Shown: one piece after another, positions 1-64,000 of the stretch
How positions within the stretch are numbered: the stretch's first letter is position 1
Layout of the letters: each line of letters opens with the position of its first letter
Assembly: GCA_037951105.1 (NCBI GenBank)
Contig: JBAMJV010002098.1
Coordinates: 1-64,000 of the forward strand
From: Echinarachnius parma
Taxonomy: Eukaryota; Echinodermata; Echinoidea; Clypeasteroida; Echinarachniidae
Reading direction: 5' to 3'
Length of the DNA: 64,000 nt
Made by a program: the position numbers and the translations under genes
The notes under the pieces: model-generated
The model's input: only the letters and a program-made list of their open reading frames with translations
What the model was told of the DNA's origin: nothing
The model's database searches: none

Positions 1-207
1 TAGTATTATTATAAGTAGTAGTAGTAGTAGTAGTACTATTACTACTACTAGTAGTAGTAGTAGTAGCTAGTAGTAGTAGTAGTAGTATTATTATTATTAT
101 TAGTAGTAGTAGTAGCTAGTAGTAGTAGTAGTATCATTATTATTATTAGTAGTAGTAGTAGTAGCTAGTAGTAGTAGTAGTAGTATTACTATTATTATTA
201 TTTTTTT
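1..207. repeat. (TAG)n trinucleotide microsatellite
   Basis: Nearly continuous TAG/TAGTAG tracts broken by ATT-rich spacers. They run up to the poly-pyrimidine tract of the first EGF exon. A shorter TAG array lies at 1369-1410 in the next intron. Confidence 0.95.
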
Positions 208-233
208 TATTTTACTTTCACATTGTATCACAG

Positions 234-344
234 TGAATACTCCCTGCGCCAGTAGCCCATGTTTCAATAGCGGTGTATGCAGTAATAACGGAAACGACTT
301 TGTTTGCATCTGTCCTGCTGGATATTCTGGAACTCGCTGCACAG
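234..344 (+). CDS. EGF-like domain exon 1
   Basis: Acceptor cacag ends at 233 and the donor gtactg starts at 345. The frame reads NTPCASSPC...[23 protein letters not shown] with six cysteines in EGF spacing. The exon is 111 nt, phase 1-1. It begins immediately after a long TAG microsatellite in the preceding intron. Confidence 0.82.
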
Positions 345-1367
345 GTACTGGTACTTATATGAAAACAAAAACATATTGATTTGCAAAGCCTGGGTGTTGG
401 TTGTTTGTTTTATACTAAATTTGCATTAAAGATGATGCACACCTTGAAACTTTTAAAGGTATGGTGACAAGAAAACTGCCTCAAAATTGCGTTTTACTGT
501 ATCTAAGGTAGATTTCCATGAGATTTCTTATACAAACATATTTTCCTCGTGGGAAAACCCGGTAAAATAAAAAATAATAAACTTGTAAATTCACTTTCGG
601 AACCCCCGAAACTTTCGGAGTCCCGGGCAAACAAAAAATGACGTCATCTTTGTGACGTCACCTGCAGACAATCGCAGTTAGCTCGGTCATAGACGTACAC
701 GCTGAGTGCAATACTCACGTTGACACAGAGATATTATTTCATTTGTTTCAATATTGGCATACTGTTTAAACCAAGAAAGGTATCGCAGATGAAATTACAA
801 AGTCATATATTTGGTACAGGTCTAAATATCCTTGTAATACAAAGCTGGAAGTCATTGCATGACTGAGTATTCACATCCGAATGGAGCTGCCTGTACAAAC
901 CGAGAAAGATATGAGTGAGAAATTGCAAAGCCATACATTTGTTATGCACATAATGTTTTAAATATCACTCCCTTCTCACACAACTTAAAAGATATTTCCC
1001 TTTCTCCTATTCTTACACAGCTGGTATTCAGTATGCTTGCCTGAGCAACCCCTGCCTGAATGGAGCAACCTGTACAAACCAGGGAAGTGGTTATGACTGC
1101 ACGTGTCCAGCTGGCTACACTGGGACAAACTGTGAAACATCTACTGGTATGTCATTTGTTGTTGTTGTTGGCGGGGAGGGGGGGGGGGGGGGCGTGGAAA
1201 CTCAGTATGACTGGTTAATCTCTTAGTTTTTTGTTTCTCTTCATTTATAGTGCATATTTCTACATGCTTAATCACGCCGTGTGTTATGTGCGTTATAAAG
1301 ATAAGTAGTACCAGTATTCATTTTATTAGAATTAATATTATTATTATATCGTTACTATTATCAGTAT

Positions 1368-1408
<41 letters not shown>

Positions 1409-4400
1409 TCAGTACTAATACTAATACTACTTTGTTTCATGTTAAAGGGATAGTTGTGTTTTGGTAGAGAGGGCGCTACATACAATTATTTTTGGTGAGA
1501 TATTGAAAAAAGGAGTGTTAAATTTGAAATATAACAATATTTTAATAACAGAATGAACTTTATTTGATCAAAACCGGTTCTGAAACGGCTGAAATATCCA
1601 TAAACATAGCCATTTGTAATAAATGTGGTGCTCCACACTTATTCGATAATTTTGAACCAGCCGTAAAAACCAAACAATTGTTCCTCTTTTTAAAAAGTTA
1701 TAAAATCTTATCACTATTTCAACAAAACATAACATGCACAAAATTTTATTCAAAATGGTTGAAACCGATGAGTGTTTAGAGAGCGCCCTTTTACGTTTTA
1801 ACGGCTCCTTTTGAATGAAAACATGATCTTTACTAAGTCATTTGAAATTTGTGTTCCTTTTTAGTTTAGTTTGTAATGTAATGATGCAGGTTTTGGTTAC
1901 TAAAATTCAGTTTCACCAAAACTGTACTCTCCTTACCAGAACTCAACTATCCCTTTAAGTTTATAAATGTATCTTTGCATTTCGCCACCATACTTTCTTA
2001 ATGTATCTTATATGCACGCTCAAATACATTGTTGGGAGATCATGTCGTATACAATTTTAAATGGATGGCAAATATCTCACATTGTGTGAACAATGCATGC
2101 AGGTACAATTTATCTCTAATGTCATGATGTTCCAATAGATAAGGCCATTATGATGTAGCATTATATTTTACGGCATAACTAGAAAAGTTATTACTCAACG
2201 GGCTTATAATTATAATTCTGTAGAACACATAGCAACAAAGATGTACATTTAAAGGTAACGTTGAGTATTGGTAAAACTAGTATATAATAGTTATAACTTC
2301 ACCATGCTCGAAAAGTATACACAATTACAAACGACAAAGTAAAACCCCTGTTTTCATTAAAAAAGAGCCGTTACAACTCAATTGCAAATTAACTCTAGAG
2401 AACGCTAGCGCAAAGGGCTAGCGTTCTACGTCCTTCTTATACGAGACTGTTAAATGCGCGGTAATAGTACCGCGCATATTCATGTGTATCGCATTGGCAA
2501 GCTGCGGCGGCCATCACGCTCATCTTTCCGGCGTTCAAAATTATATTCGGAGACGCGCTAACACATGGAGAGAAGTCGAGGAGGCGCATATATCACTGAT
2601 TTTTTGCGGAATGGAGGGAAAAATCATAATTGTAATCCACCCGATAGTTGGATCACATATTGGAGAGTGAATTGGTGGTAATTACCGTATTATATGTATA
2701 CTTTTAAGCACAATTAGCGTGCATACAAATACTAATTTGCAGTCCCGTATCAACAGGACCTAGAACGCTAGCGCCTCGCGCTAGCGTTCTCTAAAAAGTG
2801 ATACACGGACGTCAATCACTTTTATATGGGCCGTGATGCGAGAAAAGGGCCCTTAGAGCATACAATACAAACAAAATAAGTTTTCACCACCAAATCAAAG
2901 TACAAAGTCATAGTTTTTCGATATTCAAAAATATTTTGAAAGCAAATTTCACAACAATTAGAGCATTTGAATGGCAATTATTACTATTTCCCATGTTTTT
3001 TTTCCCGATGATCTTTCATATGAAATTGAAATCAACCAAATCCGTTACAATTAATTTTGGGGGGCACTTTGGAAATTGGAAAGGTTACCTTTAACTAAGC
3101 ATTGATTGAAATGCTGTTTGTTCTGATTTGGTCAGTATATATACATGTATGAATGTTATTATACAGTTGTTAACTGGTGGTGGAGGGATCACCACGGAAT
3201 GTTCCATCCACTTATTTTCTTCACGAAATAGCATTTAAAATCCCGAGCATTGGAACATTCCATGATTTTCCCGACAACAAAGTTAACAACTGTTATATCA
3301 TCTGACTATGATCTGTGACTATCATCTAAACAGTCGATTTTCGTACGGAATTTGCCTTTCTCCGCAAAATTTCTCAACATGTTCCGATCACTGCATTTCT
3401 ATATCGGAAATATGTGTTGATTGTTTCCTTCGAGTATATAGTCATGTAATTATCTGATCAAGTTGTACTGGAAATCGCTGATTTCCGTTAGAATTTTGTG
3501 GCGGCGAGAATAATAAATATTGTACGCTACGCGTTCGGTACACGCGCGGTATATATAGCGGGTATGGCACACCGGCTGTATACGTACCGCGGTGTATATG
3601 TTTACATAGTTGTAATGTTGATGGAAACAATTATGTTTTGATGTGTTACATCACATGAACCATGCATTCCTTTCCATTCGCATACTCATTTATTGTTCTG
3701 AAAGCTAGTTTAAAACAAAAATGTGTAAAACAAACAACCGGCATGAATAGTGGGTTAACATTTTATCCCATCCTGGTTAAATAATCATGATTGCAAAACT
3801 GTGAATACCGTTATAACAAAATCTACTTTATTTGATGTGTTTAAGAAATTTAACTCTGATTTGTGTTTATATTGATTGACAATGTAAATAAATCATTCGT
3901 TTTTTATAGATCGATCGGCAACAATCCTAGCATTGGTATCAACCTTGGTCATTGTTATTTTCATCTTGGTGATTGTGGTCATCGTATGCGTTTACAAGAG
4001 GTCAGTGGATAACCTTACTCAATCTTAAAAGAGTCGTTTACAAACCGGAATCGGGCTAGGTTATACAGAAGAAACTATTAACAATGAAAGTCCTAATAGA
4101 AAACAAGCATTCAAGGTTTTATTTTGAGCAGTATACACACACTAAGAAATGAAGGTTCAAATTTGCTTAATAACAGTACCTTTAAGGGTGCAATTTTGCA
4201 CCAAAAAAGTGATAACTTATGCAAATAAGCCCATACACATACAGCCTTGGAAATAATTATTAGACCAAGCACTTTTTGCTCAATTTTTATGATTGTTTAC
4301 ACTATTTTGTCACATTAATTACATTTTACAGAAACAAAAGTTCATAAAATATATAAGGGGGTATACTCAATGGGATTAGGAATGCCTACAACAGATTTTA

Positions 4401-6672
4401 TGTCTTGAACTTGAAGAAAACATGAATTTCATGTATAATTGCGTGGATTTTTACCATAAAAAGGTATGGGTTTTATACACACGTTTTCAATGCATAATGA
4501 AACTTTTTATGATTTTTTTCCTGTAAGTAGTGCTTATATCATAGAAATGTCTTTTCATTCTTTGTGGGGCTTGTTTATGAGTGAAATAATTACTGATTAG
4601 AGTTGCCAAGTGACAGTCAATTTTTCTTATCAAAGAAGTAAGACAAGGTGAAGATGACCTCTATCCTGGTGTACTGCTAAAGCACAGGCAGTCGGCATCC
4701 TAATATTATTTGCTTCTCCAACAGAGTTCAATGCCACTTGGCACCTCTCACCAAGAATCAAAGTGCTAATACAAGTCACACTAGGAACTGGAGAGACCTG
4801 TCTATAATATAATTACAACTTACAGGGGGAAAAATCAACAAATTGTGCAGATTTTATTAAAAATGTATATAAAACCCATGCCTTTTATGTACATGTAATG
4901 AATGGACAAAATCCATACAATTTGTATAAAATTCATGTTTTTAATCAAATTGAAAGCAGAAAATATGTGGTAGGTACCACAAACACCATTGACTATACCC
5001 CTTTTGGTATGTCATTAACTAATTTTTCTTTGAAATATTATAAAATGGACAAAATAGCGTAAAACGTCAACAAAATTGATAAAAAAGTGCTTGGTCTAAT
5101 AATTGTTGCCAAGGCTGTATATCTTAACATAGTTAAACATTGTTTTTCACCAAATATAATCTTTAGACCGATTGAAATAATAATACAAACAAACAATTTG
5201 AACAGCCGGGTTATTCCGTATTGTTTTGAGATTCTTACGTAGGCTATTCTTTGTTTGTAACCTATACATTTCATTGTTGTTTATGTTTTATTGTATTGGT
5301 AACTGTAATTCAACTTATTGAAAACAACTAACCAAGTATTCTCTATTTTTATGTAAAAGATTATTTCCATAATTATGTCTTGTACACAAATCACGAAATA
5401 TAGCAATTTTCAGGCAGACATGGTCAGAACAAATGTCACGTGATTTTGTACCGGTAGGTCCTATTTTCGCGAAAGTTGTTTTAAAGGATGCGCAAGACGC
5501 ATCCACGAAGCGGCGGGCACCATCTTCGCGCGTTCATGGTGCAATAGACCGCTTCTGTAATGTATGGAAATAATATGCGTATGACGTAAGACTCTCCGTT
5601 GGCAAGCTTAACAATAGTAACTAGGTCCGGCAAGCTAAGTTTGCCGGAGCTTGCCGGACATAGTTACTATTGTTAAGCTTGCCAACGGGGAGTCTGACGT
5701 CATACGCATAATATCTGCATACATTACAGAAGCGGTCTATTGGGAAATTTCCGGATGGGGGTCAAAATTCCCCCGGCCTCATTAAGGGTGCTACTATTTT
5801 AGCAGCGTTTTGCACCCACCCTAATTGTGGATGTGGTGTGGCAAGATTGGTAGAGGGCGCGCTTTCCGATCATGAGATCCCGGGTTCGAACCCTGCCCAC
5901 TGCCTTTGTCCTTCGGCAAGACAATTTATCCACAATTGCTGCTCTCTACCCAGGTGTATAAATGGGGACCCGGTGAAAGCCTTATGCGAACGATCTTCTT
6001 GAGCCCATGAGCGCTTGGAAGGAATGCTCCCGAGGGAGTGGAGATGGTGCAAAGAATGTGTGCTGGTTTGCATTGTATCCTAGGACCGGGGGTAATATTA
6101 TCATTGTAAGGCGCTATATAAATCGAAACATTATTTTATTTTTACCCTTATTTTGATGAAATAATATATAATATACAACTTAATCAGACTTAAAGATAAA
6201 GCACACTAAATTATGGAAAACCTTTGGTAGACCATAATTTTCTATAGTGCCAAAAATATACTAATAACATGCTCTGTTTTGGGGCAGGTCGAAGAAAGTC
6301 AAGTCTACCAGGTCTTCTGAGAGGGACGACCCTGGCCTGAGAAGCAATCCTGCATTCAAGCCAGACGAGATGGACGGCCCACATGCACCGTACGACACCC
6401 CTCAGCCTCTCGGTAGCCATGCATATGACTATGCATATGCAGAGAGGGGGCAGTACCTTACTGCCCTCTCTCCCCGTACGGGACGTGACAACGATCGTGC
6501 ACAAAATGTATATAACAGTACTACAGTACCGGAAATAGGTGGGCGCGAATCTGGCTTTACGGAAGATACAAGCGTACGACGTCCGCAAGTGGAAAGAGAG
6601 GAACGACAATATCCGACGGAGGCAATCGATGGTTCCCCTCTAGTCCACACCTACGCCACGGTCATTCAATGA
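234..6672 (+). CDS. EGF-like repeat single-pass membrane protein, 3' part of gene (exons 234-344, 1021-1146, 3910-4000, 6288-6672)
   Basis: Seen: four exons with matching phases (1-1, 1-1, 1-2, 2-stop) and AG/GT borders. Two encode EGF-like domains, one a transmembrane helix and the last a cytoplasmic tail of 128 codons. Known: phase 1-1 EGF exons are typical of shuffled extracellular proteins; EGF plus transmembrane plus short tail is found in Notch-ligand-like, scavenger and adhesion proteins. The tail is tyrosine-rich ([28 protein letters not shown]) and its last tyrosine forms a YxxV sorting-type motif, so endocytosis or phosphotyrosine signalling is possible, but this is inference. The 5' end is outside the window, so signal peptide and number of EGF repeats are unknown. 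No family name can be assigned. A candidate AATAAA lies at 6829-6834. Confidence 0.8.
1021..1146 (+). CDS. EGF-like domain exon 2
   Basis: Acceptor tcttacacag ends at 1020 and the donor gtatgt starts at 1147. The frame reads [16 protein letters not shown] followed by [15 protein letters not shown], a canonical EGF domain with six cysteines and the C-terminal G-Y/F-x-G-x-x-C signature. The exon is 126 nt, phase 1-1. Confidence 0.87.
1172..1193. repeat. Poly-G tract in intron
   Basis: A G-run interrupted by single C and A near its start, about 25 bases after the second EGF exon donor. Confidence 0.9.
1446..1954. mobile_element. TTAA-flanked MITE (509 bp)
   Basis: The terminal inverted repeats begin AGGGATAGTTG and end CAACTATCCCT, and TTAA lies directly outside both ends (1442-1445, 1955-1958). 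A TTAA target duplication points to the piggyBac or Kolobok superfamilies; I cannot choose. There is no transposase frame. The right half matches the units of the array at about 7.4-11.6 kb. Confidence 0.75.
2253..3090. mobile_element. TTAA-flanked MITE carrying a nested element
   Basis: The ends are AGGTAACGTT and AAGGTTACCT with TTAA outside (2249-2252, 3091-3094). Its left part reads as the reverse complement of the 7.4-11.6 kb array units (agcatggtg, tcgtttgtaa and similar words). A second element at 2398-2791 is inserted in it. Confidence 0.65.
2398..2791. mobile_element. TA-flanked element with hairpin termini (394 bp)
   Basis: Each end is a hairpin: 2399-2427 pairs AGAACGCTAGC with GCTAGCGTTCT, and 2762-2790 pairs 13-bp arms around a 3-nt loop. 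The outermost 14 bases are inverted copies of each other, and TA flanks both sides (2396-2397, 2792-2793). A third perfect hairpin (10-bp arms, 4-nt loop) lies at 2454-2477. The 62-codon frame at 2482-2670 resembles nothing I know and is probably not a gene. Confidence 0.62.
3163..3293. mobile_element. Small inverted-repeat element (131 bp)
   Basis: The ends are a perfect 13-bp inverted repeat, ACAGTTGTTAACT and AGTTAACAACTGT. A second inner pair, GGAATGTTCCA and TGGAACATTCC, extends the hairpin. TAT directly flanks both ends and may be the target duplication. Confidence 0.55.
3910..4000 (+). CDS. Transmembrane exon
   Basis: Acceptor tttatag ends at 3909 and the donor gtcagt starts at 4001. 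The frame gives a run of about 23 hydrophobic residues ([19 protein letters not shown]...) ended by CVYKR, a stop-transfer signal. Phase 1 in and phase 2 out match both neighbours. Confidence 0.83.
4239..5122. mobile_element. Foldback element with long inverted arms (about 880 bp)
   Basis: The left arm from about 4239 (acagccttgg, attattagaccaagcac, gctatactc-type words) is repeated in inverse orientation down to 5122 (gtgcttggtctaataatt, ccaaggctgt). Pairing continues inward for roughly 280 bp per side with mismatches. It sits in the intron between the transmembrane and tail exons. No protein is encoded. Confidence 0.65.
5542..5742. repeat. Near-perfect 200-bp palindrome
   Basis: Arms of about 95 bp run from CAATAGACCGCTTCTGTAAT to its reverse complement ending at 5742, joined by a short loop near 5640. 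A compact MITE is the likeliest explanation, but I see no clear target duplication. Confidence 0.75.
5828..6140 (+). mobile_element. tRNA-derived SINE, family 1
   Basis: The head carries a tRNA-like A box (TGGCAAGATTGGTAGAGG) and B box (GGTTCGAACCC). The body has tccttcggcaagacaa and gagcgcttggaaggaat, and the tail ends in gcgctatataaat. A second full copy in the same orientation is at about 53,431-53,770, and 3' fragments lie at 51.07-51.72 kb. Confidence 0.8.
6288..6672 (+). CDS. Cytoplasmic tail exon with stop codon
   Basis: Acceptor ttttggggcag ends at 6287; the first base completes an Arg codon from the preceding exon. The tail starts basic ([14 protein letters not shown]), is rich in Tyr, Pro and Ser, and ends ...[11 protein letters not shown] with TGA at 6670-6672. 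No catalytic domain is visible. Confidence 0.78.
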
Positions 6673-7225
6673 GACGTCAGACAAGAAAACGCAGTCGAAA
6701 ATTCTAATTAAGGCAACTCATATGTTGAACTTCAAGCAGAATACAGCAATGTTTACATGGACTTAGTTAAAACACACTAAAATATTGAAACCCTTTGGTA
6801 GAGCATGATGTCCTTACAGTTTGGCCCCAATAAAACGGAACTGCATTCTTCCAATATTCAAGCAACATGGTAACATTGGATTCACCAGGTGGTGAATCTT
6901 TTACTAACAAATATATATATATGATCCTAAGATCGGCAACTTTGGATAAGAAGTTTTCGTTGTAGGTCGCACTTTGTGACCCCATGTTAGGTTTGAGATC
7001 ATGGGGTTGGGGGCCACTCTTGTATGTGCTACTATGACCCATCCGTGTCCATCACGCAACGTTTGAAATGGACCCGTTTATGGCGTATCGCATATTTTTA
7101 AAGTTTGTACCCCTCAATGAAGACATATAACCTTAATGGCGAAGCGTCGAAAACCTGTGCACCTGTAGAGGGGTTTAGTGATTCTTGAGTGCTAAAAATT
7201 ACCGCTTTTTAAGGAAAACGTTGAC

Positions 7226-7328
7226 GTCGCTGTATAACTGACTTTCTACGCGGGTGCGTATAAAGTCATATGGGGTATTATCATATGACTTTCTACGCAC
7301 CCGCGTAGAAAGTCAGTTATACAGCGAC
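7226..7328. repeat. Inverted-repeat hairpin
   Basis: The left arm begins GTCGCTGTATAACTGACTTT and is matched by its reverse complement ending at 7328. Arms are about 46 bp and the loop about 10 bp (ggtattatc). Confidence 0.75.
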
Positions 7329-7439
7329 TTACCGAAACTAATATTATTAGTTTTTAGTACAAATGATTATCATTATAATGATGACGATAATATGGGTTTT
7401 CCCATCCATTTTCAAACAATCGTTTCATTAATTGTTAAC

Positions 7440-10400
7440 TTCAATTTCGTCTGGAAAGTCCGGAAAACAGGCTTTTTACTTTGTCGTTTGTAAGTTTGTA
7501 TACCTTTCTAGCATGGGTGAGTAATAATTATTAGTTTGCAATTTTATAGTGCAGGTTTTAGTAAATAATAATGAGTTTTACCAAAACTGTACTCTCTATA
7601 CCGAAACTCAATTATCCCTTAAAGGGACTTAGTAACATTGTCCAAATCCTCAAAATAAAATTGTAATTCTAGCGGTTCCTTTATACCTTGTTGTATTCGT
7701 ATTAACAATAAAATCATGGGACAGATTTCGGTTTTTCAAATTTCCCTTTCATTACAAAGATATGTATGATTGAAGTATTTAGATAAGAAAATCTCCGGGC
7801 GAGATTTTCATCCCTGTACAAAGTGAATGCAGTGAGTTGGTGAATATCACCCAATATCACTTTGCATTTTCGCTCATTACTTGGCCATACATTGTCCATT
7901 TGACCTGAAATTTTCACACAATACCCTGAGGACATATGAGATAACAACAGTATACATTGCATCAACCATTCATCAGTTTTTGCACATCTCAACAAAGTTA
8001 CTAGATCCCTTTAAAATCAGATACAAATCTTGTTTTTATTTAGAAAAACATAAAAGTCGTTTGCAGATTGTATATTAGTTATGGTTACTTTATAAGATAA
8101 TATCGTTATTGGCAATAAATACCCAGCACTGGTGCTTTTATGGTGTTTGGAATTTAACTTAAGCTAACACAGTAACTATATTTTACTTTTTAACTTATGA
8201 TATGCATTATGTAACACTTGATATAAGGATAGTGAAAAAAGCATGATTTGAATACAAAATAATTGTTGATGATCTTATCAAAACACAACATGCACAATTT
8301 TTATTAAAAAATGGTTGAAACCAATGTGTTCTTAGAGAGCGCCATTTTGTGTTTTAACAGATGTTTTGAATTGATAACAGGCTTTTTACTTTCGATTGTA
8401 AGATTGTATACCTTTCGAATATGGTGGACCATAAATATGCAAATAAATGCATTTTACAAAAAAAAAAAAATTACAATTGTATTCTATACACTACACTTAT
8501 CATGTGTGCAAAATTTCACGGCGAACGGCCGCTTCGCGGCCGAGATCTTAAGGGGGGGGGGGGGGGGGGGCATAATGGCCCCGGCCGTGGAAAGAACTCA
8601 AATAGCCCGGCCTTTTTAGGGTTAAACAAACACAATAACTGTAGTTTACTGCTGTATGTGTTGTATTATATGACAATTTATATCAGGGTTATGAAAAAAA
8701 ATCATGATTTGAAAACAAAATAACTGATGATCTCTCTATTTAATTATTATTTTAACAAAACACCCCATGCACAATTGTCATAAATATGGTTGAAACCAAT
8801 GTGCTCTCTAACAGAGAGCGTCATCTTGTGTTTTAATAGCTCTTTTTAAATGATAACAGGCTTTTTACTTAGGCGTGTGCAAGTTTATATACCTTTCGAG
8901 CATGGTTTACTAATATATATATTAGTTTGTTATGTTACAGTGTAGGTTTTGGTTCATAATATTGAGTTTTACCGAAACTGTACTCTCTGTACCGAAACTC
9001 AATTATCCCTTAAAATCAGATACAAATCTTGTTTTTCATTTTAAAAAACCCCATAAAAGCCGTTAGCAGATTGTATAATAGCTATGTGTACTTTATAAGT
9101 AGCCAGGATTGATGTTTTCATGGTGTGTGGGAATTAACTTAAGCAAACATATATTTTATTTTGTATGTATCAATTTTATGTATCAATTTATAACAGAGTT
9201 GTGACAAAAAAAAAATCATCATTTGAATACACCATAGTTGTTGATGATCTCTCTATTTAATTAGTATTTTATCAAAACACCAAATGCACAATTTTCATAT
9301 AGGTTAAAACAAATGTGTTCTTTAGTAGAGAGCGCCATTTTCTGTTTTAACAGCTCTTTTGAAACGATAACAGGATTTTTACTTAGACTTTTGTAATTTT
9401 GTATACCTTTCGAGCATGGTGTACTTATATCTATTAGTTTCCTATATTACAGTGCAGGTTTTGGTTCATAATGTTGAGTTTTACCAAAAATGTAACCTAC
9501 TCTCTGTACCGAAACTAAACTATCCCTTTAAATTCAGATACAATTGTTTCTTTCTTCAAAAAACATCAAAGTCGTTTGTATAGTGTATATATTTGTAATG
9601 GTTACTTTCTAAGATAATCTCGTTATTGACAATATATATCTAGGATTGAATATAATGGTATGTGGGATTATAATCAAGCAGTGTGTTTACATTTCGAGCA
9701 TGGTGGAGTAATAACTTTAGTTTGTTATGTTATAATGTAGGTTATGGTTACTAATATTGAGATTTACCAAAACTGTACTCTCTGTACCGAAACTAAACTA
9801 TTCCTTTATATCAGATACAATTTTTGTTTTCTTTAAAAAACATCAAAGTCGTTTGCAGATTGTAAATATGATGACAAGCTTTTTACATAGTCGTTTGTAA
9901 GTTTGCCATTTTGTGTTTAACAGCTCTTTTTAAATGATAAAAAGCTTTGTACTTAGTCGGTTGTAAGTTTGTATACCTTTCGAGCATGGTGGAGTTATAA
10001 CTTTATAGTTTGTAATGATATCATGCAGGTTTTGGTTACTAATATTGAGATTTACCAAAACTGTACTCTCTGTACCGAAACTAAACTATTCCTTTATATC
10101 AGATACAATTTTTGATTTCTTTTAAAAAAAAACATAGTCGTTTGCAGATTGTAAATATTTGTAATTCTTACTTTTTAAGATAATCTCGTTATTGACAATA
10201 TATACTATCCAAGATTGCATATAATGGTGTGTGGGAATATAATTAAGCAAACACAATAAAGTTTACTGTTTAATTTGTTGTATATATCATAATTATTACA
10301 ATTTATGTCAGGGTTTGGAAAAAAATCATGATTTGAAAACATAATACATGTTAAGGATTTCACTATTTAGTTATTATTTCAACAAAACACCACATGCACA

Positions 10401-11640
10401 ATTTTTATTTAAAAAAAATTAAAACCAATGTGCTCTTAGAAAACGCCATTGTGTGTTAAACAGCTCATTTTGAATGATAACAAGCTGTTTACTTAGTCGT
10501 TTGTAAGTGTGTTTACATTTCGAGCATGGTGGAGTAATAACTTTAGTTTGTTATGTTATAATGTAGGTTATGGTTACTAATATTGAGATTTACCAAAACT
10601 GTACTCTCTGTACCGAAACTAAACTATTCCTTTATATCAGATACAATTTGTGTTTTCTTTAAAAAACATCAAAGTCGTTTGCAGATTGTAAATATGATGA
10701 CAAGCTTTTTACATAGTCGTTTGTAAGTTTGTATACCTTCAATCATGGTGGAGTTAAAACTTTAGTTTGTAATGTTATATAATGCATGTTTTGGTAACCA
10801 TGGTTACTAATATTGAGATTAACCAAAACTGTACTCTCTGTACCGAAAGTAAACTATTCCTTTATATCAGATACAATTTATGTTTTCTTAAAATACATCA
10901 AAGTCGTTTGCAGATTATATATATTTGTAATAGGTACTTTTTAAGATAATCTCGTTATTGACAATATATACTATCCAAGATTGAATATAATGGTGGGTGG
11001 GAATATAATTAAGCAAACACAATAAAGTTTACTGTTTAATTTGTTGTATATATCATAATTATTACAATTTATGTCAGGGTTGGGAACAAATCATGATTTG
11101 AAAACATAATAGTTGTTAAGGATCTCACTATTTAATTATTATTTCAACAAAACACCACATGTACAATTTTTATTTAAAAAAAGTTAAAACCAATGTGCTC
11201 TTAGAAAACGTCATTTTGTGTTTAACAGCTCATTTTGAATGATAACAAGCTGTTTACTTAGTCGTTTGAAAGTGTCTATACATTTCGAGCATGGTGGAGT
11301 TATAACTTTAGTTTGTGATGTTATAATGTAGGTTATAGTTACTAATATTGAGATTTACCAAAACTGTACTCTCTGTACCGAAACTAAACTATTCCTTTAT
11401 ATCAGATACAATTGTTGTTTTCTTAAGAAACATCAAAGTCGTTTGCAGATTATATATATTTGTATTGGTTATTTTTTAAGATAATCTCGTTATTGGCAAT
11501 TTATACCCAGGATTGAATATCATGGTGCGTGGGATTAAAGTTAAGCAAACACAATATCTATGCGTTACTGTTTTATTTGTCGGTTATATAAGATTACAAT
11601 TTATATCAGGGTTAGGAAAATCATGATACAAAAACAGACA
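7440..11640. repeat. Degenerate tandem array of a TTAA-element relative
   Basis: Words such as gcatggtggagttataac, ctgtactctctgtaccgaaa, atcaaagtcgtttgcagatt and gataatctcgttattgacaa recur in the same order and strand. The ctctctgtaccgaaac word falls near 7590, 8980, 9505, 9780, 10065, 10605, 10830 and 11370, giving full units of about 525-540 bp plus shorter deleted ones. No coding frame survives in any unit. The array fills most of the gap between the EGF gene and TRIP11. Confidence 0.75.
8552..8570. repeat. Poly-G tract beside a GC hairpin
   Basis: A 19-base G-run follows a GC-rich hairpin (cggccgcttcgcggccg) inside the array. The phrase gcccggcctttttagggtta, just downstream, recurs at 13,530-13,550. 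Confidence 0.85.
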
Positions 11641-11861
11641 AATTTAATCGCGATTTGTAAAAATATTTAATCAGATAGAACATTTTTTTCTTCTCATAAA
11701 TATCAAATTCATTTGCAGTTGGAAACTGTATTATCCTGTGGAATATACAGTAAGTATTATTTAAAGGAATTTCCTCAACACAAGAGTCCATGGAGATGAT
11801 TTCAGTCAGTGATTTGTGTTAACGAATTAAGGTGATTTAAATCCTGCATTCTCCTTATGTA

Positions 11862-12605
11862 CGGGGTGTTTATAAAAAAGCGGAACCCAACTTCCACCCG
11901 CAATATTTTATTTAATAAACATAATTATATTTATTGCAATATGTCATATCAAATGTTAATTCATACTCTTTCGTTTGATACCAAATATGTTGTGATAACG
12001 TCATGCATGATTGAATAAAGCCTATTTAAAAAGGGTTATGTAAAAAGTACTTTGCGCACAAGAGTAGAAAGTAATTGTTAAATGCAATGTAAAGAATGAA
12101 ACAGTAGCCAAAGTCAAGTAACATTTCATGATGTTTCTTGATTCATAGTTTTACATTTTAATCAACTTTGAGAAGAGTTCATGGTCCATAATCATCCCCA
12201 ATGTCCTTCCACATGACCCCCATGTCTGTCCGCATAGGTTTGTGCTCGTGTTCAGTGGTTAGTTGCATGGTCAGGCAAGGAACTGATTTAAAAAAGTATC
12301 TCCATGTTCATTTATTTATGGAACAAAAGGATTACAAGACAAACGAACACAAGGAGAGGTTTCAATGAATGACTATCATACCGTGTTGATGAATAGATCT
12401 AAATCTTGTGCGCAAAGCAATTTTAACATTGCTCGTTTAAAATGCTTGTAATTCGATAACTACAAGCTCAATTATTACAAATATGGTATCAAATAAAAGA
12501 GTAATAAATTATCTTTGCGATGATATATGGCAATAAACATAACTATGTTCACTACATAAGATATTGCTGGTGGAAGTTGGGTTCCGCTTTTTTGTAAACA
12601 CTCTG
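11862..12605. mobile_element. TA-flanked mariner-like non-autonomous element (744 bp)
   Basis: The inverted ends read CGGGGTGTTTATAAAAAAGC and its partner ending GTAAACACTCTG, each flanked by TA (11860-11861, 12606-12607). Similarity between arms extends inward for more than 100 bp (GGAACCCAACTTCCACC both sides). A TA duplication is the mark of the Tc1/mariner superfamily. No transposase frame is open. Confidence 0.7.
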
Positions 12606-12639
12606 TATAATTGGAAACGGTTAATAAACATAACTATTA

Positions 12640-13490
12640 CTAATTAGAATTGGAATGATTTTTTATTATTTTTTATAAGCATATTGGGTCAAATGCATCA
12701 CAATTGAAAGAAAAATGCATGAAAAACAAATTTTCCACAACACAACAAGTCGAAAATCAGTGATTTTAGACCCTGCTTACTACATTACCTATATATTGTG
12801 AATGGTCAATTAACCAAAATATTTGAATGATTTTGCATGATTTTGAGGCAACTGTATCAATATTGATTTATGTTGAACCATTTTAAAAACAGTAAATGGA
12901 CAAAAATATATTTTCTTCAACACACAAGTTTATGGAGTTTATTTAAATCATTGATTTTTGTTCACGAATTGAGGAGATTTACATCCTGCATACTACGGAA
13001 CGGTTAATAAATATAACCAAATATTGTAAAGATTCGATTTGTAACGATTGTTTACAATCATAAAGATGGTTTTATCCCAAATCATTAACAATAACCAAAA
13101 TACATGAAATAAGCAAACACAATACCTATACTTTATTGTTTTATATATTACAATTCAAATCAGGGATGGGAAAAAAATGTAAAATTTTCTAAAACACACA
13201 AGCCAACGGAGATGATTTAAATCATTGATTTTTGTTCACGAATTGAGGAGATTTATATCCTGCAAACTACATAAATTACTATACATTACCATAAATAGTA
13301 AAGAAATGATTTTTTACAAATATAAAGATGGTTTTATGCCAAATCATTCACAATTACGAAAATTCATGAAATAAACACAACTTTAGCAAAAACAATAACT
13401 ACACTCTATTGTTTTATATATTAAAATTTATATCAGGGTTGGGAAAAACAAAAACACCACACACAAGTCTTCAGAGGTTATTTAAAGCAG
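12640..13490. repeat. Degenerate repeats of about 270-320 bp
   Basis: The phrase aaatcattgatttttgttcacgaattgaggagattta occurs near 12,940 and 13,215. Weaker forms lie near 11,795 and 13,480. Words such as taaagatggttttat and catcagggttggg also recur. No gene is visible. Confidence 0.6.
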
Positions 13491-14546
13491 TAATTTGTGT
13501 TGGTTTAACCCTAATAAGGCTCAAATAACCCGGCCTTTTTAGGGTTAATCGAGGTGGTTTAAATCGCAATTTTTGAATCTAAGACCAGTGGCGTTGCGTG
13601 ATCCGGACTGATTGGGAGCACTCAAATCATTAGGGGGCAACGTTTATATATTTCTATATTGTTTTCACAAGTTATCCCCTTATATTTTGTTTTATATTGT
13701 TTTTGTCAACTTTTTGGACACCCACCCCTACAACAACACCACTGTCGAATTGAGATTAATCTAACGTTACAGAAATTATCATAATTTTACAACATTGTTT
13801 AAAAAGCATCAAATGCAATACAAGCAATAATGCATTTATGTTTTTATAATTATTAAAAAACCTGTAATGTTGGTAGAAAAGAAATTAATCAAGGTACCGT
13901 ATACATAATACGGGAGAACTCGGTCCTATGTATCAGCTCGGCTGCCTCCGCCAACGGTCTGCATGATATGTGCTTCAACAAGGGACTGCATGCCGCGATT
14001 AATAATCGTGACTGAAGCGAGAACGGTTCGCACTATCACTATGTACAGATGTATAGCGGACAGTACCTGCCAACCCGACAGGCCGGGTTCCATCGTCGTT
14101 ACGGTCAATCAAATACGAATTATTATATGTAATTTTACTTGGTGCTAGAACTGTTATTAATTGTAAATGATTGGAAAAAGTGATGGCATATATTAGGTTC
14201 AAATTAAAGCAACAGATATTTGATAAATGTGCATTGTTCGGTTTTACGTTGTTATTGAACATATCTTTGGATTGCTTTACACAAGAATGTTGGGGTAGTG
14301 ATAATAAACGCGTTCAATCAATGTTGATTATAGGTTTTCCCGGTCAAACAGCAATCAGACTAACAATTCAGTCATTCAAATAAGCACGAAATTGCCATAC
14401 GATCGGGATCACCATTAATTTTGATTAAATGAAATGGTGGGGGCAAGATAAATATTGGAAAACGCAATGAATATGTTTTTCGTATTCTTAAAAAGTATTA
14501 TCCCCTTATTTTGTATATTTATTATTTCATCAAAAATGTATTGGGT

Positions 14547-14573
14547 TGAGGGGGAGGGGGGGGTGGGGGGGGG

Positions 14574-14629
<56 letters not shown>
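14547..14629. repeat. Poly-G followed by (GA)n
   Basis: A broken G-run to about 14,576, then about 27 uninterrupted GA dinucleotides. The frames reading through it on both strands are low-complexity artefacts. Confidence 0.95.
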
Positions 14630-14632
<3 letters not shown>

Positions 14633-15310
14633 ATAAAATATATCTGATCGCAATAAATGATTATGAGGGACAATTTTCTACTCAATAAGTAATTTTTAAG
14701 AAAATATTTAAAAATCAGACACATTTTTGAAAATATACTAACAATTATTGTTTAAAATTGTTTTTGATGATCTCTCTATTGAATAATTATTTTAACCAAA
14801 CATTACATTCACATTTGTGCTAATCATTTTTTTAAAGGTGTTGAAACTTGAGGTGTCTGGAGGGCGCCCTCTTGTGTTAACGGCTGCATTTTTAAAGAAA
14901 ACAGCCCTGTACTAATAAGTGTTACTAATACTACCATTCAAGCATCATTTGAGTATAGCCTAATGGTATCTTACAACGAAATCAATACTAAAATTATGTT
15001 TGACCAAAAATGTATAATCCCTTTTAAATCCATTTGAAAGTACATTATTTTGATAAACCACCTGAAATGAGAATCATTCCCTTTTAAAAATGATCCCAAA
15101 CTGTGAAATTACAGTTGAAAAGGATTTGTTTTCATTTCTATACGGTCTCGAGACCGGCAGACGATTAGATCCCTATTTGCGTCGTTCTGCAAACATTAAA
15201 TAAAACTATATTTTAATCCTACAATATTTTGTTTAGTATACCAAAGTGCCTTTATCATTATTAATGCAATTAGTTTTTCAGACTCCGAACGATACTCGTA
15301 TGAACCATGA

Positions 15311-15620
15311 TAGTGGCGTAGCCAGGAAGTTGTGCAAGCCGGGTTGCTCTAACCTGTGAGCGCATTTTGTGGGTCGAGCCGTTTTGGGCCCAGCTAGCTG
15401 CCTTATAGGCTAATTGGGCTAATTAGGCCTCTGGGTAGGGGTTTAGAGGCTAATGCTAGCTATTTTAAAAAAGCTATTTTGGATTCTAGCTGTTTAAAGC
15501 CCAAAATCTAACATAAACTACTGGCTAACAATGAAAACCAAAAATTAGGGGTGGGGGGGGGGGGTGGTGTCGAGCCCAGAAGCCCCTCCGCCCCTCCCCA
15601 CCCCGTTCGCTACGCCAGTA
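15311..15620. mobile_element. hAT-like MITE with AGTGGCGTAGC ends
   Basis: The left end AGTGGCGTAGCCAGG and the right end GCTACGCCAGT are inverted copies. Such ends are common in hAT-type MITEs of invertebrates. The middle holds a poly-G tract near 15,551-15,565. Target duplication was not clear to me. A related end (cagtggcgttgcg) is at about 13,586. Confidence 0.5.
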
Positions 15621-16079
15621 CCCCAGGTAAGTACAATGCAGTAGATTCAATGTTTGTTGTTTTAGGGGGTCACGGTTCTGACCAAGAATGTGTTTGTTCG
15701 CTTTTTAAAAGAACACAGAATTATAAACATTACTAACAACAACAACAACACAACGGATAAAACAAACCACCTACGTACTTTATCGGCAGAGTCACATTTG
15801 CCGTGTTGGCAGAATGATAGAATCACCGGAAGGAAGAAAATGAACTAAGCGACTAAAAAGTCTACTCATAATGTTGCAAAATTATTGTCATTTCTTTTAC
15901 AGTAACTTGTTTTAAAAAGTGAGCAAACTATCTAAACATTGTCTTCAACTATTCAATAATAACATGTGTGTGCAAATATTTATATTTAAACAAATTTATC
16001 CAGATATTTTTGCAATGATATAAAATAAAATTGCAATATGTCTTTAGGATTTGTATGTTTTTAGTTTGGCAACGCTAAT

Positions 16080-16273
16080 AACAAACACGACAAACCTATT
16101 TCCGATAACGTCTGCTTATTTTAAGTTTCTGAGCTAGAATTTGTCGCTGTCGAGAAAGTTGAGTTGATTTTCGGCCCAAACCCAGAGAATAGACTGCATA
16201 ATATCACCCCAAGATGCTTTCGAGGATAATTTAGTGAATTTTATACGTTGGAGGTGGTTTGAAATGTGAAAAT
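16080..16273 (+). promoter_or_regulatory. TRIP11: Probable TRIP11 promoter and 5' UTR
   Basis: This is the sequence directly upstream of the chosen TRIP11 start. No TATA box or other motif stands out. An in-frame upstream ATG at 16259 adds five residues (MKCEN); I prefer 16274 because MAWFGG aligns with the start of the vertebrate golgin. Confidence 0.4.
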
Positions 16274-16400
16274 ATGGCTTGGTTTGGCGGAAATCTTAAA
16301 AACTTGACCGATAATTTGACGGGCCAGCTGTCGAACGTAGCAACATCGGCGGCCTCTTTTACTCGGGATGTGATCGCCGAAGGGACGGAGGAAGTAGCCG
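16274..16400 (+). CDS. TRIP11: TRIP11 exon 1, ALPS motif
   Basis: Encodes residues 1-42, phase 0-1, donor gtgagt. Trp3 and Phe4, followed by a Ser/Thr/Asn-rich amphipathic stretch and [11 protein letters not shown], match the vertebrate N-terminus (NFTKDMLMEGTEEVEAEL). Confidence 0.9.
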
Positions 16401-19400
16401 GTGAGTTACCGCTGGCTGCGGAGCTGCTCGCTGCTGCAGCAAAAACTATTCTGTTCATTAATGTTAACAGCTGTTCTGTGTATGATCTGTGTGTTTTTGT
16501 CCAACATTTGATTATGCAAATAATGCAACCGAAGATATCCCTGAATGAATATCATAATTTAATTTTTTAATGTAAATGTGAATGGTGCACGTGTTTTCCA
16601 ACTTTGACTTGTCTTGACTTTCTTTGGTCAAGTTTGGATTGTGAAATATCTAATTTAATCAGACAATAAATTTACAATTTGTCGGTAAGTCATGTCACAA
16701 GAGTCAAGACTTTTCACTTCCACACCTGTGGATGTGATTTAGTGAATCCAGATCTACTAACTAAGATTGTGTGACTTGCAGTGGTGCGGGATCGCTGATC
16801 TCTGAAATAGCAGAGAGAGAAAAAATTAATTTAAGATTAAGAATAAGAAGACTGTTTGTGATGTCAGAGTGCACCGTTGATGTTATGCGACTCGAGTCGA
16901 CGGGAATGAAAATACACTGCAAGAGAGTGAGGCTCTAAGGGTGAGTCTGCATGAGTCAATCATATTTCAGCCGTTCAGACTTAGTTATATGAGTATATTT
17001 TGGCACAGTCAAGCATGGCTGTTCTACTTTTTAAAAAGGGTAGAATTTAAAGGATGATTTCATGAGTTTGAAGTTGTCACAATTTACAAGTTAAGCTATT
17101 TTCAGATAGGGTAATGACAGTGAAATCTGTAGCCTAAAGATGATAAGTAATATGGGCAATTCCCACCCCTACAAGACAAGGGGTTAACAGCATGCTGCAT
17201 TAACCCCTTACTCCATTGCCTTGAAAAAAGCCTGATAGTCAGCTGCCTTCATTGTCCAAGTAAACACTGGGGGATTCCCCTGTCTACCTAGCCTTAAAAC
17301 TAGATGTTTTTCACACTATTGATCAATTTGATGCTGTGTATGTCTGTATAAATTGCATAATTGCTTTGGCCTTTGTTCAACAATTATAGCATGCCTTCAT
17401 TGAATCATTGTGTTAATCTGTTCAAAGCTGATTGTAAAGAATTCCTTAGACTTTAGAGTCACAAATTGACCTATATTCATTGTTATATACTTTGGAATGT
17501 GATACAAAAGCCACATGTATTGACTATTGTCTTGTCCAGACACCTATTGAAATGCTGCACCCCTGCAAATAGTACAAGTCAGAGTACTTTGCAGAACCCA
17601 TTGTCAGTTAGGTCATTCAGACACTAATCTCTGAAATAATCCCTTCAGCCTTTTGATAATACTGGCTGGCAGACAAGCCTAAACCTGTAAACAACTGTTC
17701 TAAAACCTGTGTTGAGGGCTGCACAGTCAGAAAGCTCAGGCTCAGATTGGAGCTTCAAGTCATAGATCAAATAATTTAAAAACTGGAATTTAAAGTGCTT
17801 CTGACATTGGAAAGCTCATGTAAGTTTTAAATTATATTCAATTCTAACCCCCTGTTATGTTAAGTTTGATTAATTGGTAAGATTTTAGCTAGAAATGATT
17901 TTATGATTTTTGCCAGTCTCACAAATTTGTTTACTGCAGCCTGCCTATGAGAGTGACCCTAGTCCAGAAAATTGTAAGACATGATTTTGATAACCACATT
18001 TAATCATTCAAATCAGACAATCCAAACATTAAATTTAAGTGAACCCTTCCGTTTACTTTTGAGAAAATTAATTTAAAACAATCAAGAACTAAGAATTCAG
18101 CAAGTTGTTTGTAAATGCCATCCATCTTGACATTTCAATTTTCATCATTTAAGCTCCAATTCAGCGAAAAAGTACCACCAAAAACCACATTTACATTCTT
18201 TATCTCTTTGTTTGTTAAACAGATCAGAGCACAGAGCTTCAGATCTCTGAGGAGAGGAGCCAGCGATTGGAAATAGCTGTGGTGGGACTGAAGGCAGAGG
18301 TAAATAAATGTATAATTCATTTCAATTGTTTTTGTAATGACCTGTACAATTCATGTTTATTATGTTTGTATACTGTATCCCAGGGCCCCATGGGAGACCA
18401 ACTTATTGTTGAATGGGCCACCCTGGTAAAATATATATTGAAATATATAAAATAAATAAATAAATAGAACTAATGCTGTTAGGTAAAGAAAAAATCCCGG
18501 ATCGTTCTCGGATCGGTAGAATTCAAAATCGCTAACGAGATTCTCGGATTGGATCGGATCTCGGAAAAAAATAATATTGCAATTTGCTCTGAAAAAAATG
18601 CAACGTTGTAGACTTATCTTTCTTGTTTTATATGCCAATAATATTAACAATGTTGACGCTTTAAGGCATGCACATATCAATCTTTACAGAAAAACAGTTA
18701 CAGACTATTCAGAATTAACTACGTTTCGCAAGAAAAGTATTTTTTCCGAAGTGAATTGGGCCTAGAAATCGATCGTTTGTTCAGCATCGCGCCACACATT
18801 CACAGAACTCAGCCGGCCAGTCACGGGGAAACATCACATGTAAATTTGTACGATCTTCTTGGTGAGAGCCTTCACAAAGTGGCTATAAATTAGCCTTTTT
18901 GTGATCAACACAATTTTGGTAGTCTACTTACATGATAACATGGCATTTGAAAGCTGAACAGATAAACAAAAATACCCCAAAACAATGAAAAACTGCGCTG
19001 AATATATCGATAAATTTCCAAAGCACGTTCGTGAGGGAAGGTTGAAGTAGTTACGGTACCGGTAGCAGCATGCAAACAAGTTTTCGGGCCGCTGCACTGC
19101 TGGCATGTTTCACGCATATTCGCTCGTGTACGGGTCTTTGTTTCATACGCCGGATTCATCCGCGATCTGATATGTATAGTTATTATTTACCGATTTTTTT
19201 AGTAGTTGTTTGCATTGCTTTGGGGCTCAGTTTTTTTCTGTTCAGCTTTTAAACGCCATGCAATCATGTAAGTAGAATATCAAAACATTTAAACATGGTG
19301 CAAATAACCAAAATACGTATTTTGAGCCACATTTAGAATGCACTGGCTGATCAGCTCGATCATACAGATATACATCTGAAGTCTCCCCGAGAGTGTCGGC

Positions 19401-22400
19401 CTAACTTTGTGTGCATTTCCGTCGGCAATATCGTTCAAATGACTAGCAATTTTGCGCATCCTGTTCAATTTTCGACTGCGAAACGAATTAATGAACCAAG
19501 AATTTCTCCAAAATAACCACTCATAAAGTAAACAATATTGATTCCCCCATTCTTTATTTAAATTACACTACTTAATGGACTGTCAAACATACACATTTTC
19601 AATTATTACTGGAGAAAATGGGTCGGCAAAATCTTCCGATATTTTCTACCGAGAAAATTTATTTCTCGGATCCGTCTCGGATCCGGCTAGGAAGCGATTA
19701 TCGCCGGGAAATCGGATCGTTCCCGGATCGGATAACAGCATTAGATTAAATAGAACTTTCATAAAACCGTCCTAATCAAAGAGCCAGTCCAGTACCAAAT
19801 CCATTACTCAAAATTACAAACTCGTTCTTCCAGTTATTTTGTTCTGATTATATCTGAATACAAATTTAGTTTGTTTTTGTCTGTTTTCATAATGTACTTA
19901 TTACTACATGTATGTACAGTCAAACATACATCTCCAATGGAGACATAAAATTGTGTTTACATCAGATGGTCTCAGCCTAGTGCTGTAACTGACCTTGATG
20001 ATCGGATCGTTTGATCGGATCGGCAAAATTTTATCGATCTTCGAAATCGAATCGATGATCGGGATCGGATGATCGGCTAAAAACAAATTTAAAAAAAATA
20101 AAATAAAATAAAATTAAAAAATTGTTTTTTTTTTCTTTGGAAAATGATCCCCAAAAAACATATTTTGGGAATATAAATGAATACCAAAGCAACATATATC
20201 CATATTAATAAGCCCAAGGTAATCTTGTACGGGTATGCTTTCATTTCAAACTGATTACCTCTTCTTTTACAAAATTACTCACGCCGATTCTGAGCTTAGT
20301 CCCATGTGATTAATTTGGCGTAACCTTTCAGAATCACATGGGACTAAGCTCAGAATCGGCGCGAGTAATTTTGTAAAAGGAGAGGTAATCAGTTTTAAAT
20401 GAAAGCATACCCATACAAGATTACCTTGGGCTTATTCATATGGATATATGTTGCTTTGGTATTCATTTATATTCCCAAAATATGTTTTTTGGGATCATTT
20501 TCCAAAGAAGAAAAAAAAGGTATTTTTTTTTTCTTTTGTTTTTTTTTTGCCGATCCGATCTTCCGATTTTTTCTGCATGATCGGAAATCGGCAAAAACGG
20601 TCCGATCATGTATGATCGGATCGTGATCGGCATGCCGATCCGATGATCGGTTACAGCACTATCTCAGCCTCTCAGGTCCATTTAATACATGTAAAGGGCT
20701 TTCACTTTAAGGAAATGAGAAAGTGGTCTTTAAAACCTGTGGTCAGTAAAGCAGGTTTGAATGTTCCTTTCTATCCTCACACAGAATGAAAGGCTCCAGA
20801 CTATTAAACCTTTCGAGTGCCAAATGAAATTTCAAGAATGGACTTGCCCAAGTCCTTTAAATAGAAACGATTGCATTCATTAATAACTTATCCGTTCATT
20901 CATCTTTACTGAATAAAAATAAAGTTCCACCCGGTATTTTTAAAGAAGTATGAGTTTCGATAAATATTTTAAAATGTATGTATTTTACTAAGTGCATTAA
21001 AGAACAAATCAATAGATCTTATTCCATGAGTACTGTGGCTAGAGTTGACTGTGGCACTCAAGAGGGTTAATACTTTTATCTTTACTTACACAGAATGAAA
21101 GGCTTGGGATTATTAACACGTTTATCTTTACTTACACAGAATGAAAGGCTTCGGACTATTAACGCATTTATCTTTACTTATACAGAATGAAAGGCTTCGG
21201 ACTATTAACGCATTTATCTTTACTTACACAGAATGATAGGCTTCGGACTATTAACACGGTTATCTTTACTTACACAGAATGAAAGGCTGCTGACTATTAA
21301 CACGGTTATCTTTACTTACACAGAATGAAAGGCTTGGGACTATTAACACGTTTATTTTTACTTACACAGAATGAAAGGCTTCGGACTATTAACACGTTTA
21401 TCTTTACTTACACAGAATGAAAGGCTTCGGACTATTAACAATGAGCTGGAGGAGAAGGCAGAGGCCTCTGAGCTGCAGATTAACAGCATCTCCTCACAGT
21501 ATCGCTCAGTTCTTGTGGAAAAAGAGGTATGTTAACGCAAATTTTTAACAACTGCATGTACAGTATATATATGCCATATATTTTGCAACTTAAGGTTTTA
21601 TTTTTGAGAATTTCGCAAATCACTTGCACATGATTAAAAAAATTAACAACATGCTAAAATATTGCAAAGTATTGCAAATGCAAAGCAATACACGAACGTG
21701 TAATGCATGCATTACTGCACTAGCATCTCTATCTCAAGACAGTGATGAATGCGTGTTGGTAGCCAAACAAGAATTCAACCACTCGTGAAATTATTGTAAA
21801 GTCCTGATTCGCGAAAATGTATGTACCGGTATGCAAAATATATGGCTTATACAGTAATGAATTTTAGAAATTTGTTGACCAGTAGAGAAGTTTCTGCTTA
21901 ATTGGGTAGGATTTTGCAAGGTGCATGTATACTGTGCCCCTTCAGCGTACCAGATTACCAGATTAAAGTAGAATTTCATTGAAAATCACAAAATATGAGA
22001 ATAATGCATCACTAGAGAGCTAGGGGCTAACAGATTAACATAAATACTTTTTTGTGTCCCATACCAACACGATATCCTAGTACAACAACAAATCGAAACC
22101 CCATTACAAAAATCAAAAACAAGCGCTCTTTGTGCTAAAAAAACGCCATTGTTTTGATGACGTCATAGTGTGCAAGTTATCATTAGCAGACGATGTCTCA
22201 TTACGAATCTACACAACCATTAGTGCACTCATATTGCCTGCTAAACATGTATTCTTGCCACGAAAGCGCATTTATTTCATTGCATTTTGTAAATAAGGTT
22301 CACCTCGACTTATACACAATAATCATTCACTCAGAGACATTTACGGAAATGAAGACAAATTCAATGAAGTAAGTCACACACCGTCCTACTTTATCTGCTT

Positions 22401-25400
22401 GAAAGACCAGCCAAAGTCTGGGCACGATTCTATTGGCCCATTGTTCAACAGCTGTATTTGATGCGGGTGTCGCTGAATTTGCGGTTCTGCCTGTGGGCGA
22501 CGTGATAGATTAAAATAACTTTATTTAGCATGCTTTACGGGAAAATTGTGTGTCAAAAGACAGAAAAGTGCTTGTGAGGCAGAGGAGCAAATAATGACAC
22601 ATTTTCTCCTTCATAGACAAGGATGATTGAACAGAGTCATGTTAAAAAGGCACTATAAAATGTGTTTGTTATATATCCGACATCGTCTGCTAATGATGAC
22701 CTACACAATATGTGACGTCACAGTACTTCAGCTGGTTTCGGCGGGACTTTTGATGCCATAATGGGCTTATGAATTACCACTATTTCATTGATGACAATGT
22801 TTTGAAACACTTACTTGTAATAATCGTTTAATGGATTATGTATGAAATATGGAAATATGAGCTGAATCTAAATTCAAAATCAATGATTATACTTTAAATG
22901 AAGACATTTTTCAAAAGGAACATCAGAAATGTTTGGTCAATTCATACAGGTCTGTTTTTAATATTACCCCATTAAAAAGAGACCAATGTATTCATGTCTG
23001 TGTGGATATGGGGTTTGAATCAAATTTTGAATAAAGATTAAACTGACATTAAAACTAAAATCAAGAAATTATTTCAAAATTACAAAATTTTATCTTTATG
23101 TTTAGTAAAACTTTATTAAACAAGTAATTGATACAGCATTAGAAAAGAACATGTTTAAAATGTGATGCATAAATTAATTCTCATGAGAATTAGTTGTTGA
23201 TTAGAAGCAGAAACTTATTAATAAATATGAATGCTTTGTGTATTTAAAATATAATTTGATACAAAATGTATGCATTGTTGTTTTCATATCAGGACCAGTT
23301 GAATTCGCTGATCCAGCAGCAACGTGACATGCAGGACCTTCATCAGAGCATGATGTCCAGCACGGCTGACCATCCGGCCTTGACCACTGCCACATCAACG
23401 ACCTCCCTCTCAGGGTCAATGATCATGACGGACGGTCACGACTTCGGCCCGGCGATCATGGGGAACCGTCAAGACTTCGGCCCAGCGATCATGGCAGACA
23501 GTCATGACTTTGATGATGTCATCGCGTCGCAGCAGGAGATTAATAGGTTGTCAAACGAGGTTGGGAGATTACGGGCGGAGTGCAGTCACTGGAAGGAGTT
23601 GGCATCTGGTCAGGGTGGGGCCAAGGTAATAATTAAAAGTTACATTCACCGACAATAAACCTGTTTATGAAGACCACCCAAAACACCCAGAATAAGCAAT
23701 ATTAATAAGCAGGTGGTCTTTATAAGCACGTTCTCGAGGGAGTCAATAAAAGTGGTCTATACAGGTTGTTGCTAGAGCAGGATTGACTGTAGTTGAAGGA
23801 AATGGCAATGAGCAAAGAACATTGGACTTTGTCTGGAATCAAACCTGAGACAGCTGGGGGTGTTTCACAAAGATGGACTAAGTTGGGTAAAAAATTATGG
23901 AAAGCCACTTGTAGCCTTGGAATAAAATATATTACAAAGCAAAAATAGAAGTATTTTAGACTTTTCATAAATCTTACATCAAGAACCTGATATCCCCTTA
24001 ATAATAATTTTTAAAAAATGATTTGAATCAACATTTTATGCCTTTTAAAAGAAATTTAACAAAATTGTTTCAAAGAAACTAATTGCTTTCCATAATGATT
24101 AAGTCCAACTTAGAGTTAAGTTCAACTTAGGATCTTTGTGAAACACCCCCTGGTGTGCTAGACCAGTAGTCCGGGAACAACCACTGAGCTACAAAGCTCT
24201 TAAAGGTGGTAAGTCTAATATAGTGCATAATTATGTAAACAAAACAAACATTACAGAAAGTAATGAATGAATATGTTTTAGATATTTTCTATTTGAATAG
24301 TAAAATAAGTTTTTGTCTAGGGCCTAAAAGATTTATCATCTCATCTTATCTCACAGCCTGTCTTCCATATCGGGGAGGATGAAATTCCAGCTTCTGATGA
24401 AACGACAGAATTGAAGACAAAGATTAAGGTGAGTAAAAGTTAATTAATTTGTCTTCATTTGAAAGATAATAACCCACTGAGTTTGTTGTCGTAAATAACT
24501 GAAATGTCCTCAAGCCAGTATGTGGCATGTCAAAATGTTTTTTTTTCCTTAAATGGTCAATGTTGTGTTTTTCTGTGATGTTACTTTCAGTCTAATGTAG
24601 GTATACAAAAAAGTAAAAAATAGTGCTTGCTGAAAACAGCTACATAATTCTTTGCATGTACAAAATTACAAAGTCCAATTGTTATTTTGAAATGAATTGA
24701 AAACTTTTATCTTGATACCAGGTCTTACAGACAATGGCTTAATGGCACATGTATAAGTTATGTTCTCTCATTCTCAAAAGACAATTTATTGCATCATAGA
24801 ATGATTTTTAAAGGAACATGTTTCTAATTTTTTTCACCAGAACCTTGAAGAGAAATTGCGCAGTGAGGTTGATGAATCCAAACACGAGTTGTCTGGAGTA
24901 CAGAACTCTTAGTCCCACAAGCTGAAGACAATGTTCTATTGTCTTATTTTCTTGAACATCATCATCAACTTATTTTCATTATCATTGTCATCAACTCCAA
25001 GTGGCACTGTAGAGCGCTAATGTGGTCTTATTTATACAAGACAATATTAGGGCACAGTCATATTTCAAAATAAAATATTCTTGTTTTTCTCATCAGAACC
25101 TCGAAGAGAAGCTGCGCCCTGAGGTTGACGAATCCCAACACGAGTTGTCTGGAGTACAGGACTCTCACTCCCACAAGCTGAAGACAATGTTCTATTGTCT
25201 TATTTTCTTGAACATCATCATCAACTCCAAGTGGCACTGTAGAGCGCTAATGTGGTCTTAATTATACAAGACAATATTAGGGCACAGTCATATTTCAAAA
25301 CAAAATATTCTTGTTTTTCTCATCAGAACCTCGAAGAGAAATTGCGCCGTGAGGTTGATGAATCCCAGCATGAGTTGTCAGCTCTTCAGGACTCCCACTC

Positions 25401-28400
25401 ACACAAGCTCAAGACGATGTCCAAGAAACACAAGACGGAGGTCGACGACTTCCAGCGACGCATCGGGTCGCTAGAGAATATGGTTGGACTTGGTGCCACT
25501 TCGTCCTCACCATCATCTGCAGCAACTGATGCTGATGACGATGGCAGCGGCTTGCAGAAAAAAGTGCTTGAATTGGAAGGGGTAAGAACAGTATGCATAA
25601 ACCAGTTATGATTTTTGTGCGCCTTGTTTTTCATAGGGGGTAGGGCAGGGAACTTTTCGTTTTTTTCAAATGTTCTATTTTTTTCTCAATTGTTGTTTTA
25701 ATTTGCAGCTTTTAGGGGCCCATTTGCAGATAATTTGTGAATTGCCTTGTGAGGTTTCTGAAGTCTTTCAAGACACTGTTCATTTTTTTAATTAGTTGTT
25801 GCTTTTTGCTCTTGCTTTTTATCAGATTCTTCGAGAGACGCGCCGTCAGGTTGCTGAACTGGAAGAGGCGAACCACCAACACGAGAAAGAGAACGGTCGC
25901 CTAGTCGAGTCAGAGCTTGAAAGCACACAGGTCGTGCAGATCATTATGTAATTGCAGTGTTGAACATCACTGTTAATCTGAATAAAATATTTATATTTCT
26001 TATCAGATACTTCGAGAGACGCGCCGCCAGGTTTCTGAACTGGAAGAGGGGAACCACCAACTTGAAAAAGAGAATGGTCGCCTAGTCGAGTCAGAGCGAG
26101 AGAGCACGCGGCTCGTACAGACACTGAAACGCAAGGTGGATGCACTGGAGAAGGAGAGGTCAGGGCAGGGTCAAGAGGTCAAGGGTCACACAGAAGCAGA
26201 GGCTGCCAATTTGAAGAACGAGAGGGATCAGCTGAGAGAGGAAGTTGAGCACCTCATGAAAGTCGTGAACAGTAAGATGATTTGGGTTTGACTTGTTATT
26301 GCGTTGGTTGTAAATGTTGTTTGACTTATTAGATATCTATTTATGAATTCATGTATTTTATTTTGTGCAGTTTGTTTTCAATCTGTAACATCGATATTTG
26401 GCATGAGTTTAGAATATTAAGGGGCTTGTAATTGTTTTTTTAATTCAATGTATGCATATTTATTAAAACAGGTAGTTTATTTCAATCGGTAATATTGCAA
26501 AATAGATATATACAGTAAGATAGTGTAGGCACATTGCATCAAACATAATGCATTATTTGTATGAAGATGGAAAGACAAGATAATTGTTTTATGCTCCAGT
26601 CAGTGACCAAAATACATGGGTGCTCGGGTCAATTTAGCCCCAGAAATGCGAAAAAGAGCCCCCAGAAATTTGCATAACTTATAATTCATCTTTCTTTGAA
26701 TTTTCTCTACCCAGGACAAAAGCCAGAGTTGGAGCAGAACCTTGGGTCTCATCAATTGGTCAGGGCCGAGCTGTATGCCACTAAACAAAGACGGCTCACC
26801 ATACTCTACTCTCTCAGCACCTTGCTATGAAAATAAAATGTATAATCATTTTTTCTCATAATGATGAGATGTCTAACATATAATTCATCTTTCTTTCAAT
26901 TTTCTCTACCCAGGACAAGAGACAGAGTTGGAGCAGATTCTTGGGTCGCATGAACCGGTCAGGGCCAAGCTTTATGCAACTAAACAAAGACTGCTCACCG
27001 TACTGAACTCTCTTAGTCCCTAAAATGATGAAAATGCCATTGAGTTTGATATCACATGCTATATGGATTTATGATGATAAGAAGATTAATCCCTTTCTTG
27101 TTTTTATTTTTCCTTCCAGGACAAGAAACAGAGTTGGAGCAGATTCTCGGGTCGCACGAACAGATCAAAGCCGAGTTTTAAGCCACTAAACAAAGACCGA
27201 TCACCGTAGTTCCTCTTATGACCAAAATGATGAAAATGCCATTGAGTTTGATATCACATGCTATATGGATTTATGATGATAAGAAGATTAATCCCTTTCT
27301 TGTTTTATTTTTCCTTCCAGGACAAAAAACAGAGTTGGAGCAGATTCTCGGGTCGCATGAACAGGTCAGAGCCGAGCTTTATGCAACTTAGTAAAGACTG
27401 CTCACCATACTGCACTCATATAGGACCCAAATGATAAAAATGCCATTGAGTTTGATATCACATGCTATGTGGAATGATAAGAAGATTAATCCCTTTCCTG
27501 TTTTTATTCTTCCTTCCAGGACAAGAAACAGAGTTGGAGCAGATTCTCGGGTCGCATGAACAGGTCAGGAGCGAGCTTTATGCAACTAAACAAAGACTGC
27601 TCACCGAGCTGAATGCATCTCATGTACATATCACTGGTCATTCTTTATTAACCCCTGGTCTATAACTAACCCCGCCCAACACACCCTGCCCCCTTTCCCT
27701 CAGATATCAACAAATCTGTATGCTCTTTAGGAAGTAAGGTTGTAGCAATGTTTGATACAGTGGAACCTCATTATAGCGAATTAATTTGGACCATGAAATG
27801 TACCTTGTTGTATCAGGGGAAAAAACAAACAAATATAAAGAGTTACGATGAGCAAAATTACTGTGTTATAAGAGGGTTTAGTTAAACCAGTGCTCTTTAT
27901 AACGAGATTCCACTGTATTTGAAGTGTTATTTTATAAACCTTTACAACAGGCCTCAAAAATGCAAAGTACAGTGTACAGTGTATAACTTTTCAGTAGATG
28001 TTCTGGAACTCACTTTATATCATACAAATATTGTGATTGAAATAGAGCAAAGAAAATGGGATTCTAACGGGATTCGAACCCGAGACCTCCGGATTGCTCT
28101 TACCGACTGAGCTATAGAAAACCCTAGTACGGCGTTCGTCCCTGAAACTCCTTAATTTTCATTGCTCGTGTGGTCAGAAGCTATAATTATAAACCTGACA
28201 TAAACCTGAAGGACAGAAATCAACTTGGAGATATATGCGAGGGATCACCGAAGGGATGCAGCTTTTTAAAATAATTAATTCAACCATATAAAGAAACTGA
28301 CTTGAAATAATTAATGGGATTGAAAAAGAGCAAAGAAACTGGGATTCCAGTAAAGCATTGACAATCATTCATGAAATATATGCTTGCTCTTATGCTAATA

Positions 28401-31400
28401 CATGTAATGCGTGCTATGATGAAAGGATAGTGTTTAATAATGTAAAAAGGTATACTAAGAAATCCACATTTTCTTTTACAGAAGATCGTTGGGCCAATGG
28501 ATGAAATAGGATAGGTTCACAAAAAAAAACATACAAGGACAAAAAACAAACAGAATTGGTGCACTCACAAACAATGCTTGCTTACGGAACCATCAGCCGT
28601 TTCGGTTCTGTGAGAGTTGGTGATTAATTGCATTGTTTATAAGTAACACAACCCTTTGCAAAGTGTTGGACATCTATTTAATATCAAACAACAGTACCAA
28701 AATATATAACCTTGTGTTGTTCTTTGCGGGGTGGTCCCCTTTAAACCAAATTATGTATTTTTCTATAAGAACAGAGAGCATACAGATTTGTTGATCATAA
28801 TTTTCAATGTTAATTATCAGTGCATGTTTGTATGGTAAAACTAATGGAACCAAATTAATTGAAAGAAATATTCAAATTGCTTAGCAATATTATTGTTTCA
28901 AAGTCAATGGGTGGAATTCACAAAGGAGGTTTGTAGGAGGTTTGTACAAACCATGGTTTGACGATGGTCTACATCTATGGAATGCTGCTCGTATACAAGT
29001 AAATTGTACATCCTCATTGTTAACAAGTGAGGAGTTTGCATTCTTTCTCCATCAGTTTACAAATGGCACTCCATAGATGTAGACCAGGATCAAACCATGG
29101 TTTGTACCAACCTCCTACAAACCTCCTTTGTGAATTCCACCCAATGTGATAATGATTAACCTTTAACTGACCCTTAACCATATTTATTTGCTTCTGCATG
29201 TTATGTTAATTTAATCAAACTCAAACTGAATTTATTTTTCGTACTTCGTTGGAAATGTCCATGAGTATTAATTAAATAATCTGCATTTAATATAGGATGT
29301 CATGGTTTATGTTATATATTATTTGATTGTTATTTAGTCTATATGTAAGGGGAACAATTAGCAATTTAAATTTAAACTATTCTCTTCAGTTAGAACTTGT
29401 CCATATTTTTCCCCCATGAATATTGTCAACATAAGTTACATACCGTCGATGCAGAATGTCAGGCAGTGGTTTAATCTGCAAGTATATTACAGGCAAACTG
29501 TCGTGTTTCAAAAGCTAAAATAACCACATGAACCATAATTCTATTTGATAACAGTATCTTTTGAACATCCACAAGGTAATGTTAATAACAAATCTTTTTA
29601 TAAAGCGCAATATTACAATCCAGTCTCAATGTGCACAGAAAGGAAACATAAATATGACTCAAAAGAATATTTGTTAACAATTCAACAATTTAATGAAGAA
29701 CAAACATTCAATTAATTTTACAATTCATTGACAAACAAGAAATTGTTCAGACTGGCTCAATATTGCAATAAGTAATAACTTATAAACCAGCTGCATGTTA
29801 CAAGATTTACTTCTTTGCACAAAAGGCACCAGCATTGTACATAATAGTGGAACTTGTTCAGAGATTAGCACACAATATTCACCCATTCAGCATGTTTTCA
29901 CTAAAACCTTTTAAAAAGAAAAGAAAATTAAGGGCATGTATTGCACATTTAAAAAATATTTTCAGCTACATTGTATGATTTGTTTAAAATAATAATAAAA
30001 AATCATATATTTTGCACTGTGCAGACATCAGGATAAACTACTTGGCACAAAGTATTCACCAAATTTGCACATGTTTATTTTAAAATTCCAAAAAGAAAGG
30101 AAAGTTAATGGCATGTTTTGCACATTTAAAATTTAAGTAAATTCAGCTCCATTTATAAGAATACTTTATAAGGTAGAGAGCAGGATTAATTTGGCACAAA
30201 GTATTCACACTTTTGGCATGTACATGCATTTCATTAAAAAAAAAACAGTTTAATTAAATTCAGTCTTTAGTTTATAATTTATTAAAGGGCATGTTTTGAA
30301 TATTATATTAACTATTTTGGACTACAACCCCTTTGATGCCCCTTCTCCCTTTCCCCGTCACATAAAATAATATGTCACTTTCATGAGAAATCAAAACACT
30401 GCATGCAATGCCATCATTATGGGTTTGTTTTTGTTTTGGGCATAACTTTTTGATAACATCAACATTACTTACAATTACAAATAATAATACAAAATACAAT
30501 TTGGTAAATATGATTTATGATCAATTGCATGTGTCAAATACTTCATCAGTGTGAATATTATCATAATGACTACATTTCTTTAAAAAGAGCAATTCACAGT
30601 AGAATTGTATCTACACTTTCTTGTACATTTCAAAAGCAAAAGTACAGATAAATGCTAAGAATATCTTTTGAATGTCACCTGATCAACTTCCAACCGATAT
30701 GGGCCAACAACTGGTAGTGAAGTCAGATTCATATAATTCATTTTGAACATGATGTTTAGAATAGGGTTATTTAGATAATCAACATTTTGATAAGGAAGAC
30801 AAAACAGTTAATATCAGCACTTTTGAAAAATAAGACTGCCCTTGCCCCAGCATGAACCTTATGGAGATTCTATTGGTATCTTTGCATGTCCTGTAAACCC
30901 AACTCCAAGGTACAACCCAGAAGCGCAATCAAAATGTTCTCTCCTGCCTTCCCTTTATATGTTAGCTTTTAAACTTGTGCATGACATTTAGCTATCTGTA
31001 GTATAGATCTATATCTGTTTTCTTTCTGCAATTAAATGACCAGTTAAAAAAAAAAATTGATCTTTGATAACGTCATATTGTTAAAATTATAACTATTTTA
31101 TAACTTATAACATTATATCGTTATAACGATATATCATAAAAAACATCTATTCTAAAAATTATATTTCTCTATTTATTCACTCTCTTCTGAGCATTAACGA
31201 ATTGAAATATTATTGCAGGGTTTAGTTGAACATAATATACTTGGCTTTCTACATGTATGTACACTGCCGATACTGAATTAATTATTAGAAATACTGTGCC
31301 AGCTGTTACAACCCATTTACCGTTTATAAACCAAGTTTAACACTTTGTATCCGATGTTTGTTCCTTCTCTGGTTATATATTTGAACGACACTTTGAGAGA

Positions 31401-34400
31401 TGTTGGATTTTGATATCAAATATTGGTACTAAATAAAATAAACCTGTGTCCTGTGGTGGTCCCCTTTTATACTAGATGGGTTTTGTTCTGTGACATATTC
31501 TTAAAATTAGCTCAAACTATCCCCACTGAATAAACTAATGCACTGTCCCACATATTCATATCTGTGTAGGCTGTCAATGAAATTTGACTGCTGGAATTTC
31601 AGTCTTGCAATGGGTTTTAGGTCATGTGACTATCCCAGATGATTTATTATACAAACTTGTGTACACAGATTTTTTGTGTGTTCTCACAAGTGCTGTAAAT
31701 ACTAGGAACATTTTATTGATCTCCCCCCCCCCCCCCCCCAATGGTTATGTGACTCCCAACGACACTTGTCTATTGGAACATGATATAGGCCAGTACAAGT
31801 GCAATGTGTAATACATATCTGTATACATACCATGTATTTGTTTATTCACAGTGTTGTGCCAGAAAAGGGACAATGTTTTTGTTTTGTTTATGAGTGTGTG
31901 TGCTTTCCCCAAACTCATATGGGGCCCTAATGACAACCATCTCTTGCAAAATCATGTAGGCCAGTACCAGTGCCATGCTGGAGGACATCCACGATGCCAG
32001 GAGAAAGTTTTCCACGGAGGAGGCCCTCAGGAGGTCAAAGCTGCTCAGGGAGAAACAGGACATTGTCAACAAGATGATGGAAGCCGGACAGAAAGTAAGC
32101 TTCCTGTACTTGGTACTTTGTAGTTGAATTCTTCTCAATACTCCAGAGGCATAATAGGAGTTTTACCTGGAGGTGGGTCCGAGAGAGTCACAGTGCTTAG
32201 CCCCTAAGAACATAAGGTTCCGTAGCAAGTGCATTCTGGAATGTATGAAGTGAGGGCTAGTTAACTGTGGATTGAACTAGTTTATTCCATAAACTGTGTC
32301 ATAAAGCAAGCCACCACACTGAATTTTATTTTCCTGCTTGCACATTTAGGCACAAAAAATCATGGGTTTTTTAATTTTACTCGCCTGAACAGAAAATTTA
32401 CTTGCCCCTAAAATATTTGTGAAAAAGACAAATTAATCGCACTAGGTTGGCAAATCTCTTCCATGTTTCTAAATGAGATTGACTCATGAGGAATTCACAT
32501 TTTCTCTCGTAGTTAAACAGAAATGCCCAAACTTGCCCCGTAGAACTTACACACCTTAGCCCAAGTTTTGTTTTTGTTTTAGGATAGAATGATGTTGATA
32601 TCGTAGCTTTATGGAAATCACGTCTTACAATGTAAGATTTCCAACAGGGAAACTGACCAGAAATATATGATATAAATTAAAGAACATATGGTTTTGGGAC
32701 GATTCAAACCCAAGACTCAATTTGCTAATTTTCATTGATTTAAGATTGGATCTCCTATCTAAGATTGTTTCCTCTTTGTTTTCTGATCAGATATCTGATA
32801 GTAAGACCACTGTCGCCACACTTGAGGCTGCCTCCGTAGACATCTCCGACCAGGCAGCGGAGATCGTATCCGACATCGGCTGCCAGCAGCATCAGGAGAT
32901 CACGGCAGACTTCGTCAGTAGTCTGGAGAAGGAGAACGATCTGCTCAAACACCACGTGTCAAGACTGCAGAATGAGGTTATCATTGTTGAGGTGTACCTG
33001 TGTTAATAATCTGCTCATGATGATTTAATGACTATGTTTGTGTAAGAAAATTATTATTGTAATTCCTTCTTTGAAAACTAGTTTGTTAGATTATATTAAT
33101 AGCTGGAATTCACAATGGTGGTTTTAACTTTAATAATGTTTTTAAATCCCCATAGTTTTATTGGGTGCCACTAATTTATCTCTCATTTCCAAATAAAAAC
33201 AAGTTGCATGCCGCCACATGCACCTTATTGTTCCAGAGTCAGTAAGAGTGAGCTGTGAGTAAGTAAATTTGTATAAATGTCAAATTTCACGAACTCAATC
33301 TGCAACCAAATATGGCAAGCCTTACAATATCATTCTTTTGTAAAGGATCCACCGAATTCTGGTTTCAGACCACTGATATGTGACCTTACACCACAAAACG
33401 AACAATAGGTCTGGGAAAATGATTATGCTGATTTTCACATGACATCACAGTTGAATTCATCACCTTTAAAATTGTATAAAAGTTGTCATATTCAGACAAG
33501 GCAAACAAGGGAGAAACGGGCCACTTCAAAGATCGGCGTCCATTCAAGAGCTGTAATCTGATAATTTGTATTCAATGAAAAATCGTACTTAAACATGATT
33601 TCTGACGATCAAAATTTCATAGAAGGTATAATTATGTAGATTAAGATACCTTCATTAAGGAAACACAAAAATCCTGAATCTCGTACTTTTAACCAAATTT
33701 TACTATTTCAGCTAATAACAGAGAAACTATATCCGCGACATAACGGTCGTTTTGTGGTGTAAGGTCACATATGTTAAGTCTTGATGTTGCTTCCCTGACT
33801 GAAATGCTTGTTGAAACCTGATTTCATATGCTGGTTATCTGTCACTGGAAATTCCACAGATCGATGACCTGAACCAGTCCTGCGAGTCTCTAGCAGACGA
33901 CAAGAAGCAGTGCGAGGAGCTCATCGTCAGTCTCACACAAAAGGTCAGCAAACTTTCAGGCGATGACCCCACGGGTTCGTCAGTGTCCACACGCGTCCCC
34001 AACTCCTATGGCAATCTGGCTCCCGACCATTTCCTCTCTGACTCGGAACTGACTCCTAATGCAACAGGAGAGAGCGATGTGGATGCACCCCAAGGTGGGA
34101 GCACTCCCGTAAGACACCACATTTCCTACCACCGACCGCACTCCCCATCGGATTCGAGTGTGGCGTCGGATGTGAGTTCATCGATGAGGGAGGGATGGAC
34201 GTCGGAGACCGAGCTGAGCAGCGATGGCGGGCTGCTGATGCAAAGCAAACGGTCGCTGGCCGACGATGTCGTCAGCTTTGACGGGGAGTATGATGACTCC
34301 ATCATGTTCAATGGAATCAAGGAGAGGTGAGAAATTTGAATTAAGTAAAACCTGTCTAAATTTACCACTAAGGGAAATAGGAAACAACGTAATGGATCAA

Positions 34401-37400
34401 TGATCTGTAAAATATCCCAAAAATAATTGCAACAGGACTTTCTGCAACGATAACTTTAAAGATAGTAGATCAATCAGAATGATATTTCAGGGTATGAAAC
34501 TATAACTTATTATCTACATCTTGCAGAAAACCCTATTCGATTTGCTTCAGTGGTCATGAAGAATGAGGATCTTTTGTCAATCATGTCATGTGTCCATTTT
34601 CGTTCATAACGCGTGAAGACAATGGACAACACGTCTCCTTACATTACAAAACCTGGAGGGAAGGGACATCTGACATGATTGACAAAAGATCCTCATTCTC
34701 CATAACCACTGAAGCAAATCGAATAGGGTTTTCTGCAAGATGTAGGTAATAAGTTATAGTTTCATACCCTGAAATATCATTCTGATTGATCTACTATTTT
34801 TAAAGTTATCGTTGCAGAAAGTCTTGTTTGAATTAATTTTGGGACATGTTGTAGATACACACATACTGCTAGCATGTACCAAGTGAGTCAAGAAAAGTGG
34901 TCCTGAATTGATTATGTTACTCAGACACAAATACAAATATTGATCATCTCAGGAATAAGATTTACAGGACTTAAACGGGGAAGATATATTGCCCTTATCT
35001 CTTCTTTGTCCAGATTCCCTGAAGCTGCAGATGCATTCAAGGAGCAGCTGACCCAGTTTGAGGCAGTGCGAGCGGACTGGGAGATGGAGAAACAGGCGTT
35101 GGAGGAAGTGAAATTTATCTCTGTAATGTTGGTTTCATTACAAGATCTTAATGGCGGATGGTCTTTTTTTTTCTGTCATTGATTCCTCCAAGCAGCTGAT
35201 AAACTCCAAGATAATATTTCATTTTTCCTTAGATTCCCTGAAGCTGCAGATGCATTCAAGGAGCAGCTGACCCAATTTGAGGCAGTGTGAGCAGACTGGG
35301 AGATGGAGAAACAGGCATTGGAGGAAGTGATGTTATCTCTAACGTTACTAGACAAAAAACTATCTCAAAAACTAGCTTTTAATTGCAAAACTTTCTTGAG
35401 TGACCTTAAGTCCTTGAATATATTTCCTAAATTACATTCCTTAGATTCCCTGAAGCTGCAGATGCATTCAAGGAGCAGCTGACCCAGTTTGAGGCAGTGC
35501 GAGCGGACTGGGAGATGTAGGAACAAGCTCTGTAGGAAGTGATATTTATGTCCTAACTTGCTCACAAAAAAATGTCTCTCGAGAATAAGATCTAAATTAC
35601 TGGAGAATTCGTTTTCCTTATCCCCTCAAAAGCAGCTGATCAAATTCCTTGACAATATTTAATTTTTCCTTTGATTCCCTGAAGCTGCAGATGCGTTCAA
35701 GGAGCAGCTGACCCAGTTTGAGGCGGTACGAGCGGACTGGGAGATGGAGAAACAAGCTCTGGAGGAAGTGACACTTATCTCTCTAACGTTACTTATACAA
35801 ACATCTCTCATAAGAAATAGCATTTAATTGCAAAACTGTTTCTTGAGTGACCTAAAGTCCTTGAACATATTTCCTAAATTACATTTGTAGATTCCCTGAA
35901 GCTGCAGATGCATTCAAGGAGCAGTTAACCCAGTTTGAGGCAGTGCGAGCGGACTGGGAGATGGAGAAACAGGCGTTGGAGGAAGCGGTTGTCAGGATGA
36001 GGGATCAGCTCAAGGAGAAAGACCGCATCATCCAGGACATGACCGCTGAGAAGGTAAGTTAACCCATTGCCTACCAGAACCTGGTGGGCCCTGTATCATG
36101 TCTATGGGGATTGTAAGATCTAGTAGGGAACAGGTTACAAACCAACAATCAGAACTATCGCACAGCCTTTGTTATACACATAAATTATCTCGAAGTCCAC
36201 GCTGGCAGTGGACCATCAATATAAATTATTAGCCTTCTCCTTCCTCAAAAGTAAGTTAAAAATCAAGTATCAAAACTTCCTCACAACACTTTTTGTATCT
36301 ACCTAATCCACAAATCCACAAATCTTTAAATTTACCCATATTAATAATTGTAGCTATTCTCCTTCCACAAATCATATCATTGTAAGATTTCTTTCTATTA
36401 TACATTTTAGGGGCTGATGTCAGTGCACAATGAGAACATAGAAGACTTGGAGGAGAGACTGAAATCACTGGAAGACATCAACTCCAACTTGGTGAAGGAG
36501 AAGGAATCTGCAGCCCTTAGCATTGTAAGTTGAAATCAGAATGGGCAAAGGAACTTGGGCTATGCTGGGAATCAAACTTCAGACTTCTGGATTGCTTAAC
36601 TGCTATTCTAGCCACTGAACTGGAATTAATAGCACCTTGTTCTTTTTCAAATCATCCATATTTGTATAATTATGTTGATTTGACAATCATCCATCTTTTA
36701 TTTGAAGAGTTCATGTGACAAAACCGATCAAACAATTTTTGTCATGTTTTACATAAAGCTTTCATCATAATGTACAAAATATTGTCTCTAAGATATTGTT
36801 ACGTATTGTATATGAAGATGTAATTAAACCTATCACACATTTATGTATTTTTTTATTGTTTTTCAGCTCGTTTAATTGTAATTATCTCAATTTACTAAAT
36901 AAGAGTATGAACAAATTAAGTTATTACATAATTTTTTTCTTTTTTTCTCTCTTTTCTTTTTCAACAGTCTGAGATGACAAATCAGCTGCAAGCAATGGAG
37001 AAGGAGAAAGAAGAGGGCAACCGTTTAGTCGCATCGTTGCAGAAGGAAAGAGACGAGCTTCAAGAGAAACTGTCACAGCTGGAGACAGAGAGCAGTGCGA
37101 TGCAACAAGATCTGGACGCAAGGACTGCGTCTGAAGGTAGTGAGGTGACACAGCTGCGCAAGGAGAAGGAACGGTTGGAGCTTGACTTGCAACAACTGGA
37201 CACAGAGCACCAAGCGGCTTTGGATCAGATAATCTCATCCAGGGATAATCTCATGAAGGAGATTAAGAATAAGGACTCGCAAATCAAGCAGAATGCTGGA
37301 GAGCACCAAGAGGCACTGGATCAGATTATCTCCTCAAGGGATAATCTCATGGAGGAGATTAAAGAAAAGGATGAGCAGCTACGGGAGGTTAAGGATAAAA

Positions 37401-40400
37401 CGGCGAGGGTAGAGTCTGACCTTGATAGAGCCGTTGAGGAGAAGGCGGAACTGGAATCTGAGTTGGACACCCTGAGGGATGATCTCAGCACCAGCAGGGC
37501 AGACTTGCTGGATTCGGAGCAGATGAAACAAGAGCAGTCAGTTGCCATGACAACCCTGAGGACTAAGCTCCAGTCAATGCAGGATGACCATAACGAGCTG
37601 CTCAAGAGCCATGGCGAGTTGCAGAAGACCTCAGATAATAGTGCCTCAAGGGATCAAATGCCTGAAACTGAGCTCGTCACAAGACAAGCTAATAATGCTG
37701 AGGATCTGAACAATGTGCCAAGCCGGGAAGAACTTCAGGCAAAGGTGGATGATCTAATGGCCAGGCTGGAAATGTTTGAGACCAAGGATAAAGACCAACA
37801 TGGTCCTGGTCCTGATGAGAGTGTGGCCTACCTGGAGCACGAGCTCTCAAGGACTCACCATGAGATCGATGAACTCAATAAGAGCATTGACGAGCGCGAG
37901 ATCAAACTCCAGGAGCTGATTAGGGGTGAGCGAGATCGCCAGCATGTCCTGAAGCAAAGGGACAGCGAGATGGGAGCAGTCAAAGCAGAGAATGATGCGC
38001 TTCAGAGGGACATTGATGTGGTGAAGGTGGAGAATGATGGACTTCGAATGGAAGTGGAGTCACGTGATGCAACGATTGGTGAGCTTCAGGGAGAGTTAGT
38101 ACGGAGCAAGGATGAGCTAAGAAACATTCATTCTGGCATCGGTGAAAGAGATCACGCAGAGAAGCAACAACAGAGTCACTTGGATGACTTTGAGAGAACT
38201 TGCAAAGAATTGAAAGCAGATTTACTTGCCAAAGAGGTGCTTTTAGAATCTGCAAACGATAGCAAAGCAGAGATTGAGGAGTTGGTTGCGCAGAAGGAAG
38301 AAGACATAAGAGCACTTGCTGAAGAGAATACCCATTTCTTAAAGAATGCTGAAGAATCCAAAGCAAGGATCAGTGAACTTGATGCAAAAGTCAAACTTTT
38401 GGAAAGTATACAACAAGAACTGGAGCAAAAAGAAAATGACCTTGATCATCTACAATCGGAATTACAACATGCCATTGAAACGCTGAGCCAAAAGTCTTCC
38501 AAAGAACAAGAGTATCTCCAAGCAATAAGCCAAAAGGAGGAGAGTATATGTCAACTACAGGAAGAGCTCAAACAAAAGAACAGTGAGCAGTCACCTGACA
38601 CACCAGATTCAAATAGTGCTAAGCAAGATGAAGAAACCCAAGAGCAAACTGAGCCGAACCTAAGTGAAAGATTAAAAGAAAGGGAAGAGCTTTTAGTCCA
38701 GCTCGAAAGCCAAGTCTCGAACAAGGATCTAGAACTTAGCTCTCTGAATGATGAATTGACTGCCACTAGACAAGCACTTTCTAACAGAGGAGATGAGCTT
38801 TCCGAAATAACTAACCAACTGGAAGATAGAGACAAAGAGAGAGACCATCTACAAAGGGAGGTTGACATGCTTCAAGAAAATCTTAAACCGAGTGAAGAGA
38901 ACTTGGCAGCTGTGGAAAAGCTAGAAAGAGAACTGGAGGTGAGGAGTTCTGTGATTTCAGACCTTCAGCAAGAAGTGGACTCCAGTCGCAGTGAGCTGGA
39001 CGAACAAGCGCTAACTCTCAATGACACCCTCGGCGGGAAGGAATCTGAAATTGATCAGTTGAACCAGTCCATCAAGGAGCTCCTTCAAGATAAGCAGCTC
39101 ACCGAGAAGAAGCTCCACGACTACGGAAACCAGATGGAGGACTTGCAGAGGACAAACCAGGAGAAAGAGGAGGACATTAGGAGGCTGCGAGAAGAAGTGC
39201 ACAACATCACAATGCAGCTTCAGCAGCCTAACGATGAGGTACACAAAAATGTGAACAATCTCTCAGAGAGCATTGAAGACGTGCTCGCACCCTCAAGTCC
39301 GTTTAGCAAATCTTCGAGCGAGGTCCTTCAGGGGCAGGATGGTGCCATCAGCGACAACGAAAAGCACTATGAGAAGGTGATCCAGGAGCGGGACAAGGAG
39401 ATCGGCATGCTCCAGCAGGAGCGTCAGAGTCTCCTTACAAGCCTCAATGAGAAGTCAGCCTCAACGATGGGGAACAGCGTCCTTGTCGACCTCCACAAGA
39501 ACCAGATGAAGGTGAAGACCCTGGAGTCTGAAAGGCATCAGATGATGACGGTGCTCAACGAGAAGACCAGGGAAGCTAGCAACCTAAAGAATGAAGTCCA
39601 TAAGCTTCTCAAGGTGATCTCCGCCCAGAAAACAGCCTTGGAAAAAGCCCAGGATGACATCAGGGACTTGCAGAACACTGCCAAAGGGTCCCGTGATGGC
39701 ATGCAAAAGGAAGCCCTGAAGAATCTCTCCCGTCTCATCCAGGACAAGGACCTGGAGATCCAGGCTCTGACGCAGAAGAACACATCTCTCCTGGAAGTCC
39801 TGCAGTCGGAGGCACCAAGCAACAGCTCCCAGATTTCAGACGTCCTCGGCGAGAGCGAGAAGCTACAGAAGGAGAACACCCTCATGAAAGAAGAAAAGGA
39901 CCAACTGATCGTCAGCATCCACCAGAAGCACCAAGAGAGCTTGGCATACTATGAAGAAGTCCAACGGCTCGTTGCAGTGATAAACTCTGAGATGCAGAAG
40001 TATGGAGCCCTTGAAAAACAGCATCAGGAGCTCCGGACTGAAGTAGAATCTTTGACAGAATCAATGAACCAGTCAATGATGGAACAGCAGGAGGCATGCA
40101 AAGAGAAAGAAATGCTGTCAGAGGAGTTAGAGGAAAAACAGATGTTGGTCGCCGAGTTACAGAGTCAAATGTCAGAGTTAGATACAGCAAGGACTAATCT
40201 TTTGACACAGGTCAAAGAGCTAGAACAGAATTGCCTTAGAAAAGATGAGGAAGTCCATGATAAGGATAGTGAAATAAGTACCTTAAATCTAACAATCGAG
40301 AACTTGAGCAAACAGACACAACCCATAGTTCCTGTAGAATCAGTAGTGGAAGAAACAATTATACGAGCTGAAACTGCCCAATTACAGGCAGCAGCTCCAC

Positions 40401-42802
40401 CTGGGAACCACCAACAACTCACAGAGGAGAAGGATGCTGAGATTTCCGATTTGAAGACCCAATTGCAGTCAGTTAATGCACATTTACAAGCCAACGAGAA
40501 GTTATTGAAGTCAAAAGAGGACCTGTTGAAGTCTAAGGAAGAACTGTTGAAGTCCAAGGACCAGACAGAAGAAACAGAGAGGGTCAAGGAGCAGCTGGAT
40601 TCGCAGGGTCACGCTCTCCTTGAGATGGATGCTCTGATGCAGGACAGGAGCATGCAACTGGAGCAGAAGAAGGTCGAAGTGGCAACTCTGAAGCAGCACG
40701 TCGACCGTCAGGACCAGATGATCCTGGAGCGTGAATCAACCCTCCAGAGGCAGAGCCATGACCTGCAGCGTCTTCAGCAGGACCTACAGGGGAAGACGGA
40801 GGAGGCTCACATGCTGCGCCAACACACCCAGCAGCTTGGTGCACGGCTCCAAGCAGCTGAGGCGGAACTGGCCAAGTGCCTCCAGGAGATCACTGGACAG
40901 CAGCACCTGGTGCATAACAAAGATGGCGAGCTGCGTCAGCTCCAGGATCTGTTGGCCAGGACTGGCGCAGAGATCAGGGAGAAGGACTTTGAGATTGGAG
41001 CCCTCCAAGACAAGTGCAAGACTCTAACCAGACTGGTGGATGAGAGGGAGACTGACACCAAGGGTGAGGTCAGGAGGCTTCTCACCGAGGCAGAAGCAAT
41101 GCAGACCCAGGCACAGAGATTCCAGAGCGAGAGGGATCAGACACTACTGGCCCTGGACAAGTGTCAGAGAGACCTTCAGCTGCTTCAGCAAGAGGTAGAG
41201 TAAACACAAATGTTTACATTTCATAATGAAGTAACTTATAGTTTATAGTAATTTATATAGGAAATTTATCTACTCTTCTGTGCTAACATTTCTCAAAGTA
41301 CTTGACTTTTCTAGCTTAATCAATTAATGACATTTAATATAAAAAAAGGAATTGTTATTATGTAGCGGGAGTGCAACTGATCTATCAATTTAATATTCAT
41401 TCATGGACTGCAGTTTTTTATTTTGCTGGGATATGTTTACCAAGACAATTATTTTTTTTAAATCCACAGTTGTCTTTTCAACCCATTTGTAGAAAATGTG
41501 GACTTGGCAGAAATTGTAACCTTGAAAACATTTCTTCTTTATCCTATAGGCCGACACAAGAGCTACCAATGAGCAGAAGCTAATACAAGAACTAGAGCGG
41601 CTAAGGACCCACCTTATTTTAGATGTATGATGCCTACATGTACACAGTTTTTCAGTTTTCATTAAGGCTTCCTGTGTTTACAGTATGCTCATATAGTACA
41701 AATGAATGTTCATAAATTGTATGTGGATGTGTCTGTCTAAATGAGAATTAAAACTTGGAATCTTATTTTCTAGACTGACTCAAGAGCCAGAAATGAGCAG
41801 AAGCTGATGAAAGAACTAGAGCGTCTGAGGTCCCACCTTATCCAGATGGAGGATGCCTACACACAGGAGGCCCTGCAGTCGGAGGAGCGGGAGAAGGGAT
41901 TGAGGAATAGACTGAGCGTAGCTGAGGAACAAGCTCACAGCAGCTCCAATGCTGTACAGAGTGCAAGGTATGGATTAAGAAAAGTTAACTCATTGCCTAT
42001 GGGAACCTGATATTCCATGTATGATCAAAGAGAAGGATAGTTATGATATTAGTCAAGTTGGGGGAGGGAGAAGGGACTGAGGAATAGACTGAGCATAGCT
42101 GAGGAACAGGCTCACAGCAGCTCTACCGCTGTACAGAGTGCAAGGTATGGACTACAGTCATTCAGTAGTGTTATCATTATCAGATGTTTGTCTAAATTGC
42201 AGGAAATAAATGATATACTTGCTAAGTTTGAACATGAGAGGGGAAATTATGCACATTCTGTTTCCATCTATCACTTTTTAATATGCAAAACTTTTCTTTG
42301 TTGCAGCTCACATCTTCCTTTTGTCTTCGTGGTAAAGATGCTATTATCAAGATGAAATTGAAGTAATGTTGCATTGTTTGCACAAGAATTGTTATTTACT
42401 ATTATTTATAATGAATATTCCTGATATTTGTGTCATATTCCAGAAATACCAATAAAGCATCAATCTTTTATCTTTGCTGATCCCCTAAAGGGATATTAGG
42501 TCCAATCAAACAAATTTAACATTCTTAATTTTGTTTCTGTTCCTCTATTTGTTTGTGCGAGCAGTAAGGAGGCTATGGCCCAGATGGAGATGCTACAGGA
42601 CCAGCTGGAAGTGGCCACAGAGCAGAAGGACCAGGCCTTGCTACAGCTTTCTATGGTCCAAGAGGAGTCTGAGGAATACATCATGTCACTCAACAACCTA
42701 CAACTGGTGCTAGAACAGTTCCAACAAGGTATGATGGTGATGGTGGTGGTGGTGGTGGTGGTATTGTGATGGTGGTGATGGTTGTGATAAAGATGATGAT
42801 AC

Positions 42803-42833
<31 letters not shown>

Positions 42834-43803
42834 GAAGGACCAGACACTACTACAGCTATCTATGGTTCAAGAGGAGTCTGAGGAATACATCCTGTCACTC
42901 AACAACCTACAACTGGTCCTAGAACAGTTCCAACAAGGTAGGAAATATGATGATAAGTTTAATACCGAGATAATGTTGATTACTTGATTGTGATGTTGAT
43001 GATGATGGTGGTGATAAGCATGTGTGTGTGTGTGTTGACAAGGCTGTACTACGGCTGCCGATGGTCCAAGAGGAGTCCATCCTGTCATTCAACAACCTAC
43101 AGCTGGTCCTAGAACAGTTCCAACAAGGTAGGAAATATGTTGGTGATGATGGTTATGAATGTGGTGGTAATAGTGGTGATGAGGATGATGACAATGATGA
43201 TGACAATGACAATGATGATGATGAAGAAGGACAAGGCTCTACTACGGCTGTCAATGGTCCAAGAGGAGTCCTAGGAATACATCCTGTCACTCAACAACCT
43301 ACAGCTGGTCCTAGAACAGTTCCAACAAGGTATGATGGTGATGATGGTGGTGGTGGTGGTTGTGGTGGTGATAAGGATGATGATGATGATGATGATGATG
43401 GAAGATGTTGAAGGATCAGGCCCTACTACAGCTGTCAATGGTCCAATAGGAGTCTGAGGAATACATCCTGTCACTCAACAACCTACAGCTGGTCCTAGAA
43501 CAGTTCCAACAAGGTATGATAATGATGGTGGTGGTGGTGGCAGTGGTATTGATGATGATTATGGTGATGATTATTAATATAATATATAAGGTCCAGGCCA
43601 TACTACAGGCTCTATCAATGGTCCAAGAGGATTCGGAGGAATATATCCTATCACTGAACAACCTACAGCTGGTGCTAGAACAGTTCCAACAAGGTAGGAA
43701 ATATGATGGTGATGATGAGGATGATGGTGGTAGTGGTGGTGGTGGTGCTGGTGCTGGTGGTGGTGTTGATGATGATGATGGTGGTGGTGGTGGTGATGAT
43801 GAC

Positions 43804-43836
<33 letters not shown>

Positions 43837-46800
43837 AAAGATGATGATGGTGATGATGATGATGATAAAGATGATGATGGCAAAAACAATCATGACGATG
43901 ATCATGATGATGATATCAAGGATGATGATGATCTGCTTGTCTTTAATTAGCCACATGATATGTGAAACAGAGGAGAGGACAGAAATAATCACAAAGTATT
44001 TTCATATCATCTGCATTCACAGAGAAAGATGCATCGATTGCAGCAGAGGTTGAGGTCTATGAAATCAGAGCCAGGGAAAAGGAGCGCATCGCAGCTGACC
44101 TGCACAAGAGAACCTTGGAACTAGAGGTAAAACAAATAAATTCCACATGAGAAGGCTCTGATATTTCAAGGCTTCATAATGCATATAACATTATACATTT
44201 GCACCTAGTCATTTTGCTTTTTTGTTTTATAATGAATTGGTTTAGTGTAAAAGCTGTATTTAGCTTGATCCCCCATTCTTTTTGTTTTGTTTTTTCTGTT
44301 TACATACATGTAGATCTTATCCTTACAAGAATTTATTGTAATTATTTTGTTAATTTTTTACAAATAATGTTGGAAAATGCGTATCTACTAAAATATTACC
44401 TGTGTAATAAATGAGAGTCAATATGAGGCCAAGTTTTTTATCCTAGCAGAATCGTAGTTCGAAACAAGTGGTCCAGTACTGTGATAATTCAATCTTGCTA
44501 TTTTACAGGAGAGACTAACATCAGCGTAGGACGCCCTGGACATCACATGGTGAACAGCTGGATAAGAACGATTGCATATAACTATTTAGATTTGATAATG
44601 ATGATGATGATGATGAGTCTCTTTTAGCTAAATTATATTTTTCTCTGCATTTTGCTGTTTGAATCTTCCAGGAGAGGCTCTCCTCCGCACAAGAAGCCCT
44701 GGACATTGCATTACAGCTGGATAGAAAAATTTAACTTTTTGAGATTTGTGAGCTGTGTTAAACAGTCTGTATTTAATGTATGATGATTACATACCTGCCA
44801 ACCAGTAGGATTTTATCCTCTTTGTTCCGATTTTTTCCCTAGAAAAGGCTGAAAAATCGGAACAGTAGGATTTTTAAGAGGGAAAAAAAAAAAATAATCA
44901 TCTTTTTTTTCTTTACATGTGTATATAGATGCACACATACATAGTTTATGAATGTATATGAAAAAAAGCTTATTAAGCCAATATATTTATGATCTTTATC
45001 ATTGAAGTATTGCTCATTCATTGTGGTCATATGTTCAAATGTAAGGTTAAGATAGCACAAGAGAGCATCTAGAACCCTAGAGCTGGACCACGGCCGCAAA
45101 GGACTACGCGCTTCTCGCGCGCGATGTGCGCTTTGCTAACATGAGAGTAGGATTTTTCAAAGGTATGTGATTATAATAATGACGACAACGACTATCATAA
45201 TGATGAGCCTCTTTTTGCTTAATTGTATTTTCTCTCCATTCTCCAATCGTTATCTTTCATAAGAGGCTCTCATCTGCTCAAGAAGCCCTGGACATCGCAT
45301 CAAGGCTGGGCGAACAGCTGGATAAGAAAAATTTATTTCACTTATTTATTTTTTTTTCAGTTGGCTGAACACAATTTACTACCCCAGTTGATATGATGAT
45401 TTGGTTTCATGTAGTGTAAAGAAAAATGTATAGGGCTCTATTTGCTAAATAATGCAATTTTCTTTGCAATTTTGCTATTTGTATCTAAAGGAGAGGCTCT
45501 CATCCGCACAAGAAGCCCTGGACATTGCATCAAGGCTGAGTGAGCAGCTGGATAAGAAAGAGGAAGCACTGGACAGACTCAAAGTAGAAAGTAAGTTACC
45601 GTATTTGCTGGTGTATTAACCGCACCTTTTTTCTGACAGAAGAACCCACCAAAAAGGGGGGTGCGGTTAATATACAGAGTTAGTTTATGTGCAAGGAAAA
45701 ACTGGATAGGATTTTCTGGTATGTTTTGCTCCAATCGGAAGCAAGTACATGAGTGTAGTTTGTTATGTTAAGTACTTAAAGTTTACAAAAGTTTATAGAG
45801 AAAAGTCTGGAATATTAAGTTAAATGTGTTACACTGATCCCCAGCACAGTTTTATCATCTAGATGAAAAAAAATAAATTCCATTATTTTATAATGCATAC
45901 TTTGCTTATTTGTCTTTTTTTCCAGTGCACAAGAAGGATGAAACATTAGAGGAGTTTCACAGAAGATTTGAAGAAGTATCCAACAGCACGGAGAGTAAAG
46001 TTGACAAGTAAGTCATCTTTCATTTCTTTACTTTTTATTATTATTATTTATTCGGCAAATCAAATACACAAGAAAAGTGTAACAAAGTAAGGAAATTGCA
46101 ACCACTGGAACGCCAGGTCTTGGAAAAGTTAACTGAATAACTGTGGCCAAAAGCCTTTACCTTATTATCACAAACGTAAGATACGATCAAATTATCTAAT
46201 GGAAGATTACAAAACATATTTGATCAAATGAGAATCAGTCAAAGGGAGTTTCAGTTTGAAGATTACTTGGCATTAAGCATTTTTTATCAAATGTGTTTCA
46301 CGGAATGTTATTTAGTGGTAATTTTGAATATTTGGTACTACAGTAGTCTCCGCTTTATGGGGTAACATTTAAACGGGTAGGATTTGACAAAACATTTCTT
46401 ATGTTTCTTAAAGGGGTACACCTGTTAAAAGGGTTAAATATCCCTTGCAAAACACAACCCCATTAAGCGAAGAGTACTGTACCAATTTCAAGGAATTAGT
46501 TGAAAGCTTTTTACCCAAATTTACGATTAAGGCAAACAGGAAGTGGTCCATACATAAGGTTTCTTTACATCACCTTGGATATACTTCCTGTATTTTGCAC
46601 ACAGTAAAAGAGCAATTGACTTTCTTTTAATCCCCACCCTCTCACAAGCACAAGAGTACATATGTGCAATCTCAACACACTATTCATAGCTTGATACCAA
46701 GCTTGGTTAACAGTAGCACTAGGAGGTCTTTTTTAAGATAATCCCCCTAAATACACCAGTTAAATGTCCTCCATGCTTCATGCTCAATGACCTACAGGAA

Positions 46801-49800
46801 GTGGATGGGGAAGAAAAGGCAGTATGTGCAAAGAGCAAAGAAAGGCCTATTCATACTCATGGGGGTGTTTCACAAAGATCCAAAGTTGAACTTAACTCTA
46901 AGTTGGACTTACAAATTATGGAAAGCCGTTAGTTTCTTTGAAATATTTTTTTGTAAAAGTTCTTTTAGAAGCCATACAATGTTGATTCAAATTACTAATA
47001 TTCTCTATTATCAAGGAGATTTCATGTTCTTGATGTTAAATTGATAAAAAGTCAAACATTTTATTATAAGGCTTCAAATGGCTTTCCATAATCTGTAAGT
47101 CCTACTTGGAGTTAAGTTCAACTTAGGATCTTTGTGAAACACCCCCTGAAGTTTTTGATTGAATATTATACCCTTTCTGTAAACAGTACTTTATTGATTA
47201 ATTATTTGTGCCTTTTTAACTACAGGAAATGGAGTGGGGAAGTGGATGGGGGAAGAAAAGGCAGGAGGGGTAATGCCCCATTGTGCAAAGAGCAAAGAAA
47301 GGCCTATTGGTACTCCTGTGCCCCGTTTCATAAAACATTTGCAATTGTTGTACGTGTCCAATTATTGTTACTATTAGGTCAACAGCCAATCAGCACAAAG
47401 CATTTCAGCTGTTGCTATGGAAGTTACAATAATTGGACACTTACAACAATAGCAAGTGTTTTATGAAACGGGGCACTGAAGTTTTTGATAGAAAGTTATA
47501 ATCTTTCTTTCAACAATACTTCATTGAACAATTCTTTGGTCCTTTTGAAGTACAGGAAATGGAGAAGGATGTGGGATGTGGGTTGGGAGGGGCAAGGGTT
47601 GATGAACGAGAGGGAAGTGTCCGATCTTGAAACTTGCCGATTGGTCTACAGCCTATTATAAATTTAGGGGCTTGTGATTATAATTGTGGATTATGATTCG
47701 GGTTAGGGGTGTGGATTAGGGTTAGGGTTAGGTTTTGGGTTAGGAATCGTGTTTGGAGTTGGGGAAATTGAAGTTAAAGGCATCAGGTAGTAGACCAAAT
47801 AAGTTGAAGACCAACTGAGTGTAGACCAAGCGAACATAAACCTCCCATCGTGCAGGAGGCCCTCAAAGCCTAGGGAAAACAGATTTTGCTTTGTAATAAG
47901 TATGTTCATCATTGTTTTATCTTCTAGGCCGCTGGATCTGTTCCTGTTCCTGGCACCATGATGTAAATTTTTACTTTGTAATAACTTCTTGTCATTATTA
48001 TTGTCACTGTTGTTAGGCCACTGGTTAATGATCTTTTCCTGAATGTTTTGTAAGCAATAATTTCTTGATAATAGTGATTTTTCTCTGTAATACTTATTTG
48101 TGTAATTTTCTTAATTGTTTTTAGGCCACTGGTGAAGAATCTTTTCCTGAACTACCTGGTGGCGCCACCGGCCAAGCAACAGGAGATGGTCAAACTGATC
48201 AGCAGTGTACTCAGCTTCTCCCAGGAAGACATGCATAGAGTGAGTAGAAACTATTATGATTTCAATTCTTTATCATTCAAATTCTTCTTAATTTGTGCAT
48301 TTAGGCAAGCCCCCACACTAACTTTGTTCCCCTAATTGTTCAAATGTTCCCCAAAGAAAATTTCCCTTCACTAAAACAAATTTGGAACAAAACAAAAATA
48401 AATTGTGCTGGGTAGCTTGATCTATTTGGGAGATTTCTCAGTTGTTTGTAGATGAGACTTTCCCATAAGGAATTACATTTTCATCTCTTAGTTCAATAGA
48501 AATATTAGTTTGCTGACCGGGCAACCAAACTGTGAAATTTCCTTTTGACATAGATACTAAGCCCAGGCGATCGGGCAAGTGATGTGTCAAGCCCTGATTT
48601 AGGCACAAATACATTATGTAACCGAGCATGGTGGCTTAGTGGTTAGAGTGTCCGCCTCATGCACGGGAGGTCCCGGGTTCGAACCCAGACCGGGTCATAC
48701 CAAAGACTTTAAAAATGGTACCTCCTGCCTTCTAACCAGACACTCTGCATTTATAGAATGGAGAAGGGAAAGTTAATCACGCGAGTTACCAGAGGAGTGG
48801 CCCCCTTCTGTAACTTTCGCTACATTTAGTAGACGTGTGGCCTAGGGCTAATGAATCGGAGATAGGCGCTGCCTTATGTGCCAACATTGGTACGGGAAAG
48901 ACTTTAACTTTAACTAACTAACATTATGTAACAAATTAATATAGATTTGTTTTCCAATTGTGAAATCATACGTACTGTGTTTCCCTTTCCTTTCAGGTTG
49001 GTCTGAGCAGTTCTGCTGGTGGCTGGTTAAGTGGATTCTTCCGTCGTGGACCAGGTCCTAACGTCACCCCGCCCACCACACCCACCAAGGCTAATGCGGT
49101 AAGCAGATTGTATATGAAAATTAGTTTCAAATACTTTGTATTTTGGGGTTGCTTGGTTTGAGTGCCGTTCAGCACAGATGTCAATCTATAATAATAACAA
49201 TGAATGGGGATTTCTTAATCCCTTATGATCCTCTTAATGGCACATGTACTACTTGTGAGTGACCACATATTTCTAAATGAAGGGGGTAATATAATGTGGT
49301 TTGTGAAATAGAAAAAATGTGTAACTTAAACTAAAAGGTATATATATATCCATTAGTCTATTAACCTGTTGCTTACAGGAACAAGATGAGCTATGTACAA
49401 GGTCTATGGGGATTTCAGAATTTTGAAGTGAATAGGTTAAACCACAAAGTTTACCTATTTGTAAAACTCCTTTAAGTCATTTGTAAATCTAAATTATTGT
49501 ATTCCTTTTCTCCCTGCAGTCTTTCAGCCTAGAGTTCGTCCACTTCCTGGAGGCGGAGTCCACCCCCAAGCGCAGCCCCCGTCTCCCGGTGGATGAGATG
49601 AGCAGAGACACCCACCATCCACGCTCTTCCATCAACCCCTTCTCCTCCCCTATACCACAGCACTCCCCCTTCATGCAGGGGAATCCCCACACGGCCTCAC
49701 TGGGCGCTTCCCCTGGCTCCAGGGGTCCGGGGGCTGCGCACCCCTTCCTGAAGTCAACGGGGGCAGCCGGCGACACCCATTGGGGTGACCCAGCCTGTCA

Positions 49801-49816
49801 TAGCGGCCGCTACTAG
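16274..49816 (+). CDS. TRIP11: TRIP11 / GMAP-210 golgin, complete gene with 22 coding exons
   Basis: Known role: a long coiled-coil tether of the cis-Golgi. Its N-terminal ALPS motif senses curved vesicle membranes and its C-terminal GRAB domain binds Arf1-GTP; it is also needed for IFT20 Golgi anchoring in vertebrates. Seen: start [20 protein letters not shown] (ALPS-like, about residues 1-38); the conserved block [20 protein letters not shown] in exon 4; coiled coil through most of the protein including the 1,409-codon exon 14; the conserved tail [39 protein letters not shown] (GRAB) and WLSGFF. All 22 exons keep phase, giving 2,597 residues against about 1,979 in human; the excess is mainly coiled coil. 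Odd: partial exon copies in nine places, and a likely one-base frame break near the C-terminus (see findings). Confidence 0.93.
18223..18299 (+). CDS. TRIP11: TRIP11 exon 2
   Basis: 77 nt, phase 1-0. Encodes [20 protein letters not shown]... to KAE, the start of the coiled coil. Acceptor gttaaacag, donor gtaaat. Confidence 0.85.
18395..18468 (+). mobile_element. Possible LINE 3' tail
   Basis: The phrase gaatgggccaccctggtaaa followed by AT-rich and AAATA repeats resembles the 3' ends of CR1/L2-like LINEs. There is no coding part, so the call is weak. Confidence 0.25.
18471..19743. mobile_element. hAT-like non-autonomous element (about 1.27 kb) in TRIP11 intron 2
   Basis: The ends are TAATGCTGTTA and TAACAGCATTA. 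The 8-bp word AATAGAAC lies directly left (18,463-18,470) and, after a 5-bp GATTA slip, right (19,749-19,756), fitting a hAT duplication. Both subterminal regions are dense in cggatcg/ctcgga words. No transposase frame is open. Confidence 0.6.
19978..20661. mobile_element. hAT MITE, 684 bp, almost one long palindrome
   Basis: The ends are TAGTGCTGTAAC and GTTACAGCACTA with a perfect 8-bp duplication TCTCAGCC (19,970-19,977 and 20,662-20,669). Subterminal zones are full of GATCGG words. The inner 20,115-20,520 is a nearly perfect palindrome with arms of about 195 bp. Confidence 0.82.
21094..21439 (+). repeat. TRIP11: 46-bp minisatellite made of complete 3' splice sites (8 units)
   Basis: Units start at 21094, 21140, 21186, 21232, 21278, 21324, 21370 and 21416, exactly 46 bp apart. 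Each holds the first eight codons of exon 3 (aatgaaaggcttcggacta), a branch-like ttaac, a pyrimidine-rich stretch and ttacacag. The last unit is the real exon start. A lone, more diverged copy is at about 20,786. Confidence 0.95.
21416..21526 (+). CDS. TRIP11: TRIP11 exon 3
   Basis: 37 codons, phase 0-0. [20 protein letters not shown] aligns with human [20 protein letters not shown]. Its acceptor and first codons are the last unit of the 46-bp array at 21,094. Confidence 0.92.
22157..22722. repeat. Inverted repeat pair in TRIP11 intron 3
   Basis: GATGACGTCATAGTGTGCAA and ttagcagacgatgtc (22,157-22,198) recur inverted as gacatcgtctgctaa and atatgtgacgtcac (22,677-22,722). The enclosed 480 bp shows no gene. 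A MITE is likely but its ends are not sharp. Confidence 0.5.
23293..23625 (+). CDS. TRIP11: TRIP11 exon 4
   Basis: 111 codons, phase 0-0. Holds the conserved [20 protein letters not shown] block. Just before it [16 protein letters not shown] and HDFDDVI form three imperfect copies of a short repeat (about 23,436-23,520), apparently copied from the conserved motif. Confidence 0.93.
23857..24149. mobile_element. MITE with GGGGTGTTTCAC ends and CTG duplication
   Basis: The inverted ends are GGGGTGTTTCACAAAGAT and ATCTTTGTGAAACACCCC, and CTG flanks both sides (23,854-23,856 and 24,150-24,152). A 3-bp CWG or TWA duplication is usual for PIF/Harbinger. A sister copy is at 46,862-47,145. Confidence 0.75.
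24357..24428 (+). CDS. TRIP11: TRIP11 exon 5
   Basis: 24 codons, phase 0-0 ([20 protein letters not shown]...). Acceptor tatctcacag, donor gtgagt. Confidence 0.8.
24841..25260 (+). pseudogene. TRIP11: Two decayed upstream copies of TRIP11 exon 6
   Basis: Copies start at 24,841 and 25,097, each with its own cag acceptor, 256 and 230 bp before the next. They cover only the exon's first part (NLEEKL...HELSGVQ...HSHKLKTM). The first has an in-frame TAG after VQNS; the second runs into intron and TAA without a donor. Confidence 0.88.
25327..25581 (+). CDS. TRIP11: TRIP11 exon 6
   Basis: 85 codons, phase 0-0, third and only intact member of a three-copy array. [20 protein letters not shown] aligns with human [20 protein letters not shown]. 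Confidence 0.88.
25826..25930 (+). pseudogene. TRIP11: Decayed upstream copy of TRIP11 exon 7
   Basis: The copy begins after ttttatcag, 181 bp before the intact exon: [20 protein letters not shown]... [10 protein letters not shown], then drifts into intron with a stop soon after. Confidence 0.87.
26007..26271 (+). CDS. TRIP11: TRIP11 exon 7
   Basis: 265 nt, phase 0-1, second and intact copy. Encodes [18 protein letters not shown]... to [11 protein letters not shown], coiled coil. Donor gtaaga. Confidence 0.88.
26715..27415 (+). pseudogene. TRIP11: Four decayed upstream copies of TRIP11 exon 8
   Basis: Copies start at 26,715, 26,914, 27,120 and 27,321, with the real exon at 27,520; the steps are 199, 206, 201 and 199 bp. 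Each keeps a pyrimidine tract and cag acceptor. They carry changed residues, one an early in-frame TAA (GAGTTTTAA), and none keeps the TELNASH end or a donor. Confidence 0.9.
27520..27623 (+). CDS. TRIP11: TRIP11 exon 8
   Basis: 104 nt, phase 1-0. [20 protein letters not shown]..., last of five tandem copies. The donor (gtacat after CAT) is weak; I chose it because it keeps the frame into exon 9 and this copy alone continues with TELNASH. Confidence 0.7.
27758..27915. mobile_element. pogo/Tigger-like MITE (158 bp)
   Basis: The ends CAGTGGAACCTCATTATAGC and TTATAACGAGATTCCACTG are inverted copies flanked by TA (27,756-27,757 and 27,916-27,917). This end type with TA duplication is classical for the pogo branch of Tc1/mariner. 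Confidence 0.75.
28037..28345 (-). mobile_element. tRNA-derived SINE, family 2, with repeated flank
   Basis: On the minus strand there is an A box TAGCTCAGTCGG (near 28,113) and a B box GGTTCGAATCC (near 28,075). The interval between them is too short for a working tRNA. The phrase gagcaaagaaa-tgggattc occurs at 28,046 and again near 28,330, perhaps a second truncated copy. Confidence 0.55.
28909..29142. mobile_element. Hairpin MITE with GGGTGGAATTCAC ends
   Basis: The arms (GGGTGGAATTCACAAAGGAG with its reverse complement ending CCACCC) pair for more than 50 bp, including a doubled ggaggtttgta motif. AAT flanks both ends, a possible 3-bp duplication. Confidence 0.7.
29150..31560. other. AT-rich intron sequence, TRIP11 intron 8
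   Basis: No exon or known element seen. A degenerate repeat of about 150-175 bp (ggcacaaagtattcac near 29,867, 30,042 and 30,190, each followed by gggcatgt and ttgcacattt words) occupies about 29,860-30,300. A poly-C tract lies at about 31,724-31,739. Confidence 0.55.
31960..32094 (+). CDS. TRIP11: TRIP11 exon 9
   Basis: 45 codons, phase 0-0: [20 protein letters not shown]... to MMEAGQK. Acceptor atcatgtag, donor gtaagc. Confidence 0.85.
32280..32560. mobile_element. Decayed MITE of the cagggct / cttgcccc family
   Basis: Shares ordered words with 48,300-48,605 (aaggaattacatttt, ctcttagtt-aa-agaaat, gggcaa, tgcccc) and the general character of 51,851-52,191. The ends are too worn to place exactly. 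Confidence 0.4.
32791..32976 (+). CDS. TRIP11: TRIP11 exon 10
   Basis: 62 codons, phase 0-0: [20 protein letters not shown]... to SRLQNE. Acceptor ttctgatcag; donor gttatc is a weak match to consensus but keeps phase with exon 11. Confidence 0.8.
33375..33774. mobile_element. MITE with ATATGTGACCTTACACC ends (about 400 bp)
   Basis: Inverted ends of about 25 bp: ATATGTGACCTTACACCACA at the left and its reverse complement at 33,748-33,773. There is no coding frame. It lies in the intron before TRIP11 exon 11. Confidence 0.7.
33860..34326 (+). CDS. TRIP11: TRIP11 exon 11, Ser-rich linker
   Basis: 467 nt, phase 0-2. After [20 protein letters not shown] the sequence leaves coiled coil for a Ser/Pro/Asp-rich stretch ([27 protein letters not shown]-like), probably an unstructured hinge. 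Donor gtgaga. Confidence 0.87.
34431..34832. mobile_element. Foldback MITE with about 165-bp arms
   Basis: AACAGGACTTTCTGCAACG at the left is matched by CGTTGCAGAAAGTCTTGTTT at the right; pairing continues inward through ttcagtggt and gaggatcttttgtcaatcat. The loop is about 70 bp. Confidence 0.8.
35014..35775 (+). pseudogene. TRIP11: Four decayed upstream copies of TRIP11 exon 12
   Basis: Copies start at 35,014, 35,233, 35,444 and 35,674, before the intact exon at 35,891; the steps are 219, 211, 230 and 217 bp. They keep [19 protein letters not shown]... but each fails differently: copy 2 has TGA after EAV, copy 3 TAG after DWEM, copy 4 has acceptor TG instead of AG, and all end at GGAGGAAGTGA with no proper donor. 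Confidence 0.93.
35891..36053 (+). CDS. TRIP11: TRIP11 exon 12
   Basis: 163 nt, phase 2-0, last of five tandem copies and the only one with a full exon body ([20 protein letters not shown]... DMTAEK) and donor gtaagt. Confidence 0.9.
36411..36524 (+). CDS. TRIP11: TRIP11 exon 13
   Basis: 38 codons, phase 0-0: [20 protein letters not shown]... to AALSI, coiled coil. Donor gtaagt. Confidence 0.88.
36968..41194 (+). CDS. TRIP11: TRIP11 exon 14, giant coiled-coil exon (1,409 codons)
   Basis: One uninterrupted frame of 4,227 nt, residues about 804-2212, Glu/Gln/Leu/Lys-rich with heptad character throughout, the expected spacer rod of a golgin. Acceptor tttttcaacag at 36,967; donor gtagag at 41,195, and reading past it reaches TAA at 41,201. 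Two in-frame internal duplications are visible: [17 protein letters not shown] and [17 protein letters not shown] 96 nt apart (about 37,215 and 37,311), and three LLKSKE-type 8-residue units at about 40,502-40,561. Several frames on the opposite strand are compositional shadows. Confidence 0.96.
41550..41630 (+). pseudogene. TRIP11: Decayed upstream copy of TRIP11 exon 15
   Basis: Starts after atcctatag, 224 bp before the intact exon: [20 protein letters not shown] followed by HLILDV and a stop. Confidence 0.88.
41774..41967 (+). CDS. TRIP11: TRIP11 exon 15
   Basis: 194 nt, phase 0-2. [20 protein letters not shown] aligns with human ELDRLRVHLLETEDSYTREA. Acceptor tattttctag, donor gtatgg. 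Confidence 0.92.
42060..42144 (+). pseudogene. TRIP11: Downstream 3'-half copy of TRIP11 exon 15 with donor
   Basis: The sequence gggagaagggactgaggaat to cagagtgcaag, followed by gtatgg, repeats the exon's 3' half and 5' splice site 177 bp downstream. It has no acceptor. Confidence 0.85.
42565..42728 (+). CDS. TRIP11: TRIP11 exon 16
   Basis: 164 nt, phase 2-1. [11 protein letters not shown] aligns with human NLQMVLEHFQQ. It is the first and only complete member of a six-copy array in which the exon's 3' part and donor recur. Confidence 0.9.
42735..43693 (+). repeat. TRIP11: Array of five downstream copies of the TRIP11 exon 16 3' half with GAT/GGT microsatellite
   Basis: Copies end at 42,937, 43,127, 43,329, 43,513 and 43,693, following the real exon end at 42,728; steps are 209, 190, 202, 184 and 180 bp. 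Each keeps cagttccaacaag plus a gtatga or gtagga donor, then a TGATGG microsatellite. None has a convincing acceptor. Frames reading through it on either strand are not genes. Confidence 0.92.
43694..43945. repeat. (GAT)n / (GGT)n microsatellite
   Basis: Long GATGATG and GGTGGTG tracts after the last exon 16 copy. Poly-Asp, poly-Met and poly-Ile frames here are artefacts of the repeat. Confidence 0.95.
44023..44126 (+). CDS. TRIP11: TRIP11 exon 17
   Basis: 104 nt, phase 1-0: [20 protein letters not shown]... to RTLELE. Acceptor cattcacag, donor gtaaaa. Confidence 0.87.
44509..45330 (+). pseudogene. TRIP11: Three decayed upstream copies of TRIP11 exon 18, one gap filled by a MITE
   Basis: Copies start at 44,509, 44,672 and about 45,261, before the intact exon at 45,491. 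The first two have AG acceptors, the first an early TAG. The step from copy 2 to 3 is 589 bp, but about 385 bp of it is a later insertion, leaving about 200 bp. Confidence 0.87.
44787..45172. mobile_element. Insertion with TTACATACCT ends
   Basis: tgattacatacct at the left faces aggtatgtgatta at the right, with cagtaggattttatc and gagtaggattttt inside each end. It sits between two exon 18 copies, so it arrived after that duplication. It contains a GC-rich cgcgcttctcgcgcgcg patch. Confidence 0.55.
45491..45590 (+). CDS. TRIP11: TRIP11 exon 18
   Basis: 100 nt, phase 0-1. [20 protein letters not shown] aligns with human [20 protein letters not shown]. It is the last, intact one of four copies. 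Donor gtaagt. Confidence 0.92.
45601..45692. mobile_element. Small hairpin element with TTAACCGCACC arms
   Basis: gtgtattaaccgcacctttt faces aaaggggggtgcggttaata. It starts about 10 bases after the exon 18 donor. Confidence 0.6.
45926..46007 (+). CDS. TRIP11: TRIP11 exon 19
   Basis: 82 nt, phase 1-2: [20 protein letters not shown] followed by STESKVDK, matching human ...LMSLANSSEGKVDK just before the GRAB domain. Confidence 0.9.
46341..46479. mobile_element. pogo-like MITE (139 bp)
   Basis: The ends CAGTAGTCTCCGCTTTATGG and CATTAAGCGAAGAGTACTG are inverted copies flanked by TA (46,339-46,340 and 46,480-46,481). Confidence 0.68.
46862..47145. mobile_element. MITE with GGGGTGTTTCAC ends, copy 2
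   Basis: Same family as 23,857-24,149. Flanks are ATG (46,859-46,861) and CTG (47,146-47,148), a CTG duplication with one change. Confidence 0.78.
47319..47475. mobile_element. MITE with TGCCCCGTTTCATAAAAC ends
   Basis: The inverted ends (TGCCCCGTTTCATAAAACA and TGTTTTATGAAACGGGGCA) are flanked by CTG on both sides (47,316-47,318 and 47,476-47,478). 157 bp, no coding frame. Confidence 0.78.
47928..48054 (+). pseudogene. TRIP11: Two decayed copies of the TRIP11 GRAB exon start
   Basis: Copies start at 47,928 and 48,017, before the intact exon at 48,125 (steps of 89 and 108 bp). Each follows a tag acceptor and repeats gccactggt-aa-atcttttcctg, then decays. Confidence 0.8.
48125..48239 (+). 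CDS. TRIP11: TRIP11 exon 20, GRAB domain
   Basis: 115 nt, phase 2-0: [20 protein letters not shown]... [13 protein letters not shown], matching human [20 protein letters not shown]. The GRAB (GRIP-related Arf-binding) domain recruits the golgin through Arf1-GTP. Two degenerate copies of its 5' end precede it. Confidence 0.93.
48300..48605. mobile_element. MITE of the gcccgatcgggc family
   Basis: ttaggcaagcccccacactaac at the left opposes gatgtgtcaagccctgattt at the right; the body resembles 32,280-32,560. Ends are approximate. Confidence 0.45.
48636..48925 (+). mobile_element. tRNA-derived SINE, family 3
   Basis: A box TGGCTTAGTGGTTAGAG and B box GGTTCGAACCC head a body unlike family 1 (gacgtgtggcctagggctaa). 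The tail is a ctttaactttaact repeat. Confidence 0.72.
48997..49098 (+). CDS. TRIP11: TRIP11 exon 21
   Basis: 34 codons, phase 0-0: [20 protein letters not shown], matching the vertebrate TGWLGGGSKSVPNTPL region. Donor gtaagc. Confidence 0.9.
49520..49816 (+). CDS. TRIP11: TRIP11 exon 22, last coding exon
   Basis: Reads [20 protein letters not shown]..., matching human [20 protein letters not shown], then INPFSSP and [12 protein letters not shown] as in human VNPFLAP and GPGGPGHLLLK. In this frame it ends at TAG 49,814-49,816 after a poorly conserved [12 protein letters not shown]. In the next frame, open to TAG 49,950-49,952, lies a tail ending MFAPIPVKEGKG... GLGELLH that resembles the vertebrate end (FTPLPALPDN... 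VLKDLLKQ). The true C-terminus is therefore probably the longer one, with one extra G at 49,759-49,763. Confidence 0.85.
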   Translation, partial: SFSLEFVHFLEAESTPKRSPRLPVDEMSRDTHHPRSSINPFSSPIPQHSPFMQGNPHTASLGASPGSRGPGAAHPFLKSTGAAGDTHWGDPACHSGRY

Positions 49817-50005
49817 CTTGCCTGGTGGCTCGATATCAGCGGGAAGGGCTGCTACGCCGGTTGCGATGTTTGCACCGATCCCTGTTAAAGAGGGCAAAGG
49901 TCGTGGGTCACCAAAAGGTCAAGCGGCAGGTCTGGGAGAGTTACTTCACTAGAGACAGTTGAACACTTCTAAGTGAAAGGGATCTGACAGCTCTATGGCA
50001 TTTTT

Positions 50006-50033
50006 CAGGCCCGTAGCCAGGATTTTTTCAATG

Positions 50034-50069
<36 letters not shown>

Positions 50070-50222
50070 GTAATTTACAAAAACAGGACGAGACTGAGAC
50101 CACTGGTTGAGTCGTGTGGGGGTTCAACAAGACCGACTTTGGCCCGATCGAGACCACTGGTTTAGATGGCCAAGACCGATGACCCAAGACCATCCAACGC
50201 ACCCCCTCTGGCTGCGGTCCTG
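50006..50222. mobile_element. MITE with CAGGCCCGTAGCCAG ends and poly-G, in the TRIP11 3' UTR region
   Basis: CAGGCCCGTAGCCAG faces CTGGCTGCGGTCCTG. A G-run of about 34 bases lies at 50,035-50,068. It begins about 55 bp after the longer candidate stop codon. Confidence 0.5.
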
Positions 50223-50554
50223 TTTGTGTGTAATGTGTGACATTTGCACTCAAGGAGTGTAGCCCTTACTGCACTAGAGAGAAGCTGTTTGTGACTGGTC
50301 AGGCCAATACTCAGGCTAAGGCTAATAGAGAATGCATGTTATGCCAGAATCAAAGCGTCTGGAATATGTTGTACCTGTGCATCTGAGATCATCTGATCAT
50401 CGTAGATGTACAGCCCTTCAACAGCTTTGAAAAGGTATTGCATTATAACAATTAAAAGCTGAGTTTTAGTGGCCCTGGGTCAATGCTCATTCTGAGCCCT
50501 GCATGGCCAGCTGATTGCAATGTCCAATATTCAAAGACTAGCGTTGAGCATTAC

Positions 50555-50726
50555 AAAAAGGGGCCGTCTACAAAGTACGTACGCACATTTTGGTCCGAAA
50601 TTGCACCCCCTCCCCCCCTGTACGCACTTGTTTTGCATGTGGTTGAATGGAGCGTACGCATCATCGTGAACCCCCCCCCCCCCCCTCCCCCCTCTTGTGC
50701 GTACGTACTTTGTAGATGGCCCCAAA
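50555..50726. mobile_element. MITE with GGGGCCGTCTACAAAGTACG ends
   Basis: Inverted ends of about 28 bp (ggggccgtctacaaagtacg; rc of cgtactttgtagatggcccc). Poly-C tracts at 50,611-50,618 and 50,670-50,686 lie in its body. Confidence 0.75.
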
Positions 50727-50756
50727 GTACGTACGCAAATTCATTTGTTGTTTTGC

Positions 50757-50762
50757 AATAAA
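50757..50762 (+). terminator. TRIP11: Candidate poly(A) signal for TRIP11
   Basis: AATAAA about 0.8-0.95 kb after the two candidate stop codons. Other AATAAA words occur in this AT-rich DNA, so this is only a candidate. Confidence 0.3.
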
Positions 50763-51074
50763 CTCTGCTTTTGCCATGTAACATAACTTTGTCATATTAG
50801 AATGATATATGAATTTAACATGAATGTTGAATTATTCCATAGATTGGTATTATTCACAAGGCTTTCTAAATATAATTTAATGTGTGTCCATTCCATGAAG
50901 AAAGCTGAGCAAGAAGAAACAGACTTTGTATCTGAAATAAGTTCCAACAAACTTGAATTAAATTCTTAATATGTATTATTATATCTTTTGAGGGGTTTTA
51001 ACCCTTATTTTTCTAGGTAAACTTATAGAATAGTACTAGTATTTATGTTAATTTTCAATATGTATTTACATTGT

Positions 51075-51720
51075 GCATGTAACTTGGAAGGAGTGCTCCT
51101 CAGGGAGTAGAGATGGTGCACATAAATCACTTTGAGATGATACTTTTTTTTATAATATATCAACTGCCATATAAATTGAACCTACTATTATTGTAGGTAC
51201 TTGTAACTACAGTGACTTTGTTAAAACATTAGACTACTATAGGAATATCAAAATGTGTTGAACTATCCAGATATATTTAGTAGTTATATTTATCTTAATC
51301 TCTCCGCAGCATAGGCCCCCTTTTCTCAAAATGTTGAGATGATAGTACTAGTTAAGTATATTATAATCTGGACCCACTATAAGTTGTAGCATTCTTCCAT
51401 TGCCCATGATTTGCTTGGAATGAGTGCTCCATAGGGAGTGGAGATGGTGCACACAATGTGTGCGGGTTAGCAGTATATCTTGTGACGGGGTGGGTGTATG
51501 AGTTTTTAAGTTAAAAATTATTGTATATACATGTACGTCACTAAAATATTACACTGTACTTGAGGAATAGCGATTTACTAAAAAATATATTTTAGTGACA
51601 TAGATATGACGTAGATAAAATAAATTTTAACTTCAGAATACACCCCCAGGGTAGTAATAGCATAAATTGCTTAGAGATGATACTGTTTAATTTAGCTCTA
51701 TATAAATCAAACCTGTTGTT
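51075..51720 (+). mobile_element. SINE family 1 fragments with an inserted hairpin
   Basis: 3' body pieces (gagtgctcc-cagggagt-gagatggtgcaca) occur near 51,090 and 51,420, and ctatataaat tails near 51,165 and 51,700. Between them, 51,508-51,632 is a hairpin (acgtcactaaaatatt; aatatattttagtgac) splitting one fragment. Confidence 0.6.
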
Positions 51721-51850
51721 GTTTTTATTATTTGCATTGATTATGTTCATTATGTTATCTTCAGAATAAGGTTTTATGTTTTAATCAATTGTTGTGCCCT
51801 TCAAGAAATGTGTGTTGGGGAAAAACAGTCCAGACTTTTTAGCCTTATTA

Positions 51851-52191
51851 CAGGGCTCCACACTTAACTTTTTTGTCTTTGGCCCGGTCAGGCCAGTGAA
51901 AGAATTTCTTCCCCTTTTCTGGTGGCCGAAAGAAATATTTACTGGCCCGAAAATTGTTTTCCATGATTAAACTTTTTACAATTTAAAATATCACTCTTTC
52001 CTGATCAAACCTGTGATTATAGATGACGCATAACATGGCAGAAAACAAATTGTTCTCATTTTGTCAATGTCTGGTTGAAAATCTGCTTGCCCGATCGGGC
52101 CACCAAGATATGACTTTTATACATTTTTGCTGGCCCGAAGTGCAATTTCACTGGCCCCAGGCCAGCGGGCCAGTGGGAGTCTTGAGCCCTG
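51851..52191. mobile_element. hAT-like MITE with CAGGGCTC ends (341 bp)
   Basis: CAGGGCTCCACACTTAAC faces GTCTTGAGCCCTG, with a 7-bp duplication CTTATTA (51,844-51,850 and 52,192-52,198). The body is rich in ctggcccga words. Confidence 0.7.
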
Positions 52192-52199
52192 CTTATTAG

Positions 52200-53430
52200 A
52201 ATCAGTGTGCTTTAAGATAGTGTAATGAAAACGATATTTACAAAGGTTTAACTGCGCATTGGAAGTTAGTCTCTCTTCAATGACGGTAGGCGATTTTGAG
52301 ATTTCTTTTGCGCATGTGAATGTGAAGATCACATATTCTGTTATAGTAAAAATTAAATCGTTGCAAATTATATTTAGGCAGTGCTCTAGCGGTGCAAGTT
52401 TCATTCTTGAAATTGGATTCATTGCAATAGTTGAATCAAGACATGCTATTTATTAATGGCAGTGCAACTTAAGAAGACATAACTTCATAATATATTGTGC
52501 TTAGAAATTATTATCAATCGTACTAGGCGCTAGTATATAAATCAAAACATTATTATTATTATTATAATGTTGTATTGATTTGTTTTATTTTCATTTTAAA
52601 GGATACCTTGTGAAAAACATTCCTGTCCTATGTCTTTTTGTATCTTGATTATTCAGACCTGCCATTCATAATTTCATAGTTTCATTCTTAAAGCAGGAGT
52701 TCACTATTGTTTCATCAAAGAAGTAATCAACAATCAATTTTCCTGATAATATCTTGTATGCGAACAAAATGTGCCTACATTACATGACATTTATAGGTAA
52801 ACATGTCCGATGTCGAGGAATAATGTTGATATTTATACATTGAATATTGTACAGAAATAGAATTAAATTTTTATGATATCTACTAGAATTACTGCATTAC
52901 CTAGTTCTGTCTTTCTGTTGTTATCTACTGTATATATGATTCTGCAAACAATTGTACTAGTCATAGTTAATTGTGTAGCTTCTTGTGTAGCTTCTATATA
53001 GTGTTCCCCTCCAAAACAAGTGGTGTGCCCCTATCCAGTTAGTAAGACCCCATGGGGGGGGGGGGGGGGGTACAAAATAAACCATTACTTTACTGATAAA
53101 GAATATGTGCCCTGTTGCTCTTTATTTTTAATCTAGACTGTACATAGAGGATACCAAACTATTATGATTTTCTTGCCAAGGAAGGTAATTTTGGGCCGAG
53201 AACATACATTATATCATTTAGAATTTGCTGGTTAAATGCCCCTCCAGCACCAAATTAATAAAGCCCCCTTTTTCTTTTGGTCCTTTGGGGAATCATCAGG
53301 GGGCGGTGGTAACTCACAAATGCCAATAAATGACAAAGAAGTGTATGTGTGTGTGTGTGTGTGAGCTTGTGTGTGTATATGCCTTCGCTCAAGCATTTCT
53401 CTTCTAGAGTTTGTTTAGACAGTGTGAATA
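52200..53430. other. Intergenic, no gene recognised
   Basis: AT-rich, with a poly-G tract at 53,057-53,070 and a TG microsatellite at 53,342-53,377. Short frames here have no recognisable product. Confidence 0.55.
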
Positions 53431-53770
53431 AGTTATAGTGGATGTGGTGTGGCAAGATTGGTAAAGCACATGCTTTCCAATCGTGAGATCCCAGGTTCGA
53501 ACCCTGCCCCCGTTTGTCCTTCAGCAAGACAATTTATCAACTATTGCTGCTCTCTATATACCCAGGTGTATGAATGGGGATCGGTAGGAGGTGAAAGCCG
53601 GTGAAAAACGATCTTCTTGAGCCAATGAGCGCTTGGAAGGAATGCTCCCCAGGGAGTGGAGATGGTGCACACAATGTGTGCTGGTTTGCATGGTATCCTA
53701 TGACTGGGGTAACTGTGTAAAGCGCTATGAATCATTTATGTACTTAGCGCTATATAAGAAACAATACATG
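53431..53770 (+). mobile_element. tRNA-derived SINE, family 1, second copy
   Basis: Same head (ggcaagattggtaaagc, GGTTCGAACCC), body (gagcgcttggaaggaatgct) and tail (gcgctatataaga) as the copy at 5,828. Confidence 0.82.
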
Positions 53771-53818
53771 TATTATTATTTATTTATTGTAATCAGGAGT
53801 AAAACCAATAGATTCGCC

Positions 53819-53819
<1 letters not shown>

Positions 53820-53883
<64 letters not shown>
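53820..53883. repeat. Poly-C tract of about 64 bases
   Basis: An uninterrupted C-run directly after a SINE and its AT-rich tail. A shorter C-rich run is at 53,994-54,017. Length is unreliable in any assembly. Confidence 0.9.
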
Positions 53884-53885
<2 letters not shown>

Positions 53886-53889
53886 TATT

Positions 53890-54950
53890 ACTTGTACTTA
53901 AAAACAGATCGGAGAGCACCGTTTTCAGTTAAAATCATTTACACTTGTATTCTATTTTGCAGTTTTGCCCCCATTATGTTAAATCCTGCCCCTGCCCCCC
54001 CCCCCCCTCCCGGCCCCCCATGGGCATCATGACTCAAGTATTCTAGTTCTAGTTCTGTGTTAATACTCATCAACACCTGTTCAGCATCGCTACTGAGATG
54101 AGGGTAAAGTTCCTGAAAAGGGAACTAAATGGTTTCGAGGGCCACCTTGAACTTCTCCACTTTAAATAAATTGCAAAGGCCGTGGAGAGATAGTGAGCCT
54201 TGTCTACCACTTTTAGACCCTTTTGAAAAATAGCTTGTAGCTGACAAGCCGCAATTCATCCCAATATATAAACGCTAAACAGAGAGACAGAGAGGATAGA
54301 GGATAAACTCATCACTTAATTATATACAAATATACAATGTATATGTGTTCATATAAATAAATAAGTAAATATAACACCAACATTCAATAACTAATCACGG
54401 TAAACAACTATAACGGTCCCGAGAGGAACTTACAATTGTGCCAAAAATGTATAATTTATGCTTTACCAATTTACATGACTGTATACAACCCTCCATAAAT
54501 GGAGCATTTTGGCCAGTTGCAGTGTGAGTCAAAAGTTGTCATCATCGATTCAGATTCAGATTCCTTTTCATTAATGTGTTATAAAAACACAATTTTATTT
54601 CAGAAGCTCTTAAAACAATGGGCATGAAGGAAATGCGTGAGACATTTGAACATGTATGTAGAATTCCATTCAACTATACAGTATAGGGCGCAATATTTAG
54701 AGGGGTGGAGTCTTGGGGTGCATACAGTAAACTCGATAAGAGTACATTATTGTTAACGTCTAGCGCGCGCTTTTTGTGTTTTTTTTTTCTGTTTTAGCTC
54801 GGAGTTACCACCTGATCCATTGATAAAGCTAGCATGCATGTGCCAAACCAGCTGCATGCACAACCAAAATCGATCCCTGGGACCCAAACGTCATTTCTCA
54901 TTATCATACTACGGCCCGCCCTTTTTCCATTCATGATTATGTTTTGACTG
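53890..54950. other. Intergenic, no gene recognised
   Basis: No gene or known element. A GC patch with gtctagcgcgcgctttttg lies at 54,759-54,777. Confidence 0.5.
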
Positions 54951-54959
54951 TGAGTTGGC

Positions 54960-55256
54960 AGACTTTCGCTGATCTGCACTGTGCGTGCACACTCTGCGGG
55001 GGAACGGCCCACAACATTGCCGCAGCGAAAAATAGGCGGGCTTCCGTTGAGTTCATTATGCCGCGCCAAAATTGAACTGAAATTACACAGCAAACAAGTC
55101 ACCGGCGGCGTTCTGTGTGCATGTAATAAAACGCTACGGGAATTTCTAACCGAAGTACGCGCGCGCGCGTACGTTAATTCTCGTTATGATTTTCTGTAAT
55201 ATGGAGACCGAAACGCGAACATGATAGAAGAACACTGCAGATTATGAGACACTTTG
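54960..55256 (+). promoter_or_regulatory. Probable E2F7/8 promoter and non-coding first exon, with an E2F site at 55,063-55,070
   Basis: A CpG-rich stretch in AT-rich surroundings. GCGCCAAA at 55,063-55,070 is the exact reverse complement of the E2F consensus TTTGGCGC. A strong donor (actttg followed by gtaaga) at 55,257 could end a 5' UTR exon joined to 59,275. Only a short upstream frame (from ATG 55,201) is present. In vertebrates E2F7 and E2F8 are themselves E2F targets, so autoregulation is a fair inference. Confidence 0.5.
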
Positions 55257-55940
55257 GTAAGAATATCTGACTTTATTTGGACATAATTTGACAATTTATG
55301 AATCTTGAATTGATGAGTGTTTTGTGAGGATGTTAATAATGGTACAGATGCGTGATAATGAATTTTTAATGAGCAGAAAATCGGCTGTGACTCTGTGAGT
55401 GTGATCGTATTTTTGTGAAATTGTGTCGGTGAATGTGATTGATGAATGTGATCTTGCATAGACTTAATAGTGCAGTGCCAGTGTATTGTGAAGGTCGAAA
55501 TTGTGCAAATTGTATACTGAGTATGTGAATATAATGTGCCCGGATTCCTTGGTTCTGACAAATTTATAAATGAAATTTAGATTATTGATTATATTTTCCA
55601 TGTTCTTCAAATAATGCAGATGCTATTTCAAATGAATTAAGTACAAAACAATGCCTACATTGGGCTAAAAACTTCAGCCCAAAATTATTTGATGTGTGAT
55701 TAAATGAAATGTGAGTATTAAGACGAGTATGGTTGAGTAACCCAAATTCAAATACACTTCGAAGTCACCCTCCGACAGTTTTACTTTAGACTAAAAATCG
55801 TACAAATTTCCTAAAACGTTGCTCACACATTGAGAAAATAGTGCAGATTCCAATGCGATGATCAAATTTGTGATTTGTATCTTATATATTTTGAGATATC
55901 GTCTTCGAACACACATTTTCTGCTGCACGAGAATCAGAAT

Positions 55941-58199
55941 GCTTTTTTTTTTTTTTTACCGGCACCCCTCGGCCTCACCTCTCATTGTCATTGACAATAC
56001 AAAGTTTCTTGTGTGATGTTGGCATTTCAAAAATCGACTGCCGATGTGTAGTACAAAATTAGAAGGGTGCTTCTGTCTGATTACTGTTGGGAGCTTGGAC
56101 TTGGTGACTTGGTGGTGAATGTTTGTGCACGAATCATGTTAATTTTCATTTTGTCAATCATGATTTATAATGATGCAACAAGAAAAGTGGTCTGTTTTTT
56201 ATTGATTCAAAATTCGTTGGTTTGTTAGCAAAGGCCATAATATTATACAAATGTACTTATACTTAATTTGCACTGGCATAATAATTTTAAAGCCTTTACC
56301 AAATTATTTGATTCCCTTTTTGTTTTAAAGACATCGTCTGAAAATTTGTATTTTTTTATATTTTCCCTTTAGGGCAATTCCATAAATATGTCAACCAGTA
56401 GGCCAAAATTTCAAAATCATCATATTGGTCCAAATGATACATCAATTTGAAGGTAATAATGTGAACTGTCAAAAACCATTCATTAAAACAAAAATTGATC
56501 AAGGTCAAGGTCATGAGACCCTTCCAAATCAAGGCATACTGAAATTGCTGATTTGTCTTTGCTGTAACATACCATTTGATCTTTTTATCTATTTCAATTA
56601 AAATAGACTGAATAATAAATTGACCATGATAGATGTACACAGTATAACTTTCTGAATCCATTACCACACATAAATTAGAAAAATACTCTTTTAATTACGA
56701 TTTGTAGCTAATTAATATCGGGACTATTTTTGTCATGTACGTCCGACACGGAAAAACACTTATTTTTAATTTCACGAAAAGACAAAGAACCCAATAAAGG
56801 GCAGGATGTCAATGCAAAGCAAGTTCTAACCCCTCTACACAGAGAGTAAAAAAAAAAATTCCAATCATCACTAATTAAGGAAAAAATGGGTGGTCGGACG
56901 TACACTTTTTGAGTACGTCCGACCATGTACGTCCGACACGGCATTGAAATGAATAGGTTTTTGCCAGCCTAAAAAAAATAAATTCACACTGTATCCTATT
57001 TGTATGATTAAAGAGTGTATTCAAATGTAATATCTCTTAATTACTTGGTGATTCATATCCCTAATTCTAACGAATCATCATAATATGGCTGGACATTCCA
57101 TAGTCACATTTTTGTATGGGTATTTACATACTAATACTACACACTATCATGCTGTCATTAAAACATTTATCATAAAAACATACTTTAGATGGACCATGTT
57201 GTATAATTATTATTTAATTTTGACTCACTTAGGCCATTTAACAATTTTCTTAGTAGGAAAGAACAACAAACATGCATTTTGTGATGAAAAATCAACCCTA
57301 AACTTCAAATTTACATTATAAATCTAGTTCATGTAGTCCCATCAGTGCATATTCATGTTAGTGAAGATTAATTGTGTTTTTATTTGTATTATACTGCCAC
57401 AATCTAATGGTACAGTGATAACATGTTTATATCTACCATTTAAGATAACATTTGTTACTAAAAATGACTTAAAGTGTCTATTTACAGCAAATATTTCAGC
57501 AGCAAGTAGATTTGCATTGGTATAACACATGTACGTCCGACACGGCAGTCTTGTACGTCCGACATTGTACGTCCGACACGAAAATAAAACGTAAATATTC
57601 CATGCTTCAAAGGGAAAATATTAATTTTTTTTTTATATTTCCCATCATTTCAATTCTTAGTCAAATGGTAATAGATGATTTGGCCCCCAAAAACAATAAA
57701 CTTCACAGAGTTTTCCAGTTGAAATCCTCTTGTCAGAAAAATCATTTTCTCTGCGTACGTCCGACCATGCAGTGTTTTTTGATTGGTACAAGGTCATTAT
57801 GGTGGTAAAATCTGAATAAGTCATATTATTATTTTCTACTCATCATAAGCAATCTATTGATCACATAAAATCTTATGATTTACATTTACTTCTCCTTTAG
57901 TACCTAATTGAAGTGTGTGAAATGTACGTCCGAATTTATGGAATTGCCCTTTATTAAAATAGTCATGTTTAATCTTAATGTATCTTGCCGCCTTTCACAG
58001 TAAACAAATATAATTCATTGCCATGGCATTGGAACTCTGATCTGAACAATATTGCCCCTGAATTCCAAAAGAAGAGCTCCCAATTATGAACTAGCTAAAA
58101 TTAAAAAGAGGTTTGTCAATTGTCATTAGAGTTCAATAAAAACAAATTGTCACACACTAATAATACTTCGCAGGAAGTTGTGTGATGATACAAAATAAC
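55941..58199. repeat. E2F intron 1 duplication, copy A (carries a transposon)
   Basis: Matches 58,374-58,998 nearly base for base (ctcattg-cattgacaatac, gtgcttctgtctgattactg, caggaagttgtgtgatgata) once the insertion at 56,372-57,949 is left out. It also keeps about 50 bp missing from copy B. Confidence 0.93.
56372..57949. mobile_element. Non-autonomous DNA transposon, 1,578 bp, TTTA duplication, repeated GTACGTCCGAC motif
   Basis: The ends GGGCAATTCCATAAAT and ATTTATGGAATTGCCC are a 16-bp perfect inverted repeat. TTTA flanks both (56,368-56,371 and 57,950-57,953), confirmed by the empty site in copy B. GTACGTCCGAC or its complement occurs eight times and a ninth copy lacks the last base. No long frame is present. 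A 4-bp duplication is seen in Sola, Chapaev and other superfamilies; I cannot assign one. Confidence 0.9.
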
Positions 58200-58204
58200 T
58201 TGAT

Positions 58205-58375
58205 GAACCGCTTTACATTTCATCGTCAGTGTGCAAATTGTAGATTTCTTAGAAATATTGTAATGCTACCCTTTTCAACTTTTGAAAATATGATTTTTGC
58301 TGTAATTCAATCTCATTCTATTTCTAAATTATAATATTTTTTCATTTACATCATAATATTTGTTATTGTTAGTGC
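58205..58375 (+). repeat. Displaced copy of one E2F exon-5 array unit
   Basis: Matches 62,283-62,451 (gaaccgcttta-atttcatcgtc through gttattgttagtgc). It starts in exon-like sequence and ends with exon 5's acceptor and first codon. It lies between duplication copies A and B. Confidence 0.9.
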
Positions 58376-58998
58376 TTTTTTTTTCCCCCCAGCACCCCTC
58401 ACCTCTCATTGACATTGACAATACAAAGTTTCTTGTGTGATGTTGGCATTTCAAAAATCGACTGCCGATGTGTAGTACAAAATTAGAAGGGTGCTTCTGT
58501 CTGATTACTGTTGGGAGCTTGGACTTGGTGACTTGGTGGTGAATGTTTGTGCACGAATCATGTTAATTTTCATTTTGTCAATCATGATTTATAATGATGC
58601 AACAAGAAAAGTGGTCTGTTTTTTATTGATTCAAAATTCATTGGTTTGTTAGCAAAGGCCATAATATTATACAAATGTACTTATACTTAATTTGCACTGG
58701 CATAATAATTTTAAAGCCTTTACCAAATTATTTGATTCCCTTTTTGTTTTAAAGACCTGGTCTGAAAATTTGTATTTTTTAATATTTTCCCTTTATTAAA
58801 ATAGTCATGTTATTCATTGCCATGGCATTGGAACTCTGATCTGAACAATATTGCCCCTGAATTCCAAAAGAAGAGCTCCCAATTATGAATTAGCTAAAAT
58901 TAAAAAGAGGTTTGTCAATTGTCATTAGAGTTCAATTAAAACAAATTGTCACACACTAATAATACTTCGCAGGAAGTTGTGTGATGATACAAAATAAC
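58374..58998. repeat. E2F intron 1 duplication, copy B (empty site)
   Basis: 625 bp. At 58,789-58,800 it reads ccctttattaaa, the uninterrupted form of the site split by the transposon in copy A. Confidence 0.93.
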
Positions 58999-59274
58999 AA
59001 TGAATAAAACAAATTCAATAGTGTTATTTTAAATGTTAAAGCAGGAAAACTTGACAAGTTGCCCCCAAAACATTAATTTCGTACATGTTTTTTTTTCTCC
59101 AAATTATTTACGAGCTTCATTTTACTGATGAACTCATCTTACCGTTGTTTCTTTGCAAAAAAACAACTTGGTTGTCCCACTTATAATATGGCTGTTGTTT
59201 CGTTTTCTAAAATTGTTAGTGCTACATTTTACTGATTAACTTAACTTATCATTCTTCTTCACGCTTCTTTGCAG

Positions 59275-60150
59275 AAAACAAACCCAGCTTTGAATGAACC
59301 CTGATTGTCCCACTCGTAGTATGGCAGAGTTAGCATCCACCATGTCTAGTTTCCTCCTACCGAGCAACTTCCAGCCCTTGGACCAGGACAGTGAGAGCGA
59401 TAGCGAATCAAGTCTCATCGAGAGCGGGTACAAGATCCCCTTCTCATCACTGAGCCCTAGGACCATCTCCAGCTCGAGCGGCAGCAGTCCGAACGTTGAC
59501 GTTGAGTCGTGCAGCCCGAATGTGACAGTTGAGTACTTGCCACAGTCGCATGACTGCTCGCTAAAGACAAACACGAGCGCCTGGGACCCCGAGTCCTCAG
59601 ATCTAACGATAGACTCGGGTTATAATCCAGATGGGTCATCAACGACAAGTGAACTTGGTTCCAGCGGAGCGTTTTCATCCCTGGAAAACAGCGGTTATGG
59701 TGTAAATATTTCCTTGCAAAACTCTGGTAATGAGAGCTCATTCAATAGAACTTCAGAACACAACAATTCTACCTTGAACTCCTTCAATTCAAGGAGTAAG
59801 CAGCAGGGTACATTACAACCAGTCACACCAACAAAACCAACAGGGAGGGACCCACAGATCGACCCGCTCACGCCAACAGCCAACCTCAAAATGCTGCTGA
59901 GTGCAGTCAGTCCCGAGATCAGGAACATGGAGAAGAAGAAGAAAGCGCGTTTATTTAATGCGATGGTGGAAGCGGCCACGGGACCGCCACACTCGGGACA
60001 AAAGGCGAGGCAGCCCGATGTGAGGCATGTGTCATCGTGCGGCATCGACACGGTGACCATTGAGCTCTCGGCGGACGAGAACGGAGTGGAGGGGGATGAC
60101 GGAGAGAAGAACAACAGGAAATCAAAGTCCCTGGGTCTTCTCTGCCATAA
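59275..60150 (+). CDS. E2F7/8 exon 2 (first coding exon)
   Basis: Acceptor tctttgcag, donor gtaagt. Coding from 59,294; N-terminal Ser/Asp-rich region to SLGLLCHK. The upstream part of the exon has an in-frame stop, so it is 5' UTR. Confidence 0.92.
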
Positions 60151-62694
60151 GTAAGTAATTGTTAGAAAGTTTTACCTGGTGACCCATTCGGGCAAGTAGA
60201 ATACAGATCATATTGTGCCTACTCAAAACAAAAATTAGGTGTCCGCAAAGGCGCAAACAAAGAAAAACATGTGCATGTATGCTACCTTTTTGCTCATACA
60301 GGCAGTTAAAATTGTATTATCCTACTATGAACAGTGCATATCTGAGCTTTTGGTAAGATGTGAATTTGAACTTTTCAAACATCCAACTGCAATGTATACA
60401 ATTATTTAAGCTGCTGTATTTTTTCTACCATTGGTCAGTCTTGAACAAGTCCTTACCAAATACATGTAAAGTTGAATAATAAGCCCCTTGATTGTCATGC
60501 AATGTTTAAAAGTGGTAATTTATTCTACCGTTTATTTGTTTTTGTAAAGTAGAGACAAAATAGCAATTTGTCAAACTGTTGTTTACTCTAAGGCTAAGCA
60601 TTTTTTCATTAATTTTTTTTCTCGAGCATACTGTTTTCTGTTTTATAATATCAAATGATGCCTGAAATAATATTATTTTTTTTACATTTCAACATTGCTA
60701 ATGTATCTTTTTCTCTCACTTCTATCCTTCTGCCAGATTCTTGACCAAATATCCTGACTACCCTGAAGATGGAAAGGCAATGGAGATTTCTCTGGACCAG
60801 ATATCAAAAGACCTAAGTAAGTTTTATCTTATGAAGTTATGATTATCATTACATGGGCAATATAAACTTATTGGGTTATCCTTTTCCTTGTTGTTAATCA
60901 TACAAACATCATGGCAGTGGAAAAAATTAATATTAATTTTTGGGGGGCTTCTTTTCAAGCTTTCCTGCATGAAAATAACACTGTAATATTTGTAAATGTA
61001 TCAAACTCTATGCAAATTTCCGGGGCTCTTTTTGGCATTTTGGGGGCGAATTTGCTCCAAGCCCTCGTGTAGTCGTGTATTTTTTTCACTGCATCATGGA
61101 CTGGTACATGTACAAAGGAAATTAAATGTAATTTGGGTTAGATGGCAACTTTCTCGAGGCCCTGTTTTGAAATAATTCCTTACAGATGCCATCAACTCAA
61201 CACGCACAACCAACCATTTTGTAAACTATATTGATGAGTTACGAGTAAGAGTGAAACTTCTCTGCAGTTTTACCTATTGATAAGTTACCGTTATACTTAC
61301 AGCCCATCACCTCCATTGATGGGAAAGATATGAAATGAAAGATAGCCTGCATGCATTAAATTACTGCCCTCTACAATGTTTCCCTGATGATTTAAGCGAG
61401 ATTCATCAAACAACAGCGGGCTACTAACTCAGACTTGACATTGCAATGTTCTGATCATTTTTGTTCTGTCTCATTCATTATGTCAGGTGTGGAGAGGAGG
61501 AGAATCTATGACATTGTCAACGTCCTTGAGAGCGTGGAGATGGTGAGCAGGAGGGCCAAGAATCGTTATCTCTGGCACGGCAGAACGCACCTCAACAAGA
61601 CACTGGCAAAGCTAAAGGTACGGTTATAATATTTTTGATGTGGAAACGCTATCTTTTGAACTACCGGTACTGGAAACACTTCTAACCATAACCACTAACC
61701 AGGCTAAGTCAATTATAGAAATATTTTAATCCACGCTGAAATTCAGTAATACTGAAAAGTATTTGTTATGGCCAAGAATGGTTATCTCTGGCACGGCAGA
61801 ACGCACCTCAACAAGACACTAGCCAAGCTAAAGGTAATTTGTGTGGCTTAAGAACACTTTCCTGAACACACATTATCTAGTATCTTATAACCAAGGATCG
61901 TTATCTCTGGCATGCAGAATGCACTTTAAATTTACACTGGCCACCGACAGTGACAAAGATAAATTGTCGTAGCAGGACTCGCCCATAGCAGTATCGAGTG
62001 CCAACTGCCACCAGAAATTTAATTTAGCCACTAGAAACTCATGTATTGGCAATCAGTAAGCAAGGGTACGAAACAAAATTCTATGGGTCTATTGGATAAG
62101 TAGTTTTAACCACCTTAAGGGAGAGCCCCGACTGTATTTATATTACATCATCAATTTGGAGATTTTGTTTAGAACATTTTTATCAAATGCTAATTCCGCT
62201 TTCAATTTTAATTATTGACATTTATTTCAGTGTCTTGGCCAAAGTCAGAAGTTTGGATAACAGCTCATGTACTGTAAACCCAGAACCGCTTTAGATTTCA
62301 TCGTCAGTGTGCAAATTGTAGACTTCTTGGAAATATTGTAATGCTACCCTTCTCAACTTTTGAAAATATGATTTTTGCTGTAATTCAATCTCGTTCTCAA
62401 TTATAATATTTGTTCATTTACAATTACATAATATTTGTTATTGTTAGTGCCTTGGCCAAAGACAAAAGTTTGGAGAGCAGCTGGCACAAATCCAGAACCG
62501 CTACATCATGGATGATGGGCCCTGTGTGTCGTACGACGAGAACGGCTCACCCCTCTACATCGGTAATGACAGGTCACGGCCTGACATTGCTTATGCTAAG
62601 CGACCGCTCCAAGACCTTAGCAACCTCCCAGCAACCACGATGATGCAGTCACCAACAGAGTTTGAGATGATGAAGAGAGACATTTGGGAGGATG
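59294..62694 (+). CDS. Atypical E2F transcription factor (E2F7/8 class), 5' part, gene runs off the window
   Basis: Known role: E2F7/8 carry two DNA-binding domains, bind TTTSSCGC sites without DP and repress E2F targets and the cell cycle. Seen: exons 59,275-60,150 (coding from 59,294), 60,737-60,816, 61,487-61,617 and 62,448-62,694 with matching phases, 438 codons in the window. The Ser-rich N-terminus holds [20 protein letters not shown] (about residue 188 on), matching E2F7 [21 protein letters not shown]-binding domain 1 spans about residues 279-345: [19 protein letters not shown], then [15 protein letters not shown] with the RRxYD recognition motif at 317-321, and NRYLWHGR. Exon 5 is the linker to the second domain, which is not in the window. 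TGA stands directly before ATG 59,294; a second ATG is at 59,321. I cannot say E2F7 or E2F8; invertebrates usually have one. Confidence 0.93.
60737..60816 (+). CDS. E2F7/8 exon 3
   Basis: 80 nt, phase 2-1: [20 protein letters not shown] followed by QISKDL. Acceptor ttctgccag, donor gtaagt. Confidence 0.93.
61487..61617 (+). CDS. E2F7/8 exon 4, recognition helix
   Basis: 131 nt, phase 1-0: [20 protein letters not shown]... [19 protein letters not shown]. Donor gtacgg. Confidence 0.95.
61770..61930 (+). pseudogene. Downstream copies of the E2F7/8 exon 4 3' end
   Basis: Copy 1 (aagaatggttatctctggcacg to aagctaaag, then gtaatt) ends at 61,833, 216 bp after the real exon end. A worse copy (ggatcgttatctctggca) lies about 120 bp further. 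Both lack acceptors. Confidence 0.9.
62231..62292 (+). pseudogene. Upstream decoy copy of E2F7/8 exon 5
   Basis: After tttatttcag, tgtcttggccaaagtcagaa to cagaaccgct repeats the exon start 217 bp before the intact copy, with a frame-breaking difference and TAA or TAG soon after. Confidence 0.88.
62448..62694 (+). CDS. E2F7/8 exon 5, inter-domain linker
   Basis: 247 nt, phase 0-1: [20 protein letters not shown]... continuing through a poorly conserved linker to DIWEDG. The start matches the region after WHGR in E2F7 (RLGEEQKYEEQMAYLQ). Donor gtgaga. Confidence 0.88.
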
Positions 62695-63080
62695 GTGAGA
62701 AGGATTAAATATTTACTAGAATAAACTTTAGGTCAACAATATGATAAGTTTTTGCACTGGTATGTATCTATTCCCCCATTCAGAGGTGCATTACATGTAT
62801 TATCATCCTGGGTCATTAGGTAAAGGTCACACCAGCACAATCATGCGCACCATCTGAACTCTAAATGGGAGCATAGAGATATGATATGAAAACTTGGATA
62901 ATTAAATGAATATTCCTAGATTGGAATATAAAGACTTAGTACCAGACACATACAGACTGATGATGGATCATGAAGGTAACTGAAAGGTACTGCAGGAAGA
63001 AAAATTATTTTGTAGAAGTCAATATGCAATGATCAACATATTTCAAGACTTTTTGCTACTGAATTTCCTTTTGTTGATAA

Positions 63081-63786
63081 TGGGCCGTATGCATAAAAAC
63101 AAGCAATTGCTTGTAAGCAATTGCTTTAAGCACAAGCAAGAGCTTGTCAAGCAAAAGATCAAGTTCAAGCAATTGCTTGAATTCATATGCACAAGCTTTT
63201 GCTTGTGCTGAAAACTTTTGCTTGCACTGCCTAAGCAATTGCTTACGTGTTGGACAAAGGATCGTTACGGTTGTGCGAACATCGCACTGCAGGACAACAA
63301 CGCTTCGTGCCCGACCTGGCAGCAGTATTTTTGCTTACGCAAATAGGGGGGGACAGCACAGAGCATTAGGGGGGTTTCTGTGCAGATCGATGGACGAAAA
63401 TTGCCGTAAAAAGTCTCAAATAGCAGAAATTTTATTAAATATGAAATCACAACATAACCTCTGGAATAAGGAGCTCGTAATCATCCTGAAACGGTATGAA
63501 AGTTTGATCCTTAAACGCGAATGCCCTGAGTAAGCAAGAGCTCAAGCTGGTCTGGATGTGCTTGAAAAAACGCAAGCAATTGCTTATCAAGACAAGTAAA
63601 AGGTTCGTTTTCTGCATACGGTTTCAAGCAATTGCTTGTTTGGTAAGCAATTGCTTACGAGCAGTAAGCAATTGCTTGTGCTTGTAAGCAAATGCTTTTG
63701 CTTGCAAGCAATTGCTTGTCTTCATGCATACCGATTCAAGCAAAAGGCTAGCACAAGCAATTGCTTGTTTTTATGCATATGGCCCA
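63081..63786. mobile_element. Non-autonomous DNA element packed with AAGCAATTGCTT palindromes
   Basis: The ends GGGCCGTATGCATAAAAAC and GTTTTTATGCATATGGCCC are inverted copies, with AAT outside both, fitting a 3-bp PIF/Harbinger-type duplication. Both flanking zones contain many caagcaattgcttg words. The middle (about 63,280-63,530) is a different, unique sequence with a short open frame (MDENCRKKSQIAEILLNMKS...) of no recognised family. Confidence 0.72.
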
Positions 63787-63887
63787 ATGATAGTCCATCA
63801 AAGATATAGCCTTTATTTTCAATGTGTTATCTTTATCTATCTTACTGTTAAAGTTGTTCAATATATATATTATTTGAGAGTCACAAA

Positions 63888-63990
63888 GGGCCTAAATTTG
63901 CTACCCTGAAGAATCTTCTTCAGAGGCTGAATTCAGGTCATTCAGCCTCTGAAGAAGATTCTGCTAGGATCACAAATTTAGGCCCTATAT
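63888..63990. repeat. Hairpin at window end
   Basis: agaatcttcttcagaggctg pairs with cagcctctgaagaagattct; outer gggcctaaattt pairs with aaatttaggccc. Likely a short MITE; the right flank runs to the window edge. Confidence 0.7.
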
Positions 63991-64000
63991 ATGTATGACT

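Follow-up and report, generated by a model that had tools for sequence, protein, structure and literature searches.

How did fragments of exons come to lie in tandem beside the intact exons of two neighbouring genes in Echinarachnius parma? The window, the whole 64-kb stretch analysed here, is echinoid DNA that holds the TRIP11/GMAP-210 gene intact, with 22 exons, together with part of a neighbouring gene that we take, from its resemblance, to belong to the E2F7/8 subfamily. Using reading frame and splice sites as criteria, we placed 22 TRIP11 and four E2F exons in the window (Table 1). GRAB and GRIP domains were detected in the TRIP11/GMAP-210 product, residues 1-500 of which are 66-71% identical to sea-urchin relatives. 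A search of the genome for a second TRIP11 haplotype found none.

Self-comparison of the window demonstrated that the repeated exon fragments reported in the original prediction are real in both genes, and it reproduced their steps, including the short outliers at exon 3 and exon 20; at exon 18 the middle step measures 589 bp, which the original prediction put at about 200 bp after removal of a presumed later insertion, and for exon 12, the steps first given as 219, 211, 230 and 217 bp changed slightly on remeasurement (Table 1). The claimed recurrence in unrelated exons was borne out by 14 exon-edge duplication events at 13 of the 26 exons, a rate inflated by the fact that the window had been selected for this pattern. 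Two of these events (exon 9 and E2F exon e2), both newly found here, are weak, and 12 events at 11 of the 26 exons were left without them. All 11 acceptor-type sets lie upstream of their exon and the three donor-type sets lie downstream, as had been described, which is not additional evidence because tandem duplication forces such a geometry. The data also support the proposal of one intronic and one exonic breakpoint, which leaves a single intact exon. In addition, the TRIP11 coding sequence contains in-frame duplications within exon 4 (33 bp) and exon 14 (96 bp), absent from the Lytechinus variegatus and Strongylocentrotus proteins compared, showing that the duplication process also strikes coding sequence.

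Table 1. Genes and exon-edge copies in the 64-kb window (window positions; steps in bp)
Feature	Position	Strand	Details
TRIP11/GMAP-210 gene, 22 coding exons	16274..49816	+	Uninterrupted 2597-aa frame
Exon 3, weaker and older copy	20770-20807	+	
Exon 3 acceptor array	21067..21440	+	46-bp unit, 8 copies, last fused to intact exon 3 (21416-21526)
Exon 6 acceptor-side copies	24822..25420	+	Copies at 24841 and 25097, upstream of exon 6 (25327-25581); steps 256, 230
Exon 7 acceptor-side copy	25816..26121	+	Step 181
Exon 8 acceptor-side array	26675..27613	+	Four copies and intact exon (27520-27623); steps 199, 206, 201, 199
Exon 9 acceptor-side copy, weak	31769..31977	+	Step 171; score 41
Exon 12 acceptor-side array	35005..35985	+	Four copies and intact exon (35891-36053); steps 219, 212, 229, 217
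Exon 15 acceptor-side copy	41539..41861	+	Step 224
Exon 15 donor-side copy, downstream	41877..42154	+	Step 177-179
Exon 16 donor-side array	42624..43744	+	Intact exon (42565-42728) first, then five copies bearing GT and a TGA/TGG-rich intron piece; steps 209, 190, 202, 184, 180
Exon 18 acceptor-side copies	44490..45561	+	Copies at 44509, 44672 and 45261, upstream of intact exon (45491-45590); steps by self-comparison 163, 589, 230
Exon 20 acceptor-side copies	47928..48151	+	Steps 89, 108
E2F7/8-like gene, exons e2-e5 in window	59275..62694	+	Continues to about contig position 82457
E2F exon e2 acceptor-side copy, weak	59086..59300	+	Step about 110; copy 59086-59256, score 41 in self-comparison and 34 as junction tile; match ends about 19 bp short of acceptor
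E2F exon 4 donor-side copies	61554..61943	+	Exon at 61487-61617; steps 216, 119
E2F exon 5 acceptor-side copy	62222..62502	+	Step 216

These copies are not chance matches. Five dinucleotide-block shuffles of the masked window gave a best score of 31, versus 41 to 818 for the arrays, and when junction tiles were compared with the flanks of other exons, a score of 40 was reached in 1 of 528 trials, the sole hit being a genuine dispersed repeat in the e5 flank. No inverted local copy scored as high as 34. Among genic events, 14 of 17 were located at exon edges versus 23-29% expected, and in an age-matched subset, chosen by the analyst, the proportion was 6 of 9 (p 0.006-0.02). Pure detection bias was rejected as the cause, since detection favoured exon-anchored pairs only about 1.4-fold in simulation and even a 3-fold weight left p at 0.003 for 14/17. 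A strong excess at exon edges is nevertheless weakened by the selection of the window and by two further results. In the eight E2F exons that follow on the contig, whose spans were set by eye, no edge or tandem copy was seen within 350 bp (Fisher p 0.013 versus the window exons); exon G has a donor copy 510 bp away, exon B a dispersed 260-bp acceptor piece 7.2 kb away, and exon E internal repeats. Local copies are also common genome-wide: in a 200-kb sample of other sequence (20 stretches whose contigs and positions were chosen by the analyst and are not strictly random), 250 of 1800 tiles had a copy within 1.2 kb, and the 15 of 52 exon-edge tiles with a match exceed this background only about twofold (Fisher p 0.007). 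In the window, 56 of 230 intergenic tiles matched, mostly within one satellite-like block. An ab initio search for exons in the 200-kb sample, which yielded just seven, one with a local copy at its donor, gave too few for use.

A profile search of the same genome with two domain profiles of dynein, a second gene family picked by the analyst, revealed the same arrangement at further loci, ruling out a special property of the TRIP11/E2F locus. Retrieval was restricted to the 15 loci whose paired matches are offset by no more than 300 bp; 14 were examined as DNA, leaving out the pair C6613:155291/155726 (step 297), and all 14 carried copies. Their median step of 200 bp agrees with the predicted unit near 200 bp, although the set was drawn only from such offsets and under-samples short steps, as short copies fall below the length that a profile match requires. 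Of the two profile pairs at L038, the one with a step of 273 bp had no DNA repeat behind it, so a few of the 37 profile pairs are false. Among the loci are an array with 96.8-98.9% identity and a two-unit super-repeat (L039) and a whole-unit copy with 88% identity (L043). Dynein C1423 has an intron that two paralogous stretches (L034 and L038) lack, with an unsplit copy inside it, which makes it at most a candidate for intron gain. Across the window and dynein loci together, upstream (acceptor-side) sets outnumbered downstream sets by 23 to 4 (p 0.0003), or by 20 to 4 without L037 and the two weak window cases (two-sided p about 0.0015). An assembly artefact, for which one could cite the single collapsed assembly and two adjacent exon 3 pairs identical over 22 bp, is extremely unlikely, as adjacent copies in other arrays differ by at least 4% and the pattern is present on ten other contigs.

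We then compared step sizes, with steps per array taken as medians set by the analyst. Exon-linked steps fell within 160-230 bp in 22 of 28 cases, compared with 11 of 40 for other local duplications (median 146; the 40 steps were copied by hand from a listing for which a rule-based count gives 41), and the distributions differed strongly (KS p 6e-6). The 200-kb sample yielded 55 local duplication loci, of which 41 had steps of 60-240 bp (median 145), none lay between 260 and 350 bp, and 14 had larger offsets. The original prediction's own check, a genome-wide peak near 160-260 bp, gave a split outcome: exon-linked steps do cluster near 200 bp, and the other local duplications are spread as just described. 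That prediction had also raised guidance by chromatin or replication as a possible explanation. In one form of this reading, the unit copied corresponds to a single nucleosome repeat, or to one Okazaki fragment with ends that follow nucleosomes, and exon-positioned nucleosomes draw breakpoints to exon edges. The clustering of exon-linked steps is consistent with this reading, as are yeast data in which loss of a flap nuclease raises tandem duplications and in which small inverted triplications, a related class with pieces of about 150 bp, have breakpoints aligned with nucleosome midpoints and Okazaki ends, in the portion of that work drawn on here (PMC13334657). However, the mean of the 25 exon-linked steps that reach 130 bp or more is 206 bp (standard error 5), below the repeats of 218 bp in gastrula and 240 bp in sperm given for sea urchin in the published account used here (PMC12961432), values that may not be those of this species or of germ-line stages other than sperm. 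Other local duplications are shorter and broader in step, and exon 3, exon 20, e2 and L042 (step 110, 100% identical) are exceptions. The nucleosome reading is thus unproven, and we regard it as rather unlikely; the overall interpretation of the original prediction is partly supported.

Splicing tolerance may shape the observed sizes. Exon definition is the premise here: duplications of 60-240 bp would arise everywhere, and those below about 150 bp would be removed near exons through pairing of the added splice site with the genuine one, so that the apparent 200-bp period would come from the overlap of an upper size limit with a splicing limit. Other duplications do become scarce beyond about 240 bp, close to the ceiling observed at exons, and the short half of the step range is rarer at exons. 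Window copies keep AG in 24 of 26 cases and GT in 7 of 7 and would be usable if close. The exceptions at 46 and 89-110 bp argue against this reading, as does the finding that steps of at least 130 bp are still longer at exons (median 200 versus 160.5, p 0.002); moreover, the profile search misses short steps and so biases the dynein set upward, and the upstream bias is not predicted. Shaping of this kind is compatible with the explanation that we prefer below, but we consider it only a possibility, and a somewhat doubtful one.

Next, we examined how far homology extends. It covers the whole unit at one constant offset, as in head-to-tail tandem duplication, in exon 3, in parts of the exon 6, 8 and 12 arrays, and in dynein L034, L035, L039 and L043; the young cases that match across the whole unit, intron included, are parts of the exon 6 and 8 arrays, L039 and L043. 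Intron homology was weak or undetectable in L032, L036, L038, E2F exons 4 and 5, and exons 7, 9, 15 and 20. In L032, E2F exon 4 and the exon 12 copy at 35014, the exon part is 95-98% identical and the flanking intron has no detectable homology, a pattern not expected from plain tandem duplication and neutral decay. Exon 8 has the opposite trend, with differences at 15 of 92 exon sites versus 1 of 99 intron sites. The three cases with unmatched flanks could reflect exon pieces copied without their intron surroundings, whether off pre-mRNA or cDNA or through template switching, and placed in a nearby intron. L033, where exon n is joined to exon n+1 with the intron missing, the upstream copy at L037, which has no acceptor, and the distant piece of E2F exon B point the same way. 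Nevertheless, many copies include intron with a polypyrimidine tract, the young arrays match over the full unit, and a single GAG stands at the L033 joint instead of the two that splicing would leave, which fits a microhomology deletion, making such copying improbable.

The copies decay like pseudogenes. Copy-only changes in seven arrays fell 35/13/36 on codon positions 1/2/3, with stops in 10 of 84, and the low second-position count (13) is without explanation. True-exon-only changes fell 5/3/14, and we ascribe the third-position lean of all pooled copy-to-exon differences (76/37/140) to true-exon changes counted against several copies. The copies lack one exon end and many carry stops, unlike full-exon duplications with both splice sites and an open frame. 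Retention as splicing decoys or alternative exons might be suggested by the splice signals that most copies keep and by exon parts often more alike than introns. It is very improbable, considering the stops, the indels and the lack of a third- over first-position excess in copy-only changes, and signal retention is near the level predicted from divergence by the analyst's estimate. For alternative exons in particular, the missing ends and pseudogene-like changes led us to reject the idea.

Together, these results are probably best explained by frequent local tandem duplication that is tolerated when an intact exon is left, followed by expansion, partial gene conversion and decay. Local tandem duplications, with units mostly of 60-240 bp, are frequent in this genome. 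Where such a unit runs from an intron into the following exon, or more rarely from an exon into the following intron, an intact exon stays beside its own donor or acceptor, so that splicing can continue and the event would be tolerated by selection. The additional fragments are dead and often stop-bearing; some may expand to arrays via unequal exchange, and copies may be partly overwritten by gene conversion before decaying. Copying may proceed by slippage or microhomology-guided template switching: in eight young duplications from the 200-kb sample, breakpoints overlapped by 3-27 bp in five and not at all in three, exon breakpoints being mostly too decayed. Short steps may be purged near exons as the extra acceptor is spliced to the true donor. 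Given a detection bias of only about 1.4-fold, frequent tolerated duplication alone does not account for the exon-edge excess, and the size focus and upstream bias stay without explanation under it. A bolder proposal, which we offer tentatively, is that a specific mutational process is still acting in sea-urchin genomes where introns give way to exons, one with a fixed piece of about 200 bp tied to a chromatin or replication unit, about five times commoner at acceptors than at donors, that leaves ghost copies of front edges at perhaps a tenth of exons or more.

Each event has a built-in clock and control, the functional exon serving as the reference and the copy being neutral. The many pairs per genome would allow the effects of chromatin, replication and splicing tolerance on the size and place of duplications to be measured in the germ line, not in yeast mutants or tumours. 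Besides making introns longer, the arrays may mislead gene prediction and offer material from which new splice sites and introns can arise.

Several known systems resemble these arrays in part. Minisatellites and satellites with nucleosome-length monomers consist of head-to-tail units of 150-250 bp that grow by unequal exchange; the head-to-tail order is common to both, whereas here copies are usually few and each array derives from a different functional exon. Rad27/FEN1-type replication duplications involve pieces of about 150 bp and short microhomology, and the mutant raises tandem duplications, but the class described in the part of that study used here consists of inverted triplications found in yeast and tumours (PMC13334657), unlike a germ-line exon-edge array. 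In Drosophila, small segmental duplications are similarly frequent (83.4% under 500 bp), with divergent sites enriched in coding sequence and depleted in introns; those duplications are polymorphic and mostly purged, and arrays at exon edges do not figure in the portion of the report considered (PMC6380325). The Exonize catalogue of within-gene exon duplications in 20 eukaryote genomes includes inter-boundary and intronic matches, that is, partial or degenerate exon copies reaching introns, but the account used here describes neither a fixed step nor an acceptor bias (PMC12343006), whereas the present copies are tandem, near 200 bp, and in some cases arrayed. Finally, intron gain by tandem genomic duplication, as presented in the part of the paper used here, also duplicates exonic sequence and splice signals with the protein unharmed; there, a wholly exonic AGGT segment makes a new intron (PMC3443670), whereas here the unit spans an existing boundary.

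Self-comparison of the window, covering every claimed step but the corrected one in exon 18, reproduced the arrays of exon-edge copies together with the steps given for them in the original prediction. The arrays lie in two genes of this echinoid. TRIP11/GMAP-210 is complete, with consensus splice sites at 22 exons and one uninterrupted frame of 2597 aa; residues 1-500 are closest to sea-urchin proteins (Lytechinus variegatus, 71%; Diadema, 67-68%; Strongylocentrotus purpuratus, 66%), and the C-terminal part carries GRAB and GRIP domains. Downstream lies an E2F7/8-like gene with an E2F_TDP domain, whose exons beyond the window were placed by reading frame in the next 20 kb; the window opens a 118-kb contig (assembly, 1.2 Gb in 14,790 contigs). 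The last 20 residues of TRIP11 exon 8 are missing from the S. purpuratus isoform X2 protein, a gap compatible with an in-frame inner donor, CAG|GTCAG, in this exon; the same inner donor is present in the exon 8 copies here.

Positions of features in the window, in L029 (the stretch with later E2F exons) and at the dynein locus L033
Position	Location	Feature
7463-13501	upstream of TRIP11	dense local and satellite-like repeats, offsets ~220 bp to >2 kb
23421-23510	TRIP11 exon 4	in-frame coding tandem duplication, 33 bp, ~2.7 copies; not seen in L. variegatus and S. purpuratus proteins
26675-27613	TRIP11 exon 8	exon 8 array
27520-27623	TRIP11 exon 8	intact exon
28917-29145	intron	long inverted repeat (by eye), probably a MITE-like element
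34487-34796	intron	long inverted repeat (by eye), probably a MITE-like element
37204-37371	TRIP11 exon 14	in-frame coding tandem duplication, 96 bp, 2 copies; not seen in L. variegatus and S. purpuratus proteins
48625-48700	intron 20	tRNA-like stretch carrying GGTTCGAACCC (by eye), perhaps a SINE head
62394-62453 / 58322-58378	E2F exon 5 intron flank / 4 kb upstream	dispersed repeat, 90% identity
L029:578-837 / L029:7814-8072	E2F exon B / 7.2 kb downstream	260-bp acceptor-side copy, 96% identity
G000:C1423:132100-133200	inside a dynein intron	L033 exon fusion

In an independent search, tiles of up to 111 bp covering each of the 52 junctions were compared by alignment with the flanking 1.2 kb in both directions. 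At a score of at least 40, a local direct copy was found for 10 of 26 acceptor tiles and 5 of 26 donor tiles, two of these five belonging to acceptor arrays of short exons. Among the controls, 8 of 151 intronic tiles outside the arrays (from three loci), 5 of 52 exon-interior tiles and 56 of 230 intergenic tiles (mostly from one satellite-like block) matched, and the maximum score in five shuffles of the window was 31. The single high score in a cross-exon control arose because of the dispersed repeat flanking E2F exon 5. Two weak cases, exon 9 and E2F exon e2, were added to the known arrays. Within the genes, 14 duplication events lay at exon edges versus 3 that were intron-only, where a random surviving unit is expected to contact an edge in 23% of placements; before any correction for this window having been chosen for the pattern, p was 3e-7, rising to 9e-6 once a simulated 1.4-fold detection weight was applied, and the subset with still-alignable introns (6 of 9 at edges) gave p 0.006-0.02. 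Compared with random genome tiles (250 of 1800), the excess at junctions (15 of 52) was only about twofold (p 0.007).

Twenty 10-kb stretches of other contigs contained 55 local duplication loci, indicating that short tandem duplication is common in this genome; the step was at most 300 bp in 41 (median 145) and larger in 14, with none between 260 and 350. The eight E2F exons that follow on the contig, located by eye, showed no edge copies within 350 bp, which indicates that the window rate (13 of 26 exons) is high for the genome. At greater distances, a donor-side copy of exon G lies 510 bp downstream, and the exon B copy comprises 196 bp of intron followed by 54 identical exon bases. Exon E carries repeats within its coding sequence.

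As an exon sample independent of the pattern, we used the dynein heavy-chain domains PF08393 (108 rows) and PF12774 (117 rows), dropping 19 rows on contigs taken for second haplotypes. Neighboring profile matches sharing at least 25 profile positions formed 37 pairs, with a step of at most 300 bp in 29 and a larger offset in 8. The 29 short-step pairs represent 15 loci; in all 14 that were fetched, exon edges or exon pieces are directly repeated at the DNA level, with steps of 193, 217, 212/201, 207, 191, 186, 262, 191, 184, 222, 167, 276 (plus a younger 110), 187 and 221. DNA comparison at a further profile pair inside L038 (step 273) showed no repeat. At locus C3447, 13 fragments of one exon edge precede the intact exon with steps of 184 and 206 and two long gaps; in the stretch that was fetched, the four copies and the intact exon share 96.8-98.9% identity and form a two-unit super-repeat. 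The copies lie upstream in 12 of the 14 loci (L037 without an acceptor) and downstream in one (L034). In the remaining locus, L033, an upstream exon end is fused directly to a downstream exon start with one GAG at the joint, where a spliced joint would carry two, and no intron interrupts the paralogous stretches L034 and L038 at this position; judged from these sequences, intron gain or a microhomology deletion is possible. By estimate rather than direct count, the sample suggests that about one in ten exons has edge copies at profile sensitivity.

The exon-edge copies are dead. Changes private to a single copy, pooled over seven arrays, fell 35/13/36 on codon positions 1/2/3, with 10 stops in 84, and those private to the true exon 5/3/14; all copy-versus-true-exon differences, many counted repeatedly, numbered 76/37/140. 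In the window arrays (e2 left out), all 7 donor copies and 24 of the 26 acceptor copies keep their splice dinucleotides, which we estimate to be about the level that divergence permits. The exon and intron parts of the copies have separate histories. Between true exon 12 and its copy at 35014, two differences, each synonymous, occur in 92 exon sites, and homology of the copy's intron part to the true-exon intron was undetectable; the E2F exon 4 copy differs at 3 of 64 exon sites versus 28 of 93 intron sites plus ten gaps. This pattern points either to gene conversion, with the living exon as template, or to copying of exon pieces alone. Since the whole unit matches in young arrays, we favor the former and infer that conversion from the living exon overwrote copies. 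In the exon 8 array, the exon pieces are more diverged than the preceding introns, opposite to the other arrays: between the copies at 27120 and 27321, 1 of 99 intron sites differs, against 15 of 92 dead exon sites.

Exon-linked steps (n = 28) had a median of 197.5, with 22 in 160-230, versus a median of 146 and 11 in 160-230 for other local duplications (n = 40; Fisher p 6e-5, KS p 6e-6); the two also differed among steps of at least 130 bp (MWU p 0.002). The simplest account is a high local tandem duplication rate plus a filter. Units spanning one exon edge would leave a complete exon beside its own partner splice site. Given exon definition, the premise of this selection, short steps would be selected against, as the true donor could be joined to an extra acceptor. 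Such purging and a mutational ceiling near 240 bp could jointly mimic a 200-bp period without chromatin. The main rival is that a chromatin or replication unit sets the step size: according to PMC13334657, duplications arise in yeast flap-nuclease mutants, and a related class has breakpoints that track nucleosomes and Okazaki ends. Averaged over the 25 values of at least 130 bp, the exon-linked step is 206 ± 5, below both 218 (p 0.03) and 240 (p 1e-6), the sea-urchin nucleosome repeats of gastrula and sperm given in PMC12961432; PMC9903204 puts the sperm repeat at about 250. Upstream sets outnumber downstream sets 23:4 (p 0.0003), a bias predicted neither by duplication plus a filter nor by chromatin or replication and, in our view, the most informative unexplained fact.

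Among the matches listed, drawn from a literature collection with few subscription journals, none dealt with size-restricted tandem duplication of exon edges, which is weak evidence of novelty. The closest known systems among those matches are Exonize (PMC12343006), the gain of introns through tandem genomic duplication (PMC3443670) and the small segmental duplications described in Drosophila (PMC6380325).
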